A DNA stretch of 64,000 nucleotides from Neoarius graeffei (lineage: Eukaryota; Chordata; Actinopteri; Siluriformes; Ariidae): positions 50,699,297-50,763,296 of the forward strand of contig NC_083571.1 of assembly GCF_027579695.1 (NCBI RefSeq), given 5' to 3'. Below are positions 1 to 64,000 of the stretch, piece by piece. Each line of letters starts with the position of its first letter. The first letter of the stretch is position 1. Made by a program: the position numbers and the translations under genes. Below the pieces are notes generated by a model. It had not been told where the DNA came from. It saw only the letters and a program-made list of their open reading frames with translations, and searched no databases.

Positions 1-540
1 GATTTTCCCATGGTTACAAAGCCCTGACACTGAAAACTGTTTCCATTAATGTTAAATAAATGTCTCATTCACCATATCAGTAATTACATTTTCTTTCTTG
101 AATGACATAACTTTCTTTTATTAATTTATCATTAACTGTCAGTGATGTAGAATGTACTACATACAGGTCCCTGTGAAAGAGCTGTTTCTATGGAAATGAT
201 AATGGATTAAAAGGAGCGCATTAATATAAACTGTGATTTGAATTATAGTCAGAACTATCATCAGAGCTACAATACAGAAAATTAATCAAAAATCTTTACC
301 AATCAGACTTAAGAATTCAAAAGTGCTATGGTACAATAATTTTACAATTATACTTATATCTAGAATTATGTTTGTATTTCAGTTACAACACTTACCAACA
401 CCACTGATGACCCAGAGGAAAATAATTGACTGAAAACCAAACTGGAGTCACACAATATTTTTACTTGGAAAACATACCAAAACTATGACAACATATGGTA
501 CATATATGGTATTATGTGGGAAAGAAAAAAAAAAACATTA
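1..540. other. AT-rich intergenic DNA
   Basis: I see no credible open reading frame, splice-bounded exon or repeat boundary here. The sequence is AT-rich with a short A run near 525. It lies just before a decayed Tc1-like fragment. Confidence 0.5.
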
Positions 541-554
541 AAAACACAAAACAT

Positions 555-1270
555 ATTTCATAGTTAAAATTTTTCAAAGTTTCCAGTGTTTACCTTGATG
601 CCGCTTTACACACTATTGGCATTATCTTAACCAGCTTCATGAGGTAGTCACCAGGAATGCGTTTTAATTAACAGGTGTGCCGAATCCAAAGTTAGTGTAA
701 CTTCTTGCCTTCTTAATGCATTTGAGGTTAATAAACAGTCTCATCTCATTCTCATCTCATCATCTCTAGCCGCTTTATCCTGTTCTACAGGGTCGCAGGC
801 AAGCTGGAGCCTATCCCAGCTGACTACGGGCGAAAGGCGGGGTACACCCTGGACAAGTCGCCAGGTCATCACAGGGCTGACACATAGACACAGACAACCA
901 TTTACACTCACATTCACACCTACGGTCAATTTAGAGTCACCAGTTAACCTAACCTGCATGTCTTTGGACTGTGGGGGAAACCGGAGCACCCGGAGGAAAC
1001 CCACGCGGACACGGGGAGAACATGCAAACTCCGCACAGAAAGGCCCTCGCCGGCCACGGGGCTCGAACCCGGACCTTCTTGCTGTGAGGCGACAGCGCTA
1101 ACCACTACACCACCGTGCCGCCCAGTTAATAAATAGTAAATAATAAAATCCAGTAAATAGCCCTGTTCCACAACGGCATTAATTTTTATGATGTCAAGAG
1201 CCGCTCAACTAAATAAAGAGAAATGACAGTCTAATTTTAAGACATGAAGTGTCTTTTAATGAATATAAAG
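555..1270 (-). mobile_element. Tc1-like transposon remnant split by a SINE
   Basis: The sequence on both sides of the SINE at 739-1124 resembles the Tc1 remnant at 46.05-46.8 kb in the same order: the 'gaggtagtcac' block near 640, and the 'aatgacagtct' and 'aagacatgaag' blocks near 1225-1245. Read on the minus strand, the first part looks like a degenerate Tc1 transposase C-terminus. No intact frame remains and I could not place clean terminal repeats. Confidence 0.5.
739..1124 (-). repeat. tRNA-derived SINE, copy 1
   Basis: This is a reverse-orientation copy of the fish SINE described at 2797-3161. It is flanked by near-identical 12-bp target-site duplications, gttaataaacag at 727-738 and gttaataaatag at 1125-1136. 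On the minus strand the tRNA-like head with A and B boxes lies at the high-coordinate end, and a TCTCATCTCAT-type tail at the low end. It interrupts a Tc1-like remnant, so it is the younger insertion. Confidence 0.9.
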
Positions 1271-1305
1271 AGAAAAAAAACAATGAATTACAAGGTGTGT
1301 CCAAA

Positions 1306-1332
1306 TGTGTGTGTGTGTGTGTGTGTGTGTGT
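1306..1332. repeat. (TG)n microsatellite
   Basis: A pure TG run of about 13 units. Confidence 0.95.
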
Positions 1333-2100
1333 ATTAGTCGAAACGCCCATGTTTTTTAATGTTCCAGAATAAGAGCATTCATTTAAAAGTAGTTTCTTTT
1401 TTTGTCATTTAAAATACATTGTTTTGCATAACTTTCAAACACTTCACCTCCACATTCACATCACACCACACAAGCACACCAATGAAACCTTCATAATGTA
1501 ACTAAGTACAAATGGAGCTGGACAAATCAAAAGTTGTTTTCTAATAGCTGAAAAAATCTGGCATTCGAAACATCAACACAATGCAATTTCATCAATACTG
1601 TTTGCAACATATTTCTGAAAATAATTCATCAGGATTTGATATCCTGTCTACAAATAGTCATTCATTTAAAAAATCACTGTTATGTGAAATAACTCACAGT
1701 TTTGTGCAGAACTCTGGTAACCTGGATTGAACTTAAATCGAACAGAATGTTTCATCTGTGAGTGAAATCCTGTAGAAGATGGAATAAAAATTTGAAAGAG
1801 GAAAAGAGAAAGATGGTATCATGTGTCATTTATACCACACCACTGCTGAATTCTTGAATCTGATTGGTCAGAAAGAAGAACTTGATTCATCGCATGTATA
1901 CTTGTGAAATTCCTCTCTGCATTTAACCCATCTGAAGCAGTGAACACACACACATGCACACACACACTCATACCCAGAGCAGTGGGCAGCCATGCTAACA
2001 GGGCCCGCGGAGCAGTTGGGGTTAGGTGCCTCACTCAAGGGCGCCTCAGCCGAAGGCTGCCCCATGTTAACTTAACCACATGTCTTTAAACTGTTGATTC
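1333..2100. other. No gene seen; repeat-derived block near 1955-2085
   Basis: Most of this stretch shows nothing recognisable. The part at about 1955-2085 (CA-rich start, then 'gggcagccatgc', 'gttggggttaggtgcctc' and a 'catgtctttaaactg' end) looks like a dispersed fish repeat that ends like the SINE body. Its short reading frames have no protein features. Confidence 0.4.
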
Positions 2101-2207
2101 TGTGATTCAACTTTTGTGAAATCGTGGTGTTTTTCTAAATATTTCATTTTACTAACACTTTTGTATAAACTGATATACAGTATCAGTGTATTAGAGTCTA
2201 ATCCAAG

Positions 2208-2209
<2 letters not shown>

Positions 2210-2258
<49 letters not shown>
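2210..2258. repeat. (AT)n microsatellite
   Basis: A pure AT run of about 24 units in AT-rich non-coding DNA. Confidence 0.95.
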
Positions 2259-2260
<2 letters not shown>

Positions 2261-2439
2261 CACATAGTTATAATCAATTAAATATAGTTTTATTTTGTTG
2301 TTGTGTTCTTTTTTTCAGAGGTATTAGTGCTGATGATGTTTATCAAAATACTTATGATCATTTTTTAAACACTTATTAAAGCCTTAGACTTGAGGGTGAA
2401 AAATATGCAATGGAAATGATAATGACAATGAAGACAACA

Positions 2440-2440
<1 letters not shown>

Positions 2441-2471
<31 letters not shown>
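2441..2471. repeat. (TTA)n microsatellite
   Basis: About ten TTA units in AT-rich non-coding DNA. Confidence 0.9.
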
Positions 2472-2796
2472 CCATGTGTTATTTTATTCATTTATCAACT
2501 TCCATTTCTGCAAAATTAATTTATTTTAAATTCATTTGTTAAGTTTTAAAATATATATTTTTAATGTAATCTGTGGTATTTACTGCATGAAATACTTGCT
2601 GAATTTGTGGGTTTATGTTTCAAACAAAACACTGTCATTAATCTGCCCTTTGCATCAGTGACATTAAATGGTAAATGATTATAATGTTGCGAAGAGCTGT
2701 TGTCATTGATGCATTTTAAAACACTCAGAACAAAAGAGAATAATTAGTAATGCAGTGGGAATAATAATTAATAATAATAATAATAATAATCTTCAG

Positions 2797-3161
2797 GGCG
2801 GCACGGTGGTGTAGTGGTTAGCGCTGTCGCCTCACAGCAAGAAGGTCCTGGGTTCGAGCCCCGGGGCCGGCGAGGGCCTTTCTGCGTGGAGTTTGCATGT
2901 TCTCCCCGTGTCTGCGTGGGTTTCCTCCGGGTGCTCCGGTTTCCCCCACAGTCCAAAGACATGCAAGTTAGGTTAACTGGTGACTCTAAATTGACCGTAG
3001 GTGTGAATGTGAGTGTGAATGGTTGTCTGTCTCTATGTGTCAGCCCTGTGATGACCTGGCGACTTGTCCAGGGTGTACCCTGCCTTTCGCCCATAGTCAG
3101 CTGGGATAGGCTGTAGAAGGATAAAGCGGCTAGAGATAATGAATGAATGAATGAATGAATG
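2797..3161 (+). repeat. tRNA-derived SINE, copy 2 (reference copy)
   Basis: This is a complete SINE with a tRNA-like head. The RNA polymerase III A box TGGTGTAGTGG lies at 2807-2817 and the B box GGTTCGAGCCC at 2851-2861. A conserved body follows ('catgttctccccgtg', 'ggtttcccccacagtcc') and the tail is (GAAT)n at about 3139-3161. A perfect 12-bp target-site duplication, aataatcttcag, lies at 2785-2796 and 3162-3173. It resembles the V-SINE/Mermaid-like SINEs of fish, but the family name is from memory. Reading frames across it are not genes. Confidence 0.92.
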
Positions 3162-3179
3162 AATAATCTTCAGTTGCTA

Positions 3180-4195
3180 CTTTATTGCAGTTGATCCAAA
3201 GCCTATTGGTCCCTCACTGAACCACACTACAGCTGCTCGAAAATTATAGCCAAACCTGACTAAATTACTTTGTTGTTTTTGTTTGTTTTTTTGGTTTTGT
3301 TTTCCTACTTTTACATCTCTTCTCCTTTTTATATAAAATACACTTTTTTTTTAACTCTTCTGTGTCTTGTTGTGTTCTGGGGATCACTGTAACCTCTTTA
3401 TGCTCTTGAGCAACAGCTAATGTTTATTTATTCAGAAGATGATTTTATCACAAACAACTTATGTGTGGTACAATACCATCAAGAATAGAACTGAGCGGCT
3501 GAGAGTTAAAAACCTTGTTAAGTTTGAACCTAAATCTCTGAGCTACCAGTGCAGTCCAATGTGACAAACCTGTCAAACTTTTTTTCCCCTTTTTTTCCAA
3601 GATGTAATGACTGTAATTGGTGAATCTTTTCTGGTATTGTGTCCCGAGCAAACAATAATTTCAACACATCAGTAAAATTAGTTCAGGTTTCTTCAAGTGC
3701 AACACCATTTTTACACAGCAGTTTATTGACTGGATGTCCTTCATAACAGCAGCAATTTACACAAGCATTGAATATACAATCCTCTTCTATACATTTTCTG
3801 ATTTTATTTTTGATGTGAAATATCAACATTTATCCCCCAATGAGCAAATCTATTTTTGTTACAATTCCACATCTTTTTGAAAGCAATAATCAGAGGGAGT
3901 TGGTATAACTGTGTTAGAAGGAATAAGCCATGTCTTACAGTGATAAAAAATACATTGCTATCATAAAATAAAATGTTTATTTTTTGGCATCCACATCAAA
4001 TTAATTGGTGTCAGTAGAAATACACAAGCGATGAAAGAATATTGTGTGCACTGATTGTTTGAGAAATTCAGACTATTTCTCAATAATCACCCCGAGCAAC
4101 TCAGTAAAATGTTGGCCAATCGCTCGGTCACTGTAAGTGAGGAAGAATTGCAAATGATGAAAGAAAATGCTGTTCCTAAAAGCACTAAGGACTGC
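3180..4195. other. No gene seen
   Basis: AT-rich non-coding DNA with short T runs. I found no open exon with paired splice sites. Confidence 0.45.
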
Positions 4196-4649
4196 TATTA
4201 ATCGATGTGAATAGCAAGCAGAATAAGATTATAAGAATTAATATCTGGCCAGGCAATTGTGGTTAATTGAAGTTAATTAAAACACAATAATCATAATTTC
4301 CATGAAGGCAATGTGAAAATTTCCATAAAGCACATGGAATTAATTCTACTGTACACACATTGTTAACACATTGACACAATTAAAAAAAAAAACATATCAA
4401 GAGTCCCCTAATCCCAAATTAAGCCATCTCCCTGTCCTATGATTAACTAAAAAAATTTAATGTAGATATAATCCCAGTCACTGAGGAAGAATAAATACTG
4501 TATGTGCAGAATAATAACAAAATTTTAAAAATTAAAAGCAGTATTTTGATGGAAATTTATATTCAATCTTGGCTCTGAGGGAGCTTAAGTTCCAGTGGTG
4601 CAAATATCTGCTGTAATATTTGCGATGTTGTAATGTAGACAGTTACAAT

Positions 4650-4650
<1 letters not shown>

Positions 4651-4704
<54 letters not shown>
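4651..4704. repeat. (AC)n microsatellite
   Basis: About 27 AC units. The paralogous position near 62155 reads 'gaccaaaaataaaaa' and has no repeat, so this tract grew or was lost after the duplication. Confidence 0.95.
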
Positions 4705-4709
<5 letters not shown>

Positions 4710-4879
4710 ATTTTTTCCTGGTGTTGCTGTTGTTTGATATGTCATAGATTTTTCACTTCTCTTTTCATTTACAAACTGCCATTTTATCCACAATTCTCAA
4801 GAAGGTAGCTGCCTGATGATGACAACCATAAGAACATTTCTGGTATTTTCTGATATCTTCATAGACTCAGGTCTTCACC

Positions 4880-5999
4880 TCAAACTGATCTCTGATCAGT
4901 GTTCATGTCTGTGTGAGTTTGCTGTTTATGAACCCTGAGCTGCTCCTTACAGACCAGTACACACAGCAGGGGGTCTGAGATCACTCTGATCAAATAGACT
5001 GAGAGATGTGACTCCGGTTCATCAAAGTAAAATCCATCAGAGGTATTTTTGAAGATAAGCACAAGGCCAGCTGTTGTGCAGAAAGTGATGTGTGAATGTG
5101 GAAACGATCAGCACTGCTGAGCTGGGCTTGATGTGGTCAGATGCAGGAGAGGCTTTGCAAGTGAATATGCATGTGATGACTAAAATGCAACAAGGCAAAA
5201 AGCTAAAAATCACATTGAACCACATATTTATGAACTGCAATCCGAAGACAATCAGCCACAGAATGATGCAGGAAATGGTGGAGCAGAGAGGAGAGAAGAC
5301 ATGAGCAGAGCGAAGCTGGTGTTTGAGAGAAAGCACGCTCTTCAGAGCCACAAGCTGGTGGAGGAAAAGACCACAGATTCTACATGTAATAAATAAATGA
5401 ATAAAAATCCTGATATCTGTAAAATACGCTTCAGTGGAAGAATTGAAAGATCTTGTAGCACTGGACTTTACAAGGCTGTCTATTAAATATGATGTTATAA
5501 TTGCACTCAGGAGCAGCTCAGCCAAGTCATTGATGATGAGGATGATGATGAAGGTTGAAATTTGGCCTCCTTGTTTGTGGAGAGTGTAAAGAACAAGAAA
5601 AGCCCAAATGAAAAGCGGCAGGCTTACACACACACCAGCAACGAGGGAGATGCTGATCATCAAGCCATCATGATTAACATGAAGAAGAATGTCTGTTATA
5701 CCGGGAGACAGGTTATAATAGTCCGAAAAATTGTCTACCATCGACATTGATGAGTTGTTCATGATCACGCCTTGATAATATTCCTCAAAATATATGTCGT
5801 CTATGATCACAAGCCGTGAAGTGATATCGTAGCAGAGCAGCCTTGAAAAACAAATCACAATGAGACAGAGTGTGTACTGTGTAGCTTGTGTAAAGTGCAA
5901 GGTTTCTACAAGTTTATAACGGCCACTTACTAAAGTCACAGCCAGGCCACTGAGATGAAAATCTGCAAAAGCCGCTAGAAGGATGCACCACAAGGAAAC
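4880..5999 (-). pseudogene. Seven-transmembrane receptor-like gene, copy A (frame break in TM6)
   Basis: Two exons can be read on the minus strand. Exon 1 (5999-5931) has acceptor 'catctag' and donor 'gtaagt' and encodes a hydrophobic leader. Exon 2 starts at 5841 after 'tttttcaag'. It encodes an N-terminal segment with N-glycosylation motifs (NNSS, NFS), then hydrophobic segments fitting TM1 (ISISLVAGVCVSLPLFIWAF), TM2 with a conserved Asp (IINDLAELL), TM3, TM4 and TM5. The DRY position is unusual (VALKSVLSL). Near 5095 the frame breaks inside TM6. The other frame then supplies the end of TM6 and TM7 with a DPLLC motif (NPxxY position) to a stop near 4880. I would call it a rhodopsin-like GPCR of fish, ligand unknown. 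The TM4-TM5 loop looks short. The paralogue at 62.3-63.4 kb has the same break. Confidence 0.7.
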
Positions 6000-6199
6000 C
6001 TAGATGAAAATGACATGGGGGAAAATGTTGCTCTTCGAATTTTTCTTTCTAATGCCTTTTCTGGCTGAGTTAAAATGAACAAGCAAATGCAAAATGATGA
6101 TTAAGAAAGCTGTTATCTGCTACAGTAAGTATTCTGGCTTCTACACATGAAAAACTGTTAAAGTCATCAATGGTTATTTGACATGACGCAATGAAACAT

Positions 6200-8130
6200 A
6201 TGTAAGAAACATTCAGTTCATAACATTTTGGTAAAATGATATCAAACTTCATTCACACTAACCAGTGAATTAAGTAATATCACATGAAAAAGAGTGCTGT
6301 TGTACTGAATATGACACAGCGTGACTGTGATTTCGCTGCAGGTAATCAGCCATGTGAATATTCAGTACAACAGCATTATTGTGAATGTGATGTTGCTTTT
6401 ATATAACAGTTCACTAAACAAGAACTTATTATTCAGTTACTTACATTTCAGACACAATATGGCTAAATATTTTATTTATTTTTGCTACGTCAGCTAAAAT
6501 ATTTCCCAATGAAGCCACAGCTGGATAGGGAGTTGCAGATTGCCATGAGATGCAAAGAGTGACTAACAGCCCATAGTGAGTGTATGAACAGTTTCAATGT
6601 AAACATCTTTTGCTATAATTGGAAATGTATGTGGGGAACAGACAAGCTGAGTGACACAAACAGTGAAATGTAACAGTGCTGTTATACTAAATACCAGCAT
6701 CTATGGAATGGCACTTGTCTAATCAAATTAGCGGACTGAAATAAACTCGATGTTGTTCTTTGTTTCACAGTCAGCAAGATTTGCTATATAATTTCAGAAA
6801 ATATGAATAAATCCTTTACCTAAAATATTTAGATTACCAGAATATTAGATTTGAGTAAATTTGTACATTAAAATGTAAGGTAAATGAAGCTAATTTGAAT
6901 CAGTGAAATAATTATGAAATATATAATAATAATTATGAAAAGCATAAAACAGTGATTAATTATGACAACAATATTTTTAAAAAATATTAGCGAAGATTAT
7001 TGTAAAATTAATTTTAGACAAATATTTATATTCAGAAAAATACAACACATTATTTTGAATCATAAATGGCTTGAAGTTTTCCCTTACCTGAATTCAGTGG
7101 TGAGTGGTAGAAATTAATACACTCTTCCTTTCTCGCTTACAATTTAGTAGTGAACATAAGTACATAAACACCACAACTACTGTCAGCAACATGTGTAGGT
7201 GAATGCCTATTTATTTTATTTTTTGAAAGCGCACCAATACATGCACGCTTAGACACTTGTGTATGTGAAAAATGATTGGAGGTAATAAAGAGAGGGGTAT
7301 ATGTGTCTGGGTGTATTGAATTTTGCAGCGCGTATCTACATGGCTTGTAAGCAGCTGAAATGCTGCCACACAAAGACCTCCCTTCCAGATGCACACACCT
7401 TTATCTCTGAGGTCATACAGGAATATCTTGCTCCTATACAGTCATCAAACAGAGTGGTATAAAACATGCAACTATATTAAGAAGAAAAGAGCATAATTTA
7501 TTTTAAATTTCCCCTGGTTCTTCATCAGAGGTCAGTGTCGAACCACAGCATCACTCCTGACCGGATATTTTTGTTTGTGGATTGTTTCTCAGCTCAGCCA
7601 TAACACTGAAGATAAAAATCTCAGATTCACTTGTACCAGTGCCACACACATTAACATTCAAATAACTTGTCAGTGTCACTGCTGTGTTAAGAAATATCCA
7701 CCATGAAAATAATATCTAGTCAGCTGTGGTGGTTCCTTTCCACTGTTGGACAGGAAGAAGGTGGGTGACAAATACTGCAGAGCGATAGATCCATTACAGT
7801 CAGTAACTGTACACTTACAAAGCACACCAGGTATAACTGTAAAATGGCGAATGAGTATAAATACAAGGTGTTATATAAAAACTAAGATAAGGATATGTTT
7901 TACTTGCAATAAAATAGTATTATACAGTGGCCTATTAAATGTATAGTTGCCCAAATTTAGGCTACACTCTCTACTGTCAAGTACAATTTGTTGCTCTGAG
8001 CATTTCCTCTCATCTGACAGCATTAGACATCTTAAACCAGTGTCGGTGTGGAAGTACTCGACTCTGCCCTTTGCATGGTGGCGCAAAGAGATGAAGTTTA
8101 TGTTTGAATGGTGAATGTATACAGTGGCGA
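6200..8130. other. No gene seen
   Basis: AT-rich sequence without convincing exons. Isolated minus frames near 7140-7390 have no recognisable domain and no paired splice sites. Confidence 0.45.
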
Positions 8131-8139
8131 TCCTAGAGT

Positions 8140-8225
8140 GATTTACTCCCCGGGCGAAACCCCCTGCTGGCCCTGTGACCCTGCACAGGATAAGCAGTTA
8201 TGGCTAATGGATGAATAGCTGGATG
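8140..8225. repeat. Possible SINE/LINE 3' tail fragment
   Basis: 'gtgaccctgcacaggataag' followed by 'gctaatggatgaat' resembles the 3' ends of common fish retroposons. No head or duplication is visible. Confidence 0.35.
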
Positions 8226-8339
8226 CTATAGCATAGTGTGGTACATTTGCATACTGTGGATGTCGTGGATCATCCGGGTACCATTCAACTACTATTAAAT
8301 GCCTACTGGGTATTAAGACACCCTCCATTCTGCTTTTTA

Positions 8340-9985
8340 CGTGCTAATAGTATGTAGATATGCTTATTCAGGCACAGCCTATTTGTTTGTTCAGCTCGGT
8401 GTCCTTTGGGGCCATTATGGAGTCTCACCAAGGTATCCGTTTTGGTGTTCTTGGACCCCAGCTTGAGTTAATGAAGACATTCAGATTCATGATTCTTGGA
8501 TTCAGTGTCTTTAATAATTTAATGCATTCAAGGTTTCTGTGATCAGTGATGATCAAAACAAAAACTTTTTTTTTTCAGGTTGTGGCCATGAAATTACTGC
8601 TTCTACCTTTCTTTGGTCCAGCTCCACTCACTGAAGCGTGGAAAATTCACATTTCTCCTCTCTGATACATGATTTGTGTATTCTTGCTCAGTGGATAAGA
8701 TGATCATAAAATCATATGTCATGCCAAGGTCGTTCAGGAATTCACAAAAGCCTGGATGATGGAAGGGGCGTTGGACATTGCAACATTCATAGTGACATGA
8801 GACATTGCTCGACATTCATAGTGCCTGAAAGTAGGAATGAAGGCTCTCACTCATTCCTCTCTGTGATGTGTTATATGAACCTCCTATGTGTAACTTTGCA
8901 AAGATAGCACTTCTTATCTGTTCGAGAGCTGATGGAACCACTGGCCATTGATACCTGTACTTCACTGTTACTGCAGACTCTGTCCTTTTTTCCCCACAAA
9001 GAAGAACCCTGCAGCTGCAGGACAGGTGGAGGGATGAGTGCAGACCATCATTCATACTAATCTCACTTCATACTAAGGTGAGAGTGACCTCTGCTGACTA
9101 GAAGGCGTGATATCACAGGCTGATGAGACACTCATATTTGTTTTGGTTATTTATCCTGTCCATTTAATTGTGTTCTCATTTCCTTTTAATGTCACAGCCT
9201 GATGATAAATCATCTTGTAAGACTGAGTTATAACAGTGATTCATTTCTTGTTCACAAGAATAAGTACAGCTATTTAATGATTTCTGAGTTACATTGCTGG
9301 TTTCGCACCCACAATGATAGAAGATGGAAGCTGTATTGCTTTTTTACAGTACACCTTGCCCAGATGCAGTTAAAAATGTTCATGAAGAAAGTAGTGGATT
9401 ATCCTATGACATATTACACATCATATAATGATTTCAACTGGGATATGTGAGCAACATTAAAAATTTTATATTTATTAAAAAAAAAACAAAACAAAAAAAA
9501 TGGCAACAGTTCAGCTCTAAAGCAATGCTTTTGAATCACATATGCTTTTGTCCAGAACTGTTACACTTGTTCTGAAGTAGTCCCATAATCCCATAACCAG
9601 TATTTATATAGTATCTTTATGACACCCCCCTTTTATTTTTAATTTTTATTTATTTATTTACATTCAACTCGCTACATATTAACACAGATTGCTTATCAGC
9701 AGGTTGGACTAACCTACCAGTAGAAACCTATTAAAAATTCGAGGAAGATGTGGCTACTTGAGTTTGTCAAAACAAGATCTTAGATCTCAAAGCTACAAAT
9801 GATTGTGATTCTGACAAGTAAGGTTAGGAGGAAAACACATAGGTTATGTCCATACTTATATGCTTTAATTAAAATGGCATTTTAAAATGAAAAAGGATCT
9901 CCGTCCAGATGAGTATTTTAGCTTTGTATTAGAAATAATCTTCATCCATAATAACATACCTGAAAACGCATTTCACATGACTATT
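8340..9985. other. No gene seen
   Basis: Short overlapping frames on both strands have no domain signature and no consistent splice sites. An A-rich tract lies at about 9475-9500. Confidence 0.45.
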
Positions 9986-9996
9986 CTAATACACTG

Positions 9997-11123
9997 GCCA
10001 TGCATGTCGTCTTCTTTAGTGTTCTGCCTGATGGCAGGTCCATGGCATCTATTCTCTCCATCCTTTTCTATCTTCTGCCTTCCTTTTCATTTCACTGTAG
10101 ATGTTTTCCTTTATCACATCCAGCATTCCAAGTCTTTTCTCTCCTCTGGGATTTTTGCCTGTCGTTCTACCTTCAATCACTTTTTTTAATAGTCCGTTTC
10201 CTTTTAGGATATGTCCCACCCAGTTTTTCTTTCTACTTATTCTCACATAGTTCTATTTTCATCTACCATATGTAGCACCTCCTCATTGGTCTTCCAGCTG
10301 ATTTCCCCCATTCATCTCCAAACCCACATTTCAAAAGCCTTCGGCTGCTTTATATCTGCTTTCCTCAAGGGCCAAGTCTCTGCGCCATACAGTAATACAC
10401 TCCACACTAGTGTTTTTACTGTACCATTCTTTTCTTTAACTTTATACTCAGACCTTTAGTGAGTTGTTCCTTTCTCTTTGTAAATGCATTATTTGCCATG
10501 GCGATTCTTGCTCTGATTTCTTCTTCACATTTTCCATCATCTGTCATTAGTGCTCCTACGTATTTGAACTTACTTGTTCCACTTTCTCTCTCTCTATGTA
10601 GATGTTCAGTGTGCCACCACTGTGTCTCGACACATTCATTCCGTTTGTTTTCTTGATGTTAATCTTCATGCCCCATCTGTTGGCCACATCATTAAGTGCA
10701 TTCATGATTCTTTGTAACCCCTCTTCTGATGTTGCTAACATTGCCTGCTCATCAGCAAATCTCACATCTGTTAGTACTCTGACACCTACCTTAATTCCAT
10801 CGAACTTATTTTCAACTTTTCAAGTAACTCATTCATATTTTTTTAAGCATCAATTGAAAATAACAATGGTGACAACAAGCAGCCCTGTCTCACACCTCTG
10901 CTTACACTGCATGGTTGTGATATTCTCCTCCCACTTTTACTCTTGCACTCTGGTCAAGGGATAGTTTCATGATCATCTATCTATCCTTTCAGTCAATCCC
11001 AATTTCTTTTTAATACTTCCATCATTTGGACCCAGTTCACTCTGTCGAAAGCTTTTTCAAAATCAACAAAGCATAGATGTCATTGTCATGTTCTGATGAT
11101 CTTTCACATACCCTTCTCATAAT
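9997..11123 (-). pseudogene. Non-LTR retrotransposon (LINE), 3' half
   Basis: On the minus strand several broken frames match a LINE polyprotein. At about 11060-11090 the block encodes an FEKAFDRV-type reverse-transcriptase motif. At 10765-10556 it continues with FADEQAML, where the usual FADD motif has Glu for the second Asp, then MKINIKKT. At 10246-10049 comes a C-terminal segment (WVGHILKGNGLLKKVIEG). It looks RTE-like, but the clade is uncertain. The element continues at 16078-16430 beyond an inserted LTR retrotransposon. It is dead by frameshifts and by the FADE change. Confidence 0.75.
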
Positions 11124-11128
11124 ACCTA
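11124..11128. repeat. Target-site duplication of LTR element (left)
   Basis: The 5 bp 'accta' before the 5' LTR is repeated right after the 3' LTR at 16073-16077. Confidence 0.9.
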
Positions 11129-11439
11129 TGTGGCAGCGGGGGCATGGTCAAGCATCGGTATGTGACCGGAGGGCAGAGTCAGGGAAGGTAAGTGGCAGAA
11201 TCACTGCACCTGATGATGGTTAATCTATGTTTGTGTGTCTTCCCCAGTGACCGCGCCCTATATAAAGAGAGAGAGAGTGCAGAGGAAGGAAGCTCTCTCC
11301 CTGACCTGACGAATCGTGTGCATGTATGCGGCTGAGAGAGTGAATATAGTTACTGAAAAGTACTAAATAAAGAGTTTTCTTGTGGAACTTAATTCTGGCC
11401 TGCCGTCTTTTCTGTGCTCCCCCACTACGAACTGCTACA
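11129..11439 (+). repeat. 5' LTR
   Basis: Starts TGTGGCAGC and ends GAACTGCTACA. It contains a TATA-like 'ccctatataaag' near 11257 and an AATAAA signal near 11365, the usual U3-R-U5 layout. Confidence 0.92.
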
Positions 11440-11466
11440 GTGATGCCGAAACCCCGGATTCGAGCA
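11440..11466 (+). promoter_or_regulatory. Candidate primer-binding site
   Basis: Immediately after the LTR the sequence 'tgatgccgaaaccccgg' followed by 'attcgagc' looks complementary to a tRNA 3' acceptor and T-arm (a TTCGA-type arm is visible). The first triplet is TGA, not the TGG expected against CCA, so there is one mismatch. Confidence 0.55.
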
Positions 11467-11479
11467 CAGGAAAAAGAAC

Positions 11480-12590
11480 AGCCCCATAGAGTCATCCCCC
11501 TTCACGGACCAGGTCCACGCCCTCGCCACGGCCCAGCAGAGCCAGCACCCGGCGCTAGTCACCCTCCGAAAGGAGCAGGAGCACCGGTTCGACGCCCTGG
11601 TGCTGGCGCAGCAGGAAGACCGACAGGCATTCCGGCACCTCCTCGCGTCGGCGGGGTCCACCACCTCCACCGTCGCGGGCCCTTCTCCCCTCACCAAGAT
11701 GGGCCCGCATGACAACCCCAAGGCCTTCCTCACACTCTTCGAGCAGGCAGCAGAGGCTTCGGGCTGGCCGGTGGAACAGCGCGCGGCGCGCCTCCTCCCC
11801 CTGCTAACGGGCGAGGCGCAGCTGGCCGCACTACAGCTCCCCGCCGGCTGGTCTATGCGGACCTCCGCCAGGCCGTCCGCCAGTGGGTGGGGTGCACCCC
11901 GAACAACAGCGACAGCGCTTCCGCGCTCTGCGTCTGGAGGAAGTCGGCTGACTGTTCGCGTTTGGCCAGCAGCTCCGGGACGCCTGCTGGCGGTGGGTGA
12001 GGGCTGACAACCACAACGCCAAGGGGATCATCGATCAGGTGGTAATGGAGCAGTTCATCGCCCGCCTACCAGAGGGAACTGCGGAGTGGGTCCAGTGCCA
12101 CCACCCGGCGTCGCTGGATCAGGCTGTTGAGTTGGTGGAGGACCATTTGGCAGCTGTTCCGACGGCAGGACATCCTCTTCTTCCCTCTTCTCTCTCTCTC
12201 CTTCTCTCCTCCTGTGTCTCGTCCTCGCCCCGTTCCCCCAACGAGGAGGCGGGGGCCGGCCCCGCCCCAGCCGGTCCGTTGCACCCAAGGTGCCGGCCTG
12301 TTGCACCCGCGGTGCCCTCCCGTTTTTCCCTTCAATGTCCGTCTCTTCCCCCCCCCCCCCCCCCCCAGGTGAGTGAGCCCCAGAGCGCCGGTGCAGAGAG
12401 GAAGCCCGGGCCGGTTTGCTGGCGCTGCGCGGAGCCGGGCCACCTCCAACAGCAGTGCTCGGCGATGGAAGTGGGCGCGGTGGTTCGGATCCCCGATGTG
12501 CCAGGAGCCACCCTCGATCAGGCCGGAGCGTATCACATACCGGTGAGTATCCAAGGGGATACATATCAGGCTTTGGTGGACTCTGGCTGT
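11480..12590 (+). pseudogene. gag: gag region with CCHC zinc knuckle (broken)
   Basis: The capsid-like region is read at about 11580-11845 (FLTLFEQAAEASGWP, then LLPLLTGEAQLAALQLP). A frame break near 11845 is followed by a different frame from 11997 (IIDQVVMEQFIARLPEG). A CX2CX4HX4C knuckle, CWRCAEPGHLQQQC, lies at 12417-12458. A pyrimidine-rich linker ends in a C homopolymer at about 12350-12366. In the family, Gag packages the RNA. This copy cannot make one continuous Gag. Confidence 0.8.
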
Positions 12591-12960
12591 AATCAGACCT
12601 CAATTCACCAAAGCCTGGTGCAAGACGAGGCACTGGGGGGAGCACAGGGGGTGAAGGTGTTGTGTGTGCACAGGGATGTTCACAGCTACCCTTTAGTGTC
12701 GGTCCACATTCTTTTTCGAGGGGAAAAATTTAGAGTAAAGGCGGCGGTTAATCCTCGCCTCACCCACTTGATAATTTTGGGGACTAATTGGCCAGGATTC
12801 GGGGAGTTAATGAGCCATCTAGTGAAGAGTGGGTCCTGCCGTAGTTTAGCAGGGGGAGGTCCCAGTGTCGCTTTGGCGGGAGCAGCTGTTACAGAGCCGT
12901 CTACGTCATCTCCGCGTCAGAGTGAGGCAGCAGGCTCCTCCTCCCTCTCTTGGGGAATTC
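12530..12960 (+). pseudogene. Aspartic protease region
   Basis: In the same frame as the zinc knuckle, YQALVDSGCNQTSIH holds the catalytic D-S-G triad at 12579-12587. An ILGTNWPG-type block follows near 12775. The frame leaves this reading near 12950, before the integrase. Confidence 0.8.
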
Positions 12961-13890
12961 CTTGTGGATTTTCCGTTAGAGCAATCGCGAGACGAGTCTC
13001 TGCGGCATGCGCTTGACCAAGTGAGAGTAATCAATGGTCAAACGCTCCAGCCAAACGCCACCCGGTCCTTCCCCTATTTTTCTATTATGAAGGATAGGTT
13101 ATACCGAGTGACGCAGGACACTCAGACTAAAGAGCAAGTCACGCAGCTTTTGATTCCAAAGAGCCGCCGGGAATTGGTATTCCAGGCGGCGCACTTTAAT
13201 CCCATGGCTGGACACTTAGGGCAGGATAAGACACTAGCCCGACTAATGGCCTGGTTCTATTGGCCAGGGATTCACGGCAATGTCCGTAGGTGGTGTACGG
13301 CTTGCCGCGAATGCCAGTTGGTAAATCCAGCGGCCATTCCAAAAGTGCATTTGCGCCCTCTCCCATTAATCAAGACCCCGTTCGAAAGAATTGGGATGGA
13401 TCTCGTCGGGCCATTAGATCGGTCAACACGAGGGTACCGCTTTATTTTAGTTCTGGTTGACTATGCAACGCGATACCCAGAAGCAGTGCCTCTTCGCAAT
13501 ATCTCAGCATGCAGTATTGTGGAAGCGCTCTTCCAAGTCATCTCCCGAGTTGGAATCCCGAAAGAGATTCTGACTGACCAAGACACCTCGTTTATGTCAC
13601 GTACACTGAAGGAACTGTATGGGTTATTAGGTATTAAGCCGATCCGCACCAGCGTTTATCACCCACAAACGGACGGTTTAGTTGAATGGTTCAATCGCAC
13701 CCTCAAGAATATAATTAAAAAATTCATAAGTGAGGATGCACGTAATTGGGATAAATGGCTCGAACCCTTGTTATTTGCAGTGCGAGAGGTCCCCCAAGCT
13801 TCCACAGGGTTCTCCCCGTTCTAATTGTTATATGGGCATAAGCCACGCAGCATTCTGGATGTGCTGTGAGAAAATTGGGAGGAGGGACCT
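12955..13890 (+). pseudogene. Integrase, upstream of RT
   Basis: The open frame ending at 13824 holds the zinc-binding module (AHFNPMAGHLG, then CTACREC), followed by the catalytic core: Asp in GMDLVGPL, Asp in ILTDQDTSF and Glu in GLVEWFNRTLK, a D,D-35-E arrangement. The frame ends at a TAA near 13824, where GFSPF is cut short. Recognisable sequence goes on in other frames, so this is a nonsense mutation followed by a shift. In this element group the integrase inserts the cDNA. Confidence 0.88.
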
Positions 13891-13920
13891 TCACCTAGTA
13901 AAAATCAAATTCAATACGTT

Positions 13921-14250
13921 ATGGACCTGCGCGCAAAACTCCACCCACTCACACACCTAACCCAGGAGAATTTATGGCAGGCCCAAGAACGGCAAACACA
14001 CCTGTACGATAGGGGTACGTGCCTTAGGGAGTTTGCACCGGGAGATAAAGTTCTCGTACTGTTGCCCACATCGAGCTCCAAATTAATCACCAAGTGGCAA
14101 GGACCCTTTGAGGTCACATGGCGAGTCGGGAATGTCGACTACGAGGTGAGGCGAATGGACAGGGGTGGGGCACTACAGATTTACCACCTCAATCTGCTCA
14201 AACTCTGGAACGAGGAGGTCCCCATGGTGTTGGTGTCAGTGGTTCCAGAG
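13921..14250 (+). pseudogene. Integrase C-terminal GPY/F module
   Basis: The frame that continues into RT begins with the integrase tail. It includes GDKVLVLLP and the KWQGPFEV block typical of the GPY/F module, then the end 'YHLNLLKLW'. It lies directly before RT, which confirms the unusual gene order. Confidence 0.8.
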
Positions 14251-14289
14251 AAGGCGGAGCTGGGGCCAGAGGTTCAAAAGGGAACATTG

Positions 14290-15213
14290 GCATCGCGTAC
14301 CTCTCCGGTCCCCTCTGGGGACCACCTCTCCCTGACCCAACTTGCGGAGGTCGCCCAGTTGCAGACCGAGTTTTCGGACGTGTTCTCGCCCCTGCCCGGC
14401 CGCACCGACCTCACAGAGCACCACATTAAGACGCCCCCGGGGGTGGTAGTGCGCAGCCGCCCTTACCGGTTACCCAAACACAAGAAAAAAGTGGTTCAGG
14501 AAGAACTCGAGGCCATGCTCGAAATGGGCATCGTCGAGGAGTCCCACAGTGACTGGAGCAGCCCGGTGGTCTTGGTACCCAAGACCGACGGGTCGGTCCG
14601 GTTCTGTGTGGACTATCCGGTTCTGTGTGGAAAAGTCAACGCGGTGTCTAAATTCAACACGTACCCAATGCCTCGTATTGATGAGTTGCTCGATCAACTA
14701 GGCATGGCTCGCTTTTACTCAACACTGGATTTGACAAAGGGTTATTGGCAGATCCCCTTGACTCCATTATCCCGAGAAAAAACGGCCTTTTCCACACCGT
14801 TCGGCTTACACCAGTTTGTCACACTTCCTTTTGGGCTGTTTGGGGCACCCGCTACATTCCAGCGACTGATGGATAGGGTCCTCTGCCCCCACGCCACCTA
14901 TGCCGCCGCGTACCTAGACAACATCATTATTTATAGTAATGACTGGCAGCGGCACCTACAACACCTGAGGGCCGTCCTTAGGTCGCTGAGGCAGGCGGGT
15001 CTCACAGCCAACCTGAAGAAGTGTGCGATTGGGTGGGTGGAAGTACGGTATCTGGGCTTCCACTTGGGCAACGGGCAGGTGCGTCCCCAAATTAACAAGA
15101 CAGCAGCAACTGGGGCCTGCCCGAGGCCCAAGACCAAAAAGGGGGCGAGACCGTTCCTGCGGCTGGCTATCATAGGTTTATACCTAATTATTCGGACGTC
15201 ACCAGCCCGCTGA
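14290..15213 (+). pseudogene. Reverse transcriptase (YLDN active site)
   Basis: Classic Gypsy RT blocks are visible: PYRLPKHKKKVV, SDWSSPVVLVPK, FYSTLDLTKGYWQIPL, TPFGLHQFVTLPFGL. The active-site box at 14911-14922 reads Y-L-D-N instead of Y-L-D-D. A 15-bp direct repeat (14598-14612 and 14617-14631) has added a few residues in the FCVDY block without breaking the frame. Near 15150 a small indel shifts the connection to RNase H. Confidence 0.88.
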
Positions 15214-15705
15214 CTGATCTGACTAAAAAGGGGGCACCAGATCCGGTCCAGTGGACGGAGCAATGCCAGCGGGCTTTCTCTGAGGTGAAGGCTGCACTGT
15301 GCGGGGGGCCACTGTTACACTCCCCTGACTTTTCTCTCCCCTTTACATTGCAGACGGACGCATCGGACAGAGGGCTGGGGGCCGTTCTGTCCCAGGAGGT
15401 GGAGGGGGAGGACCGCCCCGTCCTGTACATAAGCAGGAAGCTGTCGGTGCGTGAGGGGCGCTACAGCACCATCGAAAAGGAGTGCCTGGTGATCAAGTGT
15501 GTGGTCCTCGCCCTCCGCTACTACCTCCTGGGGCGCTCTTTCACCCTCTGTTCGGACCACGCGCCCCTCCAGTGGCTCCACCGCATGAAGGATGCCAATG
15601 CGCGGATCACCCGTTGGTATCTGGCACTCCAGCCCTTTAATTTCAAGGTGGTCTACAGGCCGGGGGCACAGATAGTCGTGGAGGACTTCCTCGCCCGTCA
15701 AAGGG
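15214..15705 (+). pseudogene. RNase H domain
   Basis: FTLQTDASDRGLGAV, then YSTIEKECL, then CSDHAPLQWL and VVEDFLAR supply the expected acidic residues of a Gypsy RNase H. The frame is open here. It is followed by a G-rich run at about 15706-15717 and the 3' LTR. Confidence 0.88.
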
Positions 15706-15767
15706 GGGGGGGGGGGTGTCAGCTGCAGGCCGGACGGCTGCCTGGCCTGAGTCGGGTGGTGGGGGTA

Positions 15768-16072
15768 TGTGGCAGCGGGGGCGTGGTCAAGCATCGGTCT
15801 GTGACCGGAGGGCGGAGCCAGGGAGGGTAAGTAGCAGAATCACTGCACCTGATGTTGGTTAATCTATGTTTGTGTGTCTTCCCCAGTGACCACGCCCTAT
15901 ATAAGGAGAGAGAGAGAGCAGAGGAAGGAAGCTCTCTCCCTGACCTGACGACTCGTGTGTGTGTGTGGCTGAGAGAATGAATCGTTACTGAAAAGTACTA
16001 AATAGAGTTTTCTTGTGGAACTTAATTCTGGCCTGCCGTCTTTTCTGTGCTCCACCTCTTCGAACTGCTACA
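15768..16072 (+). repeat. 3' LTR
   Basis: Matches the 5' LTR with the same TG...CA ends. It lies just after a purine-rich 'gggtggtggggg' tract that fits the polypurine tract. The target duplication 'accta' follows at 16073-16077. Confidence 0.92.
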
Positions 16073-16077
16073 ACCTA

Positions 16078-16430
16078 TTACTTCTCAAGTCCCACATCCT
16101 TTCTTGAACCCAAACTGTGTCATCCCGATGTAACTCATTGCTTTTGTTTCTGCTCTTCTCTTCAATATACGCAGCATGATCTTAGATGCATGTACAATTA
16201 ATGCCATCGTTCTATTCTTTTTGGATTCTCGGGTATTCCTCACCTTTGGTATTGTTACCATCAAGAGTTCTGTGAATTCTGTAACCCCTATGAAAATAGG
16301 GAAACTAACATACCATAGATGTAGTGGTATGCAACTTCCTATAGAGGGCACATTATGCATCTCAGAGTAGAGCATCTTTCAAGTATGCGCTTCCTCTGCA
16401 CTCACTCTTCCACTTGAATCTTTTTTCCCG
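16078..16430 (-). pseudogene. LINE fragment, RT N-terminal part
   Basis: On the minus strand RTMALIVHASKIMLRILKRR and TQFGFKKGCGT match the start of a LINE reverse transcriptase. It is the upstream continuation of the fragment at 9997-11123, separated by the LTR element. Removing that element and one copy of the 5-bp duplication makes the LINE contiguous. Confidence 0.75.
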
Positions 16431-16439
16431 TGAACATGC

Positions 16440-17990
16440 CTTTAATCAGCTCCTGGTTTCTGGAATGAAATTGTAAAGAACATAAATGAAATTATTATTT
16501 TCATTTCACTGTACTTCTCAGTTTACCCTCTGCCAGAAATTCAGCTGTGAGCATGAAGGTGAAGAAGTTTTGTTGAGTTTTTCAGTCATTGGAACTCTGA
16601 TTGGTTTTTTGAATGACAAGATAGAATCTGGATCCAAGATGGCGAGCCCAGCCCAGTGAGACTGGACGATCGTGGAAGCGGTGTAGCCAACCATGCAATC
16701 TGTCCCAGAGAAGGAACCTGACTTGTTGATTCGTTCATCGAGATATCTGATAAGAGTATCCATACTGTTGACTCTACAACAGGTAGAATAGTCATAAGAG
16801 CACATCCTGTCCATGTTCAAGGAACTGAAATTTTGGAATCAGTACGCACACACTTGTTTGAGGAACTGAACTCTTTGGAGTCAATACACACAAGATTCGT
16901 GGAACTGATTCCTCTTTGGAAACACATACACACACACACACACAGGTTTATATGGATTAGACGGACTTTTTCTCCGAACAGGCCCGGTGGTGGTTTACAT
17001 GGACTACCCTTTCCTGAGGTCCTAGAGCAATGGGAGTTGGATTAAAACACTGCAAAAAATCTGAAAAAAAAAATTTAGGTCACTTCAGCATTCACGTACG
17101 GGCTACACAACTTCATACACAGCACCCCAATCATATTGTGGTTTACGTGGACAGTTCTCTTTTTGACAAATGTGTGACTTACGAGGACAAAACAAAACAT
17201 TTTTGGGTCTTTAAAGGGACAGTGACATCACTTTTAAATAGCTGATCATTAACATAAATACACACACCTGACAGCACAAAGCATTACTGGAACAGTTATT
17301 TTATTAACTATAAAGTGCTCTTAAACTTGAAATATTCAGCACGTATACACAATACTAAAATGTATCAGCATATAAACAAAAATATGTATAAAAATAACTG
17401 CACTTCGTAATTCTATTAATTATCTGGCTGCATATATGATTTGTTTTTGCAATGCCAATTGAATTATGTTAAAATGAACGTTAAACTGAACTGTAGTTAC
17501 ACAGATAGTCAACCACAGTCACAACTTTGAACGCTCACATTAACTTTCCTGCCAATACCCCATTATTATCGAACTTGCAAAGACCCATTTTAGAACAATG
17601 GATGCAAAGGTTGATAAAACCTTAAGGCATCAACACAACCCCAACAAAAAGAACAAACTATATGTTTACAGCAGTAGTTTTTGACTGCCCTTTTGCATGA
17701 ATATTTAAAAGTTATCTGGCTACATATGGAAATTTTTCATACAGCCAATTGCCAAAGTCAAACAGTTTCATTTTAAAGGTGTATTTGTTTGATGCAGAAA
17801 CATCATTTTGTTAGGGAGTGACAGTGACTAACAGCTACACAACAAAACCTTTTAAAACCCACAAGCTTTCCAGTGAAAATCAGATTCTTAACTAATTTAG
17901 AAAACCCACGTTGGAAACAGATGGATTTATGAAACGAGTGATTCCATCAACATAATCACAACATGTATACAAAAAACCCAGAGTGGATTC
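16440..17990. other. No clear gene; possible repeat at 16540-17050
   Basis: About 16540-17050 has repetitive wording ('ggaactgaa', 'cacacac' blocks) and may be an unidentified dispersed repeat. From 17220 to 17990 the sequence is AT-rich and would be the 3' flank or untranslated region of the minus-strand gene ending at 18000. Confidence 0.4.
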
Positions 17991-17999
17991 CCAGTGGAG

Positions 18000-18253
18000 T
18001 TACAGCTTTTGTTTCTGTGACTGCCTCTTTGCAGCTATTCCTCGGTTTCTGACAAAGTCCCTTATATTTTGCACTGTTCGTTGTTCTAAAACAGGGTCTT
18101 CTGCCAGCTTACAATGACTACATTCGTTTTTTGTGGCCAGTTTTCCTTTACTTATGTGATCCCTGAAATATCGCATGACTGCAGCAACCTCAGCCTTAGA
18201 CCACGGTTTCTTCAGCAATCTTCTGGACTCATGTTCTTGACCAGTGTCTTGTC
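18000..18253 (-). CDS. Last exon: SANT/Myb-like C-terminus of recombinase gene
   Basis: The acceptor 'tttaccag' precedes 18253 and the exon ends with TAA at 18000-18002. Entry phase 1 fits the donor of the 54-nt exon at 20816. The residues include KKPWSKAEVAAVMRYFRDHI, a Trp-containing helix resembling a SANT/Myb-like segment. Then ECSHCKLAEDPVL and TVQNIRDFVRNRG follow, and a basic end. This C-terminal block is common in teleost proteins that also carry the zinc fingers and recombinase fold seen upstream, as far as I recall. Its role is probably DNA or chromatin binding (inference). Confidence 0.75.
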
Positions 18254-18669
18254 CTGGTAAATACACAAAGTGAAAAAATATCACACAAAACACAATGAGT
18301 TGGCCAGTTGGAGCAATCACAACCTTAGTTGAACTAATGCCACAGATTTCTGTTAACTTGTTTGTGATTTTTTTATTTTATTTTCAGTTGACTACTCACT
18401 TTATTTGATTTTACACCTAGATTTGGCCAAGTCTTCATATTAGCTGCAGCTGACTTTAAGGTATACAAGTACCGTACATTAAGCACTGTACAAAGCTCTT
18501 AAAGTACAGTGAGGATGCTTTCAAAAACAATGCATAGCATGTAGTTTTTAATTCAACACTTAATTCTATACAAGGTGCAGTAAGCAGAAAAAGACCTATA
18601 AACCAATCTCTGGCACCACTACAGCAGGATCAGTTCTCCTTAGTACACCTGCACACAGTTTTCAGGTAC

Positions 18670-18677
18670 CTCTAGAA
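18670..18677. repeat. 8-bp hAT target duplication
   Basis: 'ctctagaa' here is repeated at 20322-20329, flanking the hAT element. Confidence 0.9.
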
Positions 18678-18949
18678 CAGAGGTGGGCAAACTACGGCCC
18701 GCGGGCCACATCCAGCCCGTTGGCGTTTTTAATCCGGCCCGCGGAAGACAATCATATAAACACGATTGAGCAGATCTATAAACTATAAGCGTCAGTGTTA
18801 CCACGTAGACAGGTGTTCTAGAGATCCGTCTTTCCAGTCAGTCGTATTCACGCGAGATTACATTTGCAGAGTGGTGCAGCGCGTGCCATGGAAGTCATTC
18901 TGGCGCCCGTGCCACCGATGATCTCGAGAACACAGGATAAAACTTTACA

Positions 18950-19195
18950 ATGAGTGGTCCTAAAAAAAGAAAAGTGGACAGTGAGTGCAGGGTGTTCAAT
19001 AAAGAATGGACAACTAAATATTTTTTGCTGAAGTCCGATCAAAGGCTGTATGCCTTATTTGCAAAGAAACCGTTGCAGTTTTAAAGGAATATAACATCAA
19101 ACGGCACTTTTCCTCCAAGCATGCTAATTATGCTAACAACCAGTCAGCGCAAGCACGGACGAATACAGCTCAGCGGTTGCTGAGTGAATGTGAGT
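18950..19195 (+). pseudogene. hAT transposase BED-finger exon (frameshifted)
   Basis: From ATG at 18950 the frame reads MSGPKKRKVDSECRVFNKEW, starting a BED-type DNA-binding segment. Near 19025 a one-base shift at a T run moves the reading to VCLICKETVAVLKEYNIKRH, which carries the C-x2-C and, with FSSKH, the His pair. A donor-like 'gaatgtgagt' at about 19187 suggests the first exon of a GTF2IRD2/ZBED-like hAT transposase. Downstream catalytic parts are absent. Confidence 0.7.
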
Positions 19196-19987
19196 ATTAA
19201 CACTTTCTCTTTTTAAAACTATGTTGGAGCTGTAATAAGATGGTAGTCACATGTTTACAGACATAATAATATAAAAAGTATAACTCTTAGTAATTTTGGT
19301 TGTCGTGGGTGGCTGCTGTAGTGCTGGTGTTTGTTTTTAAGTACCATGTGCTTTTGGGTGTCTGCTCCGCCCCTCATTTATGTCCCTGCCTGCTATTATA
19401 GGTGTATTATGAGCAGCTGACCTTGCTTCTGCTTATATCTGTTCCTGGACTTTTGCCTGTGGAGGTTATTCTGATCTATGAGTGGCCTTTTGGAATATGA
19501 AAACCTGTTTGGAACCTGTGTTTTGATTTTTTGAGGACTGGAAATATTTCAGTGAGTGACTTTGAACCTGAAAACCAGTTTGGAGTTTTTTGCTTTTTTG
19601 AGCTGTTTTGTTTGATTTTGTGGGCTGGATGGATCCAGTGCCAAACCACTGAACTGCAAACATGTTGGCATGGTGTGGTACCCAAACTGTTGGACTGCAA
19701 ACATTTTGGAATGGTGTGGTACCTCTCCTACTAATGGTGGTTGGTTGTACTGGCAGGCTGGAAGTGGATGGTTAAAAAACAAAACAAAAAACACTCAGGT
19801 GTAAATCTACAAGTTCAGTGAAATGTACAAAAATGATATGTACTGATATGTAATTTAGTTCAATTTAATGATATGCAATTTAGTTGTATGTATAAAATGA
19901 TACAAATATACAAATACACTGGCATCCTACTCATCCTGGCAGCTCAAAGATGTAATTTAAGAATTAAGTGTGCTACTTTTCTTACCA

Positions 19988-19989
<2 letters not shown>

Positions 19990-20068
<79 letters not shown>
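19990..20068. repeat. (GT)n microsatellite
   Basis: Interrupted GT run with a 'gagagtg' break near 20040, inside the hAT element. Confidence 0.95.
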
Positions 20069-20069
<1 letters not shown>

Positions 20070-20329
20070 ATTACTTTTCTGGATGGATCCAGTGCCAATC
20101 TATTGAACTGCAAGCATTTTTCTGCTCTGCCTTTGTTGACTGAGAACTAAAATAAATGTCAATCTGATCTGCATTTGGGTCTCTGTCAGTGAAGGCCTTA
20201 CAATAACACTAAAGCTTTTCCGGTTTGTGTTTGATATGTATGAATTTGGTGTTGGCCCGGCCCGCCTGGCAAATTTCAAAAGTCAATGTGGCCCCTGAGC
20301 CAAAAAGTTTGCCCACCCCTGCTCTAGAA

Positions 20330-20810
20330 GTTGCACGGCTGTGTCTCTGCACTGTGTCTCGTCATGTAATCCCAGATTGATGATGCTTTATGAATCTGGC
20401 TGTATGTTTGGGGCTGCTGTCATACAAGACACCTCACTGATGGTACTGCATGATGGATAAGAACCTAAACATCTAAAGTGCCAAAATCTTTTTTGACAGT
20501 CATCTACTTTATTAATTGGGATCACTTGTTGTACAGATGTGGTGCGGTTTGCTACTGCCTTTTTTTTTTTTTAATTAAATTAAAATTTTAGTTTAGGAGG
20601 CTGTATTGTGATGTGTTTTAAGTAGAAGACAATTGGGGCACCCATATATATCATACACTGTACTGAAACTGCAATATTGTTTTCTAGTCCTATATTTATT
20701 CCATTTTACATTATTTTTATATTTTATCCTTTTTGCAATTTCTATTTGCATTTTGCTTTTAATATTATCTTTTTGTGTCTTCTGTAAAGGTGCTTTACAA
20801 TCAAACTTGC
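20330..20810. other. Intron-like DNA, nothing seen
   Basis: T-rich non-coding sequence between the hAT element and the 54-nt exon. Confidence 0.5.
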
Positions 20811-20815
20811 CTTAC

Positions 20816-20869
20816 CTTCAGACAGAGGGACAGTCTCAGTTACTGTCGATGTAACAGATGACACTGTTC
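20816..20869 (-). CDS. 54-nt linker exon of recombinase gene
   Basis: Bounded by acceptor 'tttggcag' and donor 'ctgaag|gtaagg'. Entry and exit are both phase 1, and only this phase is open (TVSSVTSTVTETVPLSE). It joins in frame to the last exon at 18253 (S-E-G-Q-D). It is Ser/Thr-rich with no domain. Confidence 0.6.
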
Positions 20870-20950
20870 CTGCCAAACACATAATTTGACAAAAGTTTTT
20901 TTAATGAGCAAAAAATTATCAACAGAAACACAACTATAAAGTGAGGTAAC

Positions 20951-21109
20951 TTCCCAAAATCACTAATGTCATGGACTTGCTCTGTGATAGAGTCTGAGGG
21001 AGCATCCACAGGTTCACTAGTCCCACACTCTGATGCCATGAATGCTGTGCCACTGTCATCGGATTCGCTCTCACTTCCTTGGCGTCAGTGTCACTGAATG
21101 GAATTTCGT
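20951..21109 (-). CDS. Linker exon of recombinase gene (probably frameshifted)
   Basis: Acceptor 'tttcctag' and donor 'gggaa|gttacc' give a 159-nt exon with phase 1 at both ends, so it can be read through in the frame starting DEIPFSDTDAKEV. From about 21085 another frame looks more native (SESESDDSGTAFM, then SEPVDAPSDSITEQ). I suspect a one-base deletion near 21085. With that, the exit phase would not match the next exon, so the model here is uncertain. Confidence 0.45.
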
Positions 21110-21114
21110 CTAGG

Positions 21115-21640
21115 AAATGGTATTCGTACAATTCACATGAACAGCTTGGCAAAAAATTTAATAACTTAATATTGGCAATAGTATTTTAGCCCAATCTATG
21201 TAGTATACGTAATGTCGTCCACTTGTGATTGACCTGTCATTATGTTGTGTGGACAAGATAGAATTTAATCATTTGTGCACACAGATTAACATCATAAAAA
21301 TATCAGGACTTCGATGACTCTATAATTTGGGTCATTACAATTGAAATATTAATTTGGATAACAATAACATTAGTAAAATTATTACACAGTATGATGCTGT
21401 TAACACAATACAACTGAGAGCCATTAAACCATAATATTGAATTTTTGCCCAATCTTATTATAGGCTTTTATGTTTGTATTTCTGAGCTGTAGACGTTGGC
21501 TTTTATTTGGACCTTTTGTTTGCTTAGAAAAGTTTGGTGATCACTGTTCTAAAGCATCCATGTGCCTCTAAATTAATATTAAAAAAAAAAACAAATAAAT
21601 ATTCTCAGAAAATATCTGCAAGTGCTAATTTCTGCACAAA
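21115..21640. other. Intron-like DNA, nothing seen
   Basis: AT-rich sequence between exons. I see no coding signal. Confidence 0.45.
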
Positions 21641-21641
21641 C

Positions 21642-23694
21642 CTTCAATTTCAGTCTCATCCAGTGATTTCCCCTGCAGGCTGGAAAGATGTCCTTTCTCC
21701 ACTGACAAAAGCAGCTTGGAAATCTTGGCCAGCTGTGTTGTGGGAACTGGTAATCTGTAGAAATCACGGTGAACACGGATGTCGTGACCCAGGAAATCTG
21801 CAACCTGGTCAAGTTCGTTATTTTTTAAATTAAGGACTTGTGAGAGTGTGGCCACATGTTTCCGAAGTTGTGTCGACCTCAGGTGCTCAGGGTGCTTTGC
21901 CCCACACTGGTTTGCATGAACATGCAAACAATCTTGTCCTCTGTAATTGGTCACTGATTTGGGTCTTGCAAACAGGAAGACATTTGTCTCACAAACACCG
22001 CACTCAGTCCTTTCACTGGTCAGTAGTGAGAGAGCATCCACCATGCTTGGGGTGAGCAGAACTGCAACCTTTCTTCCCCTTTTTCCCATGATTTCGACAC
22101 GGCTGAAATAGTTGCAGAGTCTTTGTTCAGTCTTTGACAACCCCATGGCAACATCTTCATGGAGCTTTGTGTTGTCTCTTTCATAAAAACTTCTGAGGCG
22201 CATTTTTGAAACTTCCCCAGGACGTCTCCGATTGAACACAATGATTTGAGCAAGTGTAACTTTTGCAAGTTGAGCGTAGTTCTGAGCGGTGGCTTCCTCC
22301 TTCAAGTTGCAAAAGGCACTTTCTGCAGCTTCCTTAAGGTACCGGTGAAGAATCTGAACATCTTCAGTGAAGGGTAATGTTGATGGCTTGTTGTACTTTG
22401 CATCGCTCAGTGTGTTCAAGGCACTGTGAGACACCAACTCAGACCACTTGAACTGTACAATTTCTTGAATATATCAGTGGACTTGATCAGTTCTTCATCT
22501 TCTGCCATGAGGGCCCGACAATGGATGATGTCACAGATTTTGTGTAGTGTATGTCCTAATTTCAGTGCAAGGCTTTTTGTTGTGTAGGAATGTTTTTCCT
22601 CATCAAAACCTGAAACTTTCTTCACTGCTTGCACAACTCTCTGGAAGTTAGCAGGTTTAACAGCCTCTTCCACGTTATGAACTGAGAATTCTGTGCGCAG
22701 ACATAGTAACAAACGCCCAACTTCACGGAGCTTCTGTCGCATGTATTCATACTTTGTAGGGTCTTGTCCATGTTTGTTGTACAGTGACAGGGCAAACTGA
22801 ATAATAGAAAAGTCATTTCGCACAACTGAAGCAACCTCATCCTGTTTCATGGCAGTGAGGAGCTTCCACACTCCACTTGAGATCTGATGACAGGATGCAG
22901 ACTCTAGAGCAGCAGCCAAACCCAGTACTTTGGTTCTCCCAGGTTCTTTAGTCAAATCTTCATTTTCTGGCTTGCAGGGGCATCTGCGGACATGTCTCCA
23001 GAGCTCTTTCCGAAGGTACATCCCTTGGCAGTGTATACAGTGAATAAACCTTCCTCCCACTGCTTTAGCCTTTGGTCTTCTCTTCACTTTCAGTGATCCC
23101 GTTCCACCTTGTAAAACTGCAGTGTTATGTTTAAAGTTTCCCTTATTCCTCATTTTCTCTAATAATATTTTACGCTCTTTTGAGCATTCAGGGAGTGTAA
23201 AAGCATGTACAATTTCAGCATGTGTAGTGTGTGTTTTCAAGTGGTGGGAAATCTTACTTTGTGGCTTACCACAAATGTAACAGTAATTTCTATTACTTGT
23301 CAGATATGCTGATTCTTGGTTATTACGCTCTGCTCAATCCTGTGGCTTTTCCTTTGATAACTTTTTGATAGAATTTGATGATTCTGATGTTTCAGCAGCA
23401 TTGAAAACCATGTGATCTTCAAGAGTTGTGCTGTGCACAACTGAGATGCTTGTATCTGACCCATAAGATGTCCCATCATCTGGTATTACTGGTTTTATGT
23501 GAATCTGTTTAGCTTTCATCTGATGAGGCAGAAAGGGGATGCTTGCATCTGAATCTTCATTGTCCTCATTTTCTGACTCAGAGTCTGGTATGCAATCCTC
23601 ATCAGACACGTTCCGAAGATCATCTGATACTTGATCCAGTTCTGAATGTGATGCGCTATCCTGATCTGACAGAGGTTCATCCCCAGAACATTTA
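21642..23694 (-). pseudogene. Zinc-finger plus tyrosine-recombinase core exon
   Basis: Read from 23694 down, an acidic segment (PLSDQDSASHSELDQ, DSESENEDNEDSD) ends at TGA 23336-23334. The same frame goes on into a C2H2 finger (CYICGKPQSKISHHLKTH, about 23286-23233). Then comes a C2HC finger (CIHCQGMYLRKELWRHVRRC, about 23050-22990) and a long helical region. Near 22445 a one-base shift moves to the frame of the recombinase core: Arg in FNRRRPGEVSKMRL, then STQLRKHVATL, then LGHDIRVHRDFYRLP with Tyr nine residues after His. The HxxR position reads TQLR, so one of the usual catalytic His residues is Thr. The exon ends at donor 'gaag|gtttgt' in phase 1. The fold is that of tyrosine recombinases (Crypton/DIRS-like or domesticated); activity is doubtful. 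Confidence 0.75.
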
Positions 23695-24363
23695 GGCCCT
23701 GTCCACATGGCAACAGATTCAGGTGAATCTGATAAAATTGTTTATCATTTCGGCCTGGCGTCCACACGGCACCGGCATTTTGGGTGCCCCAAAATGAAAT
23801 CTTTTGAGAACGGGTTCCAGAGTGGAAAAATCTGGCAACGGCGCCATTGCAAAGTCGTCTGGATGAGTAGAACGGATTTGTTTACGATGTCACAACCACA
23901 TGACTGTGAGTGCTTCACGCCGGGTAGAAGTGTAACGAACTTGATGCGAGTTGTCAACAAATAAAAAGGGAAAAAAAAAAGGAGCGATCTCACCTCTTCA
24001 GATGTTGGTTTAAGTCCGACAATACATTCCTCAAAAAGGGCATAGAAGAACAAAGTAATCCATCAACGTGTAGCATTCAATTTATTCCGGACCATTAAAG
24101 AATTCTGGAGGATATCAGAATGTTGGCGTACCGGCTTCCATCTATCCCCATTCATTCCTCTTTCCACATCTCCATTCAAAAAACGAGCAGAAGGTGTGTG
24201 CGTGTGACAGTGACAGGGTGAGTGACACGGAAGAAGCTAGGCTCATGCTCGCCCTGAATTTCTCTTAAAGTGAAGGCAGAAGAACGTTCAGCGCCTGGCC
24301 AGGCTTTCTATGTATTAATTTACATAGACGTTTTAATATGAAGTATAAATAAGTGTCTTAGAC

Positions 24364-25522
24364 CAGAGATTCTCAAACTGTGGTACGCGTACCACTAGTG
24401 GTACGCGGGCTCCATTCTAGTGGTACGCCAAAGAATCACTTAATTAAATATAAATTTTAAAAAGTGAAATACTATCCATAATATCCGAATGGATGAAAAT
24501 ATCTTATCAACCGATGACAAGAAAATGAAAGGAAATACAAATTAAGTTAATAATTTAAAAAAGCTTGCAAGTGCTTCTGGGTAGCCATACGTAGCGTACG
24601 TACGCATTCCCGCCGGTTCCGCTGACAGATGGTTATCCGCCATTGGTAGACTAGGCTGTGATGGGAAAAGGTGGAGGTGGCTTTGCTAATTATGACGAGT
24701 ACGACAAAATTACTGTCGTGGCTTAAATCCGCGAATGGGAGCGTGGATCAGGAGAGAGGGAGAACTGAAGAGGACGTGTGTGAGCCGAGCGCAGATGCTA
24801 ACGACAGTGGCAAAACCAGCCCCAGAACTGGTAGCAAATGGCAGAAACCAGTAAGGAGGAAGTATGACGAAAAATACATAAAACTGGGATTCATTTGGAG
24901 CGGGACAGAGGAGCTGCCCAGGCCGCAGTGTGTTGTATGCGGGGACGTTCTGAGCAATGAGTCCATGAAACCGTCGCATCTCAAACGGCATCTTACAACC
25001 AAACACACAGCACTAAGGGACAAACCAATGGATTTTTTTTTACGAAAAATGATGAACTGAAGCAGTCCAAGTCCACCATTTTGTCCTATGGTACACCTGT
25101 AGCCAAAGCACAGGAAGCTTCATATCGTGCCAGCCTCCTGATCGCCAGAGCCGGTAAGCCGCACACAATCGGGGAACTGCTGTGTTTACCATTAGCCAAA
25201 GAGATGACACGTATCATGTGTGGAGAGAAAGCTGCCAGAGAGTTAAACTTTTATGTGCAATTAATTTTATTTGATTCATTATTTAAGGACAGTGTTTTAT
25301 TTTCCTATATTTAAACACAGTGTTACTGTTCAAAGTACTGTGTGTAATGTTACAGTGGCCAACAATATTAAATATACTTGTTAAATAAAACCTCCACCTT
25401 GTTTTTAATGAATACTTAGACCTACTACGCTACTGTATTTTAATGTTGGTCATTATGGTGGTACTGGGAGAGCCAAGTATTTTCTGAGGTGGTACTTGGT
25501 GAAAAAAGTTTGAGAACCACCG
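24364..25522 (+). mobile_element. hAT transposon (ZBED/Buster-like), truncated
   Basis: Ends CAGAGATTCTCAAACT and AGTTTGAGAACCACCG are imperfect inverted repeats. An exact 8-bp duplication 'tcttagac' lies at 24356-24363 and 25523-25530. It is inserted in MITE M copy 1. Only the N-terminal part of the transposase gene remains. Confidence 0.9.
24671..25255 (+). pseudogene. ZBED-like hAT transposase N-terminus
   Basis: The frame from 24671 has a basic linker (KWQKPVRRKYDEKYIKLGF), then a BED-type zinc finger with CVVCGDVLSN and MKPSHLKRHLTTKH, and ends at a stop near 25060. A one-base loss in an A run near 25045 causes that stop. The expected continuation (KAQEASYRASLLIARAGKPH, then LPLAKEMTRIMCGEKAA) is open in another frame to about 25250. 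The hAT catalytic and dimerisation domains are missing. It resembles the ZBED5/FAM200 (Buster) group. Confidence 0.75.
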
Positions 25523-25816
25523 TCTTAGACAATAGATACTATTTTACGCTACTGATTAATAATCAAAACTTTATGTGGCTGATGCTACAGAAAAAGGGGT
25601 TTATGCGCATGCGTAAACCCCTTCTTCTATTGTTCTGGTGTCTCCGACGGGACAGTCTTACAGCGCACCTAGAGGTGTGGCATGTGTATTGCATCATTTT
25701 CAGCAAGCGTTGCGTTGCCATATGTACCTGAAATTTTACTGATCCGTTGCCCATGTGGACGCGATATTGAGAAAAAAAAAAAAAAATCTCGTTGCCGTTG
25801 TCATGTGGATGTAGCC

Positions 25817-25833
25817 TTAGAAAGCTGTTGCTC
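25817..25833 (-). CDS. 5' stub of the acidic/recombinase exon
   Basis: After acceptor 'acatttcag' the exon starts GAG CAA CAG CTT TCT and is cut by MITE M copy 1. It resumes at 23694 after the duplicated TAA. Without the MITE and one TAA the frame runs straight into the acidic segment, so the pre-insertion exon was intact here. Entry is phase 0, matching the exon at 25921-25982. Confidence 0.65.
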
Positions 25834-25920
25834 CTGAAATGTTGAGAAAAATTATTTTAGCTAGTGATGGACACTTTATAGACAGTTTAGAAATTCAAGA
25901 ACCCTTAAGTGGATACTCAC

Positions 25921-25982
25921 CTGTGACAGGTGGTGGAAGTTCTCATTCGTAATTTGTCTGAGGCAGGATTTATGCCAGATGC
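25921..25982 (-). CDS. 62-nt exon, end of Cys/His-rich domain
   Basis: Acceptor 'tttgttcag' and donor 'cacag|gtgagt'. In entry phase 1 it reads IWHKSCLRQITNENFHHLSQ and exits in phase 0 into the next exon. Joined to 26865-27062 it completes a Cys/His-rich module ending W-H-x2-C, as in PHD- or C1-like zinc domains. Confidence 0.6.
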
Positions 25983-25989
25983 CTGAACA

Positions 25990-26780
25990 AACTGTAACAC
26001 ATTTGAATATATTATTTTTAACTCTGTTGGTCTATTTAAGTTGGCAGTAATTTGGAATAAACAAAACAGCAAAAAAAAAAAAAAAATCACTGTTAAAGAG
26101 ATACATAATTGATATGAATGTTTGCACAAGAGTAATTCAAAGGTAGATTCAGGAAAACCTCAAGCATGGCAACCTCACAGATCCCACTGTTAAGTTTTTA
26201 ATGAATCTGTTTAATAGCGGTAGATTTTGTCCATCCCATTTATATTAAATAAGGTTAACAAAATATTAGGAACACACCCCAGTATACCAGTAGAGTTCAA
26301 GAGCCTCTAAAATAACCATTAAAATAAACAGAAACCTCTGTCAAACAGATCCAATAAAAACTGGATTTTGATCCTCACAAAGGGAGGTTTATTACAGGCC
26401 CGTTCTGTTATACCTCATTAGTTTTAGTTAGGTGTACCTAATATACTGGCAAGTCAATGTGACAACAATCCTTTTGGATTTGTGGAAATGGAAATTTCAT
26501 GAAATATGGAAATTAGATGGTGATAGTTATCAAATTGAATGCTGAACTATTAGTGAGATAAAAGACACGTTTTGACCGGGCCCTGCACTAGTTGATGTAA
26601 ATGGATTAGGCAAAGTAATAAACACCTGTCAGTATAACACAATACAGCACAATACAAATGCTGTCCTCTAAAATAATCACACAGTTGAATCTCTCTAAAA
26701 CTGTTTCAGCAAAAACACTAACCTTCATGAAAGAGAATTTACTGCAGGACTGCTGTATTAGACTGCATTAGTTTTAGCTA
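25990..26780. other. Intron-like DNA, nothing seen
   Basis: AT-rich with an A run near 26070. No gene or transposon ends recognised. Confidence 0.45.
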
Positions 26781-26864
26781 GGTTTTGTTAACGAACTGCC
26801 AAATGAGTGTATATCCACCCACTGCCCTTAGCTGCACACTGTACAAATTCACTGAATATCTCAC

Positions 26865-27062
26865 CTTTGCATTTATAGCCAAGCCACTTGAAGGAGGATA
26901 CAGGTCCTATGCACTGAATGCACTTGTCCAAGGAGGATACTCTTGTGCACACAAGGCGATGATTTTGACACTGATGGCAAAATTTTATGGCAACATTAAT
27001 TTTTTGTGAAACAGTTTTAGTGGCAGAATATTTAACATTCACATTTTGACATCTACACAGTC
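26865..27062 (-). CDS. 198-nt Cys-rich exon (zinc-binding)
   Basis: Acceptor 'gctcttctag' and donor 'gcaaag|gtgaga'. Entry and exit are phase 1. It encodes KFCHQCQNHRLVC and SSLDKCIQCIG and ends LGYKCK, giving several C-x2-C pairs. With the 62-nt exon at 25921 the spacing looks like a PHD/C1-type zinc domain. The upstream 72-nt exon ends in phase 0 and only 51 bases away, too short for a normal intron, so those two are probably not spliced together directly. Confidence 0.65.
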
Positions 27063-27113
27063 CTAGAAGAGCCAATACATTTCAATCCAATATCAACGTG
27101 ACAAGCAATTTAC

Positions 27114-27185
27114 CTTTCCACTGTTGACAACTGGATCCATTTCACTTGGACTAGTGAACTGATTCTGGTTATTTTCAGTCGTCAT
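27114..27185 (-). CDS. 72-nt beta-type mini-exon (unit 3)
   Basis: Acceptor 'ctattttag' and donor 'ggaaag|gtaaat'. Only phase 0 is open: it starts ATG ACG ACT GAA (MTTENNQNQFTSP) and ends in GK. The same start and end are seen in the exons at 27865-28005 and 38005-38146, so these are tandemly duplicated exons. Confidence 0.55.
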
Positions 27186-27476
27186 CTAAAATAGATAAGA
27201 GCAGACAATTTAAAAAATACCACAGTGATTACTGTCTGTTTTATTTCAGATGTTGTTAAATCAAGAAAATAACTTTTCTAGATGCAGCAAGATAACTTTT
27301 AAAATTCTATGAAGAATGTCTTAATCTGTCGTTTTTCAGTTACTGTTGTCAGACAACGGAACGAGTATGAAACAGTGACTCAAATGTGGCACAATAAGAT
27401 GAGATGTTAACTAGCAGTCACTTTCAAAAAAGATACAGAATGCACTGATAGATTTTCATCTTTCATGAGGATATAC

Positions 27477-27548
27477 CTCTTCAAAATATTTGGAAATTTG
27501 TGGTCTCAGAAGCTCTGGAACTTCAAATTTTGCCACAAGTATTGTCAT
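27477..27548 (-). CDS. 72-nt alpha-type exon or alternative first exon
   Basis: Donor 'gaagag|gtatat' at 27477. A frame from ATG at 27548 (MTILVAKFEVPELLRPQISK) is open for 24 codons and exits in phase 0. The 3' half is similar in DNA, not in frame, to the exon at 39344-39415. It could be an alternative first exon or a decayed duplicate. Confidence 0.35.
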
Positions 27549-27864
27549 TAGGCAGCATTAGGCACCATGCATGCAGCCTGTTGCAGTTGCTCTGGCTCGT
27601 TTCGCGTCTTTTTCTTACTTTTATACAACTTTCTTCCTTTTTCCCCCCTCTGAAAGTACTGTAGTAACTTTTTGAAGCCACGCCCTCTCTAAAGTTGGTC
27701 GTAGAGAGAGTTTTTATTTACTTTTCATGTTGGAAGGTCTACTTTCACTTCCACTTCCCATCGGATATGCTGCTCGCACTGTTTACTCCAGAGATCAGCT
27801 GATTGAGCTGAAGCTAGCTTTGGAACTAGACCCGCTGATCTCCCAGATTTGGAACTTGATTTAC

Positions 27865-28005
27865 CTTTCCATCTCTGCTGAGGCGAATCTTGTTCTCCTC
27901 AGTCAACTGAATCTGGTTCCCATCAGTCATCTTAATCGGGTTCCCCTCAGCCATCTGAATCTGGTTCTCCTCAGCTGTCTGAATCTGGTTCTCCTCAGTC
28001 ATCAT
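27865..28005 (-). CDS. 141-nt beta-type exon with 24-nt repeats (unit 2)
   Basis: Acceptor 'gcttcag' and donor 'ggaaag|gtaaat'. Phase 0 at both ends, 47 codons. It holds about five 24-nt repeats encoding an eight-residue motif MTEENQIQ and variants (TAEENQIQ, MAEGNPIK), then SRDGK. This is an acidic, Gln/Asn-rich low-complexity linker. Confidence 0.6.
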
Positions 28006-28586
28006 CTGAAGCAAATAAACCATGGAGGAAAGGGACAATAAATACACAGGCACTGGCAATGCACCACTTAAGAGTATATTTGAGGATTGAATGAACTAAG
28101 AATCCACCTTTTCACAAAAATTAGGACAGGAAAAGTTTGCTTTGATCCTCATTAGACAATTTAGTAAAGACACAGAGTGCAAAATGTTAAGGATAATCTA
28201 TCTTTTATGAAGATATACCTACGATATCTACAACCCCGATTCCAAAAAAGCTGGGACAAAGTACAAATTGTAAATAAAAACGGAATGCAATGATGAAGTT
28301 TCAAAATTCCATATTTTATTCAGAATATAACATAGATGACATATCAAATGTTTAAACTGAGAAAATGGATCATTTAAAGAGAAAAATTAGGTGATTTTAA
28401 ATTTAATGACAACAACACATCTCAAAAAAGTTGGGGCAAGGCCATGTTTACCACTGTGAGACATTCCCTTTTCTCTTTACAACAGTCTGTAAACGTCTGG
28501 GGACTGAGAAGACAAGTTGCTCAAGTTTAGGGATAGGAATGTTAACCCATTCTTGTCTAATGTAGGATTCTAGTTGCTCAACTGTC

Positions 28587-29118
28587 TTAGGTCTTTTTTT
28601 GTTGTATCTTCTGTTTTATGATGCGCCAAATGTTTTCTATGGGTGAAAGATCTGGACTGCAGGCTGGCCAGTTCAGTACCCGGACCCTTCTTCTACGCAG
28701 CCATGATGCTGTAATTGATGCAGTATGTGGTTTGGCATTGTCATGTTGGAAAATGCAAGGTCTTCCCTGAGAGAGACGTCGTCTGGACGGGAGCATATGT
28801 TGCTCTAGAACCTGGATATACCTTTCAGCATTGATGGTGTCTTTCCAGATGTGTAAGCTGCCCATGCCACACGCACTAATGCAACCCCATACCATCAGAG
28901 ATGCAGGCTTCTGAACTGAGCGCTGATAACAACTTGGGTCGTCCTTCTCCTCTTTAGTCCGAATGACACGGCATCCGTGATTTCCATAAAGAACTTCAAA
29001 TTTTGATTCGTCTGACCACAGAACAGTTTTCCACTTTGCCACAGTCCATTTTAAATGAGCCTTGGCCCAGAGAAGGCATCTGCGCTTCTGGATCATGTTT
29101 AGATATGGCTTCTTCTTT
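28587..29118 (-). pseudogene. Tc1 transposase, C-terminal part
   Basis: The frame holds the DDE catalytic region: Asp in LWSDESKFE, Asp in [11 protein letters not shown] and Glu in [11 protein letters not shown], a D,D-34-E Tc1 pattern. The start near 29096 is artificial, because the N-terminus lies on the far side of the DIRS insertion at 35484-35822. The catalytic residues are all present, so the element may have been competent before it was split. Confidence 0.85.
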
Positions 29119-29310
29119 GAACTATAGTTCTATTTCGTTTCTACTGACCGCCAGAGGCGGTGCTTTCAGCACATGGATATCCATCACATGAACGTGCAGG
29201 TCGAGTAATAGTAACAACAAAGTCACGTGTGACCTGGGTGACGTCACCCCGTGACCCCGGCATAAAAGACCGGTAAACCCAGGAAGTGACCTCTTACATC
29301 TTCTCGCGTT
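29119..29310. repeat. DIRS left inverted terminal repeat
   Basis: Its reverse complement is found at about 35280-35455. Shared blocks include 'gtgacgtcacccaggtcac' (right arm), 'ggataTCCATcacatgaacg', and the end 'ctgaccgccagaggcgg'. Confidence 0.85.
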
Positions 29311-29460
29311 TGCAGGTTGCGAGTTGGATTGAAATTTGGACAAAGCGCTGTGGTAGTTTCGTTACCCGTAGGGTTGGGGCTGTGCTTATGCACCCTCCAA
29401 GAAACTGCGCTAAGTCCACCAACTCTTTTCTTCTTGTCGTTATATTCGTATTGATTTATT

Positions 29461-30420
29461 ACTCCGTAAGCTGAGCGCTCTCGCTCGGTGGAGTTAGCTG
29501 ATTAGCCCTCCGGGGCGGTGTCCTCACCGCTGGAGGCCGGCTTGTTTTCGCTTCAGGTAAGCGGGTTTCATTTATTTAAATTAAGCGGCGTTCCTCTCGC
29601 CGCTGTTTATCAGTTCTGCGGCGCTCGGCGCCTACCCTTGTTAATATTATTAACCACCTTGTTTTGTGTAGCCTCGCCGCCGGCCTGTTCACAGGCCGGC
29701 TGTCTTGTGTGTTGTATTCGTATTGATTTATTACTCCGTTAAGCTGAGCGCTCTCGCTCGGTGGAGTTAGCTGATTAGTCCTCCGGGGCGGCGTCCTCAC
29801 CGCTGGAGGCTGGCTTGTCTTCATTCAGGTAAGCGGTTTTCATTCATTTAATTTAAAGCGGTGTTTCTCGCCGCTGTTTATCAGTTCTGTGGCGCACTGC
29901 GCCTATCTTTGTTAATATTATTAACCGCCTTATTTTGTGTAGCCTTGTCTCCGGCCTGCTCACAGGCCGGCGGTCTTGTGTGTTGTATTGTTTGTTACTC
30001 CGTAAGCTGAGCGCTCTCGCTCGGTGGAGTTAGCTGATTAGTCCTCCGGGGCGGCGTCCTCACCGCTGGAGGCCGGCTTGTCCTCATTCAGGTAAGCGGT
30101 TTTCATTCATTTAATTTAAAGCGGTGTTTCTCGCCGCTGTTTATCAGTTCTGTGGCGCACTGCGCCTATCTTTGTTAATATTATTAACCGCCTTATATTG
30201 TGTAGCCTTGTCTCCGGCCTGCGCACAGGCCGGCGGTCTTGTGGGTTGTATTCGTATTGTTACTCCGTTAAGCTGAGCGCTCTCGCTCGGTGGAGTTAGC
30301 TGACTAGCCCTCCGGGGCGGGGTCCTCGCCACTGGAGGCTGGCTTGTTGTCGCCCAGGTAAGCGGTTTTCATTCATCTAAATTAAAACGGTGTTTCTCGC
30401 CGCTGCTTATCAGTGCTGTG
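29461..30420. repeat. Tandem leader repeats, about 265-271 bp
   Basis: Four units start with 'actccgt(t)aagctgagcg' at 29461, 29732, about 29997 and about 30260. Each carries short hairpins such as 'ggccggc' pairs and 'gagcgctctcgctc'. Further units recur at about 31440 and 31614. They precede the gag-like start and may be a promoter or leader array. Confidence 0.85.
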
Positions 30421-30568
30421 GCGCACGGCGCCTATCCTTGTTAATATTCCCGACCACGGGTGTGTTCGCCCGGTCGTTTTTCATTACCGCCTGATTGTTT
30501 ATTTTGGGCTGCTTACTTGGGGGTGTTCTCGCCCTATTTTTTAAGTTCCCTTCTGCCAGCCAGGCGTC

Positions 30569-31430
30569 ATGGACCTCTTCTCTCGCTGCGCCAACTGCCG
30601 GTCCCCCTCGAACTGGAGGACGGCCACCGCGAGTGCCCCTCATGCCTGGGTATTGATCACCTGCGGCAGGGGCTGACGGACATGGCCTGCGCAGACTGCA
30701 TGTGCCTGAGTGTGACTGCGCGGACCGCCAGGCTGGCTCGGCTGGATTCTCCGTCTGACATCCCCCGGGCCTCGGGGGGACAGGACACGGTGTCGGCTGC
30801 AGCAGCGGGGCCCAGCAAGCGCCGTGGGCTCCCCCACACGTCTTCGCTTCTAAGGCGAAAAAGAAGCGCTCGGGCGATTTGGCTCAGAAGGTGGAGGTGA
30901 TGTCCACTGAGCTGGAGGAGATGAAGGCCCTGCTGGCGAATCTTCAGCCTCTGCCACAGGGGGCAGTGTTCCCGCAGCCACCCCTTCTGCCTGGCAGCCC
31001 GACTGTTCACCATCACCACCGCTTCTGTCACCGGCCGTTGATGCACGCGGCCTGGATGAACTGTCGATCCGGGCTTCGGAGAGCTTTGACTGCGGTGGGT
31101 CCGATGGTCACGGCTCCACCTCTCCGGCCGGTTCCCAGGCCACCAGCCATGGCACCGTGGCAGCGTCGGAAGGCGGATGCTCATCCATCCAGCCAACGCT
31201 GAGGGCTGCATTGGCCCGTCTGGGGTTGGACACGCCCCGGTGGCCCAGCATCAGAGCGCTTCCTTCAGAGGTCCCACATAGCCTTCCTCGTTGTCTGTTC
31301 CGCCCTCGGCCTCATACATCGAGGAGTTACAGAGGTGTTGGGCGGACCCTAGATGCCTTCCCACCTCCCTAGTGACTGCAGGGCCCTGGCGGCAATGCAG
31401 GACACCCCTACCTATGGCCTCCTGCAGATG
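30569..31430 (+). pseudogene. DIRS gag-like region, first copy
   Basis: ATG at about 30569 opens a short frame with CANC. After a shift, the frame from 30460 reads EDGHRECPSCLGIDHLRQGL and MACADCMCL, with paired cysteines like other DIRS Gag N-termini. A coiled-coil-like stretch (VEVMSTELEEMKALLANLQP) follows from 30891 in another frame. It ends where leader repeat sequence restarts near 31435. Confidence 0.6.
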
Positions 31431-31434
31431 CCCA

Positions 31435-31915
31435 ACATTGAGAAGCGGCTTTCATTCATTTAAATTAAAGCGGTGTTTCTCACCGCTGTTTATCAGTTCT
31501 GTGGCGCACAGTGCCTATCCTTGTTAATATTATCAACCGCTTGTTTTGTGTAGCCTTGTCTCCGGCCTGCTCACGGGCCGGCTGTCTTGTGTGTTTTATT
31601 CGTATTGTTTGTTACTCCGTTAAGCTGAGCGCTCTTGCTCGGTGGAGTTAGCTGACTAGCCCCCCGAGGCGTGTCCTCGCTGCTGGAGGCCGGTTTGTTG
31701 TCGCTCAGATAAGCGGTTTTCATTCATTTAAATTAAAGCGGTGTTTCTCGCCGCTGTTTATCAGTTCTGTAGCGCACGGCACCATCCTTGTTAATATTCC
31801 CGACCACGGGTGTGTTCGCCCGGTCGTTTATTTTTTATTTCCGCCTGATAGTTTATTTTGGGCTACTTACTTGGAGCGTTCTCGCCCTATTTAAGTTCCC
31901 TTCTGCCAGCCAGGT
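31435..31915. repeat. Second leader repeat block inside DIRS
   Basis: Repeats the leader array and the 'cccgaccacgggtgtg' block seen at 30449, now before a second gag start near 31918. This indicates an internal duplication or recombination between element copies. Confidence 0.75.
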
Positions 31916-31917
31916 GT

Positions 31918-32560
31918 CATGGACCCCCAGACGCTGGAGGGGACGAGCGCGGCATCATGGGAGCTGTGTGACGCGGCTCCAGGCCTTTGCCTACTCGTCG
32001 CGGGAACTGGGCCGGCTGATGTCGTATCTCACCCTCGGCCGCCAGCAGATATGGCGGGCACAGTCCCCTCTGGCCGAGCCCGACCGGCGTGTGCTGCACT
32101 CTCTCCCTGTTGTCCCCGGGGAGCTGTTTGGCGAAGCCACTCAGCAAGCCCTGGATCGGAGTGCCCAGGTCATCTAGGCGTAACAGCAGTTCGCTGGCCC
32201 CCGCCAGGCCCACCACCATGGCAATGCTGCCCAGTCCTTCAGGGGGCCCACACCGACTCTGTCTCGGCCACGCACCCGCCAGGAGACCAGACGGGTTGAT
32301 GACTTTCACCGCCCCACCACCTCCCGGACCCGCGGTGCCGCCCCCTACACCCAGTCCACTCCTCGTCGCCCCATGGTGACCGACGGGGGTGCTCTGGACG
32401 GCGCTGACATCAGCGCGCCGGCGGTCGGCCGCTTTTCCAGCGAACAGCTCCAAAGCTGGAGAGCGTTGACCCCTGGGTGCTGGTGACCCTCACCGAGGGT
32501 TACCGCATCCAGTTCTGCCGCTGTCCACCACGTTTCATGGGGTCAAACACACCACCGTGA
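31918..32560 (+). pseudogene. DIRS gag-like region, second part
   Basis: In the frame to 32177, FAYSSRELGRLMSYLTLGRQ and EATQQALDRSAQVI resemble the later part of DIRS Gag. It follows a duplicated leader and a second ATG at 31918. Frames are broken. Confidence 0.55.
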
Positions 32561-33340
32561 GCCATCCGGGGAAGTCCCTCGTCCCCCGGCAGGAAATCGC
32601 CACCCTCCTGGAGAAAGGAGCAGTCTCTCCCGTCGACAGGCAGAGACAGCAAGGTGGGTTCTACTCCAGGTATTTTCTGGTTCCGAAGGACGGCGGTATC
32701 CGCCCGATCCTCGACCTGAGGTCCCTCAATTCCCACTTGAGGACCATGAGATTCCGCATGCTGCGTACAGTGGATGTCTTACACCACATCCAGGCGGGCG
32801 ACTGGTTTGTCACCTTCGACCTGAAAGACGCCTACTTCCATGCTCCCATTGTGCCACACCACAGGCAGTTCCTGCGGTTTGCCTTCGAGGGCCAGGCTTT
32901 CGAGTTCAATGTTCTGCCCTTTGGGATATCGCTGGCACCCCGTGTGTTCACCGGGTGTGCGGCATCGGCACTACTTCAGGCAAGGGGTTTGCGTGTCCTG
33001 CCTTACCTGGACGACTGGCTTGTCTGTTCACGGTCAGCAGCTCAGGCCCGCACCAACATTGCGACTGTGCTCTCGCATGTCGTAGAGCTGGGGCTCAGGG
33101 TGAATTACAAGAAGAGCTCGCTGGTGCCCAGCCAGGAGACGACTTTCTTGGGCATGCACCTGGATTCGAGGTCGTTGATGGTAACTCCCTCCCAGACCAG
33201 GATCCACAACATCCGCCTACTGCTTGGCCGCTTCGGACGGGGTAGGTCACTCGCCCTGAAGACCTTTCAGCGCCTGCTGGGCATGCTTACGGCAGCCTCC
33301 TCTCTGGTCCCGCTGGGACTTCTGGACTTACGCCGCTTCA
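32557..33340 (+). CDS. DIRS reverse transcriptase
   Basis: Open frame with RT blocks RYFLVPKDGGIRPILDLRSL, FVTFDLKDAYFHAPI, LPFGISLAPRVF and the active site LPYLDDWLV at about 33001 (intact Y-L-D-D). The arrangement and wording fit DIRS1-type RT, which lacks the typical LTR-element protease and integrase partners. The frame shifts near 33345 before RNase H. Confidence 0.88.
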
Positions 33341-33343
33341 GAG

Positions 33344-33900
33344 GTGGTTCAACGGTCTCCACCTCCACCCGGTGCTGCACGGGCGCAGCACATCAACGTG
33401 CTGGAGCTACGGGCTGTGTTCCTCGGCCTACAGCACTTCCTCCCAGGCCTGACCGGCAGACACGTTCTGGTGCGGACGGACAACGCCACGGTAGTGTACT
33501 ACATCAACCACCAGGGAGGCACAAAGTCCCTCCAGTGCTTGGAAGTGGCTGGCCAACTTCTGCGGTGGGCCCATCGACATCTCTTGAGCCTGCGTGCCAT
33601 GTACTTGCCAGGCACTGCCAACAGGGCAGCAGATCTGCTGTCCCGCCGGGACCCCGATCCCGGAGAATGGAGACTCAACCCAGCGGTGGTTCTCGCCATC
33701 TGGGAACGTTTTGGCAGGGCAGAGGTGGACCTCTTTGCCTGCCAGGAGTCGACACACTGCCCTCTGTGGTTCAGCCTCCACGGCCCCAGTCCCCTGGGCC
33801 AGGATGCGCTGGCGCATGCTTGGCCGAGGCAACTGCTGTATGCCTCCCCCCCCTCTGCTGCTGATCGTGCCAACCCTACACAGGGTTACGATGGACCAAC
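33344..33900 (+). CDS. DIRS RNase H
   Basis: The frame from 33344 reads HINVLELRAVFLGLQHF, VRTDNATVVYYINHQGG and LPGTANRAADLLSR, with the Glu, Asp and Asp of RNase H. Continuing residues (EVDLFACQESTHCPLWFS) are typical after RNase H in DIRS. It is one frame away from the RT. Confidence 0.85.
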
Positions 33901-34349
33901 ACGGGCTGCTGCTTGTCGCCCCCCCGGTGGCCGGGCCGAGTGTGGTTCCCAAGTTGCTGCAACTTCTGAACGGCGACCCCTGGTGCCTGCCAGTGAGGAC
34001 TGACCTGCTATCACAGCTGGGAGGGCAGATCTGGTACCCGGATCCAGCCCGTCTGCAGCTCTGGGTATGGCCGCTGAAGGGCCGGACCCCCTGCAAGGTC
34101 CTTGTGAGCCGGCAGTGGTCAACACCACTGCAAGCTCTCGGGCACCCCCCACCAATGCCCTCTATGCCAACAGATGGAGGCTTTTCTCCAACTGGTGCTT
34201 AACTCAGGGGGAGGAGCCTACATGCTGCCCCCTGCCGACCATTCGACTGTTCCGCCAGTCTCTGCTTTGATAAGGGTCTTACCCCTGCCACCATCAAGGT
34301 CTATGCAGCTGCCATCTCTGCTCAGCATGCCAGAGTTGGGGGAAGGACC

Positions 34350-35130
34350 GTGGGGTCCCACGCCTTGGTGGCACGTTTCTTGAAGGGTGCTCTCCGGTTG
34401 AGACCCCCCCGACGGAGCCGGGTACCCACATGGGACCTTCATTGGTGCTGCAGGCTCTCTGCGACGCACCGTTCTGAGCCCCTGCTCACGGCAGACATTT
34501 CATGGCTCTCCCTGAAGACTGCTTTTCTTCTGGCCATTACATCGACGAGGCGCGTCGGGGAACTACACGCGCTGTCAGTCAGTGGGGAGTGCCTGCAGTG
34601 GCACTCCGGCGACAGTGGGGTCACCCTGTGGCCTAACCCCTCTTTCCTCCCGAAGACCCTCTCTGCTACCTTCGTCAACCAGCCCCTTAGCCTTGCGGCG
34701 TTCGAGGCGGGCCATGGTGAGAGGTCGGAACTTTTGTGCCCAGCTCGCGCCCTCAGGGTGTACGTGTCGCGTACAGAGGGCTTCCGTAGGAGTGACGCCC
34801 TGTTTCTGTGCCACACAGGACCGACGAAGGGTCTGGCGCTCTCTAAGCAGAGGCTATCCAAGTGGATAGTCGAGGCCATATTACATGCCTACAGGCACAG
34901 TGGCTTCCCGATTCCTCCGGCTGTCAGGGCGCACTCTGCACGGGGCGTGGTGGCCTCATGGGCATCACTGAAGGGCGTGCCCCTTTCAGACATATGCAGC
35001 GCAGCCTCCTGGGCTTCCAGCTGCACCTTCACCAGGTTTTACCGTCTTAATGTCGTCCCACATAATCCTGTGGCGACGGCTGTCATTCCAGGCCCGTCGC
35101 AGCAGCACTGGGTACGGGTAGGCACTCCTC
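34350..35130 (+). CDS. DIRS tyrosine recombinase
   Basis: Catalytic motifs are in order: Arg in ITSTRRVGELHAL, H-x2-R in VRAHSARGVVASWA, and the likely nucleophile Tyr in FTRFYRLNV. In DIRS elements this enzyme integrates the circular DNA intermediate. The frame is open through the domain and ends just before the internal complementary region. Confidence 0.88.
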
Positions 35131-35159
35131 ATGACCTGGTTGGTATTAGTCATCCATGT

Positions 35160-35262
35160 GCTGAAAGCACCGCCTCTGGCGGTCAGTAGAAACGAAATAG
35201 AACGAGGGTTATGTATATAACCGCGGTTCTATGAGTTTCGGATGACCGCCAGAGCTTGGCAG
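35160..35262. repeat. DIRS internal complementary region
   Basis: The first half ('cctctggcggtcagtagaaa' and on) is the reverse complement of the left terminus near 29125-29157. The second half ('ccgcggttctatgag' and on) is the reverse complement of the right terminus near 35430-35465. This junction-like unit is thought to template circle closure in DIRS replication. Confidence 0.85.
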
Positions 35263-35279
35263 TCACTCGGAGTGTACAC

Positions 35280-35483
35280 GAGAAGATTTGCCAAGAGGTC
35301 ACTTCCTGGGTTTACCGGTCTTTTATGCCGGGGTCACGGGGTGACGTCACCCAGGTCACACGTGACTTTGTTGTTACTATTACTCGACCTGCACGTTCGT
35401 GTGATGGATATCCATGTGCTGAAAGCACCGCCTCTGGCGGTCATCCAAAACTCATAGAACCGCGGTTATATACATAACCCTCG
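35280..35483. repeat. DIRS right inverted terminal repeat
   Basis: Inverse of the left repeat, plus a right-specific end reading 'ggttatatacataaccctcg'. Confidence 0.85.
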
Positions 35484-35822
35484 TTTTAGCTGGGAACAGC
35501 GGATGGCACGGTGAATTGTGTTCACAGATAATGTTCTCTGGAAATATTCCTGAGCCCATTTTGTGATTTCCAATACAGAAGCATGCCTGTATGTGATGCA
35601 GTGCCGTCTAAGGGCCCGAAGATCACGGGCACCCAGTGTGGTTTTCCGGCCTTGACCCTTACGCACAGAGATTCTTCCAGGTTCTCTGAATCTTTTGATA
35701 TTATGAACTGTAGATGATGAGATGTTCAAACTCCTTTCTGATATTGCTCCACTATTTGTCAGTGCAGAATTAGGGGGATTGGTGATCCTCTTCCAATCTT
35801 TACTTCTGAGAGCTGCTGCCAC
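35484..35822 (-). pseudogene. Tc1 transposase, N-terminal part
   Basis: The minus frame starts at 35822 and encodes the helix-turn-helix DNA-binding part (ISSSTVHNIKRFREPG, then GRKTTLGARDLRALRRH). It is cut by the DIRS element after CSQLK. The catalytic part lies at 28587-29118. Confidence 0.8.
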
Positions 35823-36488
35823 TCCAAGATGCTCTTTTTATACCCAGTCATGTTAATGACCTATTGCCAATTGACCTAATGAGTTGCAATTTGGTCCTCC
35901 AGCTGTTCCTTTTTTGTACCTTTAACTTTTCCAGCCTCTTATTGCCCCTGTCCCAACTTTGAGATGTGTTGCTGTCATAAAATTTCAAATGAGCCAATAT
36001 TTGGCATGAAATTTCAAAATGTCTCACTTTCGACATTTGATATGTTGTCTACGTTCGATTGTGAATACAATATCAGTTTTTGAGATTTGTAAATTATTGC
36101 ATTTCGTTTTTATTTACAATTTGTACTTTGTCCCAAAATTTTTGGAATCGGGGTTGTACTAGTGACTGGGTCCCCAACCATCAGATGTAACATAACTTAT
36201 TATACACATTAAACTAACACAGATCAAATGCAGGGTGTCCAGGTATTCTTAAAAACTAAGGCTACATCCACACGACAATGGCAACGAGGTTTTTTTTTTT
36301 TAAATATCGCGTCCACATGGGCAACGGATCAGTAAAATATCAGGTACATATGGCAACGCAATGCTTGCTGAAAACGATGCAATACACATGCCACACCTCT
36401 ACGTGCGCTGTAAGATGGTCCCATCGGAGACATCAGAACAATAGAAGAAGCAGACGCATGCGCATAAACCCCTTCTTCTACCCGGCGT

Positions 36489-37480
36489 CATAGACATATA
36501 AACATAGACGTCGCATTGAGCTGGTGGCCCGTTGCTGGGATACGTCAGAGTGTCCGCCATATTGGATGTGGCAAATCTTCCCTGTAAACCAATGCAAGTA
36601 AATGGACTGAACTTCATAAAGCCCCTTTCTACAATAATGTTTAACTCGATGCCTTTTATTCACCCATTAAGACACACATGTATATATTTGGGAACAAACA
36701 GGCATCAAAACAACATATATAACTTTTAATGTGATGGTTATAAATAGTGTGCGAAATACCCGTCAACATTCCATGGGAGGTGTGACCACTTTTTTTTTTA
36801 TTCCGCTGCTACTATCGTAGGGTACTAACGATATCTACACATCAAGGCATGTTTTGGAGCTCAGCGGGGATCGTGTAGAATAATGGGCTGTGCTTACGTT
36901 GCTGAAGCCGTGCCGTGCCGTCTCCGCATCACTTTCATTAAATGCCGTGCAGATAGGCTATAAAATGTCTCCCAAAACAATTTTTGCAATATACAGTGCT
37001 ATATGGAAAAAATTCAATTATACCATACAATGGGATTGCTCCATGTGATTGCTTCACAGTCTGACATGCTTCCAATCTCTTCTATTTTTGAATGTGCCAT
37101 CACCATCTGACAGCTGGTGGTGAAATTGGTTGGGTGGGCTATGAAATAAATTATAAATTTATTTATAAATTATAAATTGTCTGGAGACAGGTTTCACCGA
37201 GCAGCTATTATGCGCGAGACTTCAGAAAAATCAGAAAAAGTCAGAAAAATCTGTTCGTAAAATTACGTTATAATGACCAAATACAATGAAAAGTATTTTT
37301 CCAGTCTCACCTGTGAAAAGTAATCCCATGTGATCTCGTTTGGACGGTAAACCTGTTGGTACAGTTAAACGCAGCACATGAATGAGGCATCTTTATTCTC
37401 TGCTTTGCCCCATCCAATATGGCGGCGAGGATGACGTATGATTCTACGCGGAAGGCGGCGTCTATGTTTATATGTCTATG
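36489..37480 (-). mobile_element. P-element-like insertion with THAP exon
   Basis: Near-perfect 25-bp terminal inverted repeats start CATAGACATATAAACATAGA. An exact GC-rich 8-bp duplication, cccggcgt, lies at 36481-36488 and 37481-37488, and the empty site is visible in MITE copies 1 and 3. The 8-bp GC-rich duplication, CATA-type ends and a THAP exon fit the P superfamily. The transposase body is missing. Confidence 0.75.
37311..37390 (-). pseudogene. THAP-domain first exon
   Basis: ATG at 37390 starts MPHSCAAFNCTNRF and goes on to HGITFHR, the beginning of a C2CH THAP domain (Cys-x4-Cys). It ends at a donor 'cacag|gtgaga'. THAP domains are the DNA-binding domain of P-type transposases and THAP proteins. 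Upstream on the minus strand lies 'gccgccatattgg', a good YY1-type site. No downstream exon was found. Confidence 0.7.
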
Positions 37481-37803
37481 CCCGGCGTGAAGCACTCACA
37501 GTCATGTGGTTGTGACGTCATCGTAAACAAATCCGTTCTACTCATCCAGACGACTTTGCAACGGCGCCGTTGCCAGATCTTTCCACTCTGGAACCCATTC
37601 TCAAAAGATTTTGTTTTGGGGCACCCAAAACGCCAGTGCCGTGTGGACGCCAGGCCGAAACGATAAACAATTTTATCAGATTCACCTGAATCCGTTGCCG
37701 TGTGGACAGGGCCTAAAGTAATGCCACAATCAACCCCACCAGGAAGAAGGTCCTAATTAACTGTATGGACCTCCTAAGTCACATTTGGGTGGTTCACTGC
37801 TTA

Positions 37804-37804
<1 letters not shown>

Positions 37805-37852
<48 letters not shown>
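37805..37852. repeat. (AC)n microsatellite
   Basis: About 24 AC units in intron-like DNA. Confidence 0.95.
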
Positions 37853-37855
<3 letters not shown>

Positions 37856-38004
37856 CTCAGATGTTGCAGTGACCTACACTTTCAGAAGTATGTGATGATG
37901 TCCTTCCATACCGTTGTCCATATAAATCATATCACACTCAGGTAACCAAAAACACACACTGAAAAAGCGTATTGTCATTAATCTGCACATGGAATTTAAT
38001 TTAC

Positions 38005-38146
38005 CTTTCCAACTCTGCCAAGTGGACTAAGCACTGAACTTGTCTGAATCTGGTTCCCCCTCAGCCGTCTGAATCTGGTTCCCCCTCAGCCGTCTGAATC
38101 TGGTTCCCCCTCAGCCGTCTGAATCTGGTTCCCCCTCAGCCGTCAT
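38005..38146 (-). pseudogene. Beta-type exon with 25-nt repeats (unit 1), frame lost
   Basis: Same acceptor ('gcttcag') and donor ('ggaaag|gtaaat') as the exon at 27865-28005. Here four repeats are 25 nt, with an extra G in each, instead of 24. The frame rotates at each unit and meets TGA, so the exon (142 nt) cannot be read through. Confidence 0.6.
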
Positions 38147-38224
38147 CTGAAGCACATAAACCATGGAGGAAAGGGACAATAAATACACAGGTACTGGCAA
38201 TGTACCACTTAAGAGTATATTTAA

Positions 38225-38759
38225 AGGAAAACTCTGGAGTGAAATGCTTTTTAGGTCTATTTTCGCATTACTGGCAGTGCATACGCTGAGTTGCTATCAC
38301 AATCACGTCAATCGGATATGTTTTGAGAAAATTCGTTATTTGTGATTTCAACCGGAAAGCGCTAACACAGCAGTGCCCGGGGCATGTCTTTTTGCCGATA
38401 CAAAACGCTAGTTTTAAAACCATTGCAAAGCTCAAAACAACATGACAGTTCTGTGGAAGTGAGCAGAGGGTTCCTCCAAACAAAACGAAGTGTCCCTGGC
38501 TCTGCAAGTGCACGGATAGTGTGTGTAGAAGAGTAAATACAAAGCCAGTGACCTTACCTGAAGTTGGGCTTCCTCAGACGCCATCTTCAGTGGATAGTCC
38601 GTAAAAGTCGAGTGCCGAGTGCAGAGCCCATTGTGCATTTCCAGCGGGATGGGCTCTGCACTCGGCTTTTACGGACTGTCCACTGAAGATGGCGTCTGAG
38701 GAAGCACTGCCAATAATGCGAAAATAGACCTAAAAAGCATTTCACTCCAGAGTTTTCCT
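38225..38759. mobile_element. TTAA-flanked MITE (piggyBac-like)
   Basis: Perfect inverted ends of about 50 bp (AGGAAAACTCTGGAGTGAAA and on) are flanked by TTAA at 38221-38224 and 38760-38763. The empty site is seen in the paralogous unit near 28078. A second long hairpin lies at about 38572-38702. Confidence 0.85.
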
Positions 38760-38938
38760 TTAAGAATTGAATAAACTAAGAATCCACCTTTTCACAAAAA
38801 TTATGAGAGGAAAAGTTTGCTTTGATCCTCATTAGATAATTTATTAAGATACAGAATGCAAAATATTGAGGAGAATCTCTCTTTTATGAAGCTATACCTA
38901 CTATATCTACTAGTGACTGGGTCCCCAACCATCAGATG

Positions 38939-39308
38939 TCTCATCTCATCTCATAATCTCTAGCCGCTTTATCCTTCTACAGGGTCGCAGGCAAGCTGGA
39001 GCCTATCCCAGCTGACTACGGGCGAGAGGCGGGGTACACCCTGGACAAGTCGCCAGGTCATCACAGGGCTGACACATAGACACAGACAACCATTCACACT
39101 CACACCTACGGTCAATTTAGAGTCACCAGTTAACCTAACCTGCATGTCTTTGGACTGTGGGGGAAACCGGAGCACCCAGAGGAAACCCACGCGGACGCGG
39201 GGAGAACATGCAAACTCCACACAAAAAGGCCCTCGCCGGCAACGGGGCTCGAACCCGGACCTTCTTGCTGTGAGGCGACAGCGCTAACCACTACACCACC
39301 GTGCCGCC
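38939..39308 (-). repeat. tRNA-derived SINE, copy 3
   Basis: Minus-orientation copy with an exact 11-bp duplication, accatcagatg, at 38928-38938 and 39309-39319. The empty site is at about 36174-36190. Confidence 0.92.
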
Positions 39309-39343
39309 ACCATCAGATGTAACATAACTTATTATACACATAC

Positions 39344-39415
39344 CTCAAGAACTTCAGCTTTTGATGGGGAATTTGTGGTCTCAGAACCTTGCTGAGGCAT
39401 TTCCTCATCAAGACC
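39344..39415 (-). CDS. 72-nt alpha-type mini-exon (unit 1)
   Basis: Acceptor 'taatgcag' and donor 'cttgag|gtatgt'. Phase 0 at both ends. It reads GLDEEMPQQGSETTNSPSKA and ends in VLE. A low-complexity acidic linker with no domain. Confidence 0.6.
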
Positions 39416-39419
39416 CTGC

Positions 39420-40480
39420 ATTAAAGAAAAATAAGATATCATAAATATCTTGAAGACATGTTGTTCCCTGTGTAATATTATGTGGGGAAAAAACACTGTT
39501 TTAGGCACTCAACAGGTCAAATGACCACGAAAACTATAACATGGATTAAAGCAAAAAAAAAATCATCTGACTGAAAAAAAAAGCTCCATGTCGTTGGCCC
39601 CTACCACGTCAGCGACGCGTCAAATTTTAAACGCCGTGTTGTCCATTATCCCCTAGGCCCCTACTTACAGTACATTTACATAATTTTAACAATGACTAAA
39701 GCTAAGGCAAGACTTGACCATTGTCATTACTGGCTATAAATGATGAAACATCAAGTTTTCAGTGCAAAGTGCAAATTTATTTCAACAATACTTTAGTAAT
39801 GCACAACAGTGGTTCAGAGAAAAGTGCAAGTGCAGTCGAACTTGAACCATGCTTTCAGAAGAGTGGAACAGAAAGAAAAATAGGAAAATCTGTTGAAATA
39901 AAGTCAGGAAACAAGAAAAGTGAAAGTTCACTTTTTCTGCTTCTTCGCAGTGAAGCCAAAGGCATCTAGTTTGGCAACACCTGATGCCTGTTTTTGTTTC
40001 TTTTTCCTTGGCACAGCAGCAGGAGCTTGCCATTATCGCCCATTTCATTTCGCCAAGCTCATCTCCACTTATACTTTACCGTTTTGTCGATGTCTGACAC
40101 ATCTGTGCCTTCATTTAAAAGAAGCGCGTCCATGCTGGCAAAACCGAAAGTAATTTGACGTGCTCTAGTGATGGAAATCGAAGGGCCTATGTCAGGTGAA
40201 ATATGGCCTTATACGCAGTACTCGAGTTGGGGGGGGGGGGATGTGGGGGGGAGGCATCCCCCTTCTGAAATAAAAATCTCAAATCATCCCCCTTATAAAA
40301 CGGCCATCCCCCCATCACATCTCTTGGGACATTTTACCAATTAATGTGGAAATTAGCCTACTATTATTTTAACAAATATTACTACCATTTCAACATTAGA
40401 GGCTTTGCGCAGTGATAGCCTACATGTAGCCGGATAAAAAAGACGCATATTTATTTATTCGGTTGCACCTCTCATTCACA
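39420..40480. other. No clear gene; short Lys-rich minus-strand remnant
   Basis: On the minus strand near 40130-39935, broken frames read MDALLLNEGTDVSDID and, later, KKKQKQASGVAKLDAFGF before a stop. They are not joined by visible splice sites and may be a retropseudogene or transposon exon that I do not recognise. A G run lies at about 40209-40220 and repeat-like 'atccccctt' blocks follow. Confidence 0.35.
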
Positions 40481-40608
40481 CCTACAGTACCAGTCAAAAG
40501 TTTGGAAACGCCTCTAATTCAGTGGTTTTTCATTATTTTAAAATTTTCTGAATTGTAGATTAATACTAAAGTACGGAGCCGTAGAGGGGACATGGTGAAT
40601 AAAAAAAT

Positions 40609-40970
40609 AAAGCGTGGGAACGACTTATAAGGCGTGTGCACGAGATATTAATGCGCGCGCACGAGTTATAACCCGTGCGCACGCTTTGCGTTAAGGCGTG
40701 CGCTCGGGTAGTTAAAAGTGAGGGGACGAGTTACAAATCGTTCCCTCGCTTTCATTAAAGCGTGTGCACGAGATATTAAATCGTTCCCTCGCTTTCATTA
40801 AGGCGTGAGCACGAGATATTAATACGTGCGCTCGAGTTATAAAGGCGTGCGCACGGGTTATTAAAAAGTGAGGGAACGTCTTAAAACGCGTTCCCTCGGT
40901 TTATATCCAAGGCGTGGGAATGATATCCTATGTCGTTCCCTCGATTTATTAAAATATTCCCACAATATCC
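40609..40970 (+). repeat. Phased subterminal array, left arm
   Basis: About 17 consecutive units averaging about 21 bp alternate two core types, GTGYGCAC/CTC-like ('gcgtgcgcacgggtt', 'gcgtgtgcacgagata') and GTTCCCTC-like ('cgttccctcgctttc'). They are separated by AT-rich 'attaa' linkers. It is repeated inverted at about 45650-46010. Confidence 0.8.
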
Positions 40971-41033
40971 TTGTTTTCGTTGATCTCGTTGCCTACACAC
41001 ACACACACATGTACACACAGGCTGTAGGTCACC

Positions 41034-41797
41034 ATGGTAGCTCCGGAAATACTAGACGCTATTCTATTATATTTTAATACTGGACTCAGATACACAGAAA
41101 TCCTGGATGCACTTGCATCCCAATATGGCTTTATTATAAGTCTGAGACACCTCAAGAGAGTTCTGAGAGAGAATGGGCTTCGCCGTCGTAGTTTTTCTGA
41201 CCTAGGAACGACTATAGATTTCATCATCAGCCAACTAAATAGCCCAGGTCGCCTCCACGGGTACCGCTGGATGCACGCAAAGTGCCTGGAACATGGCATT
41301 CAGGAAAAAACAGAGGATGTACGGATTATCCTTCAACTACTGGACCCAGAGTGTGTTGCGCTACGCCGTCGTCGTACACTTCAGCGCAGACAGTACTTTT
41401 CCAAAGGACCCAATTTAATTTGGCATGTCGATTCTTATGACAAACTAAAACCGTTCGGAATCTGCATAAACGGATGCATAGACGGGTTTTCCCGTAGGAT
41501 CGTCTGGCTGAAAGCCGCACACACAAGTAGTAACCCGCGAGTGATTGGCAGTTACTATGTGGATGCAGTGGAGAGGTTAGGTGGATGCCTGAGAATCGTA
41601 TGAACTGATTTTGGAACTGAGAATGTGACTGTGCGAGACATCCAGAAGTTCTTCAGGCGTGACGGAGAAGACGACAGGGCAGGGGACCGAAGCTACATCT
41701 CCGGGGCCAGCACTGCAAATCAGCGTACTGAATCTTGGTGGGGCCAGTTGCGTAGACAAGGGGCTGAATACTGGATCGAGTTCTTCGGAGAGCTGAA
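41034..41797 (+). pseudogene. DDE transposase of palindromic element, plus copy
   Basis: Starts at ATG 41034 in the TIR (MVAPEILDAILLYFNTGL). A helix-turn-helix-like N-terminal part follows (SLRHLKRVLRENGL), then an integrase-type core: Asp in LIWHVDSYDKL, Asp in TDFGTENVTV and Glu in NQRTESWWGQL. A TGA at about 41601-41603 (after GCLRIV) interrupts the frame just before the second Asp; the frame is open on both sides. After ELKNF at about 41800 the DNA turns into an inverted copy of itself, so the C-terminus is lost. Confidence 0.8.
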
Positions 41798-42318
41798 GAA
41801 CTTCTGGATGTCTCGCACAGTCACATTCTCAGTTCCAAAATCAGTTCGTACGATTCTCGGGCATCCACCTAACCTCTCAACTGCATCCACATAGTAACTG
41901 CCAATCACTCGCGGGTTACTACTTGTGTGTGCGGCTTTCAGCCAGACGATCCTACGGGAAAACCCGTCTATGCATCCGTTTATGCAGATTCTGAACGGTT
42001 TTAGTTTGTCATAAGAATCGACATGCCAAATTAAATTGGGTCCTTTGGAAAAGTACTGTCTGCGCTGAAGTGTACGACGACGGCGTAGCGCAACACTCTC
42101 TGGGTCCAGTAGTTGAAGGATAATCCGTACATCCTCTGTTTTTTCCTGAATACCATGTTCCAGGCACTTTGCGTGCATCCAGTGGTACCCGTGGAGGCGA
42201 CCTGGGCTATTTAGTTGGCTGATGATGAAATCTATAGTCGTTCCTAGGTCAGAAAAACTACGATGGCGAAGCCCATTCTCTCTCAGAACTCTCTTGAGGT
42301 GTCTCAGACTTATAATAA
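41798..42318 (-). pseudogene. DDE transposase, inverted partial copy
   Basis: Reverse complement of 41135-41655. On the minus strand it encodes the same segment (RHLKRVLRENGLRHRSF to RTDFGTENVTVRDIQKFF). At the position of the plus-copy stop this copy has Arg. It starts inside a nested hAT and lacks the N-terminal TIR part and the Glu region. Confidence 0.85.
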
Positions 42319-42673
42319 ACAGAGGTGTCAAAAGTATTACCATTTATTACTCAAATAGAAGTATAGATACTATGGTTTAGAAATACTTTTCATGAAGTAA
42401 AAGTATCAACTGAAGCTTTTTACTCAAGTAAAAAGTATACTGATTTCTAAACTACTTTAAAGTACAAAAGTAAAAGTAATGAAAGAGGAAAAAATGCTAT
42501 TAAGGACAAAGGCGCAGCCTAGAAGTCCACATACAGTCCATTCTCCTGACCCATTAAAATGTTTCATGGAGCACAAGTAATAATGACTTGTTGTCTGTAA
42601 GTGTTGTAATGGTGTAAAACATCATACCTCAGAAGTAAGTTATCAATACATTTTTATTGAAAATGTATATATT

Positions 42674-42675
<2 letters not shown>

Positions 42676-42710
<35 letters not shown>
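42676..42710. repeat. (AC)n microsatellite
   Basis: About 17 AC units inside hAT-A. Confidence 0.95.
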
Positions 42711-42713
<3 letters not shown>

Positions 42714-43717
42714 TCGACCACATCACCCCATCCTACTGATCCACACAGATGGAAAAAACAACTACAGTAATACGATTCATTTGAAAAGACTGCAGCATTG
42801 TAATGTCCAAAATATTGTATAACGCAATATTTTTGCAGTATGCTGGCAATCATTTTGTGTCCAAAGTTGCATTGCATTCACTGTCTAAACGGCAGTAATA
42901 ATACAGTATTTAAATGCTATGAATGAATGAATGAATGAATACTACACTAACACTACTGTAAAATTACAGTTTTTTTCTTTTTCATATGGGACGTGCAGTA
43001 GAGGCAGCAGGTTCCAGTTAAAATGTAAGAAAAACACTTTCTCATCCCTACTAGTTACAGGCTCACCGAGAGAAGTCAACAGAATGTTTGTGTTCCAGCA
43101 ATGCGAGGCTGAACACAGGCGAGGAAAGAAAGGGCGGCCGCTGGAATGCCGACACACTATAAGCTAATATAACGTTTACTAAGCTAAGACCTGTCACTTT
43201 ACTCACTAACCCCCACCAAGATACCATAACTGCGTTTGTAAACTTAACCTGACTCAGAAAAGAGAATGCCGCATGGTTCGTGGGGGGGGGGATTCCACTC
43301 CTGACAAACGAACGAGAGCCCGCAATTTACTAATGGTGTTGAAGTCAGAGCTCTGATTGCTGTGTGCTTGGAGCGCCCTGAGTGGCAGTTTATTAGGTGG
43401 ACAAAGTAATATAAAGATTGGCGCAATGAAATGCAAGTAACGAGACTATTATAACAGGGTCTCTGCACATTTCTGACCAGCAAAAATAATACTTTTTAAG
43501 ACCATTTTAAGACCACTGAGTATAAAAAAATAAGACCACTACCGCGGAACAAATACGTACAGTAAAAAAAAAAGCACACTCTAGGTTAAGTTCAAAGCAT
43601 TTTTTTTTTTATAAAAAATGTGCATCTTCAGTTTACAAAACAGAACATTAGCTGCCTTCTCAATATTTTAATAGTAGGGTACTGCTGTAAACAAACAGTG
43701 AGGAAACAAATTGATCT

Positions 43718-44038
43718 TCAGTTAACAAAACAGAACATTAACTGCTTTCTCAATATTTTAATAGTAGGGTACTGCCATGAACATAAACAGTGAGGAAACA
43801 AGGAAGTTTGACTACTGATCGAACTGCCTCTGGGGACTGTTGTTGCCCGACTAGCAGCATAGCGCATATGCTTTTCCCCTTTCGAGTGAGCGTCAAGGGC
43901 TTTACAGCCCATTGTTGTCAACTTGATGTCTTTCCGACATACCTTACATCTCGCTTCATATTCTGAAGTTGCTGTTGTTAGCCAACTTTTGTATTTTGGC
44001 TCCTCAAGCCACTTGTTACTAAACTTACACTTCCCCAT
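43718..44038 (-). pseudogene. hAT-B transposase N-terminal zinc finger
   Basis: From ATG 44038 it reads MGKCKFSNKWLEEPKYKSWL, then RCKVCRKDIKLTTMGCKALD and HSKGEKHM, a C-x2-C...H-x4-H finger common at the start of fish hAT transposases. After MRYAAS the frame runs into repeat sequence. No catalytic domain. Confidence 0.75.
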
Positions 44039-44102
44039 CTCCGTTCATGTTCAAGTTCAACCACTTCTTCCTCGTCTGCTCTACTCTCAATGGTTCTACT
44101 AC

Positions 44103-44903
44103 CAGTGTTGGGCACGTTACTTTCAAAAAGTAATTAGTTATAGTTACTAGTTACTTTTCCCAAAAAGTAACTGAGTTAGTAACGGAGTTACTTTGTCATA
44201 AAAGTAACTAATTACCAGGGAAAGTAATTATTCCGTTACATTTTGTTCCCCCTCAAAAAAAAATCAAATTCAATTAGTGTAATCATAATAAAAGTGAATG
44301 TTAAATGTGTTTAATGACTGAAATGGACACTTAACAGAACCAATTAGTAACATTATCTACACTATATTAATATTTTGTGGGACAATGTGAGATAAGACAT
44401 CTATCAAATGTAATATATTTCTGTAGTTATTAAAATTGTTACTAATTACTGGCCACTGACGAGGACAAACGCCTTGTTCCTCGACATAATGTGCACTGCA
44501 CGTAAACACTCTTGCCTTTTATTTCAAGTAATGAAAAGTAATGGCTGTATTTCCAATGTGAAAGCGCAGTGCTGGGCTGACCGCTCGCCATCGCTGGGTC
44601 TTCCGATTGAAAGAGCGCACAGTAGTGCAGTAGGCGTGGCCTACCTACGTATGTTGTCCAAATCTACTCTGATTGGCTTACTGTGCCGTTGTCTCGTGTC
44701 TCCCCGCCCCACACGAAAGCAGAGTAAAGAAAGGCTGAACGAGCAGCGTGCCAGATTAAAACAGCTTTAATAAAGTAACGCATAGTATTTTATTGTAAGT
44801 AACGGGAACGGCGTTATAACGATGTAAAAAGTAATTAGTTAGATTACTCGTTACTAAAAAAAAGTAAAGCCGTTTATTTCTAACGCCGTTATTCCCATCA
44901 CTG
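44103..44903. mobile_element. hAT-C MITE, innermost element
   Basis: Ends CAGTGTTGGGCACGTTACTT and inverse, with exact 8-bp duplication 'tctactac' at 44095-44102 and 44904-44911. AGTAACT-type subterminal repeats. A common non-autonomous fish hAT by appearance. Confidence 0.9.
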
Positions 44904-45388
44904 TCTACTACATGGATAAAAGAACACACTGCCCCCAGTGGCGTGGTTCCTGCGCTATGAGAACTAGTGCTAGACACACAACGGCTCTTGTGCTACTTGT
45001 TCAGCATCTTGATAACAAACGACGCTGGTTGAATAAATAACGTTAGCGCGGAAAAAAAAATCCAGACATATGTTTTTTTTTTTCATTTACCGTAGGCTAC
45101 CCGGATGAAATTTAATACCTCCCATGTGAAATTTAATACCATAGCTCAAAAAATAGCGAAATATAATGCTTTTTAAGACCTTAAAAAACACACATTAAAA
45201 ATAAGACTTTTTAAGGATCCGCGGAGACCCTGTATAAACGTAACGAAGTAAAAGTAAATGCTTGAAAATGTAACGAGTAGAGATAAAAAGTAGGTTGAAA
45301 AATTATTACTCCAGTAAAGTAGAAAGTATCAAAATTTCTACTTAAGTAAAGTAACGAAGTATTTGTACTTCGTTACTTGACACCTCTG

Positions 45389-45628
45389 TTGCCTACACAC
45401 ACACACGTACGCACAGGCTGTAGGTCACCATGGTAGCTCCGGAAATACTAGACGCTATTTTATTATATTTTAATACTGGACTCAGATACACAGAAATCCT
45501 CGATGCACTTGCATCGAGGATTTCTGTGTATCTGAGTCCAGTATTAAAATATAATAAAATAGCGTCTAGTATTTCCGGAGCTACCATGGTGACCTACAGC
45601 CTGTGTGTACGTGTGTGTGTGTAGGCAA
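45389..45628. repeat. Near-perfect palindrome, about 120-bp arms
   Basis: Centre between 45508 and 45509. Arms match base for base apart from about one or two differences near the GT/AC run. The same protein start (MVAPEILDAILLYFNTGLRY) reads outward on both strands. Confidence 0.9.
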
Positions 45629-46809
45629 CGAGATCAACGAAAACAAGGATATTGTGGGAATATTTTAATAAGTCGAGGGAACGACATAGGATCATTCCCA
45701 CGCCTTGGATATAAACCGAGGGAACGCGTTTTAAGACGTTCCCTCACTTTTTAATAACCCGTGCGCACGCCTTTACAACTCGAGCGCACGTATTAATATC
45801 TCGTGCTCACGCCTTAATGAAAGCGAGGGAACGATTTAATATCTCGTGCACACGCCTTAATGAAAGCGAGGGAACGATTTGTAACTCGTCCCCTCACTTT
45901 TAACTACCCGAGCGCACGCCTTAACGCAAAGCGTGCGCACGGGTTATAACTCGTGCGCGCGCATTAATATCTCGTGCACACGCCTTATAAGTCGTTCCCA
46001 CGCTTTGTTATTTTTTTATTCACCATGTCCCCTCTACGGCTCCGTACTAAAGTCATTGACATTATGAAGAAATATATATGGAATTATTTGGTAAGCAAAA
46101 AAAGTGTTAATCAAACCAGAATATGTTTTATATTTTAGATTCTTCAAAGTAGGCACCTTTTGCTTAGATGACAGCTTTGCACATCTTGGCATTTTCTCAG
46201 TCAGCTTTACGAGGTAGTCACCTGGAATGGCTTTCAGTTTACAGCTGTGCCTTGCCAAGAGTGAATTTCTTGACCTCTTAATGTGTTTGAGACCATCAGT
46301 TGTGTTGTGAAGAGGTAGAGTTGGTATACAGTGAATGGCCCTATTTGAGTACTGCTCTAATCCATATTATGCCAAGAACTACTCAACTAAGTAAAGAAAA
46401 ACGACAGTCCATCATTACTTTAAGAAATGAAGGTCAGTCAGTCTGAAAAAGTTTGGGATGAGTTGAACTGCAGAGTGAAGGCAAAGCAGACGACGAGTGC
46501 TCAGCACCTCTGGGAACTTCAAGACTGTTGGAAAACCATTTTGAGTGATTACCTCATGAAGCTGATTGAGAGAATGTCAAGAGTGTGCAAAGCTGTACAG
46601 TAATCAAAGCAAAAGGTGCCTACTTTAAGAATCTAAAATCTAAAACATATTTTGGTTTGATTAACATTTTCAAGTTTACTAAATGATTCCTTACGTGTTG
46701 CTGCATAGTCTGGATGACTTCAGTATTCATTTACAATGTAGGAAAAAAATTTTAAAAATAAAACCATCGAATTTGAAGGTGTTTCCAAACTTTTGAATGG
46801 TACTGTATA

Positions 46810-47660
46810 CGGAGGTTTCAGTCACTGAAAACAGCTACTTTCGCAAACTCTGGGCAGAGTGGAGATTTCTGAAAACTCCATCTTCAGACACTCGTGTAAA
46901 TAGGGAAAACGAAGCAACAGTGGGCGAGAGGGCGCGCGTGAATATAATGAGTCATAGGTGTGAATCTTTCACCGAATGCCAATTGTCCCGGTTCTTCATG
47001 AAATCGCATGCGCACGCACAAATTCATTCGGTTAACTTTCAAATAACTGTTCTTGTGCACTTGCGACACCGGAGCCACTTTCCTGAATTTTGAGCTTCAG
47101 AGTATTGGCTTCTTTATCTATTTAATCAATGAATTTATTTGTCACATACACTAAATTACTAATGTAAAACATTAGTAGCCTATTTAAGCAATAGCTGTTT
47201 TCTCCACTGTTTTCTGACCTTTTGTGCTTAGTGAACAAGACACTTCATTACACTCCATTGACTGACTTCCAATTCCGGACTTTTTTGAAAATGTAAAATA
47301 TAGACCTACGAGATGTTTTTTTTGGGACTTAATTCGCGTTGGTCCTTCACTATTAATTTTTGAGACTGACGAGGCACTAAATACTGTGGAATTATTTTCT
47401 CCTTACTATGAAGTTTGGCATCTTAAACAAGTGTCGGGAAATCTTGCAGCCCGACTCTGCAGCCTCCAATGTTTAAGCGAACTGCTGAAACCATAATGTT
47501 TAAAGATTAAATCGTAGGCTAATCAAACCAAAGAGAAAAACAGCCTTTCCAGAACGTTGTCTGCCGAAGCCTGTTTAACCTACAAAAGGCTTAATAGCAT
47601 AGATCTTGCTGCGGCTTCAACAGGGCTGTTTAGATTTTTCACCTGATCGCCTTTCAATAG
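46810..47660. other. No gene seen
   Basis: Non-coding sequence without recognised repeat ends or exons. Confidence 0.45.
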
Positions 47661-47672
47661 GCAAATATCATC

Positions 47673-47675
<3 letters not shown>

Positions 47676-47730
<55 letters not shown>
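47676..47730. repeat. (TTA)n microsatellite
   Basis: About 18 TTA units, followed by a short TAC run. Confidence 0.95.
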
Positions 47731-47732
<2 letters not shown>

Positions 47733-47819
47733 TACTACTACTACAATAGGCCTAGTATTAGTAGTAGGCAAGTAGTTGCCTAGTAGTAGGACAGCCAAAT
47801 TGTTTCATCAGTGGAGCCG

Positions 47820-48085
47820 CTGTTAAAAGGCAACTGATGCGGAGCGCCGCGGCTCGCCTCGGGGTGAATTGCGTCCCGAGGCGCGGGGCTGGCCCACCCT
47901 GGCAGCACTGGTTCGTTGGGGAGAGGGCAGAGGTCGCTGGCTGCCAAGTTTGGAGAGGCTGGGACCTCCCCTGGCCGAGTTACGAGCGTGCAAAGTCGGG
48001 CTGGAGCCGCCGATAGAAACGAAACTCAAGCCGAGCACCGCGGCTCGCTGCCTACGCCCAGCCTCCCCGGGACTAGACAGTAGCG
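47820..48085. other. GC-rich block of unknown nature
   Basis: Sharp rise in GC and CpG between AT-rich flanks. Frames on both strands are open but have no recognised domain. It could be an unclassified retroelement fragment. Confidence 0.4.
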
Positions 48086-48090
48086 TAGGC

Positions 48091-48115
48091 TTTATTTATT
48101 TATTTATTTATTTAT
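48091..48115. repeat. (TTTA)n microsatellite
   Basis: About six units. Confidence 0.9.
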
Positions 48116-48491
48116 GCCTATCTAGCGCAACAACTTATTCCTTTACATATACTCAAACATAGCACAAGAAAGAGTTCAACAACAGGCAATCACAGCAGCT
48201 TGGTGAAGTTCTAAATCACATCGGTGTCAGACCTATGTCTATGCCTACCCCCTTTTTTTTCCTCGGATCTGCATCACTCTCATTATTGACCTTTAGCGCT
48301 CCCAGTTGACGGAAATCCGTCGTAGCGACGGAAAACTTTAATCCATGCTATTAGCTTGTAATTTTGACTTACTATACACATTAAACTAACAGATCCAGTA
48401 GATGCAGTTCTACAACCCACCAAACACGTTATTTCTGTTTCATGCATGTGACAGTGCAGGTGCGTTTATCTTGTATGAAAATGTCACTTAC

Positions 48492-48641
48492 TCTATCGAA
48501 GCCTTTTAGACAACCAGCTGATGCACCAGTAGATGCCTTTTTTTGCTGCCGACTTGCTGATACCTTCTGAGCACTCCTAGAAAGCTCTGATGTATGTGGT
48601 ACCTCTCCGTGTTGACCCTCTGTGGACATTCCTCCTGGTTT
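48492..48641 (-). CDS. 150-nt linker exon after the SET domain
   Basis: Acceptor 'attcttcag' and donor 'gataga|gtaagt'. Phase 0 at both ends, 50 codons open. It reads KPGGMSTEGQHGEVPHTSEL and later RQQKKASTGASAG, then GFDR. A Ser/Gly/Lys-rich linker that directly follows the SET exon in phase. Confidence 0.65.
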
Positions 48642-48737
48642 CTGAAGAATTTATTGACAAACATCAGGCCAATGACATTAAGTACAAATAAATCTAATAC
48701 GAGAACTATCAATTCCACAAAGTAAACATCTGATCAC

Positions 48738-48761
48738 CTTGCATCTCCATGGCCAGTCTGA
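48738..48761 (-). CDS. 3' stub of the second SET exon
   Basis: After MITE M copy 3 the exon resumes with TCA GAC TGG CCA TGG AGA TGC AAG and donor 'gtgatc'. It encodes SDWPWRCK, the usual end of the fish KMT5A-like SET core (DxWPWR). Confidence 0.75.
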
Positions 48762-49961
48762 GGCCCTGTCCACACGGCAACGGATTCAGGTGACTCCGAT
48801 ACAATTGCTCATCATTTAGGCCTGGCATCCACACGACACCGGCGTTTTGGGTGCCCAAAACGCAATCTTTTTGAGAACGGGTTCCAGAGTGGAAAGATCT
48901 GGCAACGTTGCCGTTGCGAAGTCGTCTGGATGAGTAGAACGGATTTGTTTACGATGACGTCACAACCACATGACTGTGAGTGCTTCACGCCGGGTAGAAG
49001 TGTAACGAACTCGATGCGAGTTGTCAACAAATCCTATAACTTGGTTCATGAAACGCGCTTACAAAATATTTTCACTGTGAATATTTATTGTGTAATGGTG
49101 CAAAGTGAGAGAGAGAGAGAGAGAGAGAGAGACTCTGCCCTTAGGGCAGAGTCAATCCCGCCAGCAAAAATAGGGAAAAAAAGGAGCGATCTCACCTCTT
49201 CAGATGTTGGTTTAAGTCCTACAATACATTCCTCAAAAAGGGCGTAGAAGAGCAAATTAATCCATCAACGTGTAGCATTCAATTTATTCCGGACCATTAA
49301 AGACGCTGCCTTCCGCGTAGAATCATACGTCATCCTCGCCGCCATATTGGATAGGTCAAAGCGGAGAATAAAGATTCATGTGCTGCGTTTAACTGTACCA
49401 ACATGTTTACTATCCAAATGAGATCACATGGGATTACCTTTCACAGGTGAGAAACAACAAATTAATCCATCAACATGTAGCATTCAATTTATTCCGGACC
49501 ATTAAAGACGCCGCCTTCCGCGTAGAATCATACGTCATCCTCGCCGCCATATTGGATAGGTCAAAGCGGAGAATAAAGATTAGCTGCGTTTAACTGTACC
49601 AACAGGTTTGCCGTCCAAACGAGATCACATGGGATTACCTTTCACAGGTGAGACTGGAAAAATACTTTTCATTGTATTTGGTCATTATAATGTAATTTTA
49701 CGAACAGATTTTCCTGACTTTGTGGCTAATATGAAGTCTCGCGCATAATAGTTTATGCGCATGCGTCCTTACTTCTTCCATTGTTCTGGTGTCTCCGAAG
49801 AGACCATCTTACAGCGCCCCTAGAGGTGTGGCATGTGTATTGCATCGTTTTCAGCAAGCGTTGCGTTGCCATATGGACCTGATATTTTACTGATCGTTGC
49901 CCAGTTGGACGCGATATATTTTTAAATAACATCTCGTTGCCGTTGTCGTGTGGATGTAGCC
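48762..49961. mobile_element. MITE family M, copy 3, inside a SET exon
   Basis: 1,200 bp with ends GGCCCTGTCCACACGGCAAC and inverse of GGCTACATCCACACGACAAC. The 3-bp duplication TGA lies at 48759-48761 and 49962-49964. It carries a (GA)n run at 49107-49132 and two direct copies of a THAP-exon segment. Removing it and one TGA restores an open SET exon. Confidence 0.88.
49255..49648 (+). pseudogene. Tandem duplicated THAP-exon fragments in MITE
   Basis: Two direct repeats of about 190 bp (about 49255-49447 and 49458-49648) each carry a segment matching the P-like element's right end and THAP exon. CAAFNCTNMFTI and HGITFHR are readable in the first and AAFNCTNRFAV in the second. Both end at the donor 'cacag|gtgaga'. 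Both have lost the ATG. Confidence 0.65.
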
Positions 49962-50133
49962 TGAGTCTCTGTAATTATAGGTGATCTCCTCCCCTGGACT
50001 TGTGTCTCTTATAGCAAATAGACACAGATGGGGCTTCCCTTCCACTCTCAAGTACTTCATCTTGGCATTAGGGTTTATATGGTCATCATTAACAAGTCTT
50101 CCAAGAGACCCATCCTCACTGGCTAAATCAACA
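49962..50133 (-). CDS. SET domain, C-terminal half (exon split by MITE)
   Basis: Acceptor 'cttttgtag' at 50134-50136. Entry phase 2 completes a Cys codon with the previous exon (LWC-VDLASEDGSLG). It contains GRLVNDDHINPN, the equivalent of the SET NHS motif that binds S-adenosylmethionine and forms the pseudoknot, then PHLCLFAIRDTSPGEEITYN, with the Tyr of the catalytic region. The family transfers methyl groups from S-adenosylmethionine to lysine, in KMT5A to histone H4 Lys20. By eye KMT5A-like; substrate here is unknown. The exon is cut by MITE M copy 3. Confidence 0.8.
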
Positions 50134-50278
50134 CTACAAAAGCACAAGTAACACATAGTTGGGCAGTATTAATTAGCCTAAATTAAGAGCCTTCTGTCAA
50201 CAACACTTGTATTTTCAGTAAACCAAGAGCAACATGACATTTAATTCTGATTGGATGAAATAATAACGTAAAACACAC

Positions 50279-50441
50279 CACCACAGTGTCCCATTAAATT
50301 GGAACTCGAACATGAACACCTTAAGGCAGTCATGGTATATTCTCCGTCTCCTCTCGCTTGTCTGCTTGCTTATTAGTTCACCTTGATACTCCAACAGGAA
50401 GCCACTTTTTGCAAATGGAGTGGTAGTGAAGATGCCACGAC
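50279..50441 (-). CDS. SET domain, N-terminal half
   Basis: 163 nt, acceptor 'gttaactag', donor 'gtggtg|gtgtgt', entry phase 1, exit phase 2. It reads RGIFTTTPFAKSGFLLEYQG, then ELISKQTSERRRRIYHD and FMFEFQFNGTLW. The G-R-G-I-F block (Gly supplied across the junction) is the SET motif I that helps bind S-adenosylmethionine. LLEYQGELI is the conserved following strand. Together with the next exon it makes a full SET core of normal length. Confidence 0.8.
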
Positions 50442-50449
50442 CTAGTTAA

Positions 50450-51490
50450 CACACACATAACAAATAACTCACAAAAAGTAAGGTGACATATGTAGGTGCA
50501 TTTGGTAATTATTAAGTGATCTCATTAAATCAGTCTCATTAAATCTGAAGGTTAATAATTAAATTGAATCAGTCTCATTTGAATCATACCATTGAATCAT
50601 TTAAATTGAATCAGTCTCATATTATCATTAAATCACTCATGGAATCAGTCTCATTAATTAATACCATTAATTTTGATGCTTAATAATAAATTGCCAAACA
50701 GCTAAGTTATGGTATATTCCAAATTATGATCACTTATCATATTACATAAATTATATGCACCTTTTTGAATTCTTTGGGAGATTGTGTGACTTCAGAAATA
50801 TTGGAACACAAAAACAACACACAGTTTCAATAATGAATGAATTTATTATAACAAAGGTAAAACTGGATAACGGCAGTTGAAATATATACAAACAGTGAAG
50901 TGTGTGTGGGTGTGTGGGTGTGTATATGAGAGACCTTGTGTGGGTGTGGCCTACACAAAAGAATTAGCTTTGGTTGCTAAGACAAAGGGGGTGTTATCTA
51001 AGTAGAACAAAGGATTAGCTCTGTGGCTAACTAATGTGTGTTTGTGGATGGTGGCCACGTGGGGGAGTTGACCACGTGGTGAGGCCTAGATTAGCTTTGT
51101 GTTGCTAAGTAGACAAAAGAATTAGCTTTGTGTGGCTAGCTAAGGAGGGTGTTTGTGTGTGTCCCCACATGGTGTAGGCCTTGTGGCTTAAGCAAAAGGT
51201 TAGCCTAGCTTGCTAACGAGACAAAGGAATTAGCCGTGTGGCTAGCTAAGGCCCAAGGACCCTACTTCGTGGAGTTAAAACAAAGGGCTGTGTATGAGAG
51301 TGTGGGGGGGAAGGACCACCACGTGTTAAGGCCTAGTGTTCCCTTGAGACAATACAATTAGCCCTGGAGGCTAATAAAACAAAAGGATTAGCTTTGGATG
51401 CTAATGAGCCAAAAGAAATTAACCATAGGCTAATTTCACTAGCTTATAACAGTACTGAATCCACTGAAACCTTGATAAGGTCAAAATGTG
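50450..51490. other. Intron-like DNA with 'attagc' rich repeats
   Basis: From about 50940 to 51420 the sequence repeats 'aattagctttg' and 'ggctaactaa'-like wording with 'ccacgtgg' (E-box-like) blocks at about 51055-51080. It looks like an old degenerate tandem repeat, not a gene. Confidence 0.45.
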
Positions 51491-51493
51491 TGA

Positions 51494-52974
51494 GGCCAAA
51501 AAAAAGTGTGTTTTTTTCCGGTTACGTAGATTTCAAAACTAGGGTCGGTAGGCAGGCTTTTTTTTTTTTTGAATTTTTTTTTTCAAGATGGCTGCCATAA
51601 CCTATATTTAGACAGGAATAATTTCACAAAATATAATGAATTTCTTTGCAGGTCACCTGAGTTACCACCTTCTGATGAATCTGATGCAGCATGAGACACC
51701 TTTTAACATGAATTTTTCTGTAAATATAACAGCTCAATACACCATGAGAGAGCGAGCAGCCCCGCCCCTCTCTGCTCCCTGAGTGCAGCTCGTCGCCTTG
51801 GTAACGGTGCAGGGAAAAGACACAATATAACAAGCAAAGAGCGCTTTTTCTCAGAGTTCCCTCTCCTCGAACAACGCTGATTTACACGGAAACGAAAGGA
51901 GCTATTCACAAAATTCTTTCACATTGAGTGCTACAAGGCTCCCATGAACACAATGTAATTTTTTTGTCCCTAGTGTAAAAAACGTGGACACTAGAGCGAG
52001 TTAAAAACAAGTGACTTTTCTGATTTTGCAGTAAAAGTGCTGCCACGTTTATAATGTGAGTCTATGGGAGAGCGCGGCTGTCCTCTCCTCACTTTCAGGC
52101 TTCTCATTCAAAAACTATAAATCCTATCGCTCAGGTAGACACTTGTCTTGATTCACACAATGTGTGACTACAACTTTTGAGAAAATTGTGTGTGTAGAGT
52201 GAAAATTGTGGCTGAGAAAACAGTTTAAATGAGAAAGTTAGAGCTTTTTTTTTTCAAGCCCTCTACACTTTAAACTCCTGAGCCACACTGGTGTGTAACG
52301 CCATAGACACCCATTATAAAGTCTGAATTTCTCCAGATTTGCTCATGGTGTTTGATCTGTGACTGATCAAAAAGTATAGAACCCAGCAAAAAAGCTGAAT
52401 GCCAGATCCACACAGGAGAATTTTGTCTCCGTTTTAAAGTTTGAATCATGTCTCTAGGTGAAAGACAAAATAAGCGTTCTCTCTGCTTCTGTTCCCTCCG
52501 ACGGCCCCGACACACTACTGCCTCTGCCGAGTGTGCGCGCACACCGCATGTTGGGGCCGCGGATGAGTTCCTCTCCCCTGATCAACAAAGTCTGCGGGGA
52601 ATTTGTGGTTATTATTGGTACAAACAGCGCGAATCACAACTTAAATGAGTGCGGTTCAGTTTGACATTATTGTCAGTCCGTTAGATAAACATTTAATTTT
52701 ATTAAAATCGAAAATTAATATTTAGAGCCTGTGGGCTACAAAAATAAGTCATTAAAGTAGCCGGCTGGACTTAATTGTGTAGTCGGCTGTATGGCCGGCA
52801 GCCGGCGCTTGTGGAAAGCCCTGATTTTCCCAGTGAGTGACAAAAACTTCCGGTTCACGCGGTTGGGTTATATGTAAAAGTCGCGACTGGGGAAAAAACG
52901 AAAAAAAAAGTTTAGGGTCGGGCGGTACGGATTAGGGTCGGTCGGGTAACCGGAAACACATTTTTTTTTTGGCC
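51494..52974. mobile_element. MITE with GGCC...GGCC ends and TGA duplication
   Basis: Left end GGCCAAAAAAAAGTGTG followed by TCCGGTTAC, right end GTAACCGGAAACACA then TTTTTGGCC. A 3-bp duplication TGA lies at 51491-51493 and 52975-52977. 1,481 bp, no transposase. It lies in the first long intron of the SET gene. Confidence 0.75.
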
Positions 52975-52979
52975 TGATA

Positions 52980-53820
52980 AAGAAATTAAAGTGTTAGTCA
53001 GGGATAGAGAGGAGCATGCACAGCCTATCTATTAAACAACTGAAAGAACATAGAACAAAATAAATCAATTCAACACGCTGCATATTTACAGGGTAACAAA
53101 TAAACCTGGGTTTAAATTCACACCATTTCAATAAAAGCTAAATTCCTAAGACTAGGTTTTTATTATGCCCAAAAATGCCAAGTCTTACTTCCGTATCCCG
53201 CTTCTACGCGAGATTATGAGAAAGATGTCTCGAGACTTTGGAGCTTTTCACCGTTGTGAAGATCTCCGTGAAGTTTCTTCTGTAGAAAGCGCAGAGAATT
53301 TCTTGATCCAGCGTGCGGTCGCTCGTGATGAAAAGAAAGTCTCTGATCAAAGTAATATGCACAGCGCTTCAATCAGGAGGAATTCTGGTCACTCCTAATT
53401 ATAAATTAACTGCTTTGAGCTGCAGTTGTACGTACTTAATGAATGAAACCGGTTGTAACTCATCCGAGTTAGATCGCGCGATTCTGGATTTTTACCGTGG
53501 CCAAAGGTAAACAAAGAAATCACGCTAACTCGTGGATCTTGCAAGAAAGAGAAAAGAAAAGACGTCTTTATCTGGTTTGCTCACGGAGCGAGCCTTCCTC
53601 CCTGTGTCCGTGTTGAATCACGGCGCTGAAAGAGGAGGAAGTGGAAGCGTGTTCCGTTACTTATGCTTTCCTGTAGGATGTGACGTTGGTGATCCCGCCC
53701 CCGCGTGACGCAGGTCAACGCGGAAGTTGGCTGATGGGAAATGTAGTTTCTTAAAGAGACGGACTGAATGTACCTACACATATTTAAAGTTTCGGCATGA
53801 ATGAAAAAATCAGAGGATTC
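52980..53820. other. CpG-rich region with SBS-like motif
   Basis: At 53590-53760 the DNA is CpG-rich with 'cccgcccccgcgtgacg' (Sp1/CRE-like) and, on the minus strand, 'actacatttcccatcag', close to the ZNF143/THAP11 (SBS) element, plus 'acttccgcg' (ETS-like). It may be a promoter. Plus frames at 53165-53510 have a donor-like end but no domain. Confidence 0.45.
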
Positions 53821-53827
53821 AACTGAC

Positions 53828-53939
53828 CTTTGAAGGCATTAATGTATTTTACATCGAGTCCCACTTTGTCCCTTCCATTGCGCACATAAAATTTTGCATC
53901 TTCTTTTGGATTAATGCGTCTTCGCCTTTTCATGTTTTC
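53828..53939 (-). CDS. Basic exon N-terminal to the SET domain
   Basis: Acceptor 'catgccag', donor 'tcaaag|gtcagt', entry phase 0, exit phase 1. It reads ENMKRRRRINPKEDAKFYVR, then VGLDVKYINAFK, and joins in frame to G-RGIF of the first SET exon. The basic and KYINAFKGRGIF wording is what I expect just before the SET core in fish KMT5A-like proteins. An in-frame ATG lies at codon 3, so translation could start here or in an upstream exon. Confidence 0.75.
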
Positions 53940-54209
53940 CTGGCATGTGACAAAAGCATTTATTACCAACGTAAATGACTGTCATAAAGTTCATTTGTAA
54001 GACAAAGATGATCGGAACAGAAAAGGACTATAACTTTTAAACATAGTTATCTACAAGGAACATCTGGACAGAAGCCAGATGATGTGCTCATAACTGTATT
54101 ATTTATATTTGATTTAACACTGTGTAACAAAAAAAAAAAATGCATGCTCACAATTCTGCCCCAGTCCTCAGTTAATACAGTTTACAGCTTTGCATAAGCA
54201 GATAACTAA

Positions 54210-54867
54210 CGCTACGTTCACACTGCAAGGCTTAATGCTCAATTCCGATTTTTTTGTGAAATCCGATTTTTTTGTGAGGTCGTTCACATTAACAAATATA
54301 TGTGACTTGTATGTGATCCTCAGTATGAACGAAAAGCGACCTAAAAGTGTTCCGCATGCGCATTGCAGGATACGACGACGTCACACGCAGTGAGCATGGC
54401 CAGTGTTTACGGAAGTAAAACCGCCCGGTTGCGGTATGACCCATCCAATCTAGCTTGAATAGCTGCATCCCCCCCAAATGGAAATCAGCTCCCTAACCTC
54501 TGCGTCCTTCCATTGAGAAGATTCAGAACCTTCACAGCCCGAAGCGTCCCTCGCATTGATGTCATGCGCCATGTTGTTGTAACTTTTTTTGAGAGACCCG
54601 CCGCCTACTTCAGCGCAGAATAGTGACGTTTGTGGCTTGTTGATGACATGTAAGTCGGATGAATGCGACCTGGCGGTTCAGACTGAAGTCACATATGAAA
54701 AGAGCGGATAGGAATCAGAATTAGGACCACATATCCAAATGGCCTGGGTCGGATTTGAAAAAATCGGATCTGTGTCGTTCATATTGTCAATAAAAGATCG
54801 GATACAGGTCACATATGGGCGAAAAGATCGGATTTGAGTCACTTCAGACTGCAGTGTGAACGTAGCC
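54210..54867. mobile_element. MITE with GCTACGTTCACACTGCA ends
   Basis: Left GCTACGTTCACACTGCA and right inverse TGCAGTGTGAACGTAGC, with TAA at 54207-54209 and 54868-54870. Internal 'cggattt' repeats, no coding. The GGCTAC ends and 3-bp TAA recall MITE family M. Confidence 0.8.
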
Positions 54868-54870
54868 TAA

Positions 54871-56090
54871 CACTCTGCATGACACCAGATACCTGTAGCA
54901 TTGTTTCCCCTTACTTTTATGTTGATAGGTTTATAATACCAATTAATATCAGGCAAATAACCTATGTGGAACAGGCTGTCATCTTACTTATTTAGTTATG
55001 TACACTAGCAGACCTACAAAAAGATCTTATTGATGACATTTAGGAAATTACATGAATGCATCAAAGTTGCACACTGGTATTAATGTTATCCTTTCCAACC
55101 TGTGTCACTAAAACAGTTGTGCATCTTTACATGGAAATCTACATCGACTACACCATAGTGCTTAATATACTGTGTATACTTGATAATACACAGGCCAGTT
55201 GATATTTATAAAACCTGTAAACTACAGGTGTAAAACATCTTGCTTCAATTTTTCTTAGACTTAGCCTAGCTAGCTTATCACAAGCAAGAAAAAACAGCTG
55301 TGCTATATTAAATTTCCTTTCTTACCATTTTTCTTTTTCAATCTAGAAAACCAAACCTGAGCTGCGCAGTAATATTGCCTCTGTTGCCTTCTCTACCTGC
55401 TGTCCTCTTAACAGCCAGGAGTGTAATAGTGCAGCAGATTAGTGTAAGAATCAGGCTTTCGTCTAAACAGGGGAACAGGGGGGCTGCGCCCTCTTACTCT
55501 CGGCGTGCGCCCCTTACCGACTCCGTGAAAACATCCCAGCAACACTACGTGACAATGTGTCTGATCATCAAATACGTTATAATTGCTCCAAAAATATTCC
55601 AATCATAGTAGATACACCGCCAGACGGTGCAAAAACAATCCGAATTGGCGTTTTCCAGACTGAGGCGCCATGTTGTTTAGTTGTTTACTTGTCGCGGCTG
55701 CTCTCTCGAGATTTGACATGGGTTACATACAAGGTCAGCTGACTTGTAGAGCGAGATTTCTCGAGACTGAATGACCTTTCACCCACCGGCGCGGGAGCTT
55801 TTGACAGAAGTAGTTCGCGAGTTGTTTTTGTTGACACTTGGGCATTTAAAGATGTCATCCCGCGGCACGAAGTGGAAGAAAGCCAAAGACTGTCCGGGTC
55901 AGAAGAAGATTACTTTTCTTTTTCAATGTTGACAGACAATTTGCTACAATTTCCCTCTCAGATAGCCTCAGAATGACCCATTGGAGCATTTTTCAAAGGC
56001 TTTGCATGGCGGGGGGGGAACAACCCCCCCCCCCCCCCCGCTTCGCTCCCTCGCCATGGTGAGCGCCCTCATACTAAATTTTTCTAGAAA
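54871..56090. other. No clear gene; repeat-like CpG-rich part
   Basis: 54871-55320 shows nothing. At 55320-55330 the minus strand has 'aaaaatg|gtaag', a possible first coding exon end (see findings). From 55460 the sequence is CpG-rich and transposon-like, ending in a C run at about 56022-56039. Confidence 0.4.
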
Positions 56091-56113
56091 AAACCCTGAG
56101 AATCATTCACTTT

Positions 56114-56787
56114 TGCCGCTTTTCCACTACAAACGCGGCTGAGTCGGGCTGAGCCGTGCCGTGCTGAGTAGGGCTGAGCGGGGCTGTTGGAGTTGCATTT
56201 CGACTACAACCGCGCTGAACCGTGCTGGCTGGAAGTGGGTGGACACATTGGGTGGAGTTAGCGAAAGTGGGTGGACGTCAGGTGATGTCGTTAAGCAGCG
56301 CAAACAGTGACATCAGTGATCTTTTAAGCGGTAGTCTCACGACCCGAATAGTAAACAATAAACATGGAGTCGTTAGTGTTGCTGGTCTTGGTGCTGTGGC
56401 TTGTTGTCACCGACAACGCGGACAGATACTGGCAAGAGCGTATAGATGAGGCGAGGCGCATAAGGCTTCAGAAATTCTCGTAATTCGTAATTCTTCTCCT
56501 TCCGGGTTTGCGGTGTTTACAGATCCCAGCGCGCTCGCGGGGCATGTGAGGACACTCCTCCTCACCAATCAGTGCACAGGGGAGTGTCTGCTCACGCCCC
56601 CAGCCTCACTCGGCTCGCTTTGGCTCGCTTCAGCCCCACTCCAAAACGGTGCAAGTTTTAGGGGCTAAGCAGGGCTGAAGCGAGCTGAGTCGTGCTGGTT
56701 TTTGGTAGTCGAAACGCGAGCCGTGTCGGGCTGAAGTGAGCTGAAGCGAGCTGAAGTGAGCTGAAAAAGGGTAGTGGAAAAGGGCCA
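56114..56787 (+). mobile_element. PIF/Harbinger-like MITE
   Basis: Ends TGCCGCTTTTCCACTAC and inverse GTAGTGGAAAAGGGCCA with TTT at 56111-56113 and 56788-56790. The inverted copy of the host TIR near 59010 shows the empty site. Many 'gagctga' subterminal repeats. A 39-codon frame from about 56364 (MESLVLLVLVLWLVVTDNAD) may be a transposase start. Confidence 0.75.
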
Positions 56788-57269
56788 TTTGTGATACAAG
56801 CATGAAATTTGGCACAAATCTTCTTCTAGACCTACTTTACCTAAAAAAAGCCCGTTAGCCACGCCAAAAAAAAAAAAAAAAATGGCCGCCATTTTCCAAG
56901 ATGGCCGCCCTTCTGTGTGTTTTTTGTCTCCATTATGATCGGATAATCCATTTTTAATGATCTTGGTGTCTAAAAATAGTTTTTTGAGTATGGGAAATTC
57001 AGTTCTGCATTTAGAAATTCTAAATTGTGGTATATTATGAAGATAAAAAACAAATGAATTGCATAAATAGTGTATTTTGGCACTGAATTTGACACGATAT
57101 CGGGCTAGGTGGTAGAGTATTGTCTTGGAATGGCAAATTGCATAGATTGCAACTAAAATGAATCATCATATTTGCAGGCACACAGGTGTGTACATCTAAT
57201 GCCAAAGCGGTAGCATTTGCACCTTCCAAAGCATTCAGTCTTGCACCTGCATTTGTCAACTGTTGACAG

Positions 57270-58321
57270 CTCTAGGCTATTGGTGGGAGTGTTGTCCAAA
57301 CTATTTTCAAAATTTCACCTTCTTTTCGCCAACCCCAGTTGGCTGGGCTCTCTGTATGCATTTGACATAAAGTTGCTTGGGCCCATATGCAGGCAGCTTG
57401 ATAAGTGGCACGCTTCACATGCTGTACAAGGGATGCCCTTGTGGGTGGAATGGCATCATAAGACCATTGCTTCCGGGCAAACGTCAAGTCTTGCATCATC
57501 AACCCCATCAGCAGTGCTGTTCTTGTTGTACATAGTGATGACAAATTTCACAAGCATGTTGAGATCTGCGTCATCTGTTACTGGTGGGTACTGGCTGAGT
57601 TTCTGAAAGACATGAGACACTTCAGGGCATAACTCCCAGGTTTGCCATGCAGTCTTTTTACCTTTGCCACGAAAGGCTGACACAACATCACATCATGAGA
57701 AGTTTACCATCACTCAGGTTACGAGCACATTTATTGAGTCTGTCATTCAGCTGCATAGTCATTGCCTGCCGTAGTTCAGACACAGGGTCCATCTTTTCAC
57801 AAAGGAAACACTGCTACACTTCAAGGGTAGTTCTTCGAGTGTCCCTCATCAGGGTCATTTTGGATGCCTGCTGCCCTTTTTCTTGCACGCTCAAGCTTGC
57901 TGTTACTGAACATCAAACGGCAGCTTTGGTGATATTTTGCATTATTCCTTCGCAGTGTGTCTTCAGTACCACCTCAATCATCCAATCGTGACACATCTAA
58001 CCTGATTGGCAGCTGATTAATTGCTTGAAAGAGTGGTAAATTTGTGGCAATCATAGAATAACCATCAAGACTGCAAGGATAATGTGTTGGAGAAGTTTTC
58101 AATTCTTCCTTTTTATCTGTCTGACAAAAACATTTTGTCCAGTCAGTTTGAGATACACCACTCAGCAGATTGGAAGTGGACATTTTGTGTGACGGTTTAG
58201 GCCGAGGGGCTATCCTTTTACCACCCAACCGTAAAAAACTGTGAAAATACCTAAGCACATTGAAGTATGGGATACAACTAGGTTCAAACATCAGTGCTCT
58301 ACACCTAGCCCGATCGTTCAT
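57270..58321 (-). pseudogene. Decayed gene of an uncharacterised Cys-rich family
   Basis: On the minus strand, broken frames run in order: DWTKCFCQTDKKEELKTSP, LPIRLDVSRLDDGTEDTLRR, RLMFSNSKLERARKRAA, QCFLCEKMDPVSELRQ, LNKCARNLSDGKLLM, AFRGKGKKTAWQTW, TRASLVQHVKRATYQAACIW. I recall large proteins in fish and cnidarians with this series of paired cysteines and a GKGKKTAW block, but I know no described function. Several stops and shifts make it non-functional. It lies within the TIR element, so it may be transposon-borne. Confidence 0.55.
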
Positions 58322-59039
58322 CCAGTGCCATTTAAGTCCCCTGTGATCTGTACACCATCTGGGTAATTAAAGCCCCATTACCCTTGGCTCGGCTATCCCG
58401 CGTAGGCACATCCTGTCAATTCAGGTGCGGATATCTAACTATAATACTACAACTATCTAGACTAGGCCTACTAGTTGGTGTATATACAGGGCTGATTAGA
58501 TCTGATTATTCCTACAGTTAGTACACTACAACTAGTGAGTATAGTACTTAGCTGACACCGAACCCCATGCTGAGTCTCTCAGCAATGATGTCACCAGTGT
58601 GCCCTGGTTGTGCTTTGACATCACTCTCTTATAAAAAGAACAGCAATTGAGATTGATTACAGTATTTTTACGTGGATAAAGATCATTTGGACCTTGGACT
58701 GTTACTACTTTTTAAAATCGCATTTCTAATCAACTTATGATGGAAACTGAGAATTTGAGTTTAAAATACCTGTCGTCTTGGATTTGCTTTGGCACTAATG
58801 AGTGTGTCATGCCAAATTGTATATAATGTGATGCCCAGAACATCACAATATGTCCATACACTCAATTTCTACACTGAAAACCTTTACTTTCCATTTAATA
58901 TGGCGGCCATCTTTAAAAGGGGCCGCCCTCTTGGATTTTCAGGCGGCTAACGGGCTTTAATAAAAAAGTGGGTCCTAATCATTGTTCATGCCAAATTTGG
59001 TGCTTGTATCATAAAGTGAACGATTCTTCTGGAATATTG

Positions 59040-60020
59040 ACTTAATCTGCTGCACTATAAGTCTTTAGTGAGGCTTAACGAGCCGGGCCTCGCCTCTCAT
59101 AACCTGCCGCACTCTGCCTCATCTCCTCGGGCTAAACTGCAGCAGGTGCCGCTGGCTCTCCGACCGAATGATAACACTTCATTTACAACAATAAGTTGCT
59201 GTTACTTGCAAAAACACTTGCTCAAGCAAAAAGCTACTATATTTATAAACATATAAGTTTATTTCAATGATGACTGTTTACTTCAATTATTCTATTTTTT
59301 ATTTATTGCACTGCCTGTTTGCACCGTGGGTCAGAGAGGACTGAAATTTCATCTGTGCTGTACGTCGAGCATGTATAGCATATTTAACAATAAACTTGAC
59401 TTGACTTACCTGTGCGTGTTAATCACCCAGCGAAATATTAAGTCCTTTAATGATGACGTCTGGGCGGAGGTCCACATGCAGCCTAGTGGGTACCGCCCAC
59501 ATCCGAAAACTAACCAATCACAACGAAGCGCGCCAAAAATGCCCCGTATGCATCAGAATGTGTATGAAAGTGCAATTCAGCCACCGCCTCTAGGGTGCGC
59601 TGTGTTATACACTGGGATACACTCAAAAATCAGGTTAGCGGTAAAAAGGGACTTTCAGAGAAAAACAGCTATTTAGACACTGCTGAACCCGAATTCGCTC
59701 TTTGAATTACGCGGACATCGGCATGGTCCTCGTAATCCCCTCAGGTCCGCGTAGAGTCAGTACGAAGTCAGGTGTAAAGTCCGGCCAAACCATAAAAACC
59801 AACACACACACACACAAGGGTAAAGGACTGAACTAAAACCATTTTTTTAATGTTTGTTTCTTATTTTTAAGAGCTCTTCCTTTTGTTTATTTCATTTCTT
59901 GTATGTTTAATGCAGTGTAAGTTGCACTATTATTGGGATAAGCAAAAACATTGTCAAGTTATAAACTCCTTTAACTTTTTGTGTGAGCCTACCTCTCTTC
60001 TGAGCTGAGCTAGAGGTTTA
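59040..60020. other. No gene recognised
   Basis: Mixed composition. The plus frame at 59326-59676 has no domain and no splice context. Confidence 0.4.
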
Positions 60021-60024
60021 GTGC

Positions 60025-60432
60025 TTATTTGACTGGTCCAGGTCTACAACCACTACAGTTCCTTTGGCCATTCACTCTTATTGTACATTTCATGACAGAG
60101 ACTGAGCAGTGGTCGGTTTCCCAAAAGCCTTTTAACGATAAGGGCATCTTAACTAGGAGAGAGTGTTTATTGTGCTGCTTGCTCAACCATTTCATGATGA
60201 TCTTTGTTCTACGATGCTTTTGGGAAACTCGGCAGAGTTCTCTTATTCCCTTGTCTCCCACCTTATTTAACAACTCTGCTGGAATTCCATCTATTCCTTC
60301 TGTTTTTCTGTTTTTCATGGCTTCAAGTGCTTCTTTAATCTGACTGAGGAGTGTCTGGCCCTTTCTGGTCTCTGTAGACTTTTTCTTCTAGTTCTAGGTT
60401 AAAGTCTGCTTCACTGGGCTTTCCATCTTTGT
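60025..60432 (-). pseudogene. LINE fragment, start of RT
   Basis: Minus strand reads KYVYDKDGKPSEADFN, then AMKNRKTEGIDGIPAELLNK and GDKGIRELC, the region between endonuclease and RT of a LINE. A small MITE interrupts it. It precedes, in the wrong order, the RT/C-terminal fragment at 60443-61106, so the two come from different insertions. Confidence 0.7.
60116..60231. mobile_element. Small MITE with GTTTCCCAAAAGC ends
   Basis: Inverted ends GTTTCCCAAAAGC and GCTTTTGGGAAAC, about 116 bp, inserted in a LINE fragment. Confidence 0.6.
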
Positions 60433-60442
60433 CATAGACGTA

Positions 60443-61106
60443 CTTCCTTCCTTCCTTCCTTCCTTCCTTCCTTCCTTTATCTGTCCACTTCTACCTCTAG
60501 GGCGTTGTGGGGAGGTGGAGATATCGGTCCTTTGCTAGCTGCGTGGCCCGCTGCAGTGTCATTCCATGTTTCCGGAGAATGTCTCTGACTCCGTCTATCC
60601 ATCTGCGGCGGGGCCTCCCTCTGGCTCTGTAGCCAGACTACCTGGTGTTATAGGCCCGCAGGGCTGGCTGGTTGGGTGGTGTTCTCATCAAGTGTCCGAA
60701 CCATCTGAGCTGCTGCTGTGCTATATACTGGTCGACAGGAGTGGCACCAACCGTCTTCCTTATCTCTTCATTCCTGATCTTATCCATTCTGGGTTTTTCG
60801 GCTGCCCTCCGGAGGCATCGCATCTCACATACTGTGAGTTTTCTCTGCTGGGCCTTGTTTAGAGTCCACTTTAAACCAGTCTGTGAGTCCACATGTGGTC
60901 CGCACTGCACTTTGACTGTTGTTGTAAATCACTCTGATGTTGTCAAGGAGTTGTCCTTTCACACCATACCATTCCAATGTCCCCCAAAGCTTGTTTCTGT
61001 CCACTCTATAGAATGCCTTCTCTTGATCTAGGAAGACCAGATGTAGTTGTTTTTGGTACTCACAAGCTCTAGTAGTATGCTGTAGTATGCTCTGGCCCCA
61101 TCCCAA
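60443..61106 (-). pseudogene. LINE fragment, RT to 3' tail
   Basis: Minus strand reads LHLVFLDQEKAFYRVDRNKL (RT), SAVRTTCGLTDWFKVDS, then after a deletion KLTVCEMRCLRRAAEKPRM and QLRWFGHLMRTPPNQ, and near 60600 a RGRPRRRWIDGVRD-type tail. It ends in (GGAA)n at 60443-60477 on the plus strand as TTCC, as for LINEs with microsatellite 3' tails. Dead by shifts and internal deletion. Confidence 0.75.
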
Positions 61107-61711
61107 TGTGGCGTGGCGATATAGCTTATAGCAGGTTATGGTTGCTGAACTGCTGGTTGTCCAGGTGGTGCTCTGAAAACAGTGTGGGCTTTATAGATAA
61201 CTGGGCTAATTTTGAGGGCACTGCTGGCCTGTTAGGGTGGGATGGTATCCATCCCACTCGGGAAGGTGCTGCTCTCATTTCCTGTAGCATAGGTCATAGT
61301 CTCAGAACAGGCCTAATTAATTTCTGACAATCCAGAGCCAAGGCCAGGGAGCAGACGAACAGGCTAAACTGACTGTCTGCTAGCTGCACAGAGTCGTCAC
61401 TCAGGGTCCACTACATCGAGACTGTGTCTGTTCCCCGAGCTCAACAAAAAAGTAGAAATATTCAGAGAGTTTGTTCCAGTAACCTAATCAATATAAAATT
61501 AGATCATACTGACTGTACAGCCGCTGCCAGCACCTTTGATCTAAAGGTTGGGCTATTAAATATTAGATCGCTTACATCTAAAGTGCAAATGGTTAATGAA
61601 CTTATTTCTGATCAGGAGCTTAATGTACTTTGTTTAACTGAAACATGGATTGAGTCAAATGAATATATAGCATTAAATGAAGCGAGTCCTCCTGGATACA
61701 GTTATATACGA
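61106..61711 (+). pseudogene. L2/CR1-type LINE fragment (ORF1 esterase end and ORF2 start)
   Basis: At 61170-61327 VGFIDNWANF and LGWDGIHPTREGAALI carry the D-x2-H block of the SGNH esterase found in ORF1 of fish L2/CR1 elements. At 61424-61711 the ORF2 endonuclease start is seen (LKVGLLNIRSLTSKVQMVNE, then VLCLTETWIESNEY). It stops abruptly at 61711, where segmental duplication copy B starts. Confidence 0.75.
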
Positions 61712-62320
61712 ATCGATGTGAATAGCAAGCAGAATAAGATGATACGAATTAATATCTGGCCAGCCAATTGTAGTTAATTGAAGTTAATTAAAACACAATA
61801 ATTATAATTTCCATGAAGGCAATGTGAAAACCTCCATAAAGCACATGAAATTAATTCTACTGTACACACATTTTTTTCACAATTAAAAAAAAAACCATCT
61901 CAAGCATCCCCTAATCCCAAATTAAGCCATCTCCCTGTCCTATGATTAACTAAAAATTTTAAATGTAGACATAATCCCAGTCACTAAGGAAGAATAAATA
62001 CTGTATGTGCAGAATAATAATAAAATCTTAAAAATTCAAAGCAGGATTTTGATGGAAATTTATATTCAATCTTGGCTATGAGGGAGCTTAAATTCCACTC
62101 GTGCAAATATCTGCTGTAATATTTGCTATGTTGTAATGTAGACAGTTACAATGACCAAAAATAAAAAAAAGACTCTTTCCTGGTGTTGCTGTTGTTTGAT
62201 ATGTCATAGAGTTTTCACTTCTGTTTTCATTTACAAACTGCCATTTTATCCACAATTCTCAAGACAATAGCTGCCTGATGATGACAACCAGAAGGACATT
62301 TCTGGCATTTTCTGATACCT

Positions 62321-63430
62321 TCATATAACACTCAGGTCTTCACCCCAAACTGATCTCTGATCAGTGTTCATGTCTCTGTGAGTTTGCTGTTTATGAACCC
62401 TGAGCTGCTCCTTACAGACCAGTACACACAGCAGGGGGTCTGAGATCACTCTGATCAAATAGACTGAGAGATGTGACTCTGGTTCATCAAAGTAAAATCC
62501 ATCATAGGTATTTTTGAAGATAAGCACAAGGCCAGCTGTTGTGCAGAAAGTGATGTGTGAATGTGGAAACGATCAGCACTGCTGAGCTGGGCTTGATGTG
62601 GTCAGATGCAGGAGAGGCTTTGCAAGTGAGTATGCATGTGATGACTAAAATGCAACAAGGCAAAAAGCTAAAAATCACATTGAACCACATATTTATGAAC
62701 TGCAATCCGAAGACAATGAGCCACAGAATGATGCAGGAAATGGTGGAGCAGAGAGGAGAGAAGACATGAGCAGAGCGAAGCTGGTGTTTGAGCGAAAGCA
62801 CGCTCTTCAGAGCCGCAAGCTGGTGGAGGAAAAGACCATTGATTCTACATGTAATAAATAAACGAACAAAAATCCTGATATCTGTAAAATACGCTTCAGT
62901 GGAAGAATTGAAAGATCTTGTAGCACTGGACTTTACAAGGCTGTCTATTAAATATGATGCTATAATTGCACTCAGGAGCAGCTCAGCCAAGTCATTGATG
63001 ATGAGGAGGATGATGAAGGTTGAAATTTGGCCTCCTTCTTTGTGGAGAGTGCAAAGAACAAGAAAAGCCCATATGAAAAGCGGCAGGCTTACACACACAC
63101 ACCAGCGACGAGGGAGATGCTGATCATCAAGCCATCATAATAAACAAGAGGACGAATGGTCAAATATGGACCCCCAATATATCTGTAGTTACTTGAGTTA
63201 TAATAGTCCTCAGAATATCTGACATCCATGATCACAGAGTATGAAGTGGTATCGTAGCAGAGCAGCCTTGAAAAACAAATCACAGTGAGACAGAGTGTGT
63301 ACTGTGTAGTTTATGGGTGTGTAAAGTGCAAGGTTTCTACAAGTTTATAATGGCCACTTACTAAAGTCACAGACAAGCCACTGAGATGAAAATCTGCTGA
63401 AGCCACGAGAAGGATGTACCACAAGGAAAC
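62321..63430 (-). pseudogene. Seven-transmembrane receptor-like gene, copy B
   Basis: Exon 1 is 63430-63362 and exon 2 starts at 63266, with the same splice sites as copy A. The N-terminal region differs more than the rest (SNYRYIGGPYLTIRPLVYY). Near 63099 a GT run has one extra dinucleotide compared with copy A, giving a stop right after AGVCV in TM1. The second frame break, inside TM6 near 62561, is shared with copy A. TM7 with DPLLC remains open to about 62321. This copy cannot encode a receptor unless the breaks are assembly errors. Confidence 0.75.
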
Positions 63431-63541
63431 CTAGATGAAAATGACAATGTTGCTCTTAGAATTTTACATTTTATGCCATGTAAAATTTTACATTCCATGC
63501 CTTTTCTGGCTGAGTTAAAATAAATAAGCAGTTGGACAAAT

Positions 63542-63913
63542 CTCATCTCATCATCTCTAGCCGCTTTATCCTTCTACAGGGTCGCAGGCAAGCTGGAGCC
63601 TATCCCAGCTGACTACGGGCGAAAGGCGGGGTACACCCTGGACAAGTCGCCAGGTCATCACAGGGCTGACACATAGACACAGACAACCATTCACACCCAC
63701 ATTCACACCTACGGTCAATTTAGAGTCACCAGTTAACCTAACCTGCATGTCTTTGGACTGTGGGGGAAACCGGAGCACCCGGAGGAAACCCACGCGGACA
63801 CGGGGAGAACATGCAAACTCCACACAGAAAGGCCCTCGCCGGCCACGGGGCTCGAACCCAGGACCTTCTTGCTGTGAGGCGACAGCGCTAACCACTACAC
63901 CACTGTGCCGCCC
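63542..63913 (-). repeat. tRNA-derived SINE, copy 4
   Basis: Minus-orientation copy with exact 12-bp duplication agttggacaaat at 63530-63541 and 63914-63925. Absent at the paralogous site near 6085, so it inserted after the segmental duplication. Confidence 0.92.
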
Positions 63914-64000
63914 AGTTGGACAAATGATTATTAACAAAACTATTATGGTCTACTACAGAAAGCATTCAGGCTTCTACACATGAAAAACTGTTAAAGTCAG

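Follow-up and report, generated by a model that had tools for sequence, protein, structure and literature searches.

Does one gene of Neoarius graeffei join a histone-methyltransferase domain to a transposon-type recombinase? This question was raised by a first-pass annotation of a 64,000-nt stretch (GCF_027579695.1, NC_083571.1:50,699,297-50,763,296), hereafter the window, which described a single composite gene on the minus strand of its 18000..53939 part. In this part the exons of a KMT5A-like SET domain are followed, in minus-strand order, by one linker and one Cys-rich exon, by a large exon composed of an acidic, a zinc-finger and a tyrosine-recombinase (YR) part, and by a C-terminal exon:

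53828..53939, minus strand: SET exon 1, with the ATG and a phase-1 donor (translation and splice sites)
50279..50441, minus strand: SET exon 2 (translation and splice sites; Pfam SET E 5e-4, just under the curated cut-off)
49962..50133, minus strand: part of SET exon 3 that precedes an insertion (translation and splice sites; Pfam SET E 1.2e-9)
48738..48761, minus strand: remainder of SET exon 3, its first 3 bases being a duplicated TCA; phase-0 donor
27114..27185, minus strand: linker exon of 24 codons (splice sites; identical peptide in the C3:52.33 Mb copy)
26865..27062, minus strand: Cys-rich exon, open in a frame that clashes with the linker-exon phase
25817..25833, minus strand: short start of the large exon, following its acceptor (uninterrupted in 4 sister copies)
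21642..23694, minus strand: large exon with acidic part, C2H2/C2HC-like fingers and YR core; phase-1 donor
18000..18253, minus strand: C-terminal exon with the stop codon (31 matches in the genome)

The SET exons were annotated as having good splice sites, and we observed consensus sites at 53939-53828, 50441-50279 and 50133-49962. The coordinates of the linker, Cys-rich, large and C-terminal exons were also confirmed, the large exon spanning 25833-21642 in the window with its insertion included. SET exon 1 is present in the C11 copy and in the C3:52.33 Mb copy, where it contains a stop codon; the latter copy has an uninterrupted SET exon 3. We found 12 genomic matches to the Cys-rich exon; 10 are stop-free and 84-100% identical. 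The phase clash between the exons at 27114 and 27062, already flagged as a weak point of the gene model, proved to be real, and no solution to it was found.

KMT5A (SETD8) is the closest SET family by sequence to the SET part of the family. When the C11 SET part was compared with solved structures, KMT5A came first at E 2.8e-28, and the next differently named entry scored 1.5e-14. Unlike KMT5A, the SET part of the family is joined to other domains, and it carries NDDH or NDEH in 5/5 copies read instead of NHS, the motif located at the methyl-donor site of KMT5A-type SET methyltransferases. Because of this change, enzyme activity of the family SET domain appears doubtful.

The annotated YR core with R, R, H and Y was recovered in an 11-row family alignment, in which the His and Tyr are invariant (11/11) and lie 9 residues apart, the usual spacing for tyrosine recombinases. 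The second Arg is found in 10/11 rows and the first in 9/9 rows covering that site. Pfam Phage_integrase matched the recombinase part at E 6e-4, below the curated cut-off, and the recombinase of a DIRS-type element in the same window scored no better (E 0.003). Comparison of the family recombinase, alone and as a profile, with solved-structure sequences gave no match, an NCBIfam search returned no match, and none was found by an Rfam search. Pfam searches at E up to 1 or 0.1 returned no DUF3504 match, by which we would have recognized relatedness to Cryptons (we take Pfam to include a DUF3504 model). The end of the protein, previously called SANT-like, has no significant Pfam match, the best being BEN at E 0.07.

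Several breaks and inserted repeats were observed within the gene model:

48762..49961, minus strand: 1.2-kb repeat inside SET exon 3, TCA duplicated on both sides
23695..25816, minus strand: 2.1-kb insertion in the large exon, of the same repeat family as in SET exon 3, TAA duplicated
23334..23336, minus strand: in-frame TGA inside the large exon
22416..22473, minus strand: stretch where the recombinase reading frame changes
36256..37717, plus strand: third copy of the exon-splitting repeat family, in a presumed intron
29127..35443, plus strand: DIRS-type retroelement (reverse transcriptase E 2e-20, own tyrosine recombinase), in a presumed intron
28587-29129, minus strand, with the other half placed by eye at 35466-35837: Tc1-like element enclosing the DIRS-type retroelement
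41028-41603, plus strand: integrase fragment

With insertions in two exons, and with a frame change and an in-frame stop in the large exon, the window copy is not a working gene and is unable to make a SET-YR protein. Its 3-bp duplications and its ends are the sole features by which the repeat splitting SET exon 3 appears Harbinger-like. A further foreign piece lies at about 24.1-25.6 kb within the large-exon insertion. The insertion in the large exon and the TGA are common to 7/7 copies at C3:50-52 Mb and missing in 4/4 sister copies elsewhere, which are themselves broken at other places. Furthermore, the statement that no opposite-strand gene lies between the exons had to be abandoned, since the DIRS-type retroelement (~29.1-35.4 kb) and the integrase fragment are on the plus strand; both are transposons in presumed introns. 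A retroelement (DIRS/Ngaro) origin of the family recombinase was rejected because the reverse transcriptase between the exons, the sole one there, is part of this separate, opposite-strand element with its own recombinase. The window itself illustrates that what appears to be a remarkable composite gene can turn out to be a relic, with its breaks readable in the sequence.

The 2.34 Gb of the same genome were scanned for family copies. Of 46 YR loci, 24 had a SET match on their own strand no more than 60 kb upstream, 23 of them no more than 30 kb, and SET and YR had the same order and orientation in every one of the 24 pairs. Random placement (2000 runs) gave a mean of 0.04 SET-YR loci and a maximum of 2. 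This count drew on 70 SET places (39 family-type and 31 other Pfam); overlapping matches were merged, and one SET match was retained from C7:61.2-61.4 Mb. The identities of SET and YR to the window are correlated, with rho 0.73 over 19 pairs and 0.71 over 15 pairs after thinning of one cluster; 3 of 22 pairs were left out, namely the window itself and C3:62.6 Mb and C7:96.4 Mb, which have no family-type SET identity. On the other hand, 22/46 YR loci have no upstream SET within 60 kb and 16/36 merged SET matches (C7:61.2-61.4 Mb again reduced to one) have no YR within 60 kb, indicating that SET and YR can live apart.

Besides C3:50-52 Mb, near-identical copies of the SET-YR family were observed at eight places on seven contigs. 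The SET+YR copies on C11, at C4:54.0 Mb and at C22:13.1 Mb, on three chromosomes, have about 12 kb in common at 95-99% identity in the pieces compared. Five further loci have the SET half in common at 98-99%, with no YR match and one joint insertion of about 0.37 kb. Over 3.8 kb, the identity among three YR-only copies, likewise located on three chromosomes, is 99.6-99.8%, and their frames are 747-750 aa long. Window-type copies on C2, C14, C17 and at C3:15 Mb have 94.6-97% DNA identity to the window. Related copies are dispersed genome-wide as if they were present or recently mobile DNA, and the family is most likely a mobile element. Among the copies read, none carries a fully intact SET+YR unit; the C11 copy, for instance, has a frame change directly after the ATG of its large exon.

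These copies could instead form a host multigene family, in which a SET gene with a captured recombinase was built once, was spread by segmental duplication and now mostly decays, without ever having been moved as a unit through its own enzyme. Consistent with this, introns are retained in the family copies read, and the copies at C3:50-52 Mb resemble segmental duplicates, their similarity extending to the limits of the 20 kb examined. Within the sequence read, no element edge of the family was observed either, nor any terminal repeat, target duplication or empty site of its own: comparison of C11 with C22 fixed no element end because the right similarity edge in C22 resembles another repeat. 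(The ends of Cryptons are short direct repeats, without terminal inverted repeats.) Past amino-acid constraint between lineages, which counts for the mobile family as well as for a host family, affected both SET and YR, as shown by pN 0.17-0.27 vs pS 0.79-1.01 for SET exon 3 (5 copies) and pN 0.12-0.46 vs pS 0.65-0.90 for YR (9 copies). However, near-identical copies at so many separate places, the left flank of the C11 copy, which is an unrelated, locally repeated family, and the near-identity of the YR-only copies on three contigs make a host family unlikely. The window locus probably belongs, as a dead copy, to a SET-YR family that is dispersed and transposon-like and whose gene is spliced from several exons.

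We infer that SET and YR would be made as one protein. Between the phase-0 SET donor and the phase-0 acceptor of the large exon, the C11 copy has six linker exons; they measure 105-108 nt, are flanked by AG and GT, and all consist of whole codons. Together with the recurrence of order and strand and the correlated divergence, these phase-0 linkers support the joining of a SET domain to a transposon-type recombinase at the level of the family. The composite gene of the first-pass annotation is supported for the family by its order, strand, divergence and C11 linkers, but not, in view of the insertions, stop and frame change, as a working gene in the window; nor could that annotation have revealed that the unit exists in many copies with the behaviour of mobile DNA. 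A mobile unit carrying SET and YR as two separate, adjoining genes would account for the SET-only and YR-only copies and for the window phase clash before the Cys-rich exon. In C8:43.36 Mb and C11, moreover, an ATG opens the large exon, from which YR might be produced by itself. Nevertheless, SET exon 3 runs into a donor site instead of a stop codon, the six linker exons run from it towards the phase-0 acceptor, and no pair departs from the common order and strand, which leaves two separate genes quite improbable. Chance adjacency of unrelated exon-like pieces, suggested by a window full of transposons with SET and YR cores 28 kb apart, was rejected as having a negligible probability because the pairing recurs at 24/46 YR loci against 0.04 expected.

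How a single SET-YR protein would serve a mobile element can be sketched as follows. The recombinase, with its arginines, histidine and tyrosine retained, would cut and join the element's own DNA, and the zinc fingers would help it find the element ends. The KMT5A-like SET part, via methylation or nucleosome binding, would steer the complex on chromatin or counter silencing of the element. We tentatively consider it possible that the family is a vertebrate transposon lineage that moves by a YR and makes it in one protein together with KMT5A-like SET, in which histone marking or nucleosome binding steers where and when it moves, and which spawns still-spreading SET-only derivatives. If the family is mobile, it would be a YR element in which a histone-methyltransferase-like domain accompanies the enzyme, and chromatin steering could be tested on defined copies. 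Fish genomes presumably contain 'KMT5A-like' gene models, some of them possibly pieces of mobile DNA, and a mobile SET-YR family might account for part of these.

SET capture by transposons is already known: in Phytophthora, HarbingerS and MuDR transposons are described that carry SET histone-methyltransferase genes and are thought to act on epigenetic marks (PMC12730594). These are likewise transposons that acquired a SET gene, but they have DDE transposases and belong to oomycetes, whereas the family described here has a YR partner, an apparently spliced fusion and an animal genome as its host. Cryptons are DNA transposons with a tyrosine recombinase, animals included, and zinc-finger host genes have co-opted their recombinases (PMC3212892). 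They resemble the family in having such a recombinase in animals; the accessible part of that source mentions no SET part in Cryptons, whereas the family pairs SET with YR. In the open-access literature we found no element combining SET with a tyrosine recombinase, the closest being the mention of HarbingerS and MuDR in the accessible part of PMC12730594. In SETMAR/Metnase, too, SET is fused to an enzyme of transposon origin, but SETMAR is described as a primate host gene with a mariner-type DDE transposase and as a single fusion, whereas the family is dispersed. The DDE transposase that partners SET in SETMAR and HarbingerS is replaced here by a recombinase, and the DDE pieces of the window are separate insertions.

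Translation of the minus strand of the window located the exons named in the first-pass annotation, from those encoding a KMT5A-like domain of the histone-methyltransferase type (SET) to a C-terminal exon.

Exons of the window copy, found by translation
53939-53828, minus strand, SET exon 1 (no Pfam match)
50441-50279, minus strand, SET exon 2 (Pfam SET, E 5e-4)
50133-49962 and 48761-48738, minus strand, SET exon 3 in two pieces (Pfam SET, E 1.2e-9)
27185-27114, minus strand, linker exon
27062-26865, minus strand, Cys-rich exon
25833-21642, minus strand, large exon, interrupted; encodes acidic, finger and recombinase parts
18253-18000, minus strand, C-terminal exon

The recombinase part gave a weak Pfam Phage_integrase match (E 6e-4, under the cut-off). 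This score is no argument against its identity as a tyrosine recombinase (YR), since the recombinase of a DIRS-type element, also in the window, fares no better in Pfam (E 0.003). Furthermore, an alignment of 11 members of the family (dispersed SET/YR copies) revealed an invariant His and Tyr, 9 residues apart, with the second Arg present in 10 of 11 rows and the first in all 9 rows that cover it. No further linker exons were established between 48.7 and 27.2 kb. The phase clash previously noted between the exons at 27114 and 27062 was confirmed, and both exons, again with that clash, also occur in the copy at C3:52.33 Mb (contig and place in the genome of N. graeffei, as for the loci below). 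A search for an exon pairing in phase with the Cys-rich exon found none. In the genome the Cys-rich exon is matched 12 times; ten of the matches, at 84-100% identity, contain no stop, and the other two are weak, one of them carrying a TGA.

A search of this genome (2.34 Gb, 38 contigs) with the YR core returned 73 matches, merged into 46 loci. SET searches returned at least 68 matches with the Pfam model (150 of 365 candidates scored), 39 with the window exon and 41 with the exon of the family copy at C11:34.9 Mb (hereafter C11). A same-strand upstream SET match lies within 60 kb of 24 of the 46 YR loci (23 of these within 30 kb), loci that are not wholly independent because 6 of the 24 pairs belong to the cluster at C3:50-52 Mb. 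Random placement of the same numbers averaged 0.04 such loci, reaching at most 2 in 2000 runs. A SET match of any kind lies within 60 kb of 26 YR loci; 22 have no same-strand upstream match at that distance, and 16 of 36 merged SET matches (window-exon search) have no YR within 60 kb. Identities of SET and of YR to the window copy are correlated (rho 0.73 for 19 pairs; 0.71 for 15 pairs with the cluster thinned). Between lineages, pN and pS were 0.17-0.27 and 0.79-1.01 for SET exon 3 and 0.12-0.46 and 0.65-0.90 for YR, values that are mostly saturated, while recent pairs gave pN/pS ratios of 0.8-1.7 from few changes. Judging from the low pN relative to pS, SET and YR were both formerly under amino-acid constraint, and recent copies are drifting. 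A local cluster of SET matches at C7:61257978-61399585, on both strands and with open frames of 559-925 aa, is apparently a separate SET gene family.

In C11, SET exon 3 has a phase-0 donor, and six linker exons homologous to one another (105-108 nt) come after it, each bounded by AG and GT, made of whole codons and free of stops; a phase-0 acceptor precedes the large exon. These features support splicing of SET to YR in the family. Several observations speak against such splicing: the large exon starts with ATG in C11 and at C8:43.36 Mb, a frame change directly follows that ATG in C11, and SET-only and YR-only loci both exist. The composite SET-recombinase gene proposed in the first-pass annotation is favored for the family by the phase-0 linker exons of C11 and the pairing at 24 of 46 loci, but the window copy itself is dead. 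An open frame of 1753 aa at C11:24514134-24518906, which matches the fingers several times and the recombinase once, in tandem, is possibly a host gene derived from the family.

Interruptions of the window copy
49961-48762, repeat insertion splitting SET exon 3, TCA on either side
about 36.26-37.72 kb, third copy of the same repeat family, in a presumed intron
about 29.1-35.4 kb, plus strand, DIRS-type element inside a Tc1-like element, between exons
25816-23695, repeat insertion splitting the large exon, TAA on either side
23336-23334, minus strand, in-frame TGA in the large exon
within 22473-22416, minus strand, frame change in the large exon

One repeat family is thus present three times, twice within exons whose sequence continues beyond the insertion. 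We compared 11 window-type copies, seven at C3:50-52 Mb (window included) and one each on C2, C14, C17 and at C3:15 Mb. The large-exon insertion and the TGA are common to all seven clustered copies, from which we infer that the window copy descends from an already-dead copy that was multiplied locally. The other four lack both lesions but carry other stops or frame changes. At C3:52.33 Mb, SET exon 3 is unsplit and SET exon 1 contains a stop. Assembly errors could account for single-base frame changes, but less easily for the insertion and the stop that the copies share.

To examine the family elsewhere, the genome was searched with pieces of C11. C11, C4:54.0 and C22:13.1 Mb share about 12 kb at 95-99% in the compared pieces, a high-copy repeat in C11 aside; from position 5400 to 8200 of L039, a stretch read from the genome, C4 was detected only through its linker repeats. 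The high-copy repeat of C11, inserted close to the C-terminal exon (L040:2990-3720; C11:34923989-34924719), matches in both orientations at the majority of its sites. At its far left, C11 is flanked by sequence of a different, locally repeated family. The SET and linker half recurs at 98-99% identity at five further loci (C3:69.3, C7:22.9, C8:5.66, C18:1.47 and C24:36.3 Mb), which have in common an insertion of about 0.37 kb; at all five, similarity to C11 stops at one identical base before the large exon, and the C-terminal exon is matched. In four, the right part of C11 is matched as well (91-97%), about 7 kb of other sequence separating the two shared parts. Genome searches found no finger or YR match at the five loci, where masked letters could hide one. 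YR-only copies at C16:14.05, C24:59.80 and C26:52.62 Mb (L029, L030 and L031) are 99.6-99.8% identical over 3.8 kb, have open frames of 747-750 aa and no SET within 60 kb upstream; they look recently mobile. Recent movement is the simplest reading for the family, although the genome stretches read showed neither an edge of the element nor an empty site. The copies at C3:50-52 Mb, on the other hand, look like segmental duplicates.

The recombinase would break and join DNA via its tyrosine, with DNA specificity provided by the fingers and partner contacts by the acidic part and the C-terminal exon. The SET part is closest to KMT5A (E 2.8e-28; next differently named entry, 1.5e-14) and may act on nucleosomes or bind them. 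Since its NHS motif reads NDDH or NDEH in all five copies read, tethering is about as likely a role as methylation.

Phytophthora HarbingerS and MuDR families are reported to have taken up SET histone-methyltransferase genes (PMC12730594), and SETMAR is a fusion of SET with a transposase. Cryptons are described as DNA transposons with a tyrosine recombinase whose animal members match DUF3504 (PMC3212892), whereas Pfam searches gave no such match for the recombinases of the SET/YR family. A search of the open-access literature found no element combining SET with a tyrosine recombinase, and none is named in the consulted portions of two reviews (PMC6431247, PMC9406493).

Contrary to the earlier statement that no opposite-strand gene lies between the exons, the DIRS-type element is on the plus strand, and integrase fragments in inverted arrangement lie at 40.6-46.0 kb; these, however, are transposons in presumed introns. 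At 40570-46048, both an integrase-like gene and a cluster of short tandem repeats are present as inverted copies with 97-98% identity. A retroelement at 11127-16072, flanked by direct repeats (92% identity), is unusually ordered, its integrase lying upstream of its reverse transcriptase. Finally, 4200-6085 and 61711-63530 are 87% identical copies with a long open frame, membrane-protein-like by appearance and with no Pfam match.
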